The notes under the pieces: model-generated
Databases searched by the model: none
Seen by the model: only the letters and a program-made list of their open reading frames with translations
What the model was told of the DNA's origin: nothing
Part shown: one piece after another, positions 1-35,537 of the stretch
Position numbering within the stretch: position 1 is the stretch's first letter
How the letters are laid out: every line of letters starts with the position of its first letter
Made by a program: the position numbers and the translations under genes
Assembly (NCBI GenBank): GCA_017444065.1
Contig: JAFSXJ010000002.1
Span: 1 to 35,537 of the forward strand
DNA: 35,537 nucleotides
Reading direction: 5' to 3'
Source of the DNA: Paludibacteraceae bacterium
Lineage (GTDB): Bacteria; Bacteroidota; Bacteroidia; Bacteroidales; Paludibacteraceae

Positions 1-19
1 AGTTATCAGAAATTTTACG

Positions 20-27
20 TACCTTTG
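20..27 (+). promoter_or_regulatory. -7 promoter element for the mannanase gene
   Basis: TACCTTTG matches the Bacteroidetes -7 consensus TAnnTTTG and lies 30 bp before the GH26 start codon. At the 20-bp spacing used elsewhere here, the -33 element would fall just outside the window. It suggests the GH26 gene is first in its transcript. Confidence 0.6.
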
Positions 28-57
28 CATCGGATTTCAGAAACACCCGAAATAATC

Positions 58-1251
58 ATGAAGCACTCATCCGTTATCATTCTTGGTTCCGCCCTTATCG
101 GGCTGGTAGTTACCGCTTGCAGTCAGCCGCAGCCGACACCACGTGAAGCGTTGATACAACGCCTGCAAGATTTGCAGCAGCGGGGTTGCATGTTTGGGCA
201 CCAGGATGACCCGTTCTACGGCATAGGCTGGGAGTACGAGGACGGCCGTAGCGATGTCCGTGAGACCTGCGGCGACTGGCCTGCTGTCATGGGTTTTGAC
301 CTCGGTGGCATTGAGATGGGCGACCAGAAGAACCTCGACAGTGTACCGTTCGACTGCATTCGTCGGGAGATCATCAGTCACTACGAGCGCGGTGGCATAG
401 TGACCATCAGTTGGCATCCGCGTAACCCGCTGACCGCGTTGGAGCACCTTGGCACCTGGCCGGAAGGCTCAGCGTGGGAGGCGACCGACGGAACGGTAGC
501 GGCTATCCTCTCGGGCGGCGAGCGACATGAGCTGTTCATGACCTGGCTGGAGCGTGTGCGCGTGTTCCTGTTATCGTTGTGCACAGAGGACGGCGAACTC
601 ATTCCGTTCATCTTCCGTCCGTGGCACGAGAACAACGGCGCATGGTTCTGGTGGGGCAACACCCATTGCACACCCGAGGAGTACCGCGCGCTGTACGCCA
701 TGACGCAGGATTATCTAACCTCCAACAGCGCCAGCGGTCTAACATCTAACAGCAATAGCGGGGTCCCCGCAAACAACGTGCAGTGGGGTGCAGGTAGCGG
801 TCTAACAGGCGAAGCCGATCTAACATCCAACATCGTCTGGTCGTACTCTCCCAATCTGGACGACAACATGCCCGAAGAGAAGTTCCTGCAATGGTACCCG
901 GGCGACGAGCGCATTGACCTCATCGGCTTGGATGCTTATCAGTGGGGCACGGAAGAGGATTTTGTGCGTCAGACCCGCGTCGACCTCGACGTGCTCTGCC
1001 GCTTTGCTGCGCAGCACCACAAACTCATTGCCCTCACCGAGTGCGGTTTTGCCAACGTGCCTGACGCCAGTTGGTGGGATAGGGTATTGCTGTCCATCCT
1101 CTGCGACTACCCCTTGTCGTACGCGCTGGCTTGGCGCAACGCCGAGCATGAGTTCTTTGGCCCTACGCCCACCAACCCCGAGAGTGTTACCCATTTCCGC
1201 GCGTTCCACGATGCACCGCGCACGCTATTCTTGAAAGACATTACAAAATAA
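58..1251 (+). CDS. GH26 endo-beta-1,4-mannanase lipoprotein
   Basis: Predicted beta-mannanase that cleaves mannan or glucomannan backbones, probably at the cell surface or in the periplasm. The ATG at 58 is chosen because it gives a lipoprotein signal peptide ending in the lipobox VTAC (Cys21); an in-frame TTG-initiated extension upstream has no support. Clan-A GH26 landmarks are visible: RPWHENNGAWFWWG carries the acid/base Glu191, and LTECG carries the nucleophile Glu328. The 397-residue length fits the family. Residues about 220-259, in the loop before the VWSYSPN strand, are an unusually Ser/Asn/Gly-rich insertion encoded by a 7-bp-periodic array; relatives have only a short turn there. 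The CE7 and GH130 genes follow on the same strand, 12 bp and about 2.3 kb on, consistent with a mannan operon. No SusC/SusD pair is in view. Confidence 0.9.
   Translation: MKHSSVIILGSALIGLVVTACSQPQPTPREALIQRLQDLQQRGCMFGHQDDPFYGIGWEYEDGRSDVRETCGDWPAVMGFDLGGIEMGDQKNLDSVPFDCIRREIISHYERGGIVTISWHPRNPLTALEHLGTWPEGSAWEATDGTVAAILSGGERHELFMTWLERVRVFLLSLCTEDGELIPFIFRPWHENNGAWFWWGNTHCTPEEYRALYAMTQDYLTSNSASGLTSNSNSGVPANNVQWGAGSGLTGEADLTSNIVWSYSPNLDDNMPEEKFLQWYPGDERIDLIGLDAYQWGTEEDFVRQTRVDLDVLCRFAAQHHKLIALTECGFANVPDASWWDRVLLSILCDYPLSYALAWRNAEHEFFGPTPTNPESVTHFRAFHDAPRTLFLKDITK
714..832 (+). repeat. Heptad-periodic array inside the mannanase gene
   Basis: Units of the form TCTAACA/TCCAACA occur at 714-727, 738-751, 801-807 and 819-832, with other sequence between. 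The 12-mer AGCGGTCTAACA occurs at 733 and 796, and a one-base variant lies in glnS. The array keeps the frame and codes for a low-complexity loop. It belongs to the dispersed heptad family described in the findings. Confidence 0.75.
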
Positions 1252-1263
1252 ATAATAATCACA

Positions 1264-3423
1264 ATGAAAAAACTTTCTGTTATATTTGCCTTGGTCGCGA
1301 TGTGTTCGCTTACATGGGCATCGGAAACAATCTTGTATTCTGATGAGTTTACTTGCGCAGACGACTGGTCGTCGGGATATGCACTTATTGCGTCCGCTGA
1401 TTTGTCCGCAGCCGTAGCCGGTGACGAGATCAATGTGTATGTCACCGCCATCAGTACCGGAACCGAATGGCCGCAGGTGTATCTGCAGTATGTAGATGCC
1501 GAGTGGAACTGGGTGGACTTTACCGATACGCACAACTATGCACTTTCGGGACAAACCGCGCCGCACAAGGCGACCATTGCGCTGACGCAGGCGATGATTG
1601 ACAACGTGGTAGCAGGTCACTATCTCGTAGTGAAGGGCGCAGGGTTCACCGCCAACAAGATTTCGCTTACCCATGAGGCTGCGGCTGCCGGCACTACGCA
1701 ATCTATCTGGAGCGGTTCGGTGGTTATGCCGAGCAACTGGGGTGCATGGCAGACCATTGAGGCAAGCAAGTTCGCCAATGCCGTAGCAGGACAACTGCTG
1801 CGCTGCAAGTTTATGGCACTTGGTTCGAATGCCCAACTGCAACTCAAGGAGACCACAGCGTGGACTGAACTCGTCGATGCTCCCCTTGCGCTCATCAGCG
1901 GACGGTATTACGACTACACCATAACCGCCGACATGCTTGCCGAACTCAAGGCACGCGGCGTGATTGTCAGCGGTTGCAACTACACCCTGACCGAGGTGCT
2001 GCTCATCAACCCTGCCGACCTCAAGCCGCTCACGCTCTCCGTGCCCGTGACCGACAACTGGGTGTTCGACGGCAAGCCGAGTATCACCGTCCATGTGGAA
2101 AACCCCTACGATGAGGTCGTGACCGCCGACATTGAGGTGGAAATAACCACCGACAAAGCCGTTGCTCTGGATACCTTGTCCCTCTCGCGCGAGATAGCCG
2201 CCGGTGCCTCGCAGGACATCGTGCTCACCACCGATGACAACCTCGCAGCAGGCTTCTACAAAGCCACCTGCATCGTCAACGACGATCTGGCACGCGCATT
2301 CGGCTTTGCCGTGAACCCGCTTGACGTCGTTTCCGCGCCGGACAAGCAGTCGGACTTCGACACCTACTGGGCTGCCGCCAAGCAGCAGCTGGCAGACATT
2401 GATATGAACGCCACACTCACGGAGATAACCGCCAAGAGCACCGCTGCACGCAAGGTCTATCTGGTGGAGATGAACTCCGTGCCTGACGGTCTGACCGGTG
2501 AGCCGGTGGTCATTCGCGGCTACTATGCCGAGCCGCAGGACGGGCAGAAACATCCGGTTATTATGCACTACGCAGGTTATGATTCGGGTTACCGTCCCGG
2601 TGGTCAGGATGTCAAGCCCTACTGCCCTTCAGGCGATGCCGAACCGGACTATGCCGAGTTCTACCTCTCCACGCGCGGACAGAACATCAACAACCGTGCT
2701 GCCGACGAACGCGAGACGGACGGCAAGGGCGACTTCACCAACACTTACGGCGACTGGTTTGCCTTCAATTTCGGCGACAAGGACAATTACTACTACCGTG
2801 GCGCATTCATGGACTGCGTGCAGGCTGTACGCTTCATGGCAACGCGCAGCACCAGCGACATGACCAACCTCTTTGCCGAAGGCCAGAGCCAGGGCGGTGC
2901 GTTCACCTATGCGGCGGCATCCCTCTCCGACTACACGTTCCGCGCCATTGCACCCGCCATCGCTTTCCTCGGCGATTATCCCGACTACTTCGAGATAACG
3001 AACTGGCCTGCATACGTAGCCCGCGAGAACCAAGGCACGATGACCGATGCTGAGATGTTCGCGTTCCTTTCGTACTTCGATACGAAGAACCTCGCAGCCG
3101 CCATCAGCTGCCCCGTGATCGCTTGCATAGGACTGCAGGACAACGTCTGCCCGCCGCACACGAACATCGCACCCTACAACAACCTGCTCACTACCGACAA
3201 AGAGCTCATCTTCAACCCCGAGAACGCCCATCAGGCCGGCAGCACATGGTACACGGACTACATGGCCTTCTTCAAAGCGCGCGAGCAGAGCACCGGCACA
3301 GGAGTGGAAGGTGTCAGTAATCAGCCATCAGCAGTCAGCACTCAGAAGATCTTTCGCGACGGACAACTCTTTCTGATGCACAATGGGACAATGTACAATG
3401 TACAAGGCAAAATCATCAAATAA
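1264..3423 (+). CDS. Secreted CE7-family acetyl esterase with two N-terminal modules
   Basis: Probable deacetylase for acetylated mannan or xylan. It has a Sec signal peptide (about residues 1-19), then two related beta-rich modules (about 22-135 and 146-255) that look like an accessory or carbohydrate-binding duplication. An Ig-like segment follows (about 255-355), and the alpha/beta-hydrolase CE7 domain starts near DFDTYW. The catalytic triad reads as Ser542 (GQSQGG), Asp626 (GLQDNV) and His656 (ENAHQ); the RGQ motif before the nucleophile is typical of CE7/AXE1. A linker made by a heptad array (3311-3345) joins the enzyme to a C-terminal tail of about 25 residues, with the pattern K-I-F-x-D-G-x-L-F-L ... 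G-x-x-Y-x-V-x-G. The broken LRR protein at 5921-7302 ends with the same tail pattern, which may be a secretion or sorting signal. It starts 12 bp after the mannanase gene, so the two are probably cotranscribed. Confidence 0.85.
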   Translation: MKKLSVIFALVAMCSLTWASETILYSDEFTCADDWSSGYALIASADLSAAVAGDEINVYVTAISTGTEWPQVYLQYVDAEWNWVDFTDTHNYALSGQTAPHKATIALTQAMIDNVVAGHYLVVKGAGFTANKISLTHEAAAAGTTQSIWSGSVVMPSNWGAWQTIEASKFANAVAGQLLRCKFMALGSNAQLQLKETTAWTELVDAPLALISGRYYDYTITADMLAELKARGVIVSGCNYTLTEVLLINPADLKPLTLSVPVTDNWVFDGKPSITVHVENPYDEVVTADIEVEITTDKAVALDTLSLSREIAAGASQDIVLTTDDNLAAGFYKATCIVNDDLARAFGFAVNPLDVVSAPDKQSDFDTYWAAAKQQLADIDMNATLTEITAKSTAARKVYLVEMNSVPDGLTGEPVVIRGYYAEPQDGQKHPVIMHYAGYDSGYRPGGQDVKPYCPSGDAEPDYAEFYLSTRGQNINNRAADERETDGKGDFTNTYGDWFAFNFGDKDNYYYRGAFMDCVQAVRFMATRSTSDMTNLFAEGQSQGGAFTYAAASLSDYTFRAIAPAIAFLGDYPDYFEITNWPAYVARENQGTMTDAEMFAFLSYFDTKNLAAAISCPVIACIGLQDNVCPPHTNIAPYNNLLTTDKELIFNPENAHQAGSTWYTDYMAFFKAREQSTGTGVEGVSNQPSAVSTQKIFRDGQLFLMHNGTMYNVQGKIIK
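3311..3345 (+). repeat. Five perfect NNNTCAG heptads in the esterase linker
   Basis: Five consecutive 7-bp units end in TCAG (GTGTCAG, TAATCAG, CCATCAG, CAGTCAG, CACTCAG). They are translated as a Ser/Gln/Val linker between the CE7 domain and the C-terminal tail. A second short run, (N)ACAATG at 3379-3407, encodes part of the tail itself. Confidence 0.8.
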
Positions 3424-3521
3424 TTTTTGAATCATTTTTGGCAATTTTTGACTAAAAGAAAAAATATTGGTTTATATTGCTAATATTTGACCGATCTTAA
3501 TCATCGTAATTTTTGACTACT

Positions 3522-4763
3522 ATGAACTTCCAAGATAAAGTAGCTGCATTGCGCCAGGCGCATGAGGCACTCATAAATAGAAAGAACGAGCCTGCAGAAG
3601 GCGGCAACGGGATTTACGTGAAGTATAAGAATCCTATCCTTACCGCCGCGCACACACCGCTGGAGTGGCGCTACGACTTCGATCAGAAGAGCAACCCCTA
3701 CCTCATGCAGCGCATCATGATGAACGCTGTGCTCAATGCCGGTGCTATCCTCTTCGAGGGCAAATACACCGTCGTAGCCCGCGTGGAGGGTGCTGACCGC
3801 AAGTCGTTCTTCGCCGTAGCACAATCCGACAACGGCATCGACGGCTGGCGGTTCTGGGACGAGCCTGTCACCCTGCCCAATGGCGATAACGCACCGGCCA
3901 CGAACGTCTATGACATGCGTCTCACCCGCCACGAGGACGGCTGGATATACGGTGTATTCTGCGTGGAGCGTCACGACGAGACAAAGCCCTTCGACACCTC
4001 TGCCGCTACCGCTGCAGCAGGTATAGCGCGCACCAAGGATCTCAGAAACTGGGAGCGTCTGCCTGATCTCAAGTCACTCTGCCAGCAGCGCAACGTAGTG
4101 CTCCATCCGGAGTTCATCCGCTGCCAAATGGTAAATGGTAAATGTGTAAATGGTAAATGGTATGCACTCTACACCCGTCCTCAAGACGGCTTTATAGACA
4201 CGGGCAAAGGTGGCGGCATAGGCTGGACGCTCGTGCCCGATATCACGCATGCCGAGGTGCGCGACGAGCGCATCATCTTCGGCCGTAACTACCACACCGT
4301 CTATGAGGTGAAGAACGGCGAAGGCCCCGCGCCTATCAAGACCGCTCAAGGCTGGCTGCATCTGGCGCATGGTGTGCGCAACACCGCCAGCGGACTCCGC
4401 TACGTGCTGTACATGTTCATGACCGCTCTGGATGACCCCACACGCGTCATTGCCCGCCCCGGCGGCTGGTTCCTCATCCCCGAGGGCAGCGAGTACATCG
4501 GCGATGTGATGAACGTAGCCTTCGCCAACGGCTGGATAGTGGAAGAAAATAAATCGTACATCGTAAATCGTCCAATCGTAAATGATAAAGACATCCGCCG
4601 TGTCTTTATCTACTACGCTTCCGCCGACACGCGCCTGCATGTAGCCACCACCACCGTTGACCGTCTCATTGACTACTGCCTCCACACCCCCGAAGACGGC
4701 CTCACCACCACCGCCAGCGTCGAGACCATCAAAGCCCTTGTGGCAAAAAACAAAGGTCTGTAG
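3522..4763 (+). CDS. GH130 4-O-beta-D-mannosyl-D-glucose phosphorylase
   Basis: Predicted cytoplasmic phosphorylase that splits mannosyl-glucose with phosphate into mannose 1-phosphate and glucose, the last step of the mannobiose epimerase/phosphorylase route. The ATG at 3522 is preferred over an upstream TTG. Recognisable GH130_1 blocks include TAAHTPLEWRYD, NAGAILFEGKY, ARVEGADRKSFF, NVYDMRLTRHEDGWIYG, AHGVRNTASGLRYVLY and FIYYASADTR. No signal peptide is present. Two insertions interrupt conserved blocks. One lies between HPEFI and YALYTRPQDGF (about residues 201-213); the other follows ANGWIVEE, before VFIYYAS (about 343-358). Both are encoded by 7-bp-periodic DNA and keep the frame. In the relatives I recall, the flanking blocks are almost adjacent. 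The gene ends at a strong terminator. Confidence 0.9.
   Translation: MNFQDKVAALRQAHEALINRKNEPAEGGNGIYVKYKNPILTAAHTPLEWRYDFDQKSNPYLMQRIMMNAVLNAGAILFEGKYTVVARVEGADRKSFFAVAQSDNGIDGWRFWDEPVTLPNGDNAPATNVYDMRLTRHEDGWIYGVFCVERHDETKPFDTSAATAAAGIARTKDLRNWERLPDLKSLCQQRNVVLHPEFIRCQMVNGKCVNGKWYALYTRPQDGFIDTGKGGGIGWTLVPDITHAEVRDERIIFGRNYHTVYEVKNGEGPAPIKTAQGWLHLAHGVRNTASGLRYVLYMFMTALDDPTRVIARPGGWFLIPEGSEYIGDVMNVAFANGWIVEENKSYIVNRPIVNDKDIRRVFIYYASADTRLHVATTTVDRLIDYCLHTPEDGLTTTASVETIKALVAKNKGL
4124..4160 (+). repeat. GTAAATG heptad array inside GH130
   Basis: Units CAAATG, GTAAATG, GTAAATG, TGTAAATG and GTAAATG run in tandem (one unit is 8 bp) and are read in frame as a Val-Asn-Gly-Lys-rich insertion next to a conserved block. 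Confidence 0.85.
4549..4588 (+). repeat. AAATCGT heptad array inside GH130
   Basis: Units AAATCGT, ACATCGT, AAATCGT, CCAATCGT and AAATGAT run in tandem and are translated in frame. The same AAATCGT unit forms the lpxC-lpxA spacer array at 14045-14073, some 9.5 kb away. Confidence 0.85.
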
Positions 4764-4783
4764 ATATGTTACATTCCTGTTCA

Positions 4784-4807
4784 AAAGGCGGCGCAAATGC
4801 CGCCTTT
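4784..4807 (+). terminator. Hairpin terminator after the phosphorylase gene
   Basis: A perfect 9-bp stem (AAAGGCGGC / GCCGCCTTT) with a 6-nt loop, 20 bp after the GH130 stop codon. The T-run is inside the stem, so it may work in both directions. It marks the end of the first mannan transcript. Confidence 0.75.
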
Positions 4808-4860
4808 GTCGTGTAAAATGCAGAATTTTCCGCATAATTGTATGAAAAAGATGCAATCTA

Positions 4861-4892
4861 TTTGCAAATATCAGATTTTTTTTGTAACTTTG
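4861..4892 (+). promoter_or_regulatory. Promoter of the MNT-HEPN pair
   Basis: TTTG (4861-4864), a 20-bp spacer and TAACTTTG (4885-4892), 20 bp before the ATG at 4913. The upstream half, starting TATTTGCAAATATCAGA and running into eight Ts, recurs exactly at 25863, inside the ATPase cassette. Confidence 0.75.
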
Positions 4893-4912
4893 CAAGCGAA
4901 AAAACAACAGTC

Positions 4913-5233
4913 ATGAGACAATCCGAAGTCATAGGCAAAATCCAAGAGGTGGCACATCGCGTGTTGCCTAAAGGAAGCACGTTATATCTCTACGGCTCAC
5001 GTGCTCGCGGAGACTATCATGAGGACTCGGATTGGGACTTGTTGGCACTACTGCCTGAACGTAATATTTCGAAAGATGACAAGCTGAATCTGTCTTGCGA
5101 CTTTTGGGAAGAAGGGCAACGCATCAATCAGGATTTCAATACATTTGTTTATACGCAGAACGAGTGGTCTTCCGCTCCGGCATCACTATTTAAGTATAAC
5201 GTTCGTAACGAAGGAGTAAAAATATGGGGTTAA
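4913..5233 (+). CDS. MNT-type nucleotidyltransferase (HEPN partner)
   Basis: A 106-residue minimal nucleotidyltransferase-fold protein. The active-site signature is clear: YGSRARGDYHEDSDWDLL contains the GS..RG motif and the paired carboxylates (DxD, within SDWD). The ATG at 4913 sits 20 bp after a well-formed promoter; the longer upstream frame would begin inside the promoter region and is rejected. The stop codon overlaps the start of the HEPN gene by 10 bp, the usual arrangement of MNT/HEPN pairs. In characterised pairs the MNT protein adds AMP to the HEPN RNase and so neutralises it. Whether this pair behaves as a toxin-antitoxin module is inference. Confidence 0.8.
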   Translation: MRQSEVIGKIQEVAHRVLPKGSTLYLYGSRARGDYHEDSDWDLLALLPERNISKDDKLNLSCDFWEEGQRINQDFNTFVYTQNEWSSAPASLFKYNVRNEGVKIWG

Positions 5234-5619
5234 CAAATGACGAAAGACAATCTATTGTTAAGTATCGAATAGAAAATGCCCAAAAGGCTCTTGCGGAAGC
5301 AAAGACAATCATGGGAATTGGCTTGTGGAATCTTGTTGCCAACCGTTTGTATTATAGTTTGTATTATGCTTGTACAGCATTGCTGATACATAATCAGCTC
5401 GCTGTTCGCACGCATACGGGGATGATGACACTCATCAATCAGCATTTTGTGCAGACAGGCCAGTTAACCAGAGACGACAGTCGTCTGCTGAAGAAGATGT
5501 ACACTCTTCGTCAAGAAGGCGATTATGAAGACTTTGTAGAGGTAACCGATGATGAGATAAGAATGTACGTTCCTCTTGTTGAAACTCTTTTGAATAAGAT
5601 ATTGGCCTTAATAGGCTAA
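5224..5619 (+). CDS. HEPN-domain protein, partner of the nucleotidyltransferase
   Basis: A 131-residue, largely helical protein with the features of the PF05168-type HEPN family: an N-terminal KYRIENAQKALAEAK helix, NLVANRLYYSLYYACTALL, and a basic segment AVRTHTGM. A strict RxxxxH catalytic motif is not obvious, so it may be a non-catalytic binding partner instead of an RNase. It begins 10 bp inside the nucleotidyltransferase gene, implying translational coupling. The pair is lower in GC than the flanking mannan genes and lies between the phosphorylase and epimerase, suggesting acquisition. Confidence 0.75.
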   Translation: MGLTNDERQSIVKYRIENAQKALAEAKTIMGIGLWNLVANRLYYSLYYACTALLIHNQLAVRTHTGMMTLINQHFVQTGQLTRDDSRLLKKMYTLRQEGDYEDFVEVTDDEIRMYVPLVETLLNKILALIG

Positions 5620-5920
5620 CTACACATAACCTCTGCCGCAAGGTTAATAGCGACCGTCAGCTGCCCAAGACGTAAAATAGGGTGACAGTTGGCACCGACA
5701 GCGTAAAAAAGCGGTGACATAAAACAAAATTAAGCATTCGCTTTATTTAGGAGCCGTTCAATCTTCCACAAATTGTAATATGTGTCCTCAATATAGCGAA
5801 TGTTCACACCGTGAGTGTGGACTTTCTGCATATATTGGCACATATGGGAGTGGAAGCCCGAACGACCCAATATTTCAAAGGCGAAAGTTCGCACTTTTTT
5901 GAAAACAACAGACAATCAAT
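5620..5920. other. Intergenic stretch without a convincing gene
   Basis: About 300 bp between the HEPN gene and the LRR protein. A 61-codon minus-strand frame (5730-5915) has only a TTG start and no recognisable motif. A hairpin GTTCACAC(5802-5809)/GTGTGGAC(5815-5822) and a small GCGA/TCGC hairpin near 5880 are visible. No TAnnTTTG element was found before the LRR gene. Confidence 0.4.
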
Positions 5921-7302
5921 ATGAATATGAAAAAATCTATCTTCCTTTTTGTAATCCTTGCGTTTGCGCTCAATGCCTACGCATATGATTTTATGGTAGC
6001 CAATGAAGATGGCGCAGAATTGTGCTATCAAATTATCGGTACAGACCGGACTGAAGTAAGACTGACCCACGAAAGAGGCTCAAATTCAGGATGGGATAGC
6101 ACGAGTGTGAATTATCCAAATCTCCGTGTTGAAGTACTCCGCATTCCTGAGACAGTGGTTTATGATAATAAATCATATGTTGTCACGGCCATCGACTATA
6201 GTACATTTTCATGTGTCAAGACATTAAAAAAGGTAATCCTTCCGAAAACGGTGAAAAGTATTTTTCCTTTTGCCTTTAATTACTATTCGGGAATAGAAGA
6301 AATCGTTGTAGATGAAGAAAACTCTGTATATACAGCGAAAGACGGCATATTATATTCAAAAGACATGAAACGATTGTGTTGCTATCCCCCATGCAAAAAG
6401 GACTCAATTTATATCATCCCGGAAGGTCCGCAAACTGTTGAAATGTGTGCATTCCTATTGTTGCGCAATTTGCGGGACATAACTTTTCCACTTTCCTTGA
6501 AGGAAATGGAGAATTTGGCAATGGTTGATACAGTTATTCGTCGTGCGGTATTCCAAGATAGTGTTAGAATATTAGATTATGGCTCGGTCTCTTTAATGGC
6601 AGACGAGATAGTATTGGGCAATCAGGTGGGACATTTAATCAGCCATCTTTAGCAAGTTGGAAGCCTTTGGTTTTGACTTGCCGTACTCTTGTTCCGCCAT
6701 ATTTCCCCTTACAATCAGCAGGTAGTTCTCATCTTGGAAAATCTGAACTGCGTGTGCCGATGCAGAGCGTAGCCGCTTATCAACAAGCCGAAGGATGGAA
6801 ACTATTCGGCAATATTACCTCTATTGAGCCGCCTGTCGTTTCCGGCTTGAACGATGTGCAAGTATCTTGGGTGCAGAACTTCTCGGCGACAGGCTATGTC
6901 TGGACGCTTTATTTGGATGAAGAGCACACACAGCGGTTCATGACACTTACCTTTGATGCCAACGGACATCTGACCAACATTGACATCGCAAGCAACAACG
7001 CTCCGGCACGCTCACCTGCACTATACGAAGGCGAAGAAGATGAGCAGACGCATTTTGCAGAATACTATTCTTTCACGATTACCGGTCTTTCTTCCAATAC
7101 ATCCTACTACTTTGTCCGTCAGAGTTTATGCGACACAGAAGTTATCGACGAGGAGAACGGCACATTTGCCACGCAATCGATTGCAACTGCTCTTGATAAC
7201 AGCAATGAACTGTATGCACCGACCAAGGTCATCAGCAATGGTACTATTCTTATCAAGCAAGGCAACAAGACTTATTCGGTCACAGGCACAGAAGTAAAAT
7301 AA
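5921..7302 (+). pseudogene. BspA-like leucine-rich-repeat surface protein, frame-broken
   Basis: The first frame (5921-6652) has a signal peptide (MKKSIFLFVILAFALNAYA) and BspA-type LRR units, such as LKKVILPKTVKSIFPFAF and GIEEIVVDEENSVYTAKDG. It stops at TAG near 6652. The second frame continues at once with residues that fit the same protein (NQPSLASWKPLVL ... LRVPMQSVAAYQQAEGW), then a fibronectin-like segment and a C-terminal tail (KVISNGTILIKQGNKTYSV...) resembling that of the CE7 esterase. The frames differ by -1, so one base appears to be missing (or two added) around 6625-6645. This could be a real mutation or an assembly error. Intact members are extracellular adhesion or surface proteins. 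The tail is probably a sorting signal, by inference from its recurrence. Confidence 0.75.
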
Positions 7303-7323
7303 AATGCCGTTACAATATTCACG

Positions 7324-7357
7324 AGCAGGCAGCCGAAAGGTATTGCCTGCTTATTTT
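7324..7357 (+). terminator. Intrinsic terminator after the LRR gene
   Basis: A perfect 8-bp stem AGCAGGCA (7324-7331) / TGCCTGCT (7344-7351) with a 12-nt loop, followed by TATTTT, 21 bp after the stop codon. Confidence 0.75.
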
Positions 7358-7445
7358 AGTCACCGTTCAGTCATAAATCTGTGAATCCGTGAACAATGTG
7401 CCAATAATTAGCAAAATTGTGTCAGCCTTTGTCAATTATTTTCCG

Positions 7446-7453
7446 TACCTTTG
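7446..7453 (+). promoter_or_regulatory. -7 element for the epimerase gene
   Basis: TACCTTTG, 29 bp before the ATG at 7483. No TTG is present at the 20-bp spacing seen elsewhere, so the -33 element is weak. It implies that the epimerase is transcribed separately from the upstream mannan genes. Confidence 0.55.
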
Positions 7454-7482
7454 TACCGTAAATTATAATTGACAGATTGCAC

Positions 7483-8616
7483 ATGACAACAGATCAACTG
7501 AAAGCCGCAGCGCAGCAACTGCTCGAAGAAAATATCCTCCGCTTCTGGGCGGACAGGATGTACGACCCCAAGGGCGGGTTCTACGGCCGGATGGACGGGC
7601 ACAACGTCCTGCATCCCGAGGCGGAACGCGGCGCTGTGCTAAATGCACGACTGCTGTGGTCGTTCTCCGCGGCGTACCGTGTGCTGGGCAAGCCCGAGTA
7701 CCTGCAGATGGCCACTCATGCCAAGGACTACATCGAAGCGCACTTCCTCGACCGCGAACAAGGCGGCATCTATTGGTCGGTGACCGCCGACGGCCAGCCA
7801 TTGGACACACACAAGCAGGTTTACGCACAGGCATTTGCGCTCTATGCGTTCAGCGAATATTACCGTGCCACAGGAGATGAACAGGCCTTTCAGACGGCGA
7901 TAGCGTTCTTCCGCATCATCGAGGAGCATGGGCGTGACATGCAGTACGGCGGCTACATCGAGGCCACTGCACGTGACTGGCAGCCCGTCACCGACATGCG
8001 CCTGAGCGATAAGGACGAGAACACCGTCAAATCACAGAACACCAACCTGCACGTCTTAGAGGCCTACACCAACCTCTATCGCGTATGGCCGACGGACGAA
8101 CTCAAAGACGCCCTGCTTGCGCTCATTGACACCCTTGAGACGCGCATCATCCTGCCTTCCGGACATCTCGGACTGTTCTTCGACATGCAGTGGCACCCCA
8201 CCAACGCCCATTTCAGTGCCGGTCATGACATCGAGTGCTCATGGCTCCTGGACGAAACGGCGGCAGTCATAGGGCGCAACTGCGACCGCACCGTCCGGCT
8301 TCTGGCTTCTGCTGCCGGCACCGACCTGCATCCCGACGGTTCGTTAGGCGAGCCGGAATGGTGGGTACAAGCCGAAGCGGTGGTCGGGTACATCAATCTG
8401 TATCAGCATTTCGGCGATGACGATGCACGCACACAGGCTTTGCGTTCATGGCACTTCATTTGCTCCAATCTTGTTGACTGGGAGCATGGCGAGTGGTACT
8501 GGGCTGCCATGCCCGACGGCACGCCTGACACCGCCAACGACAAAGCCGGTTTCTGGAAGTGCCCCTACCACAACTCCCGCATGTGCCTGGAACTCATTGA
8601 GCGCATAACTGCCTGA
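7483..8616 (+). CDS. Cellobiose/mannobiose 2-epimerase (AGE family)
   Basis: Predicted cytoplasmic (alpha/alpha)6-barrel epimerase that converts beta-1,4-mannobiose to mannosyl-glucose, the substrate of the GH130 enzyme; cellobiose epimerisation is the other known activity of the family. ATG 7483 is preferred to the TTG two codons upstream. The N-acylglucosamine-2-epimerase pattern is clear: NILRFWADRMYDPKGGFYG, NARLLWSFSAAYR, KSQNTNLHVLEAYTNLY, SAGHDIECSWLL (His248), EWWVQAEAVVGY and WKCPYHNSRMCLEL (His363). These two histidines correspond to the catalytic pair described for cellobiose epimerases. The 377-residue length is normal and no signal peptide is present. The link to mannan is inferred from the nearby GH26 and GH130 genes. 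Confidence 0.88.
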   Translation: MTTDQLKAAAQQLLEENILRFWADRMYDPKGGFYGRMDGHNVLHPEAERGAVLNARLLWSFSAAYRVLGKPEYLQMATHAKDYIEAHFLDREQGGIYWSVTADGQPLDTHKQVYAQAFALYAFSEYYRATGDEQAFQTAIAFFRIIEEHGRDMQYGGYIEATARDWQPVTDMRLSDKDENTVKSQNTNLHVLEAYTNLYRVWPTDELKDALLALIDTLETRIILPSGHLGLFFDMQWHPTNAHFSAGHDIECSWLLDETAAVIGRNCDRTVRLLASAAGTDLHPDGSLGEPEWWVQAEAVVGYINLYQHFGDDDARTQALRSWHFICSNLVDWEHGEWYWAAMPDGTPDTANDKAGFWKCPYHNSRMCLELIERITA

Positions 8617-8647
8617 ATAACCCAATGAATATTTTTTATGTTTTTTG

Positions 8648-8769
8648 CCGGGTTGGGCTGTACCTCGCAGAGTTGTGGATTAAGCCGTTAGGGCGCGCGT
8701 CAAGTTTACTTGAAAGAGTGCCTTAACGGATTAAGCCACAAGGCACGGAAGTGCCACAGCCCAACTCGG
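8648..8769. ncRNA. Candidate structured RNA or palindromic element with a three-way junction
   Basis: About 122 nt that fold almost completely. P1 is 14 bp (8648-8661 / 8756-8769) with one G-T pair. P2 is TTGTGG (8673-8678) / CCACAA (8736-8741). A symmetric internal loop follows, with ATTAAG on both sides (8679-8684, 8730-8735). P3 is 10 bp (8685-8694 / 8720-8729) with one G-T pair, and the apical hairpin is CAAG-TTTA-CTTG. P5, GGCAC-GGAA-GTGCC (8742-8755), fits exactly between P2 and P1. It lies 31 bp after the epimerase stop. No canonical T-tract follows, so a simple terminator is unlikely. A small non-coding RNA or a mobile palindromic repeat are the main options; strand is unknown. Confidence 0.55.
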
Positions 8770-8892
8770 GGTTAATTTAGGTTTATTTTCTTATTATTTC
8801 TCAAAAATTGTTGATAATTTGGGTATTTGTTGACGAACTAAAAGAACATTCCGTTCATTCCGTTAAATCCGTACTCAAAATATTTGGCTTGA

Positions 8893-9003
8893 CCTACAAT
8901 TGCGACCCGCCGTCTGTGCGCTCTATGCCGCAAGGGGCATCTGTTAGCACTATTTGCAGAAGGCGGACGTTAGTTGTTCTTGGTCATTCGTTTGGATTGT
9001 AGG
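8893..9003. other. Second long imperfect hairpin in the same intergenic region
   Basis: Nested pairing: CCTACAAT (8893-8900) with ATTGTAGG (8996-9003); CCGCCGTCTG (8907-8916) with CAGAAGGCGG (8957-8966), one mismatch; and ATGCC (8925-8929) with GGCAT (8936-8940). A T-run follows at about 9015-9020. It sits upstream of the thioredoxin promoter. The rest of 8617-9268 is AT-rich and holds a short 9-bp repeat (CATTCCGTT twice, then AAATCCGTA, 8847-8873). I see no gene there. Confidence 0.45.
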
Positions 9004-9084
9004 GACTAAAACACTTTTTTCAAAGAACCTTCTTTCACGTCCATCCCAAAAAATGAAAATATTTGCAACTTTCTTTGGGATAAA

Positions 9085-9116
9085 TTTGCAAATGTGAATT
9101 ATTTGTCGTATCTTTG
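9085..9116 (+). promoter_or_regulatory. Thioredoxin promoter
   Basis: TTTG (9085-9088), a 20-bp spacer, TATCTTTG (9109-9116). The 58 bp ending here match the mgtC-like promoter region (30180-30237) at all but about seven positions. Confidence 0.75.
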
Positions 9117-9268
9117 TGCCGGCTTCAGGGAAGCAGGTGCTTTTGACATGACGAGTTTGCGATATATTCGTTTTTCTGACAACTGGAGCTGTTAGGCACG
9201 ATTTTTGTTGATAATTTTAAGGCGTATAGACCGAATTTTATGATTGAATAATTAAAACACACAACAAT

Positions 9269-9583
9269 ATGGTACAAGAAATTACAGACGCCAACCTGAA
9301 AAGTTTGTTGGCAGAAGGCAAACCTATGGTAGTTGACTGCTGGGCTCCTTGGTGCGGACCGTGCAAAATGATGCATCCCGTGATTGACGAGCTGGCTGCC
9401 GATTACGATGGTAAGGTTATTATTGGCAAGCTGAACGTGGACGAGAATGCCGAGACCTGTGAGCAGTTCGGCATTATGAACATCCCGACCATCCTGTTCT
9501 TCAAGAACGGCGAACTGGTTAACCGTAGCGTCGGCTACACACCGAAGCCGCGTCTGCAACCGCTGGTAGAAGCCATCTTATAA
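9269..9583 (+). CDS. trxA: Thioredoxin
   Basis: A 104-residue cytoplasmic disulfide reductase with the redox motif WAPWCGPCKMMHP, the cis-proline loop (IMNIPTILFFKNGE) and the terminal G-Y-x-P-K helix start. It is full length with no signal peptide. It stands alone behind its own promoter with a leader of about 150 nt, longer than those of most genes here. A hairpin (9598-9632) follows the stop codon. Confidence 0.93.
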   Translation: MVQEITDANLKSLLAEGKPMVVDCWAPWCGPCKMMHPVIDELAADYDGKVIIGKLNVDENAETCEQFGIMNIPTILFFKNGELVNRSVGYTPKPRLQPLVEAIL

Positions 9584-9597
9584 TCGCCCCTATGAAG

Positions 9598-9632
9598 CCC
9601 CGACGCAAACCTGCGTAGCGTTTGCGGTGGGG
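9598..9632 (+). terminator. Hairpin after the thioredoxin gene
   Basis: CGCAAAC (9604-9610) pairs with GTTTGCG (9620-9626), extended by CCCC (9598-9601) with GGGG (9629-9632). There is no T-tract, so termination is uncertain. Confidence 0.4.
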
Positions 9633-9699
9633 AGAGCAGAGGCAATTGCGCGTTCTGTGTCGCAGGGCGACATCTGGGTGCGCTGTTTGCCGAACGCTC

Positions 9700-9773
9700 G
9701 GTCTGGTAGCTCAGTTGGATAGAGCAACAGCCTTCTAAGCTGTGGGTCCCGGGTTCGAATCCCGGCCGGATCA
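9700..9773 (+). tRNA. tRNA-Arg (anticodon TCT)
   Basis: A cloverleaf is visible: acceptor GGTCTGG (9700-9706) pairs with CCGGATC (9766-9772) using two G-T pairs; D-arm GCTC...GAGC; anticodon stem ACAGC/GCTGT with loop CTTCTAA (anticodon TCT, reading AGA); T-arm CCGGG-TTCGAAT-CCCGG; discriminator A at 9773. The CCA end is not encoded. Confidence 0.95.
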
Positions 9774-9829
9774 CAAACAATCAGAGCTGTATGCCGTCAA
9801 GCTTGATTGTAAGACTAAAGAGAACTGAT

Positions 9830-9882
9830 TGCTTGGGCTGAGCGCTCTGCGCGCAACAGGGAGTACGCAGAAATCCCAAGCA
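9830..9882 (+). promoter_or_regulatory. Paired leader element upstream of rpoD
   Basis: TGCTTGGG (9830-9837) pairs with CCCAAGCA (9875-9882), and inside it TCTGCG (9846-9851) pairs with CGCAGA (9866-9871). It ends 40 bp before the rpoD start. It could be a structured leader or a terminator for the tRNA transcript. No full TAnnTTTG element was found; CACATTTG at 9891 is the nearest. Confidence 0.4.
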
Positions 9883-9922
9883 GAGTATTACACATTTGCA
9901 TCAAAGTTTTTTAGTATATAGA

Positions 9923-10789
9923 ATGCGTCAATTAAAAATTACCAAATCAATTACCAACCGCGAATCGCAATCGCTGGACAAGTTCCTTCAGGAGATTGGC
10001 CGCGAAGAACTGATTTCGGGTGAGGAAGAGGTTGAACTGGCGGGCCGCATCCGCAACGGCGATATGGCTGCCCGCGAAAGACTGGTGAACGCAAACCTCC
10101 GATTCGTAGTTTCGGTAGCCAAGCAGTACCAGAACCAAGGACTTAGTTTGCCTGACCTTATTAATGAAGGAAACGTAGGCCTGATCAAGGCCGCAGAGAA
10201 GTTCGACGAAACCCGCGGCTTCAAGTTTATCTCATACGCCGTATGGTGGATACGCCAATCCATCCTGCAGGCGCTGGCAGAGCAGGCACGTATCGTTCGT
10301 CTGCCACTGAACCAGGTTGGTTCGCTCAACAAAATCCAGAAAGCCTACTCACGTTTCGAGCAGGAGTTCGAGCGTCGGCCGTCCGCCGAGGAGTTGGCGG
10401 AAGAGCTCGACATGCCTATCGACAAGATTGCCGAGGTACTTCGCATGCAAGGCCGTCACGTGAGCATGGACGCTCCGTTCGTTGACGGCGAGGATAACAG
10501 TCTGATCGATGTCATGGAAAATCAGGATTCGCCGCGTGCCGACCGTGGCCTGATTAGCGAATCGCTGACTCAGGAGATTGACCGCGCTCTGGCTACACTG
10601 AGCGAAAGGGAGCAACGTATCGTCCGCAAGTTCTTCGGCGTGGGCGAGGGAGTGCAGGAAAAGACTCTGGAGGAGATTGGCATTGAGGAAGGTCTGACAC
10701 GTGAGCGCGTACGCCAGATTAAGGAAAAAGCGTTGCACAGCCTCGCATCCACCAACAGGAGCAAAGTGCTGCGTACGTATCTTGGGTAA
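9923..10789 (+). CDS. rpoD: Primary RNA polymerase sigma factor (RpoD/SigA type)
   Basis: Housekeeping sigma factor. The ATG at 9923 gives the standard Bacteroidetes N-terminus [19 protein letters not shown]; the longer frame adds nothing conserved. The protein has 288 residues and no region 1.1. Region 1.2 ([12 protein letters not shown]), regions 2.1-2.4 ([38 protein letters not shown]), region 3 and region 4.2 ([14 protein letters not shown]) are all present. This type is known to recognise TAnnTTTG promoters, consistent with those in the window. It is followed by a spacer filled with heptad repeats. Confidence 0.93.
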
Positions 10790-10797
10790 TGTACAAT

Positions 10798-10865
10798 TGA
10801 TAAATGATAAATGATATTTTGTGCTTACCGGAAAATGTCAATTGTCAATTGTCAATTATCAATTA
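10798..10865 (+). repeat. Two heptad arrays between rpoD and the HD gene
   Basis: TGATAAA, TGATAAA, TGATATT at 10798-10818, and TCAATTG, TCAATTG, TCAATTA, TCAATTA at 10838-10865, ending 7 bp before the next start codon. These are intergenic members of the same family found inside genes. Confidence 0.85.
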
Positions 10866-10872
10866 AAAGCCA

Positions 10873-12093
10873 ATGGCGAATAAGCGTAAGATTATTAACG
10901 ATCCTGTATTCGGGTTCATATCCATACCCAACGAACTCATTTACGACGTACTGCAGCACCCCTACGTGCAACGTCTGAACCGCATACGACAACTCGGCTT
11001 GTCGTATGTCGTTTATCCTGGCGCCCAGCATAGCCGTTTCCTGCACTCCATCGGGGCGATGCACCTGATGAGTGACGCCATAGCCTCACTCCGCCAGAAA
11101 GGCATCACCATCACCGATGACGAAGCCAATGGCGCGATGATTGCCATCCTACTGCACGACCTCGGGCACGCACCGTTCTCGCACGTCATGGAGCACACGC
11201 TCATCGAGGGCATAACCCATGAAGAGGTGTCCCTGATCATGATGCAGGAGATTAACCGCGAACTAAACGGCGCACTCGATACCGCTATCGCCATCTTCAG
11301 GAACATGTACCCGAAGCATTTCCTCCACCAGCTCATTTCCTCGCAGTTCGATATGGACCGCATGGACTACCTCTGCCGTGACTCGTTCTTCACTGGCGTA
11401 ACCGAGGGAAGCGTGGCTTCGGCGCGACTGATCAAGATGCTCAATGTGGTGGATGACCGCTTGGTCATTGAGGCGAAAGGTATCTATTCGGTGGAGAAGT
11501 TCCTCATTGCACGACGCCTGATGTACTGGCAGGTATATCTGCACAAGACGTCCGTGGCTGCCGAACAGTTGCTCATCAAGATTCTTGACCGCGCCAAGCA
11601 ACTTGCACACGACGGCGTAGAATTGTTCTGCCCGCCGGCCCTGCACTACTTCCTCTATCAGCACATGACCGGTGATGTCTTCGCCCAGGATAGTTATGCC
11701 CTCCAGCAGTACGCTCTGTTGGACGACTCGGATATCCTGTCGGCCATCAAGGCGTGGCAGAACCAGCCGGACACCACCTTACGGTTGCTCGCCGAGGCGT
11801 TCGTCAACCGACAGTTGTTCAAGGGACGGCTGCTTGAGCAGCCTCTCACCCCGGCAGAGCACGAACAGTTGCAGCAACAGTACGCCACACGCTTCGGCAT
11901 ATCCAAAACGGATGCAAGGTTCTTCTACGAAGAGCATGTATCCACATCGAACACCTATTCGGAGAAAGACGACAGTATCGACATTCTCTATAACGACGGT
12001 ACGGTGCGCAACATTGCGGAGGCGTCAGACATGCTGAACTTGCAGACGCTCACCTACAAGCCGAAAAAACTATACTTATTCTACTATCAATGA
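10873..12093 (+). CDS. HD-domain phosphohydrolase (dNTPase/SAMHD1-like)
   Basis: A 406-residue cytoplasmic metal-dependent phosphohydrolase of the HD superfamily. The metal-binding residues are spread as expected: HSRFLHSIGAMHL, then LLHDLGHAPFSHVMEH (the HD doublet), and SSQFDMDRMDYLCRDS (the distal Asp). The conserved start IINDPVFGFISIPNELIYDVLQHPYVQRL also fits the family. Members act on nucleotides, often dGTP or other dNTPs; the exact substrate cannot be read from sequence. Its last four bases overlap the lpxD start (ATGA), which points to cotranscription with lipid A genes. Confidence 0.88.
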   Translation: MANKRKIINDPVFGFISIPNELIYDVLQHPYVQRLNRIRQLGLSYVVYPGAQHSRFLHSIGAMHLMSDAIASLRQKGITITDDEANGAMIAILLHDLGHAPFSHVMEHTLIEGITHEEVSLIMMQEINRELNGALDTAIAIFRNMYPKHFLHQLISSQFDMDRMDYLCRDSFFTGVTEGSVASARLIKMLNVVDDRLVIEAKGIYSVEKFLIARRLMYWQVYLHKTSVAAEQLLIKILDRAKQLAHDGVELFCPPALHYFLYQHMTGDVFAQDSYALQQYALLDDSDILSAIKAWQNQPDTTLRLLAEAFVNRQLFKGRLLEQPLTPAEHEQLQQQYATRFGISKTDARFFYEEHVSTSNTYSEKDDSIDILYNDGTVRNIAEASDMLNLQTLTYKPKKLYLFYYQ

Positions 12094-13130
12094 TGCAATT
12101 TACCGCAGAACAAATAGCTGCCTTTGTGGGCGGAGAGGTCATCGGTGACGCTTCCGTTCAAGTATATGATGTCAGTCCTATCGAGCAGGGTAAGCCCGGC
12201 ACATTGTCCTATGTGACCGACCGGCGTTTCCTGCCGGCTTTGGGCACAACGGAGGCTTCGGTCGTGTTGCTTACAAGTGCGCTGCACGATGCCTCGATGA
12301 GCTGCAAGGCGACGCTTATTCTTGTGCCTAACGCCCGTCAGGCTATCGGACAACTGCTGCAAGGCGTAGCGGATTTTCTCCGTCCGCGCAAGCACGGCAT
12401 CGAGCAGCCGGCCTTCATCGCTGAAGGCGTGACCGTTCCCGAAGATGCGTATGTCGGCACGTTTGCCTATATAGGCCGCAACGTCAAACTCGGCAAGGGT
12501 GTACAGATATATCCGCAGGCATACATTGGCGATTACACCACCATCGGCGACAATACGGTCATATACTCCGGCGTGAAGATTTACGACCACTGCTCTATCG
12601 GACGCGACTGTATCATCCATTCGGGATGCGTAATCGGTGCCGACGGGTTCGGCTTTGAGCCGGATGCCGAAGGCGTCAACCACAAGATTCCCCAGATTGG
12701 CACGGTGGTCATCGAAGATGACGTAGAGATCGGCGCCAACACGACCATTGATCGCGCGATGATGGGCGAGACGCGTGTCAGCAAGAACGTCAAGATTGAC
12801 AACCTCGTTCAAATAGCACACAACGTGAAGGTCGGCGACTCATCGTTCCTCTGCTCACAGGTCGGCATAGCAGGCTCAAGTTCAGTCGGCAAGCACTGCA
12901 TCCTCGCCGGACAGGTTGGAGTAGCCAACGGTGTGACGCTGGTGGACAAGGTTATCCTCGGCGCTCAGGCTGGTGTAGCCGGTTCCATCCGCCAGCCCGG
13001 GCAGTACCAAGGCACACCGGCTTTCAATGCCATGAACTGGCGACGGTCGTCGGTGGTAATGAAGTACCTGCCCGAACTGCGCCGCGACGTGGACGAACTG
13101 AAGAAACAACTCAAGCAAGACAACCAATGA
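12090..13130 (+). CDS. lpxD: UDP-3-O-acylglucosamine N-acyltransferase
   Basis: Third step of lipid A synthesis: it adds a hydroxyacyl chain from acyl-ACP to UDP-3-O-acyl-glucosamine. Residues about 1-100 form the uridine-binding domain (SPIEQGKPGTLSYV). Hexapeptide repeats of the left-handed beta-helix follow (VGTFAYIGRNVKLGKGVQIY..., IDNLVQIAHNVKVG, with the catalytic-type His in AHN), ending in a C-terminal helix. At 346 residues it is full length. It overlaps both the HD gene and lpxC by 4 bp. Confidence 0.95.
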   Translation: MMQFTAEQIAAFVGGEVIGDASVQVYDVSPIEQGKPGTLSYVTDRRFLPALGTTEASVVLLTSALHDASMSCKATLILVPNARQAIGQLLQGVADFLRPRKHGIEQPAFIAEGVTVPEDAYVGTFAYIGRNVKLGKGVQIYPQAYIGDYTTIGDNTVIYSGVKIYDHCSIGRDCIIHSGCVIGADGFGFEPDAEGVNHKIPQIGTVVIEDDVEIGANTTIDRAMMGETRVSKNVKIDNLVQIAHNVKVGDSSFLCSQVGIAGSSSVGKHCILAGQVGVANGVTLVDKVILGAQAGVAGSIRQPGQYQGTPAFNAMNWRRSSVVMKYLPELRRDVDELKKQLKQDNQ

Positions 13131-14035
13131 AGCAACATTCATTAGCACAACCCTTCACGCTGGAAGGCAAAGGCCTGCATACAGGCGTGTTCATCCACGC
13201 GCAATTCAAGCCGGCGGAGGCTGACTACGGCATCCGTCTGTGCCGCACCGACCTGCCGGACAAACCTACGCACCACGCTTATGCCGATTATGTGTCCGCC
13301 ACAGAGCGCGGCACGGTGCTGGAGCACGGCAGTTGGCGTATATCCACCGTCGAGCACGCGCTGTCAGCGTTGTATGCCTTGGGTATCGACAACTGCCTCA
13401 TTGAGGTGGACGGTCCGGAAATGCCCATCCTTGATGGCAGTGCCATGCCGTTCGTGCGCGCTATTGAGCAGGTAGGAATCGTCGAGCAGGACGCCGAGGT
13501 TGACGTGTACGTAGTGCGCGAACCGATAGAATATATATCCGAACACGGCAACCGCCTGCTGCTCCTGCCTGGCGACAAGTACGAGGTGGAGGTACAGGTG
13601 TGCTACCCTTCCCGGATTCTCAAGCGTCAGCGCGCAGAACTCAGGAACCTCGCCGATTACGGACGCGAGATAGCCTCGGCACGTACGTTCTGTTTCGTAC
13701 GCGAGATAGAGCCGCTTCTGCGTCTTGGACTCATCAAGGGTGGTGACCTCAAGAACGCGCTGGTCATCTATGAGACGCCGATGTCGCAAGAGGGGTTGGA
13801 TTACCTTACCGACAAACTCGGACAGCCGCGACTGGATGCCACCAAGCTCGGCTACCTCTCGCCTATCCATTTCCACAACGAGCCCGCACGACACAAACTG
13901 CTGGACATCATCGGCGACTTGTCGCTCGTCGGCTGCCGTCTGCAGGCACGCATCATTGCCGAGAAACCCGGACACACCTTCAACACCTCATGTGCCCGAC
14001 AACTCCGCAATAAAATCTATCCAAGGCAAATATAA
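13127..14035 (+). CDS. lpxC: UDP-3-O-acyl-GlcNAc deacetylase, lacking the usual FabZ fusion
   Basis: Committed zinc-dependent step of lipid A synthesis. Features include the start FTLEGKGLHTG, the zinc/active-site segment STVEHALSALYALGIDN, DGSAMPFV, ARTFCFVREIEPLL, KGGDLKNALV, the second zinc region ARHKLLDIIGDLSLVG and EKPGHTFN. In most Bacteroidetes LpxC is fused to a FabZ dehydratase domain (about 460 residues in total). Here the protein ends at residue 302, right after the LpxC domain (ARQLRNKIYPRQI). The bases that follow are a heptad array reaching to lpxA, so the FabZ part is absent at this locus. Confidence 0.93.
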   Translation: MKQHSLAQPFTLEGKGLHTGVFIHAQFKPAEADYGIRLCRTDLPDKPTHHAYADYVSATERGTVLEHGSWRISTVEHALSALYALGIDNCLIEVDGPEMPILDGSAMPFVRAIEQVGIVEQDAEVDVYVVREPIEYISEHGNRLLLLPGDKYEVEVQVCYPSRILKRQRAELRNLADYGREIASARTFCFVREIEPLLRLGLIKGGDLKNALVIYETPMSQEGLDYLTDKLGQPRLDATKLGYLSPIHFHNEPARHKLLDIIGDLSLVGCRLQARIIAEKPGHTFNTSCARQLRNKIYPRQI

Positions 14036-14044
14036 TGACCAAGA

Positions 14045-14073
14045 AAATCGTAAATTTGTAAATCGTAAATAAT
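14045..14073 (+). repeat. AAATCGT heptad array between lpxC and lpxA
   Basis: AAATCGT, AAATTTGT, AAATCGT, AAATAAT, ending at the base before the lpxA start codon. It shares its unit with the second GH130 array and lies where a fused FabZ domain would normally be encoded. Confidence 0.8.
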
Positions 14074-14850
14074 ATGGTTCATCCCTTAGCATGTGTTGAC
14101 CCGAAGGCTGTCATCGACCCGACAGCAGAAGTGGGACCTTTTGCATACATCGAAGCCAACGTGGAGATTGGCGCCCGCACCAAGATTATGGCCAACGCGT
14201 CCGTCCTTTACGGCGCACGTATCGGTGCTGACTGCACCGTCTTTCCTTCTGCCGTAGTGGGAGCTATACCACAGGACCTCAAGTTCCATGGCGAAGACAC
14301 CCTCGCCATCATTGGAGACCACACCGTTATCCGTGAGTGCGCAACCGTGCATCGCGGCACTGCCTCGAAGGGCAAAACCATTGTAGGCAACCACTGCCTT
14401 ATCATGGCTTATTCGCATGTGGCGCACGACTGCTTGCTGCACGACCACATCATCATGTCCAACGCTACCCAGCTGGCTGGCGAAGTGGTGGTGGACAATT
14501 ATGCTATCCTTGGCGGAGGATCCCTCGTCCACCAGTTCACGCATATAGGCGCGCACTCCATGACCCAGGGCGGCACAAAGGTCAACAAGGATATACCGCC
14601 TTTTGTCATCGCAGCACGCGAACCCGTCTCGTTCTGCGGCATCAATAGTGTGGGGCTCAACCGCCGTGGGTTCACACGTGAGCAGATTTCTGCCATACAG
14701 GATACATACCGACTCATCTACATGTCCGGACTGAATGTATCACAGGCACTCCAGCAAATCAGCGAAACACTGCCTCAATCCGCCGAACGCGATACTATCG
14801 TTGATTTTATCACGACTTCGCCCCGTGGAGTAATCAGGGGAACAATGTAA
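14074..14850 (+). CDS. lpxA: UDP-GlcNAc acyltransferase
   Basis: First step of lipid A synthesis, reversible O-acylation of UDP-GlcNAc. At 258 residues it is full length. Hexapeptide repeats start at once (HPLACVDPKAVIDPTAEVGPFAYIEANVEIG). The catalytic His lies in the MAYSHVAHDC block, and GGGSLVHQFTHIGAHSM and the C-terminal helical domain (NSVGLNRRGFTREQI) are typical. It follows lpxC by 38 bp, mostly heptad repeat. Confidence 0.95.
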   Translation: MVHPLACVDPKAVIDPTAEVGPFAYIEANVEIGARTKIMANASVLYGARIGADCTVFPSAVVGAIPQDLKFHGEDTLAIIGDHTVIRECATVHRGTASKGKTIVGNHCLIMAYSHVAHDCLLHDHIIMSNATQLAGEVVVDNYAILGGGSLVHQFTHIGAHSMTQGGTKVNKDIPPFVIAAREPVSFCGINSVGLNRRGFTREQISAIQDTYRLIYMSGLNVSQALQQISETLPQSAERDTIVDFITTSPRGVIRGTM

Positions 14851-14875
14851 AAACGACATCAAATAACTTAGAGAT

Positions 14876-16624
14876 ATGGAACAAGAAGAGCGCAGCCTCA
14901 ATTTCATTGAGCAAATCGTAGAGAAAGACCTTGTCGAGGGCAAGAACGACGGACGTATACAGACGCGTTTCCCGCCCGAACCGAACGGTTACCTGCACAT
15001 CGGCCACGTCAAGGCCATCTGCATGGACTTCGGCATAGCCGAGAAGTACAACGGCGTCTGCAACCTGCGTTTTGATGACACCAACCCCGCCAAAGAGGAT
15101 ACCGAGTATGTGGAGACTATCGAGCGCGACATCGCATGGTTGGGATTCAAGTGGGGACAGATCTATTACGCCTCCGATTACTTCCAGCAGCTCTACGACC
15201 TCGCTATCCGCTTTATCAAGGAAGGCAAGGCATACGTGGACGAACAAACCGCCGAGCAGATAGCCGAGCAGAAAGGCACGCCTACCGAACCCGGTGTGGC
15301 TTCGCCTTATCGCGACCGGCCGGTGGAGGAGAACCTGCGCCTGTTCCAAGCCATGCAGAACGGAGAGATAGAGGAGGGCAAAATGGTGCTCCGCGCCAAG
15401 ATCGACATGGCTAACCCGAACATGCACTTCCGTGACCCGATCATGTACCGCATCATCACCTCGCATCCGCATCACCGTACGGGTCGCAAGTGGAACGTCT
15501 ATCCGATGTACGATTTCGCACACGGGCAGTCCGACTACTTCGAGGGCGTGACACACTCCATCTGTACGCTGGAGTTCGAGGTGCACCGGCCGCTGTACGA
15601 CTACTTCCTCGACCAGATTACCGGTGAGAACTTCGCCGGCCTGTCGCCCTACGGTCCGGACTACCGCCCCAAGCAGCGCGAGTTCAACCGCCTGAACATC
15701 ACGTATACCGTCATGTCGAAGCGCAAGATGCTCCAGCTGGTGAAGGAAGGTCTCGTTGCCGGCTGGGATGACCCGCGTATGCCGACGGTATGCGGTCTGC
15801 GCCGCCGCGGTTATACCCCGCAGTCCATCCGCACCTTCATGGACAAAATAGGCTACACCAAGGTGGAAGGCATGATTGACCAAGGTCTGCTGGAGCATAC
15901 CATCCGCGAGGACCTCAAGGAGACTGCCCCGCGCATCTGTGCAATCTTCGATCCCGTCAGACTCGTTATCACCAACTACGAAGGCAGCGGAGAAACGATT
16001 ATTGCCGCCAATATTGACGGCAACGACGAACTTGGAACCCGCGAGATGCAGTTCGGCAAAGAACTGTGGATTGAGCGCGGCGACTTCCTCGAACAGGCGG
16101 ATAACAAGTTCTACCGTCTCAGCCCGGGCGGTCGCGAAGTGCGGCTCAAGGCGTCGTACATCATCCAGGCTACCGGCTGCGACAAGGATGCCGACGGAAA
16201 TATTACTACCGTTTATGCCACCTACGACCCGGACAGCAAGTCCGGCACCGAGGGAGGCAACCGCAAGACCAAAGCCACCATCAACTGGGTGGAGTGCAAC
16301 AGCGCGCTCGATGCCGAGGCACGTCTGTACGACCGCTTGTTTGCGTGTGAGAACCCGAGTGCCGAGGAAGGTGACTTCCGCGACCTGCTCAACCCCGACA
16401 GCCTGATTGTCAAGAACATCAAGGTCGAAGGCTCGCTGCGTAGCGAACTTCTGGCAGCGAAGCGGTCTGTCAGCGACAGCGGTCTGACATCTGTCAACGA
16501 AGTGGTCAACTATAACCACTACCAGCTTCTCAAGCAAGGCTACTTCGTGGTTGACCCCGACACAACGGCTGACCGCCTCGTGCTCAACCGCACCTGCTCG
16601 CTCAAGGATAACTACCTCAAATAG
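14876..16624 (+). CDS. glnS: Glutaminyl-tRNA synthetase
   Basis: Class I synthetase that charges tRNA-Gln. The HIGH motif (PPEPNGYLHIGHVKA) and the KMSKS-type motif (VMSKRKML) are present, as are LRFDDTNPAKED and the C-terminal anticodon-binding barrels ending in DRLVLNRTCSLKD. Between IKVEGSLR and the final GYFVVDPD block, about 30 residues (about 522-549) diverge from the usual sequence. They coincide with a heptad-like array sharing the AGCGGTCTRACA unit with the mannanase insertion. The gene starts 25 bp after lpxA. Confidence 0.95.
   Translation: MEQEERSLNFIEQIVEKDLVEGKNDGRIQTRFPPEPNGYLHIGHVKAICMDFGIAEKYNGVCNLRFDDTNPAKEDTEYVETIERDIAWLGFKWGQIYYASDYFQQLYDLAIRFIKEGKAYVDEQTAEQIAEQKGTPTEPGVASPYRDRPVEENLRLFQAMQNGEIEEGKMVLRAKIDMANPNMHFRDPIMYRIITSHPHHRTGRKWNVYPMYDFAHGQSDYFEGVTHSICTLEFEVHRPLYDYFLDQITGENFAGLSPYGPDYRPKQREFNRLNITYTVMSKRKMLQLVKEGLVAGWDDPRMPTVCGLRRRGYTPQSIRTFMDKIGYTKVEGMIDQGLLEHTIREDLKETAPRICAIFDPVRLVITNYEGSGETIIAANIDGNDELGTREMQFGKELWIERGDFLEQADNKFYRLSPGGREVRLKASYIIQATGCDKDADGNITTVYATYDPDSKSGTEGGNRKTKATINWVECNSALDAEARLYDRLFACENPSAEEGDFRDLLNPDSLIVKNIKVEGSLRSELLAAKRSVSDSGLTSVNEVVNYNHYQLLKQGYFVVDPDTTADRLVLNRTCSLKDNYLK
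16461..16496 (+). repeat. Heptad-type array inside glnS
   Basis: AGCGGTCTGTCA (16461-16472), AGCGGTCTGACA (16478-16489) and TCTGTCA (16490-16496). The middle unit differs by one base from AGCGGTCTAACA, found twice in the mannanase gene. It is translated in frame. Confidence 0.65.
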
Positions 16625-16625
16625 A

Positions 16626-16655
16626 CCAATAGCCAACAGCCAATGGCTAATAGCC
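16626..16655 (+). repeat. 30-bp heptad array overlapping a start codon
   Basis: Four heptad steps (CCAATAG, CCAACAG, CCAATGG, CTAATAG, then CC), starting two bases after the glnS stop. The sequence is identical to 18729-18758 in comM. The ATG of the next gene (16643) is within the array. Confidence 0.9.
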
Positions 16656-17044
16656 GGTTATATTGTCCTTTCCGCCGCAAGTGGGTGGCCTCGACACCGG
16701 AAGAAGGCGTACGTCAGGCATTCCTTCGGGCGATGGTGGAGCAGCTGGGCTACCCGCAGTCACTCATCGGCGTAGAGGTGCCGATAGAGGTGGGCGCAGG
16801 CGTAACGAAGCGGTGCGATGCGGTGGTCTATACTTCTTCGCTCCGGCCGCTAATGCTCCTTGAGTTCAAAGCACCGGAAGTGGAAATCACACAGTCCACC
16901 CTCGACCAGGCAGCCGTTTACAACACCACCATCCGTGCGCCTTACCTCATCCTTGCCAACAGCAGACAGACGGTCGTGGCGCACATCACAACTGATAATC
17001 AAATAACATTTCTAAATACTATCCCTGCATGGAGTCAGTTATAA
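16643..17044 (+). CDS. HsdR N-terminal-like (PF13588-type) small protein
   Basis: A 133-residue protein related to the stand-alone type I restriction R-protein N-terminal domains common in Bacteroidetes. Conserved landmarks are [18 protein letters not shown], the nuclease-fold acidic residue in KRCDAVVY, and [23 protein letters not shown] (E-x-K). Typical homologues have a longer N-terminus before the RRKxV block. Here the start codon and first residues (MANS) are supplied by a heptad array, so the N-terminus may have been replaced. Its end overlaps phoH by 16 bp. The role is unknown; a link to restriction is not implied by this housekeeping location. Confidence 0.7.
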
Positions 17045-17955
17045 CCTTGAACGAAGCCGTCGATACCAAAGCTTTCTATGGTATCAACAATGCCAATATC
17101 CTCTGCCTGAGCAACCAGCATCCCGAGGTACGTGTGGTGGCGCGCGGTTATACACTCAAGGTCACAGGTCCGGAGCACGCGGTACGCCGTTTTCAGCAGG
17201 CGGTAGAGCGCTGCCAGGAGGTCTGCCTGAGCCACGGTTCGCTCAGCGAGGCGATGATTCTTGACCTGCTGCACGGCTCGGCACCCGAGACGGTCAACCA
17301 CGAGCATCTTATCCTGCACGGCGTAGGCGGAAAGCCTATTCTGGCACGTTCGGTCAACCAGCGCAAACTCGTCGAGGCGTTCCTCTCCGACGACCTCCTC
17401 TTCGCCGTCGGGCCTGCAGGCTCAGGCAAAACGTACACAGCCATAGCATTAGCTGTCCGGGCTCTCAAGAACAAAGAAGTCAAGCGTATCATCCTGTCAC
17501 GTCCGGCTGTCGAGGCGGGCGAGAAACTCGGCTTCCTGCCGGGGGACATGAAGGAGAAGATCGACCCGTACCTGCAACCACTCTATGATGCCTTGCAGGA
17601 TATGCTTCCCGCCAACAAACTGCAGGAGTACATGGAGCGCGGAACCATTCAGATTGCGCCATTGGCATTCATGCGCGGACGCACATTGTCGGACGCGGTT
17701 GTCATACTCGATGAGGCGCAGAACGCTACCGTTCTTCAGCTCAAGATGTTCCTCACCCGCATGGGTCTGGGCAGCAAGATGATTGTCACCGGCGATCTTA
17801 CGCAGATTGACCTGCCTGCATCGCAACGCTCCGGACTGAGCGATGCCATGGCGCGTCTCCGCGGCATCAAGGGCATTCAGGTTGTTGAGTTCACCCAACA
17901 GGACATCGTCCGTCACCATCTCGTAACGCATATTGTCAAGGCTTATGCTGATTAA
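17029..17955 (+). CDS. phoH: PhoH-family ATPase
   Basis: A cytoplasmic P-loop ATPase of the PhoH/PhoL family, linked in other bacteria to RNA metabolism. An N-terminal KH-like region is followed by Walker [14 protein letters not shown] and Walker [12 protein letters not shown], together with [16 protein letters not shown] and GDLTQIDLP. At 308 residues it is full length. It overlaps both neighbours (16 bp upstream, 11 bp downstream), indicating a tight operon. Confidence 0.92.
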
Positions 17956-19525
17956 CACCTACTCCGCTACATCCGTCGGCATCGATGCAGTCATCGTCAC
18001 CGTTGAGGTGAATGCCACGCCCGGCTACGACTTTACCCTGGTCGGACTGCCCGATACGGCTGTCAAGGAAGGACACGAACGTATCCTCTCCGCTATACAG
18101 ATAGCGGGCATCCGCATCCCGCAACGGCAATACACAATCAATATGTCGCCGGCCGACCTCAAGAAGGAAGGAGCGGCATTCGATCTCACGCTTGCTATCG
18201 GGCAACTCGCTGCCACCGAGATTGTGCAGAGCAGTCTGCTCTCGCAGTTCCTCATCTTAGGCGAATTGTCGCTCGACGGTCATCTGCGTCCTGTACACGG
18301 CTGCCTGCCAATCGCTATAGCAGCCAAGAACAACGGTTTCCGCGGAGTCATTCTCCCTGCCGACAACGCCAATGAGGCGGCGGTGGTCGATGGTATCGAG
18401 GTCTATGGCTTTGAGCACCTGACGGATGTCATAGCGTTCCTCAACGGCACGGCGCAAGCCGAACCGACGCATGTTGATGCTGCCGAACTGCTCAGCACGT
18501 ACGCTTTCCCCGATGACATCGATTTTGCAGAGGTGCGCGGTCAGCAGGAGGTACGCCGTGCCATCGAGGTAGCCGCAGCTGGCGGACATAACATCATCAT
18601 GATTGGCCCGCCGGGCGCAGGCAAGTCCATGATGGCAAAGCGTATTCCTACCATCCTGCCGCCCATGACGCTCAGCGAAGCGTTGGAGACCACAAAGATT
18701 TACTCCGTCTCCGGCAAACTCCGCAAGGCCAATAGCCAACAGCCAATGGCTAATAGCCTGGTAGTTCAGCGTCCGTTCCGCTCACCGCATCACACCATAA
18801 CCGATGTCACGCTCGTCGGAGGCGGCAACAATCCCCATCCGGGAGAGGTCAGTCTCGCACACAACGGTGTGCTCTTTCTTGACGAGTTGGCGGAGTTCAA
18901 GCGCTCGGCACTCGAGGTGCTCCGTCAGCCTCTCGAGGACGGACATATAACCGTTGCACGCAACAAACTCTCGGTCGATTATCCTGCACACTTCATGCTC
19001 GTGGCAGCGATGAACCCCTGCCCGTGCGGACATTACGGCGACCTCAAGCATCCGTGCACCTGCACGCCGGCACAACGTCATCGCTACATGAGCCGCATCA
19101 GCGGACCGCTGCTTGACCGTATAGATATCCAGTGCCACATTGAGGCCGTCAGCTACGATGACCTGCGGAGCAAGGCGGACGGCGAGCCGTCGGCGTCTAT
19201 CCGCGAACGGGTACTCAAAGCGCGTGCTATCCAAACCGAACGGTTCAGCGGCACGCCTACCCACTGCAACGCGCAGATGACGCCTTCAATGGTTCGCCGG
19301 TATTGCCAATTGACATCCGAGGCAGAGCAGCAACTGCGTATGGCTATGGACCTCTACGGACTTTCGGCACGTGCCTACGACCGCATCCTGAAGGTCGCAC
19401 GAACCATCGCCGACCTTGATGCCGTTACCTATCCGGATCGGCCGTTGTCGAACACTCTGACCACGCCCCAACTGCTACAAGCCATCCAGTTCCGCCAGCT
19501 CGACCGCGCCGACTGGGGCGAATAA
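17945..19525 (+). CDS. comM: YifB/ComM-family Mg-chelatase-like AAA+ ATPase
   Basis: A ring-forming AAA+ protein; ComM promotes branch migration during natural transformation in Vibrio. ATG 17945 gives the standard [15 protein letters not shown] start; the TTG four codons upstream is not needed. Visible blocks are the ChlI-type N-terminal domain, Walker [25 protein letters not shown] (Walker B), [10 protein letters not shown] and C-terminal [19 protein letters not shown]. Between SVSGKLRK and [12 protein letters not shown], about ten residues ([10 protein letters not shown]) are encoded by a heptad array identical to the one before the HsdR-N-like gene. This loop is normally short and variable. 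Confidence 0.92.
18729..18758 (+). repeat. 30-bp heptad array inside comM
   Basis: Base-for-base identical to 16626-16655. Here it is translated in the same phase (atg gct aat agc) as at the other locus, where that ATG is a start codon. Confidence 0.9.
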
Positions 19526-19645
19526 TCCGGCTCGCACGTTCTTTCATCTTTGTCCACTGCACCCAAATACTATTCGGGCTGCCGATGCTGTGTTTGATAT
19601 TTCATACATTTTGGCGCCTATTTGGTACAAAAGCCGCAGAAAAAC

Positions 19646-19676
19646 TTGCAAATATCAAAAAAAAGCTGTACCTTTG
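19646..19676 (+). promoter_or_regulatory. Promoter of the LytTR operon
   Basis: TTG (19646-19648), a 20-bp spacer, TACCTTTG (19669-19676), 16 bp before the ATG at 19693, giving a very short leader. Confidence 0.75.
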
Positions 19677-19692
19677 CATCGCAATTTGAGCA

Positions 19693-20058
19693 ATGCCCAA
19701 CACTCATCTGATCATATCGACCTCCAATGACCTGCTACGCGTGGCAGCGGGGCATATATTGTACATCTCGTCGGATGGCAACTACTGCAACTTCTTCCAG
19801 ACGGGTGGCGAGATGCGGCTCGTGACATATCAGTTGGGGCAGATTGAGCGGATGATTGCCGAGCAGTTGCCCGAGTTGGGCAGGCAGTTTGTCAGGATAG
19901 GCAAGAGCCTGATTGTCAACCTCAATTACGTGTATTATATCAATGTGCCCAAGCAGCAGCTTATCCTCGTTGATTGGCAACAGAACCGCTACACGCTCTC
20001 TGCGAGCAAAGAGGCACTGAAGGCATTGAAGGAACTCATAGAGCATAGTAACGTATGA
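19693..20058 (+). CDS. Stand-alone LytTR DNA-binding regulator
   Basis: A 121-residue protein that is essentially only a LytTR domain: ILYISSDGNYCNFFQTGGE, then the conserved block LGRQFVRIGKSLIVNLNYVYYI and a final ALKALKELI helix. No receiver domain precedes it, so it is not a standard two-component regulator. It overlaps the next gene, a membrane protein, by 4 bp. The layout resembles LytTR regulatory systems, in which a membrane partner controls the DNA-binding protein; here that is inference. Confidence 0.85.
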   Translation: MPNTHLIISTSNDLLRVAAGHILYISSDGNYCNFFQTGGEMRLVTYQLGQIERMIAEQLPELGRQFVRIGKSLIVNLNYVYYINVPKQQLILVDWQQNRYTLSASKEALKALKELIEHSNV

Positions 20059-20942
20059 TGAAAGAAGATATATCCGATAGTGAGATTCGAGTGATTGGCA
20101 TCGGTCAATCGCAGCCCGGGCAGCCTTTTCCGTGGCGGAAGGTGACGGTCACGTTGGCCGTCATAGTGGCGATTGGGCTGGTCGTGTGGCTGCTGTGCCC
20201 TAAACAGATGAGTCCAGAACCGATAGAGACCGGCGTGTTTGAGCAAGAGACCATCGCCCAGCCTCATCCCCTCAGCGAGTGGCTGGCAGGCTTGGACAGC
20301 CTTGCCGTCTGCGCCACCGCTACACGCGACATAACCGTCAACGATATCCCTTTGCGCGTCTATGTGCCCCTGAACAGCACGCCGCATCTGGAAGTGGGCT
20401 ATGGTATAGCGGATAACCGCGGACGGAGCATCCTGTTCTTCCAGGCGGCGGATGTGCGCGCGGATAACAAGAAGATCGTGGGCGCATTCGTGCTCCGTGG
20501 CGAACCGCTCAGTCGCGGATTGAGCAAGCGCGGCTATTGCGCGATTATCGGCGGCAAAGTGACTGTAGGCGTAGCGGACAACTCCCCGCTCTTTGAGCAG
20601 GCGACTGAGCAGAACGGCGATTTCTTCCGGCAGTACCCGCTGGTGGACAACGGCCTGCTGGTGGAGAACGAACTGAAGAACAAATCCATCCGTCGCGGCT
20701 TGTGCGACATTGACGGCCGCATTGCCGTTATCGAGAGCCAGACGCAGGAGTCTCTGCACGATTTCTCTCAGGCACTGGTGGATGCAGGTGTCAGCAATGC
20801 TATCTATCTGGTGGGCAGCACGGCTATGGGCTGGTGCATGGATACCGAAGGCGTTGGCACCAAGCGCGGCTTGTGGGACGAGCGCGTGTATGAGAACGTT
20901 AGTTTCATTGTCTGGCCAAACACTACCACCTCTAATCTCTAG
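20055..20942 (+). CDS. Single-pass membrane protein with NAGPA/DUF2233-like domain
   Basis: A 295-residue protein with a cytoplasmic N-terminus of about 27 residues, one transmembrane helix (VTVTLAVIVAIGLVVWLL) and a periplasmic domain. The latter half (RGYCAIIGGKVTVGVADNS ... RRGLCDIDGRIAVIESQTQ ... LVDAGVSNAIYLVGSTAMGW) resembles phosphodiester-glycosidase (NAGPA, DUF2233) domains. The usual D-G-G-x-S motif is replaced by V-G-S-T, so catalytic activity is doubtful. It is translationally coupled to the LytTR gene, so it may sense an envelope signal or regulate that protein. The stop codon lies in a heptad array, so the C-terminal residues (TTTSNL) are repeat-derived. Confidence 0.55.
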   Translation: MMKEDISDSEIRVIGIGQSQPGQPFPWRKVTVTLAVIVAIGLVVWLLCPKQMSPEPIETGVFEQETIAQPHPLSEWLAGLDSLAVCATATRDITVNDIPLRVYVPLNSTPHLEVGYGIADNRGRSILFFQAADVRADNKKIVGAFVLRGEPLSRGLSKRGYCAIIGGKVTVGVADNSPLFEQATEQNGDFFRQYPLVDNGLLVENELKNKSIRRGLCDIDGRIAVIESQTQESLHDFSQALVDAGVSNAIYLVGSTAMGWCMDTEGVGTKRGLWDERVYENVSFIVWPNTTTSNL

Positions 20943-20958
20943 TCTCTCACCTTTCAAC
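20931..20958 (+). repeat. Heptad array supplying a stop codon
   Basis: TCTAATC, TCTAGTC, TCTCACC, TTTCAAC. The TAG at 20940-20942 in the second unit ends the membrane protein gene. Confidence 0.7.
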
Positions 20959-20959
20959 T

Positions 20960-21006
20960 GTATAAAGTAGCGTGTGCGAAGTCATTTCGTACACGCTGCT
21001 TTATAC
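20960..21006 (+). terminator. Long bidirectional-type hairpin terminator
   Basis: A 21-bp stem (20960-20980 / 20986-21006) with two G-T pairs and a 5-nt loop. The AT-rich ends (GTATAAAG / CTTTATAC) could serve as the poly-U region. It separates the LytTR unit from the WG-repeat unit. Confidence 0.75.
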
Positions 21007-21030
21007 TACATACATCCCTGCATAATATGC

Positions 21031-21061
21031 TTGCATTTTTGCGGGAAAACCACTACCTTTG
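21031..21061 (+). promoter_or_regulatory. Promoter of the WG-repeat/mtgA unit
   Basis: TTG (21031-21033), a 20-bp spacer, TACCTTTG (21054-21061), 37 bp before ATG 21099. The leader contains a TTTTTAA heptad pair (about 21070-21083). Confidence 0.75.
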
Positions 21062-21098
21062 CATTGAATTTTTAATTTTTAATTTGTTCCCGTGCAAT

Positions 21099-22145
21099 AT
21101 GAAACGTTCTTCTACCTTTTGGGCAAGCCTGCGCAGTTTCTGGCAAGCCTGTTCCCGCAGCGTACGTGTGCTGCTCGTCTGTGCACCGGTTATTCTCGCT
21201 GCTGTCATCTATTCCCTCGCCCGTAGCGGACAGTCTGCACCCCAAGCCATTCAGAAGCGCCTTTACGGCGAAGAGATTGGTCGCAACGGTCTGCGTTACA
21301 AGCATGGCGCGCACATCTACAATCCCGAGACCGGCAAGATTCTTGTGGACAGCATCAGTTGGCTGCATATCTCCTGTGGCGACACCATTGCCATCCTCGC
21401 CAAGAACCACCGCCGTGCCTACATCAACCTCAACACCGCCGAACTGCTCACGCCGCTGGAGTACGACAAGGCCTGGGAGTTCGCCTGCGACCGGGGTGTC
21501 ATGTCGCGCCATGACTCGCTGTTCATCTTCCGGCGCGACGGTTCGATGGTCAATGTGCCGGGGCTCATGGCACGCAACCAGTATGAATATCTGTTCTATG
21601 AAAACCGTCTGGCGCTCAAAATCGATTACGACCATATCGGACTGCTCGACACTGCCGGCAACTGGGTGCTGGAGCCCGTCTATCAGAAGATTGAAACGGA
21701 CTACGGTCACCGCCTCTACAACACCCGTCTGGGCGCAGAGTGTATCGTTTATGGTTACGACCTCAAACCTGTTCTCCGCGGCGCGTACAAGTCAATTGAT
21801 GTCGATTGGTCGGATGGCTTGATTGCCACCGAGCACAACGGCATACAGCGGCTGTTCGATTATGAGGGTAAACTGCTGTACAAGGTCATCTACAAGCGCA
21901 TCGAGACCTTGGAATACACCCACAAGGACAAGAACGGCGACGATATTACCGAGGAAACCGAGTGCTACGTCTATGTCGATTACAACGACAAACGCGGTCT
22001 GATGGACAAGCACTACCAGGTGCTTACGCCGCCCTTGTTCCACGACATTGAGGCGCAGACCAAGCACGTGTTCTTCGCCTCGTTCGGCGAATACAGTAAC
22101 CGCTTCGGCACATTGATTGACGACCATGGCAAGGCGCTTCGTTAA
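21099..22145 (+). CDS. WG-repeat membrane-anchored protein
   Basis: A 348-residue protein. The ATG at 21099 follows the promoter; the longer frame would start upstream of the transcript. An N-terminal membrane segment (VRVLLVCAPVILAAVIYSL) is followed by WG/KWG-type beta repeats, for example GLLDTAGNWVLEPVYQKIE, IQRLFDYEGKLLYKVIYKRIE and RGLMDKHYQVLTPPLFHDIE. Such repeats form propeller-like ligand-binding surfaces; no enzyme motif is visible. Its end overlaps mtgA by 20 bp, suggesting a joint function at the cell envelope. Confidence 0.75.
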   Translation: MKRSSTFWASLRSFWQACSRSVRVLLVCAPVILAAVIYSLARSGQSAPQAIQKRLYGEEIGRNGLRYKHGAHIYNPETGKILVDSISWLHISCGDTIAILAKNHRRAYINLNTAELLTPLEYDKAWEFACDRGVMSRHDSLFIFRRDGSMVNVPGLMARNQYEYLFYENRLALKIDYDHIGLLDTAGNWVLEPVYQKIETDYGHRLYNTRLGAECIVYGYDLKPVLRGAYKSIDVDWSDGLIATEHNGIQRLFDYEGKLLYKVIYKRIETLEYTHKDKNGDDITEETECYVYVDYNDKRGLMDKHYQVLTPPLFHDIEAQTKHVFFASFGEYSNRFGTLIDDHGKALR

Positions 22146-22752
22146 CATTTGCGCTATATGCGCAGCGGTCTTCTTCGCATCGAGCATCGCGATAGTGCTG
22201 GTCTATCGCTTTGCTCCGGTGCGCCTGACGCCGATGATGCTCATTCGCAAAGCGGAAGCGTTCAGCCGTGGCGAACGCCTCACGCTCAAGCACGAATGGG
22301 TGCCCATTGAGCAGATTTCCCCTGACATGATCAGTGCCGTTATCGAATCCGAGGACGCGCACTTCTACGAGCACGGAGGCTTCTCCTACGAAGATATGCT
22401 GGACGCATTCTACCTCAACAAGCGCTATGGATGTATTATTGCAGGCGGTAGCACCATCTCCCAGCAGACGGCGAAGAACGTGTTCTGCACGCCTGCGCGC
22501 ACTTATACGCGCAAGGCGTTTGAGGCGTACTTCACCATACTTATCGAACTCCTATGGGGCAAGCAGCGCATCCTCGAGGTCTATCTCAACGTCATCGAAA
22601 CGGGTGACGGCATCTTCGGTGTCGAATCTGCCGCGCAGGAGTATTTCTCCACGTCTGCTCTCCGCCTCAATTACCGCCAGGCAGAATCCCTCACCTCCGT
22701 CATCCCCTGCCCTCAATGCTGGAACACACGTTGGCTCTACGACATGCAGTAG
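22126..22752 (+). CDS. mtgA: Monofunctional peptidoglycan glycosyltransferase (GT51)
   Basis: Polymerises lipid II into glycan strands in the inner membrane. One transmembrane helix (ICAVFF...SIAIVLVY region, about residues 5-25) precedes the GT51 domain. The catalytic motif AVIESEDAHFYEHGGFSYEDM carries the essential acidic residue, followed by IAGGSTISQQTAKNVF, RKAFEAYFTILIELLWGKQRILEVYLNVIE and GIFGVESAAQEYF. No transpeptidase domain is present; 208 residues is normal for MtgA. ATG 22126 is used; the TTG three codons upstream is rejected. Confidence 0.92.
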   Translation: MARRFVNICAICAAVFFASSIAIVLVYRFAPVRLTPMMLIRKAEAFSRGERLTLKHEWVPIEQISPDMISAVIESEDAHFYEHGGFSYEDMLDAFYLNKRYGCIIAGGSTISQQTAKNVFCTPARTYTRKAFEAYFTILIELLWGKQRILEVYLNVIETGDGIFGVESAAQEYFSTSALRLNYRQAESLTSVIPCPQCWNTRWLYDMQ

Positions 22753-22754
22753 TG

Positions 22755-22995
22755 CACTCCCTCCGTTCATCCCGCCGGCATTTGATGCCGACATTGGCGT
22801 TTCTTCTCAATCTCCCTTTCTGCGATATACTTATCGCAGTTGCCCACCATGCCTTTCGTCCATTGTCTCGCATAGTATGCGAGTGCTCTTCTTTCTTCGT
22901 CAATTGCGCCTGCATTGAATGTAGGCACGGCTCTCCGAGCCGCTCTTTCGTTCATTGCGCCAGGATAGGATCAACGCAACGGCTCCTCAGAGCCG
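22755..22995. repeat. Array of short hairpins with a shared spacer motif
   Basis: At least five perfect hairpins follow one another: CGGCAT/ATGCCG (22776-22790), CTGCGATA/TATCGCAG (22820-22839), CTCGCAT/ATGCGAG (22867-22883), CGGCTC/GAGCCG (22928-22942) and CGGCTC/GAGCCG (22980-22995). Between several of them lies a CTTTCGTYCATTG-like motif (about 22853, 22890, 22944). The order suggests a degenerate tandem repeat of a palindromic unit. A minus-strand frame across it has no recognisable protein content. Confidence 0.55.
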
Positions 22996-23109
22996 CCTCC
23001 TATATATCCAGATTATCTAGATTAGCTTCGCGTTCCAGCCCGAAAAACGCCTTTCCCGTTATATTTCTCACTTTCTTACATCTATTTTGACAAAATCGTC
23101 TTTCTCCTC

Positions 23110-23140
23110 TTGCAAATGTCAATTATTTTTCGTATCTTTG
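23110..23140 (+). promoter_or_regulatory. Promoter of the restriction-modification leader
   Basis: TTG (23110-23112), a 20-bp spacer, TATCTTTG (23133-23140). The predicted transcript start is about 350 nt before the first methyltransferase codon, leaving an exceptionally long leader. The stretch 22996-23109 shows nothing else. Confidence 0.7.
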
Positions 23141-23163
23141 CAGTTGCAAAGATTTATTTGATT

Positions 23164-23220
23164 ATGGATTTTAAATCGGCATATATTATTATCTTCTTCC
23201 GCAAATTACCATCTCCGTAG
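23164..23220 (+). CDS. Possible 18-residue leader peptide
   Basis: A short frame, MDFKSAYIIIFFRKLPSP, begins about 17 nt into the predicted transcript and stops at TAG 23218-23220, inside a small CTCCG/CGGAG hairpin. It may be a leader peptide coupled to the RNA structure downstream, or chance. Its Ile/Phe run is suggestive but not proof. Confidence 0.25.
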   Translation: MDFKSAYIIIFFRKLPSP

Positions 23221-23265
23221 CGTCGGAGTGACAACATAACATATTAACATAGCATTACTATTTTT

Positions 23266-23497
23266 CGCGTTCAAAAGAAAAAAGCCTAGGAAACTGATTT
23301 CTTTACGAAACGGATAATGCTTCACGGATACGCCTAATGTATAGGACTTCCAACATACCCTATTTAGTTCACACTTGGTGTGGACTCTCTAAGGGTATGG
23401 ACGAAGGTTCTTCCTAGGCTCCTCCGTGAACGCGAATAGAGGTTCACACCTTTTCTATGTCCGTCCATGAGGGATAGTATGCGCAAATGTACTATCC
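23266..23497 (+). promoter_or_regulatory. Long structured leader with competing helices
   Basis: Helices: CGCGTTCA (23266-23273)/TGAACGCG (23427-23434); AGCCTAGGAA (23283-23292)/TTCCTAGGCT (23411-23420); CATACCCT (23354-23361)/AGGGTATG (23392-23399); AGTTCACAC (23366-23374)/GTGTGGACT (23378-23386); GGATAGTA (23472-23479)/TACTATCC (23490-23497). Alternatives exclude these: TTCACGGA (23321-23328)/TCCGTGAA (23423-23430); GGTGTGGAC (23377-23385)/GTTCACACC (23442-23450); ATGGACG/CGTCCAT (23397-23403/23462-23468). The last hairpin ends 3 bp before the methyltransferase ATG. Likely a cis-regulatory RNA; a mobile-element remnant is the alternative. Confidence 0.5.
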
Positions 23498-23500
23498 TTC

Positions 23501-24175
23501 ATGCCGGACGAAAAACAATCTTCCGCAAACATACCACCTGCGCGACAAGTCAAGTCGCGAGAGCGTGTGCAGAAGCACGGCGAGGTCTTTACTGCGCCGC
23601 GTGAGGTGAATGCGATGCTTGATCTTGTGAAGAACGAGACCGAGCGTCTGGACTCGCGTTTCCTGGAGCCAGCTTGCGGTGACGGCAACTTCCTCGTGGA
23701 GATACTGCGCCGCAAACTTGCAGTAGCGAATAACAACTACCAGAAACATCAATCGCAACTGCAATACGAGAAAGATGCAATACTGGCAATCAGTAGCATC
23801 TATGGTATAGACATCCTACCCGACAACGCACAGGAGTGCCGTGCACGTTTGTTGGAGATTTTCAAAGAGTATTATCAAGGCCTATTCCCAAAAGCCGTAA
23901 AGCCGGAGTGTATAACTTCGGCGGAGTATCTGCTGTCAAAGAACATCATCCTTGGCGATGCGCTTACTTACCGCCGCATAGACAATCCCAACGAATGGAT
24001 CATCATCAGCGAATGGAGTATGCTGCCAAGCGGATTGATGAACAGGCGCGACTATGAGTTCTCGTATCTGGTAGGCGATAGTGCTACCGATGATTTGTTC
24101 TCGGACATCCCTTGTCAGACTTTTGATCCACAACCGTTCCTCAATCTAAATCCCCAGGCCTATGGAGAAAAATAA
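23501..24175 (+). CDS. Adenine methyltransferase-like protein with motif I only
   Basis: A 224-residue protein with a clear SAM-binding motif I (RFLEPACGDGNFLVEIL, residues about 53-69), preceded by HGEVFTAPREVNAMLDLV as in N6-adenine methylases. No NPPY/DPPY catalytic motif occurs in the rest of the protein. The C-terminal part (NIILGDALTYRRID, EWSMLPSGLMNRRDYEF) resembles companion methylase subunits. It could supply SAM binding or a regulatory role to the next gene, which it overlaps by 14 bp. It is preceded by the structured leader. Confidence 0.7.
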   Translation: MPDEKQSSANIPPARQVKSRERVQKHGEVFTAPREVNAMLDLVKNETERLDSRFLEPACGDGNFLVEILRRKLAVANNNYQKHQSQLQYEKDAILAISSIYGIDILPDNAQECRARLLEIFKEYYQGLFPKAVKPECITSAEYLLSKNIILGDALTYRRIDNPNEWIIISEWSMLPSGLMNRRDYEFSYLVGDSATDDLFSDIPCQTFDPQPFLNLNPQAYGEK

Positions 24176-25649
24176 CTATAACCCCGATGTGCTCAACTGC
24201 ATCGCCAACCTCAGTAATGATGAGGTGTTTACGCCTCCGCAGTTAGTGAATGAAATGCTGGATTTGCTTCCGCAGTCACTCTTCAACAATCCTGAAACGC
24301 GCTTTCTTGACCCGTTTACTAAAAGTGGCGTTTTCTTGCGAGAGATAGTCAAACGACTGGATGTCGGTCTTTCTACCGTTATACCTGATCGGCAAGAACG
24401 TATTTTGCATATCATGCATCATCAGGTGTTCGGCATAGCACTTACTGAACTGACTTCGCTTCTTGCGCGTCGCACGGTCTATTGCAGCAAGTTTGCAGAT
24501 AGTGAACACAGCGTAGGGCATTTCAAAACGCGCGAAGGACATATTTTGTATACGCCCATGCAACACACATGGCAAAATGGTCGTTGTATATACTGTGGCG
24601 CATCCAAAGAAGTCTTCGACCGTGGCGATGCGGCAGAAACGTACGCATATAACTTTATTCATACCAACAACCCCGAAAAATTCTTCCCTAATATGACTTT
24701 CGATGTAATTATAGGTAATCCTCCATATCAGATAGAAGATGGAGGCTTTGGAATTAGTGCTAGACCAATATATCATTTGTTCATCCTTCAAGCGATGAAA
24801 TTGCAACCTCGATATTTAACCATGATTGTTCCTGCAAGGTGGTTTGCCGGAGGGAAAGGACTTGATGATTTTAGAAAGGAAATGCTGAATGACAATAGAA
24901 TAAGAATGATTCATGATTATCCTCAAGCATATGAATGTTTCCCTGGTGTTCAAATAAAAGGTGGAGTGTGTTACTTCCTATGGGATAGGGATCATCGTGG
25001 GCTATGTAGTGTTGTAACTCATAAGGAAAATATTGCTTCAGAGCCGATGGAAAGACCATTGTTGGAAAAAGGTTGTGATACATTTATTCGGTATAATGAA
25101 GCCATAAGCATACTATATAAAGTGCAACATAAGGAGGAAAAAACGCTATATGATTATGTAAGTTCTCGTAATCCATTTGGCATGAATACCACATTTCATG
25201 GTACTAAATCAGGAAAAGTTAGGTTATATGAAAATCAAGGTATTTCATATATTAATAGAGAAGATGTCCGAAAGAATGTAGAAATAATTGAATCATATAA
25301 GGTATTTATCCCTCGTGCAGGAAGCGGAAGCGATTCTTTCCCACACCCAATTTTAGGATGTCCATTTATTGGGGAGCCAAACTCTGCATGCACAGAAACA
25401 TACATGTATATTGGTCCATTTAAGAATGAACAAGAAGCAAAGAACGCTATCACATATATAAAAACACGCTTTTTACGATTTCTTGTAATGCTAAAAAAGG
25501 TGACACAAGATACCACAAGGAGTGTTTATCAATTTGTTCCTCTCCAAGATTTCTCGGAGCCGTGGACGGATGAGAAACTATATGCCAAATACGGATTGGA
25601 CGAAAGAGAGATTGCCTTTATCGAAAGTATGATTCGTCCGATGGAATGA
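24162..25649 (+). CDS. Eco57I-like N6-adenine DNA methyltransferase
   Basis: A 495-residue modification enzyme of the restriction system. It has a motif I variant (RFLDPFTKSGVFLREIV, residues about 47-63), a CxxC (RCIYCGAS) and the catalytic NPPY (residues 186-189, in FDVIIGNPPYQ). The region after NPPY is the presumed target-recognition part. From roughly 24,690 to 25,550 the DNA is distinctly more AT-rich than the start of the gene, suggesting recombination of the recognition domain. It overlaps the upstream gene by 14 bp. A GIY-YIG/helicase nuclease lies downstream, separated by the ATPase cassette. Confidence 0.85.
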   Translation: MEKNNYNPDVLNCIANLSNDEVFTPPQLVNEMLDLLPQSLFNNPETRFLDPFTKSGVFLREIVKRLDVGLSTVIPDRQERILHIMHHQVFGIALTELTSLLARRTVYCSKFADSEHSVGHFKTREGHILYTPMQHTWQNGRCIYCGASKEVFDRGDAAETYAYNFIHTNNPEKFFPNMTFDVIIGNPPYQIEDGGFGISARPIYHLFILQAMKLQPRYLTMIVPARWFAGGKGLDDFRKEMLNDNRIRMIHDYPQAYECFPGVQIKGGVCYFLWDRDHRGLCSVVTHKENIASEPMERPLLEKGCDTFIRYNEAISILYKVQHKEEKTLYDYVSSRNPFGMNTTFHGTKSGKVRLYENQGISYINREDVRKNVEIIESYKVFIPRAGSGSDSFPHPILGCPFIGEPNSACTETYMYIGPFKNEQEAKNAITYIKTRFLRFLVMLKKVTQDTTRSVYQFVPLQDFSEPWTDEKLYAKYGLDEREIAFIESMIRPME

Positions 25650-25742
25650 AGCCTTCAGCAACGCAATCACATCGGCTTCATGTAACGGCAAACCAAAGGT
25701 ATAGCACGGGTATAGCAACCCTATACGATAACAAGCGTTCTT
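25650..25742. other. Short spacer after the methyltransferase
   Basis: About 93 bp between the methyltransferase stop and the left direct repeat of the ATPase cassette. On the minus strand it can be read as residues ending GLPLHEADVIALLKASF. A similar ADVIALI string can be read on the minus strand after the helicase gene (near 29,960-30,000). It may be residue of a lost gene. No intact gene is present. Confidence 0.3.
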
Positions 25743-25789
25743 TGACAGACTGACAAGAGAAATAGGTGGAGAATAAAATTTGTACAACT

Positions 25790-25858
25790 CCACAATCTTC
25801 GGAACAAACATTCCACAACTTTCGGAACAAAATAGCTACAATCTTCGGAAAAGTGAAC
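25790..25858 (+). repeat. Three tandem 23-bp iteron-like repeats
   Basis: Copies start at 25790, 25813 and 25836, each with a core CYACAAYYTTCGGAA followed by an A-rich segment. The exact 23-bp spacing (about two helical turns) suggests protein-binding sites upstream of the ATPase gene. Confidence 0.75.
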
Positions 25859-25926
25859 AAAATATTTGCAAATATCAGATTTTTTTTCTTATTTCGCTAC
25901 GCTCTAACGATTATTTTTATGAATTA

Positions 25927-25958
25927 TTTGCATAATTCAAAAATTTTTCATAACTTTG
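25927..25958 (+). promoter_or_regulatory. Promoter of the ATPase gene
   Basis: TTTG (25927-25930), a 20-bp spacer, TAACTTTG (25951-25958), 51 bp before ATG 26010. Upstream, at 25863, a 25-bp copy of the MNT-HEPN promoter's upstream half ends in a mutated -7 (TTATTTCG), a decayed second promoter. Confidence 0.7.
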
Positions 25959-26009
25959 CGGGCAAATTTGAACTTCAACTGCAATTTTGTCCAAAACGAG
26001 CATAAGGTT

Positions 26010-27158
26010 ATGTATCAAAGAGCATTACAACCGTACATCATGAGTGTTATAGCTCAATTCCCCGTTATTTCGATAACAGGACCGCGCCAATCAGGAAAGA
26101 CCACGTTATGTAAGATGTTATTTCCCGATTACGACTACTATAATTTGGAAACCGACCAGGATATTGAAGTCATATCTCAAAACATTCATGATTTTTTGCG
26201 GCAGGAGCGCAAAGGTCTTATTATTGATGAAGCACATAATTTGCCCAATTTGTTTTCAGAAGTACAAGTGGCAGTGGATGAAGATGATAGCCGTCGGATA
26301 GTATTGTCAGGCAGCAGCAATTTTCTGATAATGCAAAGTATAACACAATCGCTCGCAGGCAGAGCCGCCATCATCCGCTTGCTTCCTCTTTCGCTTTACG
26401 AATTGGGTGAAGAGGCAAAAACGGATACCGACACCCTGATATACAAGGGATTCTATCCTGCTATATGGGGGAAAGGACGAGAGGTGAAAGAAGTGTATAA
26501 CACCTACTTCACCACATATATACAACGCGATGTGCAGCAGATTGTTAATGTGAAGGATTTGCGTCAGTTCCGCCGTTTTGTACAACTTTGTGCCACCCGT
26601 GTCGGACAGGAATTTGTGGCGAGTTCGATTGCAGATGAGCTGGCAATAAGCATACATACCGTCAATAGTTGGTTGAGCGTATTGGAGGCTTCATATATCA
26701 CGTTTACACTCTCTCCATATTTTCGCAATATGGGTAAACGCATCGTCAAGACTCCAAAACTGTATTTCTATGACACAGGATTGGTTTGTTATCTGTTAGG
26801 TCTAAAATCTCCGGATGATGTACGCAACTCATTTATGCGTGGCGCACTATTTGAGAATTTGGTTGTGGCAGAGATGATGAAGAATCGCTACAATGCAGGA
26901 ATGAGTAATGTGGACCTTTATTTCTATCGCGATAAATCGCAAAAAGAAGTGGATGTCGTAGAGGAATTAGCATATCCGAATATGCAGATCTTTGAGATCA
27001 AGTCCGCTACAGCAATCAAACCTGACTTTTTTAGGAACATGAACTATTTCCGTAAGATATATGGGCATGCTGTTGTGTCATCCAAACTGATATACGACGG
27101 TAGTCATGAAATGGATATACCGGACAACGGAATAGTCAACTTCCGCCATGTAAACTAA
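26010..27158 (+). CDS. AAA ATPase with DUF4143 domain
   Basis: A 382-residue member of the AAA_14/DUF4143 family common in Bacteroidales. Walker A is GPRQSGKTTLCK (about residues 24-35), Walker B KGLIIDEAHNLPNLF, and LSGSSNFLIMQSITQSLAGR follows as sensor region. The C-terminal DUF4143 part has an SIADELAISIHTVNSWLSVLE winged-helix segment and a nuclease-like ending (DLYFYRDKSQKEVDVV ... IFEIKSA). The ATG at 26010 is chosen because the longer frame starts within the promoter. The function of the family is not established. The gene interrupts the restriction operon and has its own promoter. Confidence 0.85.
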   Translation: MYQRALQPYIMSVIAQFPVISITGPRQSGKTTLCKMLFPDYDYYNLETDQDIEVISQNIHDFLRQERKGLIIDEAHNLPNLFSEVQVAVDEDDSRRIVLSGSSNFLIMQSITQSLAGRAAIIRLLPLSLYELGEEAKTDTDTLIYKGFYPAIWGKGREVKEVYNTYFTTYIQRDVQQIVNVKDLRQFRRFVQLCATRVGQEFVASSIADELAISIHTVNSWLSVLEASYITFTLSPYFRNMGKRIVKTPKLYFYDTGLVCYLLGLKSPDDVRNSFMRGALFENLVVAEMMKNRYNAGMSNVDLYFYRDKSQKEVDVVEELAYPNMQIFEIKSATAIKPDFFRNMNYFRKIYGHAVVSSKLIYDGSHEMDIPDNGIVNFRHVN

Positions 27159-27205
27159 ATGTCTCTTGTCAGTCTGTCCAAAGCATATTAAACAAATGAC
27201 AGACT

Positions 27206-29935
27206 ATGGCAGCACAAGACTTATTACAAGCAAAGGTTGAAACAACCCCTATCATTTATGCCTATAGCGACACGCGCTATCCGGGTGCGCTGAAAGTGGG
27301 CTTTACCACGCGTCCGATAGAGGTGCGTATGCATGAGCATTATCCGACCGTTGTGCCCAATCAGTCGTGGAACGTGGAACTGGTGCGTCCGGCTATGCGC
27401 AACGACGGCACAACATTCGACGACCACGCCGTGCACCGCGTACTGCGCGAGAGCAATATCCGTTGTGTAAACGGCGAATGGTACAAATGCGACACAAAGA
27501 CTGTGGAGCGTGCCATCCGGGCTGTTGTTTCCAATCAAAGCACCATCATCCAACGCGACCGCTCATTCACTATGCGCGACGAGCAAGCCGAAGCGGTGCG
27601 CAAGACATCCGAATATTTCTTCCGTTTCTATAGTGACCCGCATAACCATGGATTCACGCCGCACTTCCTCTGGAACGCCAAGATGCGTTTCGGCAAGACC
27701 TTCACAACCTACCAACTGGCTCTCCGCATGCATTGGCGGCGGGTGCTTGTCCTGACTTTCAAACCGGCAGTACGTTCGGCATGGAAAGAAGACCTGCTCA
27801 CGCACCGCGATTTTGAAGGCTGGCAGTTCTGTGAGAAGCAGGACGACCGCAATTTTGCTCCTGTCAACGAACGCAAGCCGTTTGTCTGTTTCGCTTCCTT
27901 CCAAGATGTGCTCGGCAGGAATGAGAACGGAGGAATAAAAGCCACGAACGAATGGCTGCAAGATGTCGATTGGGATTGCATCGTGCTGGATGAGTATCAT
28001 TTTGGCGCATGGGGCAAACGTGCCAAAGAGTTCTACGACAAACAAGACATAGCTAACTTGGAGATTGATGAGCGGCAAGGTATTCTGTTTGAAGATTCCG
28101 AAACCAAGGAGCGTCAGGCTATCGAAGATTACGATGAGCAGCTGATGCCGCTTACCACGCGAGCCTACCTCTATCTGTCGGGCACTCCTTTCCGTGCAAT
28201 CGCATCCGGCGAGTTTATCGAGGAACAGATTTTCAACTGGACGTACTCAGATGAGCAAGACGCCAAAGCCAAGTGGGACAAAGACGGTTATAATCCATAC
28301 GCAGCTTTGCCGCGCATGGTAATGATGACATACCAGTTGCCGGATAGTATTCGTGAGATTGCCCTTCAAGGCGAGTTTAATGAGTTTGACCTGAACGAGT
28401 TCTTCCGCGCAGAAGGTAACCGCTTTGTGCACGAGGAATATGTGCAGCATTGGCTGGAGTGGATTCGTGGCAGTTTTGCCGAACAGCTTGTCACCGACCT
28501 GAAGTTGCAAACAGAGAAACCGCCTGTGCCTTACAGCGATTTCCGTCTGAAAAGTTACTTACAACATACATTCTGGTTCTTGCCGTCCGTCGCGGCATGT
28601 AAGGCGATGAAGCATTTGCTCCAAAGCCGTGCTAACTCGTATTACCACGACTATCGCGTTATATTGGCAGCAGGAAATGATGCCGGCATGGGCGCCGATG
28701 CACTCAATCCTGTCTATGATGCCATGGATAATCCGCAAGAAACGAAGACCATCACACTCTCTTGCGGCAAGCTGAGCACAGGCGTGACCGTTCGTCCGTG
28801 GTCGGGTATCTTCATGCTCCGTAATTCTTCGTCGCCGGAGACCTACTTCCAGGCGGCTTTTCGTGTGCAATCGCCATGGACGACACAAGACGAATATGGT
28901 AAAGAGCAAATACTCAAACCCGTTTGCTATGTGTTCGACTTTGCGCCTGACCGAGCAATCAAACAAGTGGCGGACTATAGCTGCCGTCTGAATATCAATG
29001 AGGATAATCCCGAAACAAAAGTAGGCGAGTTTATCAAGTTCCTTCCAATACTTGCCTACGATGGCAACTCCATGAAGGAGATTGATGCAGCAGGTATCCT
29101 CGATATGGCGATGAGCGGTACCACATCTACTTTGCTGGCTCGTCGGTGGGAGAGTGCGCTTCTCGTGAACGTGGATAATGCTACCTTGCTTAAACTCATG
29201 GGGAATGTGGATGCTATGCGTGCCCTACAGAATATCGAAGGATTCCGTGCGTTACGGCAAGACATTGAAACCATCATCAACAAGTCCGAGCAGATAAAGA
29301 AAGCCAAAAAACAGAAAGAGAAGTTGACCGAGCGGCAGAAGAAAGAACTGACTGAGGAAGAAAAGAAAACGAAGTCGCTTCGCAAACAAATCCAGGAAAA
29401 GTTAATCAAGTTTGCGACACGTATTCCAGTTTTCATGTATCTGACGGACTTCCGCGAGTACTGCTTACGCGATGTGATTACTCAATTGGAGCCGGACTTG
29501 TTCCGTAAGGTAACAGGCCTTACTATAGCGGATTTTGAGTTGCTCATCAGTCTCAATGTCTTTAATGCCGCGTTGATGAACGATGCCGTTTATAAGTTCA
29601 AACGCTATGAAGACAGCAGCCTCAGTTATACCGGCATACAGGCGCAAGAACTGAAGGGCGTCGGCTTGTATGATACTGTTATCTATCCGCAAACCAAGCA
29701 GCAAGTGGCGCAGCCGGCACCTATTAGGCATCCGCATAAGCCAAAGCAAGAAACGGCTTCTACTCCCACACCAGTCAGTCACGTGCACAAAGCAGGGGAT
29801 AATGTGTTCCATAAGACTTTTGGCGCAGGTAGTATCCTCTCAATTGATGAGAAATATGTCATCTGCCGCTTTGAAGGCAACAGGGAAAAGAAGTTCCTCT
29901 ATCCGCAAGTTTTTGAGCAGGGATATTTACACTGA
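27206..29935 (+). CDS. GIY-YIG/DEAD-box helicase restriction protein
   Basis: A 909-residue multidomain protein. Residues about 10-105 look like a GIY-YIG (T5orf172/MUG113-type) nuclease: IIYAYSD...PGALKVGFTTR and, at its end, NGEWYKC. An SF2 helicase follows: DEQAEAVRKT, Walker A-like NAKMRFGKTFTT (about 155-167), DEYH motif II (262-265), SGTPF motif III (325-329) and FQAAFRVQSPW near motif VI. A highly charged coiled-coil stretch (about 690-740) comes next. The last 45 residues (GDNVFHKTFGAGSILSI...) form a small beta domain similar to the UvrD C-terminus at 34139. It is probably the endonuclease/translocase partner of the two upstream methyltransferase genes, separated from them by the ATPase cassette. 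Confidence 0.8.
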   Translation: MAAQDLLQAKVETTPIIYAYSDTRYPGALKVGFTTRPIEVRMHEHYPTVVPNQSWNVELVRPAMRNDGTTFDDHAVHRVLRESNIRCVNGEWYKCDTKTVERAIRAVVSNQSTIIQRDRSFTMRDEQAEAVRKTSEYFFRFYSDPHNHGFTPHFLWNAKMRFGKTFTTYQLALRMHWRRVLVLTFKPAVRSAWKEDLLTHRDFEGWQFCEKQDDRNFAPVNERKPFVCFASFQDVLGRNENGGIKATNEWLQDVDWDCIVLDEYHFGAWGKRAKEFYDKQDIANLEIDERQGILFEDSETKERQAIEDYDEQLMPLTTRAYLYLSGTPFRAIASGEFIEEQIFNWTYSDEQDAKAKWDKDGYNPYAALPRMVMMTYQLPDSIREIALQGEFNEFDLNEFFRAEGNRFVHEEYVQHWLEWIRGSFAEQLVTDLKLQTEKPPVPYSDFRLKSYLQHTFWFLPSVAACKAMKHLLQSRANSYYHDYRVILAAGNDAGMGADALNPVYDAMDNPQETKTITLSCGKLSTGVTVRPWSGIFMLRNSSSPETYFQAAFRVQSPWTTQDEYGKEQILKPVCYVFDFAPDRAIKQVADYSCRLNINEDNPETKVGEFIKFLPILAYDGNSMKEIDAAGILDMAMSGTTSTLLARRWESALLVNVDNATLLKLMGNVDAMRALQNIEGFRALRQDIETIINKSEQIKKAKKQKEKLTERQKKELTEEEKKTKSLRKQIQEKLIKFATRIPVFMYLTDFREYCLRDVITQLEPDLFRKVTGLTIADFELLISLNVFNAALMNDAVYKFKRYEDSSLSYTGIQAQELKGVGLYDTVIYPQTKQQVAQPAPIRHPHKPKQETASTPTPVSHVHKAGDNVFHKTFGAGSILSIDEKYVICRFEGNREKKFLYPQVFEQGYLH

Positions 29936-30205
29936 CAGTCAACCTTTGCAGGAGTACCGTCAACCGTGCCTGATGAGTGCAATGACGTCCGCCGCATCGC
30001 CAAACGCATAACGACCTGCCAATAGCCACCTCATCGCCAGCTCTTCATCTTCCTTGACAGCAAGACCTCCACCGTCCCTTCGCAAATGGTCAGCGCCCGC
30101 TTAAACTCCGATTAGCCCCCAATTAGCTCTCGAATCACCTTTATATAGAAGCACAGGGTGACGGGCATAGAAATTGAAGATATTTGCAACTTTCTTTCGG
30201 AAAAA
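29936..30205. other. Intergenic stretch with possible gene residue
   Basis: On the minus strand, about 29,970-30,105, two overlapping frames give protein-like strings (FKRALTICEGTVEVLLSRKMK in one, LLAGRYAFGDAADVIALIRHG in another), both lacking starts and interrupted by stops. They may be remains of a decayed gene. Nothing intact is supported. Confidence 0.3.
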
Positions 30206-30237
30206 TTTGCAAATGTGGATTATTTATTGTACTTTTG
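30206..30237 (+). promoter_or_regulatory. Promoter of the mgtC-like gene
   Basis: TTTG (30206-30209), a 20-bp spacer, TACTTTTG (30230-30237). The 58 bp ending here are nearly the same as the thioredoxin promoter region at 9059-9116. Confidence 0.75.
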
Positions 30238-30273
30238 CAGGGAATTTCAATAATCACCCAACATTTGCTTATC

Positions 30274-30741
30274 ATGAACGAAATCATTCAGAACTTTCTG
30301 CATACCGATTGGATGGGCACAGTCTCCAAGCTCGGCATGGCATTCATATTAGGTTACCTGATTGGCATTGAACGCGAGTTGCACGGCAAGGTAGTCGGCA
30401 CACGCACCGTGACCCTGATTGCCATCGGCACGGCGATGTACGTACTGATGTCCCCAACCATCTTCGGCGGCGACAACTCGCGAATAATAGCTCAAGTCGT
30501 GTCCGGCATAGGTTTCCTGGGTGCCGGTATCATCTTCAAGGACGGCGACACGGTCAAGGGTCTGACCACCGCTGCCACTGTCTGGTGCGCAGCAGCCGTC
30601 GGAGGTCTGTGCGGATTCGGGATGTTCGCCGAAGCCATACTGGGCACAGTGGCAATCATCATTATCAACATCTTCTTCAGGCATCGCCTGTCCAAACTCG
30701 AGAAAGAGGAGAGGAACAAAAAGAGTGAACGGAAGGTTTAG
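30274..30741 (+). CDS. MgtC/SapB-family membrane protein
   Basis: A 155-residue inner-membrane protein. The ATG at 30274, 37 bp after the promoter, is preferred to the longer frame, which starts before the -33 element. The family blocks are clear: FILGYLIGIERELHGKVVGTRTV, and VSGIGFLGAGIIFKDGDTVKGLTTAATVW with the conserved acidic residue. Four to five membrane helices are followed by a short charged tail. MgtC proteins are linked to magnesium limitation and control of ATP synthase in Salmonella; many homologues, like this short one lacking the C-terminal domain, have no assigned role. It converges on rsgA with stop codons overlapping. Confidence 0.85.
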   Translation: MNEIIQNFLHTDWMGTVSKLGMAFILGYLIGIERELHGKVVGTRTVTLIAIGTAMYVLMSPTIFGGDNSRIIAQVVSGIGFLGAGIIFKDGDTVKGLTTAATVWCAAAVGGLCGFGMFAEAILGTVAIIIINIFFRHRLSKLEKEERNKKSERKV

Positions 30742-31658
30742 CGGTACTTGGATTCGTCGGCGTCGGTAAGTATGCTCAGGTAACTGTCGAAGCGTGACGG
30801 AGCAACAGACTGTCCGACCTCAGGCAGTACGGCGCAACCGGGTTCGCCGCAATGCAGACAATTGGAGTAGCGGCACTGACGACTGAGAGCGAAAATCTCA
30901 CGGAAGTAGTGCCCTACTTCTTCTTTTTGCATATCGAGCGTGCCGAAACCCTTGATACCTGGGGTGTCAATCACCCATCCGCCTTCCGGCAGACGGTACA
31001 TCTCGGAGAACGTCGTCGTATGCATGCCCATATCATGCGCCTTGGAGATGTCCGCCGTACGGGTCATCGTCTCGCCGAACAGAGCGTTCAGCAAGGTCGA
31101 TTTGCCGACACCCGAGTTTCCGCTCAACAGCGTCGTCTTGCCGACAAACTCCGAGCGGATGGCGGCTATATCATCGTGCAGCGCGGAGAGCGCTACTGTT
31201 TGGTAACCGAGCGACTCGTATAGGGCGCGCAGTTCGGACTGCTGCTGCAGTTCGTCGGGCGTGAACAGGTCAGTCTTGTTGAAGATGAGCATCGCCGGCA
31301 CGTTGTACGCCTCGGCGGTTGCCAGAACGCGGTCAATGAACGTGGTGGCAGTCACGGGATGGTTGAGCGTGACAACCAGTGCCAGACGGTCGATGTTTGC
31401 CGCCAGGATATGTGACTGCTTGCTCAGGTTCGTACTCCGGCGGATGATATAGTTACGCCTGGGCAGGATGGTGGTGATCCACGTCGTGCCGTCAGTCTGC
31501 GTCTCGACTGTAACCTGATCGCCCACAGCAACTGGATTGGTTGAGCGTATGCCGGCAATACGCAGATTACCCTTGATATGGCAATCCACAACGCTGCCGT
31601 CGGAGGTCAGAACCCCGACGGTGCTTCCTGTGATTTTGATGACTAATGCTTGTGCCAT
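30738..31658 (-). CDS. rsgA: Ribosome small-subunit-dependent GTPase A
   Basis: A circularly permuted GTPase that checks late 30S maturation. An N-terminal OB-fold precedes G4 FNKTDLF, G1 GNSGVGKSTLLNAL and G3 DTPGIKGFG, in the permuted order typical of the family. The zinc knuckle is CRYSNCLHCGEPGCAV. At 306 residues it is full length. It starts almost immediately after the outer-membrane barrel gene and probably belongs to the same minus-strand run. Confidence 0.94.
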   Translation of the reverse strand: MAQALVIKITGSTVGVLTSDGSVVDCHIKGNLRIAGIRSTNPVAVGDQVTVETQTDGTTWITTILPRRNYIIRRSTNLSKQSHILAANIDRLALVVTLNHPVTATTFIDRVLATAEAYNVPAMLIFNKTDLFTPDELQQQSELRALYESLGYQTVALSALHDDIAAIRSEFVGKTTLLSGNSGVGKSTLLNALFGETMTRTADISKAHDMGMHTTTFSEMYRLPEGGWVIDTPGIKGFGTLDMQKEEVGHYFREIFALSRQCRYSNCLHCGEPGCAVLPEVGQSVAPSRFDSYLSILTDADESKYR

Positions 31659-31659
31659 G

Positions 31660-32778
31660 TCAGAACGCTTCTGTTGCTGTCAGATAGAACCCGTAGCCGT
31701 TGATATCCAGCCACGAGGGGAAGATATTGTTCCGCGCCACGTCGGCACGGATATTGACTTTCGCCTTGTTGATGGTCAGTCGTAGTCCAAGGCCGTAGCC
31801 TACCTTCGGTCGTGCCCATTGCCAGTGCGTATAATCGTTCACGTCACCCATGCCGGCGAACACGCACGCACGAATCCAGCGCCATATAGGGAACCGCAGT
31901 TCGGTCTGGACAGCCAGCATCGTATTGTCGCGGAACATGCCGTACGGTATGCCTCGCACCAAATCCTGCCCGCCAAAGGTTGGCAGCATCTGGAAAGGCG
32001 TATTTTTCGGAGTAAGACTCAACGCCATATCCGCGCGCACCTCGTAGCACCACACCACATACTTGCCGAACGGGATGAACTGCCTCCAGTTGAAACTGCC
32101 ACGCGTGAGGCCGGACGTAGCACCCCACCAGCGGTTGTAATGGGTGATGCTCGCCTTGAAGAACATGCCCCTGCTTGGGTAATAAACCACATCGCGCGTG
32201 TCGAACTGCGCCGTGATGCCTATGCCGGGCATCAGAACGCGCGTGGACTCATCGTCGCCTTGCATCAGCGTGTTCTCCCACATCACCTCGGCATGCGGTC
32301 CGATGTACCAGTCCTTGCCCACATGTACGAGCGGCTGGACGAAAGCGTAGGCGCGTTGAGACTCATAGTGCGTACCCAAACGGGCATAGGTGCCGGAGCG
32401 GTCGGGCTGGTTGCCTATGCCGTAATAGACGTCGGGATAATTGCGGTAACCTGCGCGGAACTGAAGCATCCACGGGAGCAAGGTGCCCATATACAGCGTG
32501 CCCTGCAGGTTGGCATACCACTGCCTGTTCAGCGAGTAGGCACCGTCAACCTGAATGATTGACGTGCGCGGATTGAACAGCTTGAAGTACGCCTGTGCGG
32601 CAGCACCGAACTCCCACCCCGTCTCGGGTGTATAATTGACGACAGGCACCGCCATCACCGGCCAGTTAAGCACGGCTACCTCTTCGACATCCTTCTGAAT
32701 GGATTCGCCTTGGGCGACAGACCAACCGAACAGGTTAGCCCACACCAACAGTATCCCTATGACGAGATGTCTCTTCAT
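31660..32778 (-). CDS. Outer-membrane beta-barrel protein, Omp85/surface-antigen type
   Basis: A 372-residue predicted outer-membrane protein. ATG 32778 gives a signal peptide (MKRHLVIGILLVWANLFGWSVAQG); the frame six codons longer is less likely. The rest consists of alternating aromatic beta strands (AAAQAYFKLF, SLNRQWYANLQGTLYMG, YYPSRGMFFKASIT). A segment LVRGIPYGMFRDNTMLAVQTELRFP resembles the L-R-G-[FY] region of Omp85 barrels, and it ends in an aromatic residue (ATEAF). No POTRA domains are present, so it is a short barrel-only member related to PF01103. The cargo or substrate is unknown. Confidence 0.75.
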   Translation of the reverse strand: MKRHLVIGILLVWANLFGWSVAQGESIQKDVEEVAVLNWPVMAVPVVNYTPETGWEFGAAAQAYFKLFNPRTSIIQVDGAYSLNRQWYANLQGTLYMGTLLPWMLQFRAGYRNYPDVYYGIGNQPDRSGTYARLGTHYESQRAYAFVQPLVHVGKDWYIGPHAEVMWENTLMQGDDESTRVLMPGIGITAQFDTRDVVYYPSRGMFFKASITHYNRWWGATSGLTRGSFNWRQFIPFGKYVVWCYEVRADMALSLTPKNTPFQMLPTFGGQDLVRGIPYGMFRDNTMLAVQTELRFPIWRWIRACVFAGMGDVNDYTHWQWARPKVGYGLGLRLTINKAKVNIRADVARNNIFPSWLDINGYGFYLTATEAF

Positions 32779-32812
32779 TGGCTGACAACTGACCACCGGT
32801 CGCGCATTGCGG

Positions 32813-33373
32813 CTATACGGTCATTATCTCTTTCTCCTTCTTGGCGTACACCTCGTCAATCTGGCGTATGTACTTGTCGTGCAGCTTCTGTGCATCGCCT
32901 TCGGCATCTTTCTCCACATCCTCGGGCATGCCGTCCTTCACCTGCTTCTTCAAGGTCTCGATGGCATCGCGGCGGGCATTGCGGATGGATACCTTCGCAT
33001 TCTCCGCCTCGCCCTTGCACTGCTTGGCGAGCTGCTGACGACGCTCCTCGGTCAGCGGCGGCAGGATGAGTCGGATGACCTCGCCGTTGTTGCTCGGCGC
33101 AAGTCCGATGTTGGAATTGATGATGGCGCGCTCAATGTCACCGATGATCTTCTTCTCCCACGGTTGGATGGAGAGGGTGCGCGCGTCAGGTGTAGTGATG
33201 GTTGCCACATTGGCGAGCGGAGTCATCGTGCCGTAGTAGTCAATACGGATGGCATCGAGGATACGCGGACTGGCTTTGCCGGCACGGATATGTGCCAGTG
33301 CATCGTCCAGAAAGAGCACAGCTGCCTGCATGCTCTCTTCTGCCTCATTGAGGATTTGTTTTGCTTCGATCAT
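32813..33373 (-). CDS. frr: Ribosome recycling factor
   Basis: Splits post-termination ribosomes together with EF-G. The ATG at 33373 gives the usual start [19 protein letters not shown]; the nine extra codons upstream are not conserved. Family blocks include [40 protein letters not shown] and [27 protein letters not shown]. At 186 residues it is full length. It follows pyrH, a very common gene order, with a perfect palindrome between them. Confidence 0.95.
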
Positions 33374-33391
33374 AGTATTGTAGTGTTTTAT

Positions 33392-33411
33392 ATCCGCCAA
33401 ATTTGGCGGAT
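33392..33411. repeat. Perfect 20-bp palindrome between pyrH and frr
   Basis: ATCCGCCAAATTTGGCGGAT is its own reverse complement. With an unpaired loop it makes an 8-bp hairpin. It could be an attenuator or weak terminator between the genes, or a binding site for a dimeric regulator. Confidence 0.6.
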
Positions 33412-33416
33412 GGATG

Positions 33417-34124
33417 TTATGGTGTTACGAGTGTTCCTATCTTCTCACCGGCCATAACCTTCTGCAGGTTGCCTACTGTATCCATGTCAAAGACATAGAT
33501 AGGCATGTTGTTCTCCTTGCAGAGCACAGTGGCGGTAAGGTCCATCACGCGCAGGTTGCGGCGGAGTATCTCATCGTAGGTTATCTTATCGAACTTCACG
33601 GCCGTGGGGTCCTTCTCGGGGTCGGCAGTGTAGATGCCGTCCACGCGTGTACCCTTGAGCATGATATCCGCACCTATCTCTATGGCACGCAATGCTGATG
33701 CCGTGTCGGTGGTGAAATACGGGTTGCCCGTTCCGCCGGCGATGATGACCACTGTGCCCTTGTTCAAGAGGCGTTTGGCTTTGTCAGAGTTGTAGTGGTT
33801 GCCTATCGGCTCCATGCAGACGCTGGTCAGCACGCGAGCCGGTTGGTCGAGTGCCTCCAGCGCACTGGCGAGGGCAAGCGAGTTGATGCACGTGGCGAGC
33901 ATGCCCATCTGGTCGCCCTTGACACGGTCAAAGCCGCGCTTCGTACCGCTCAGTCCGCGGAAGATATTGCCGCCGCCGATGACGATAGCCACCTGCACGC
34001 CAGCCTCAGCGATGGAACGTACCTGCTCGGCGTACTGCTGCAGACGTTCTTCGTCAATACCGTACTGCTTCTTTCCCATCAGGCTCTCGCCGGAAAGTTT
34101 CAATAGGATTCGTTTGTATTGCAT
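33417..34124 (-). CDS. pyrH: Uridylate (UMP) kinase
   Basis: Phosphorylates UMP to UDP in pyrimidine synthesis; an amino-acid-kinase-fold hexamer. Blocks: [62 protein letters not shown] and [18 protein letters not shown]. At 235 residues it is full length. It begins 14 bp after the helicase gene and precedes frr. Confidence 0.95.
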
Positions 34125-34138
34125 AGTAGTAGAATTTA

Positions 34139-35537
34139 TTATATCCTCGTTAGTTTGGCATATGCCAAGAGTAATGTCTTTACGCCCTTGGTATCAAACT
34201 CTATCTCTATCTTGTCGTTCTCGTTCTCCCGATAGACACGTTTGACCGTCCCCTGCCCGAACACGCGGTGGTCAATCCTGTCCCCCGACTTCCACTCGGA
34301 GACGGTCGCCCCTTGCTCGCCCTTCGGCTGCACTCCGGTAGTAGGCTTGAGGTTCGATGTCGCGGTTCTCGCTACAGTCGGCTGCGGGACGTATGGCGAC
34401 GCTGGTCTTGACAATGTCGGCTGCGGCAACATTTCTGCCCACGGTGAAGGCTGCGTACTCGGTGCACTGAGCTGCTGCAGATATCGGCGGTCGATGTCCT
34501 TCAGGAAGCGTGACGGATTGCTGAAGTTCACCTGCCCGTTCTTCCAACGCTGTCCGGCGTAGGTCAGATAGCACTCCTGCTCGGCACGCGTGATAGCCAC
34601 GTATAGCAGTCGTCGCTCCTCCTCCAGTTCGCTCTCGTTCTGGCAGAACGGCGAAGGGAAGAGGTTCTCCTCCAACCCGACGATGAACACCACGGGGAAC
34701 TCCAGTCCCTTGGCGGAGTGCACGGTCATCATCGTGATGCGCGAAGTTGTGTCGTCAATATTCTCGTCCTGGTCGGTGAGCAGACTGACCTCGTGGATAA
34801 AGTCCGTTATGCCGGTCTCCTCACCTTGCGCTTTTCGGTCCTCCACATACTGGCGTATGCCACTGACCAGCTCCTCGAGGTTAGCCTTACGATCCACGCC
34901 TTCGGCGGTTGTATCCAATACGGCATCCGCCATGAGTCCGGATTGGTTCATCACGAGTTGTGCAAACTCGAAGGCGTCCAGCTGCTGCATCTGTTGAGTA
35001 AAGCCAAGGATAGTCTCGGCAAACGCCTGCAACTTCCTCTGGGTGGCAGCGGCAATCTCTGCGGCATAAACCTGTGGCGCCTGCATGACTTGCATCATCG
35101 TCACATTCTCGCGCAAGGCTGCTTCGCGTACTCGCGCCACGGTGGTGGCACCTATGCCGCGCTTGGGCACGTTCACGATGCGCTCCAGAGCCTCGTCGTC
35201 GCTGTTGTTGGCTGCGAGACGGAAGTACGCAATGGCGTCCTTGATCTCCTTGCGCTGGTAGAACGACATGCCGCCGTAGATGCGGTAGGGGATGCCGAGC
35301 TTGCGCATCTCCTCCTCGAGGTTACGGCTCTGGGCGTTAGTGCGGTAGAGGATGGCTATCTGTTCGTAGTCGCGTTTGTTCAGGCGGTGCAGCCCCAGTA
35401 TCTGCCGTGCTACGGCAGCACTCTCCTCGCGGTCGGAACTGTAGCCCGTCAGGTGCAGACGCTCGCCTTCCTCCTTCTCCGAATAGACCTCTTTGTATAT
35501 CTGCCCTTTGTTCTTGTGGATAAGGCTGTTGGCAGCA
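34139..35537 (-). CDS. uvrD: UvrD/PcrA-type DNA helicase, 5' end beyond the window
   Basis: C-terminal two-thirds of an SF1 helicase for repair and replication restart. The frame stays open to the window end: the codons before 35308 read AANSLIHKNKG ... EQIAILYRTNAQSRNLEEE, typical of the family, so the Met at 35308 is internal. Later motifs include YRIYGGMSFYQRKEIKDAIAY, MTVHSAKGLEFPVVFIVG and EEERRLLYVAITRAE. A Pro/Thr-rich linker leads to the C-terminal beta domain (GDRIDHRVFGQGTVKRV), which recurs in the restriction helicase at 27206. Confidence 0.93.
   Translation of the reverse strand, partial: AANSLIHKNKGQIYKEVYSEKEEGERLHLTGYSSDREESAAVARQILGLHRLNKRDYEQIAILYRTNAQSRNLEEEMRKLGIPYRIYGGMSFYQRKEIKDAIAYFRLAANNSDDEALERIVNVPKRGIGATTVARVREAALRENVTMMQVMQAPQVYAAEIAAATQRKLQAFAETILGFTQQMQQLDAFEFAQLVMNQSGLMADAVLDTTAEGVDRKANLEELVSGIRQYVEDRKAQGEETGITDFIHEVSLLTDQDENIDDTTSRITMMTVHSAKGLEFPVVFIVGLEENLFPSPFCQNESELEEERRLLYVAITRAEQECYLTYAGQRWKNGQVNFSNPSRFLKDIDRRYLQQLSAPSTQPSPWAEMLPQPTLSRPASPYVPQPTVARTATSNLKPTTGVQPKGEQGATVSEWKSGDRIDHRVFGQGTVKRVYRENENDKIEIEFDTKGVKTLLLAYAKLTRI

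What the first reader, a model, noticed from the sequence alone, without database searches (positions are those of the whole stretch)
714..20958. Dispersed family of 7-bp-periodic repeat arrays, both intergenic and in frame inside conserved genes
At least ten short arrays share a 7-bp period but use different unit sequences: TCTAACA, NNNTCAG, GTAAATG, AAATCGT, TGATAAA, TCAATTG, CCAATAG, TCTAGTC. About half are between genes and half are translated without breaking the frame, always next to or within conserved blocks. Similar heptameric short tandem repeats are known from heterocystous cyanobacteria; the in-frame use in core enzymes here looks unusual. The shared period with differing units suggests a copying or slippage mechanism that imposes period, not sequence.
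Basis: partly seen in the sequence, partly recalled or inferred. Interest (0 to 1): 0.85.

Follow-up and report, generated by a model that had tools for sequence, protein, structure and literature searches.

The report
Seven-base repeats inside core genes
In a group of related bacteria, short runs of a seven-letter DNA word, with favourite words that differ between species, are scattered through the genome and also sit in frame inside loops of core enzymes, where related species carry other words or none.

Summary
The arrays are real: 13 seven-bp-periodic segments in the window against 0.64 expected, with an excess in all four genomes sampled. The genome is a Bacteroidales MAG, probably Paludibacteraceae (inferred). 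Per base, arrays favour intergenic DNA. Yet a quarter to two-fifths lie in frame inside ORFs in this genus: 7 of 18 in stretches of this genome not picked for repeats, 15 of 39 in G007, 8 of 32 in G014, against 0 of 21 in another family. Hosts include RecF, DNA polymerase I, AroB, SufB, MutS2, SecDF and several tRNA synthetases. One RecF loop carries heptamer arrays in 11 of 30 genomes of the genus (nine words), an AroB loop in 13 of 30; other lags hardly score. Words are lineage-specific: (AATGGAA)2 occurs 74 times in G035 and in none of 48 of 61 congeners. No shared flanks were seen, and MutS is present. Best reading: slippage-prone heptamer satellites whose words spread within a genome by ectopic copying and are tolerated in loops; slippage and copying are inferred. 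Heptameric repeats are known; interior in-frame use in core enzymes is a new variant.

The parts
714..803 (+). In-frame repeat in the GH26 gene (YLTSNSASGLTSNSNSG...); 24-bp word family, not strictly heptameric
   Evidence: Pfam GH26
3320..3345 (+). 7-bp array (NTCAGCN) in frame near the C-terminus of the AXE1 esterase ORF
3388..3405 (+). 7-bp array (ACAATGT) close to the end of the same ORF
4126..4162 (+). 7-bp array (AAATGGT) in frame in the GH130 gene; identical DNA at the same place in G007
4550..4583 (+). 7/14-bp array (AAATCGT) in frame in the GH130 gene; the G007 alignment has a gap there
10798..10816 (.). 7-bp array (TGATAAA) between a sigma-70 (RpoD-like) gene and ORF 10873-12093 (HD domain by eye); no array in G001
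10836..10865 (.). 7-bp array (TCAATTG/A) just before the start codon of ORF 10873-12093; no array in G001, 8-bp-like repeats in G007
14045..14070 (.). 7-bp array (AAATCGT) between lpxC and lpxA; G007 has more copies of the same word, G001 an AATTTTT-type repeat
16448..16510 (+). In-frame insert in GlnRS (LLAAKRSVSDSGLTSVNE), 16/24-bp word family; 19 residues opposite a gap in PDB chain 1o0b_A
16620..16655 (.). 7-bp array (CCAATAG/CCAACAG) just after GlnRS; contains the mechanically called ATG of the next ORF (16643)
18728..18758 (+). 7-bp array (GCCAAYR) in frame in a loop of YifB/ComM ([12 protein letters not shown])
20930..20947 (.). Marginal 7-bp repeat at the end of ORF 20055-20942
   Evidence: score 8
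21067..21085 (.). 7-bp array (AATTTTT) near the start of ORF 21027-22145

Best explanation
These are dispersed heptamer satellites. A 7-nt repeat can grow and shrink by replication slippage, since loops of 7 nt should be poorly seen by mismatch repair. In each lineage a few words have been amplified to tens of loci on both strands by copying from array to array, most likely template switching or ectopic repair synthesis. Because 7 and 3 share no factor, a stop-free word encodes the same cyclic heptapeptide in all three frames. Only the total inserted length must then be a multiple of three, and arrays survive where a protein tolerates a hydrophilic loop. The same tolerant loops are therefore filled, emptied and refilled with words of each species. 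Shown here: the period, lineage-specific words, dispersal, no shared flanks seen, in-frame positions in variable segments, repeated turnover, and a bias towards hydrophilic peptides among words open on both strands. Inferred: slippage as the source of growth, ectopic copying as the source of spread, exposure of the loops and near-neutrality of the inserts.
For: Period excess in four genomes. In-frame arrays in ORFs: 7 of 18 in G000 stretches not picked for repeats (11 of 25 with the window, 20 of 35 with contigs chosen for one word), 39 of 92 in G007 (15 of 39 in the size-chosen part), 8 of 32 in G014; families. RecF loop with arrays in 11 of 30 genomes (9 words), AroB in 13 of 30 (8 words). 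At the same cut-off, lags 4-13 other than 7 give at most 1 in RecF and 1 in AroB; lag 14 gives 8 and 8. Pooled lag-7 identity over four loops is 0.380, against 0.239-0.260 at the other lags 4-13 and 0.351 at lag 14. At least 10 and 12 changes of word on the trees. Word counts: (AATGGAA)2 74 in G035, 0 in 48 of 61; (AGTCGAA)2 75, 65 and 62 in G007, G022 and G065, 0 in 24 of 61; reversed-pattern controls total 6 and 2. G035, G022 and G065 carry those same words in RecF. 16 of 19 variant AGTCGAA units are two of the 21 possible. No shared flanks by eye in 21 AGTCGAA arrays, beyond partial units and, in two, the 16/24-bp words. Where a word is stop-free on both strands, the coding orientation is the more hydrophilic in 22 of 27. 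The ComM loop is 17-18 residues in 79 of 80 named genomes, 23 in one, 25 in the window.
Against: No copying event between a known donor and recipient was seen; strain-level length variation could not be tested. The word in a loop is not always a common one: G017 and G075 have CTCTACA in RecF but only 4 and 5 matches in all, two of each in RecF itself, while G077 has 55 and no RecF array. By the 7-bp test the GlnRS loop is array-like in 0 of 28 genomes and ComM in 1 of 30; the inserts of ComM in G001 and G007, and of GlnRS in G000, G007 and G022, look like the 16/24-bp words. Against solved structures only AroB (about 20 residues) and GlnRS (19) are clear insertions; RecF and PrmC are 4 residues longer and RNase R a few; in HisRS, SufB and LpxB the array replaces a segment without lengthening it. 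The GH130 array is identical in G007, so some arrays are old or constrained. GCCAAYR is less specific: 14 of 61 genomes, controls present. In CTCAACN the last base takes all four letters, so restricted variants are not general. Over all in-ORF arrays the hydrophilic bias is weak: 42 of 67. Presence of an array in RecF is not clearly scattered or clustered on the tree (7 changes, shuffled mean 9.3; 7% of shuffles as low).
Confidence: 0.6

Rival explanations
1. Local slippage only: each array grows from a chance seed where it stands and its word drifts in place by mutation and homogenisation; nothing moves between loci.
For: 7-bp repeats are reported as the commonest long SSRs in many bacteria and slippage has been proposed for them (passages in PMC4679880 and PMC4692102). 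G000 and G007 have RecF loops of equal length with words two transitions apart. G001's AroB array changes word by one base along its length.
Against: Independent seeds would not give one word at tens of loci in one species and none in most others. The same two variants of AGTCGAA recur at 5 and 7 loci.
Confidence: 0.2
2. Selected sequence: the words are binding sites of a protein (DNA, or RNA near start codons, as proposed for TAACTGA repeats), maintained and spread by selection.
For: Many intergenic arrays lie within about 30 bp of a start or stop codon. Units in one genome share a skeleton in three of the four sampled genomes. MacGregor 2015 proposes translational regulation (abstract).
Against: In-gene arrays sit inside RecF, PolA, AroB and others without evident regulatory logic. 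Intergenic arrays in G007 occur in co-directional, convergent and divergent gaps (35, 8, 7; baseline of gaps of 30 bp or more 233, 36, 39). Words differ between congeners.
Confidence: 0.1
3. A mobile element of the MITE or Rickettsia palindromic element kind carries the arrays.
For: Dispersed, on both strands, in frame in genes. The 16/24-bp coding words include palindromic pieces, and a non-periodic piece of about 34 bp recurs with them (by eye).
Against: No shared flanks by eye in 21 AGTCGAA arrays of G007, beyond partial units and, in two, the 16/24-bp words. Arrays vary from under 3 to over 40 copies with no constant ends seen. No target duplication is evident at one diverged empty site in G001.
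Confidence: 0.07
4. Assembly or binning artefact.
For: The genome is an 80.6%-complete assembly in 145 contigs.
Against: The same pattern occurs in many separate genomes, in frame within conserved genes, with species-consistent words.
Confidence: 0.02

Closest known systems
Heptameric simple sequence repeats of bacteria: long SSRs of Mrazek 2007 and the heptanucleotides of Calothrix (seen only through PMC4679880 and PMC4692102; the names Mazel and STRR are recalled), GGGNATC of Xanthomonas/Nostoc (PMC4692102, passages), TAACTGA of Beggiatoaceae, Cyanobacteria and five Bacteroidetes including Paludibacter (PMC4679880: abstract, sections 12 and 15, passages)
   Same: 7-bp tandem units, short arrays, many intergenic and near start codons, both orientations, neighbour species without the array
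   Different: Many words per genome with lineage-specific favourites; imperfect units; in-frame arrays in the interior of core enzymes. MacGregor found in-ORF repeats mostly at protein ends or in short hypothetical proteins
Rickettsia palindromic elements (passages of the MITE review PMC10969869)
   Same: Short repeats inserted in frame in unrelated protein genes
   Different: RPEs are elements of about 150 bp with a conserved peptide; these are open-ended heptamer arrays with no constant ends seen
Phase-variable SSRs, e.g. the 7-bp repeats of HMW1A in Haemophilus influenzae (PMC8262952, search listing only)
   Same: Tandem repeats able in principle to change copy number
   Different: Many arrays here are in housekeeping genes in frame; no switching shown
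MITEs / REP-type repeats
   Same: Dispersed, multi-copy, small
   Different: No terminal inverted repeats, constant length or shared flanks seen

Membership tests
Heptameric SSR / STRR-type repeats | Tandem units of 7 bp in excess of chance | tested here: met
Heptameric SSR / STRR-type repeats | Dispersed at many loci of one genome with related units | tested here: met
Heptameric SSR / STRR-type repeats | Predominantly intergenic | tested here: inconclusive
   Outside ORFs: 15 of 35 in the partly selected G000 total, 53 of 92 in G007, 24 of 32 in G014, 21 of 21 in G060, although ORFs hold 88-94% of bases; yet 25-40% are inside ORFs in the genus
Heptameric SSR / STRR-type repeats | Copy number varies between strains by slippage | not testable with these tools
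   one genome per species held, no reads
Rickettsia palindromic element-like | In-frame insertion inside unrelated protein genes | tested here: met
Rickettsia palindromic element-like | Element of about 150 bp, palindromic, with a conserved peptide | tested here: not met
   Heptamer arrays of variable length and word, no shared flanks seen; the 16/24-bp family was not tested for this
MITE / transposed element | Terminal inverted repeats, target-site duplication, constant ends | tested here: inconclusive
   21 AGTCGAA arrays of the G007 sample show no shared flanks by eye; target duplication looked for at one empty site only
Phase-variable contingency locus | Copy-number change switches a gene on or off | not testable with these tools
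   no strain data
Mutator by loss of mismatch repair | MutS missing | tested here: not met
   MutS over cut-off in 10 of 10 genomes; MutL and others not tested

The most novel reading that the evidence does not exclude
Heptamer words behave as minimal selfish sequences. An unidentified copying activity in this genus spreads a lineage-specific 7-bp word, without transposase or ends, into tens of sites including loops of essential enzymes. The length 7 is favoured in part because such a word reads as one and the same peptide in every frame. The result is that variable loops of core proteins are rewritten with a new vocabulary in each species.
Probability: 0.3. Interest if true: 0.9.

Novelty: new variant of a known kind. 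Interest (0 to 1): 0.72.

Why it matters
It offers a natural record, replicated over many species, of short tandem DNA entering and leaving the same loops of core proteins. Loop tolerance, the origin of new protein segments and the spread of satellite words in bacteria could all be measured on it. It bears on an open question, why 7 bp is so common among long bacterial repeats. It also warns that heptapeptide inserts in annotated core enzymes of these genomes are repeat-derived and should be left out of phylogenies and structure alignments.

Tried and rejected
Mismatch-repair loss by absence of MutS: rejected, present in 10 of 10 genomes. A larger mobile element around the heptamer arrays: no shared flanks seen by eye in 21. 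Arbitrary units under a shared period: rejected within G000, G007 and G014. The skeleton test fails for G060 (48.8 against a null maximum of 52.0) and for the named set (95.0 against 99.9); all pooled 303.5 against 296.7. Its null does not allow for units that are one-letter relatives.

Period 7 as a general Bacteroidota trait: in the ComM neighbourhoods of 80 named loci, which I grouped by record title, Bacteroidales show 22 segments in 275,962 bases, flavobacteria 1 in 131,916, other Bacteroidota 3 in 112,431, and five non-Bacteroidota loci 10 in 37,644, the strong ones in Desulfonema and a Nitrospinota MAG.

Papers: ten searches. Searches returned none; others (15 of 16 listed; 15 of 84 listed) returned listings. 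By title and the starts of abstracts, none of the listed papers describes in-frame heptamer arrays in Bacteroidales core genes. Mrazek 2007 and Ogata 2002 are not held.

Weak points: ORFs were called mechanically, and some in-ORF rows are probably spurious (L047 3018, L135 15750, L146 17514, window 21067). The window itself was picked by the finding, and G000 contigs behind L051-L057 were chosen for one word. G007's first sample leans on contigs from a hit list. Loop counts rest on the 30 best loci per protein, not on all genomes with a match (55-60 of 61 for GlnRS, RecF and AroB; 56 of 61 for ComM). Trees were built with FastTree without a support check, and words at tips were assigned by hand.
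Full report
What was checked. The window is G000:C110, in an assembly of 2,423,618 bases, 145 contigs, 80.6% complete. The ComM alignment finds Bacteroidales as nearest named relatives, at 61% identity for a UBA3810 genome and a rumen Paludibacteraceae genome, so Paludibacteraceae is likely but inferred. G001 and G007 are the closest congeners by ComM, 90 and 89% identical in protein. Window genes named here were checked against NCBIfam: a sigma-70 RpoD-like gene (below the RpoD cut-offs), lpxC, lpxA and YifB/ComM. The HD-domain label of ORF 10873-12093 is by eye and found no family.

The observation. Tandem Repeats Finder and a lag scan recover the arrays. At lag 7 there are 13 segments at score 8 and 7 at score 10, against 0.64 and 0.04 in 100 shuffles. 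TCTAACA at 714 has a 24-bp period and belongs to a second dispersed family of 16/24-bp words, seen also in GlnRS of the window and in UvrA of G000 and G007. TCTAGTC at 20930 is marginal.

Genome-wide. At score 10 G000 has 18 lag-7 segments in 364,533 bases not picked for repeats, and three shuffles gave 0, 1 and 1. G014 has 32 in 169,217. G060, of another family in the order, has 21 in 200,000, where a 10-bp period is about as common (19). Periods 8 and 11 also rise in this genus.

In frame in core genes. Per base, arrays favour the 6-12% of sequence outside mechanically called ORFs. Inside ORFs lie 7 of 18 arrays in G000 stretches not picked for repeats (11 of 25 with the window, 20 of 35 with contigs chosen for the word GCCAACA), 39 of 92 in G007 (15 of 39 in the size-chosen part), 8 of 32 in G014 and 0 of 21 in G060. 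I scanned 45 repeat-bearing proteins, chosen by me, against NCBIfam or Pfam: 42 from these rows and from UvrA of two genomes, and three of the window (GH130, GH26, YifB/ComM). 41 of 45 matched a family. They include RecF, MurF, PrmC (two arrays), SufB, HisRS, IleRS, AlaRS, CysRS, RlmN, LpxB, SecDF, RecQ, MutS2, DNA polymerase I, AroB, an RNase R-type RNB protein, YifB/ComM and GH130 and, with the 16/24-bp words, UvrA and GH26.

Against solved structures. Organisms of PDB chains are not in the output, so I give chains only. AroB has 25 residues between its two aligned blocks where chain 1xag_A has 5. GlnRS has 19 residues opposite a gap in 1o0b_A. The RecF segment is 4 residues longer than 5z68_A. 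Of the two PrmC arrays one lies at a 4-residue gap of 1sg9_A and the other at none. RNase R is a few residues longer. In HisRS, SufB and LpxB the array replaces a variable segment without lengthening it. So the arrays sit in variable segments, but not all are net insertions.

Turnover at the same site. In ComM the three closest species carry three different inserts. Most more distant congeners have shorter loops or loops of similar length, one (L033) a longer one. In 80 named genomes the span that is 25 residues in the window is 17-18 in 79 and 23 in one. Between the sigma gene and its neighbour the window has two arrays, G007 an 8-bp-like repeat and G001 a few bases. Between lpxC and lpxA the window and G007 share AAATCGT, while G001 has an AATTTTT-type repeat. 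A peptidase M28 gene has GCCAACA-type repeats in G000 and AGTCGAA followed by the 16-bp words in G007 at the same point. Of 21 gaps between collinear G000/G007 alignment blocks, 9 hold a periodic array in one or both. Over the genus, 11 of 30 RecF loops and 13 of 30 AroB loops carry 7-bp arrays, against 0 of 28 GlnRS and 1 of 30 ComM loops (two of the ComM loci are from other families). At the same cut-off lags 4-13 other than 7 score in at most one loop per lag and gene, and lag 14 in 8 RecF and 8 AroB loops. Pooled identity at lag 7 is 1476 of 3882 (0.380), at the other lags 4-13 0.239-0.260, at lag 14 0.351. On simple trees the RecF words need at least 10 changes for 9 words, the AroB words 12 for 8.

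Words belong to lineages. Within genomes, identical units recur: 129 of 3570 pairs in G007 (shuffled mean 7.3, maximum 14), 15 of 406 in G000 (1.4, 4), 6 of 325 in G014 (0.9, 4), 4 of 78 in G060 (0.2, 3). Between G007 and G014 there are 0 of 2210, between G000 and G007 37 of 2465. Pattern counts in 61 congeners agree. (AATGGAA)2 gives 74 in G035 (both strands, some 35 places in the listing), 11 in G073 and none in 48. (AGTCGAA)2 gives 75, 65 and 62 in G007, G022 and G065, 37 each in G009 and G015, and none in 24. (CTCTACA)2 gives 55 in G077 and none in 50. Reversed patterns total 6, 2 and 5. G035, G022 and G065 carry in their RecF loop the word they have amplified. Against this, CTCTACA stands in RecF of G017 and G075, which have 4 and 5 matches in all, and not in RecF of G077. 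GCCAAYR is spread over 14 of 61 genomes.

How it may work. 21 AGTCGAA arrays of G007 show no shared flanks by eye, beyond partial units and, in two, the 16/24-bp words. AGTCGAT and AGTCAAA make 16 of 19 variant units, which fits copying of variants from array to array; for CTCAACN the last base is free, so this is not general. MutS is not lost. Passages of PMC4060949 say that repair is efficient for loops of 1-3 bp and drops with loop length. Passages of PMC4679880 and PMC4692102 report the proposal that 7 nt reflects polymerase contact. A heptamer reads as the same cyclic heptapeptide in all frames. Where the unit is stop-free on both strands, the coding orientation is the more hydrophilic in 22 of 27 (6 of 7, 12 of 14, 4 of 6), while over all in-ORF arrays it is 42 of 67. 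This suggests insertion in either orientation followed by selection for soluble loops. Growth by slippage and spread by ectopic copying are inferences; no event was observed.

Against what is known. Heptameric repeats are known in cyanobacteria, xanthomonads, Beggiatoaceae and some Bacteroidetes, including Paludibacter. MacGregor 2015 (abstract, sections 12 and 15 and passages) found in-ORF copies mostly at protein ends or in short hypothetical proteins, and considered mobility without an evident mechanism. Rickettsia palindromic elements (passages of PMC10969869) are the nearest case of in-frame tolerance I found, but are longer elements of another kind. I therefore class the finding as a new variant of a known kind.

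Noticed in passing
window 710-805 and 16448-16510; G007 loci: Second dispersed coding family of 16/24-bp words (GTCTGTCTTCTGTCAGCGCAGCGG; peptides such as SGLSSVSASGLS, AQRSVSDSG), frequent in G007, in UvrA, GlnRS, ComM, GH26 and others.
   Followed up: partly
window 756-791; L093 769-843, L105 19242-19339, L158 12854-12889: A non-periodic piece of about 34 bp (GGGGTCCCC...GCAGTGGGGTGC) recurs next to those words at unrelated loci.
   Followed up: no
L121, L128, L129, L130 (G060): A 10-bp periodic family (GGAATGAGTC, AGAGGAAGTT) about as frequent as the 7-bp one in a different Bacteroidales family.
   Followed up: no
L226, L227: Strong 7-bp arrays also in Desulfonema magnum and a Nitrospinota MAG.
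   Followed up: no
window 4910-5230 and 5224-5616: Adjacent nucleotidyltransferase and HEPN genes, an MNT/HEPN-type pair.
   Followed up: partly
window 23501-29935: Eco57I-type methylase, AAA/DUF4143 ATPase and a large ORF with a T5orf172 domain; the large ORF reads like a helicase to me (recall, no family hit): possible defence cluster.
   Followed up: no
window 5921-6652 and 6667-7302: BspA-type LRR gene followed in another frame by a second ORF; may be a split gene.
   Followed up: no
G001:C58:8580-10258: GlnRS of G001 is found in two overlapping reading pieces, meeting at about residue 460 of 582, so it is frame-broken or mis-assembled there.
   Followed up: no
window 16620-16655: The CCAATAG array contains the called ATG and first codons of the ORF 16643-17044.
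   Followed up: no
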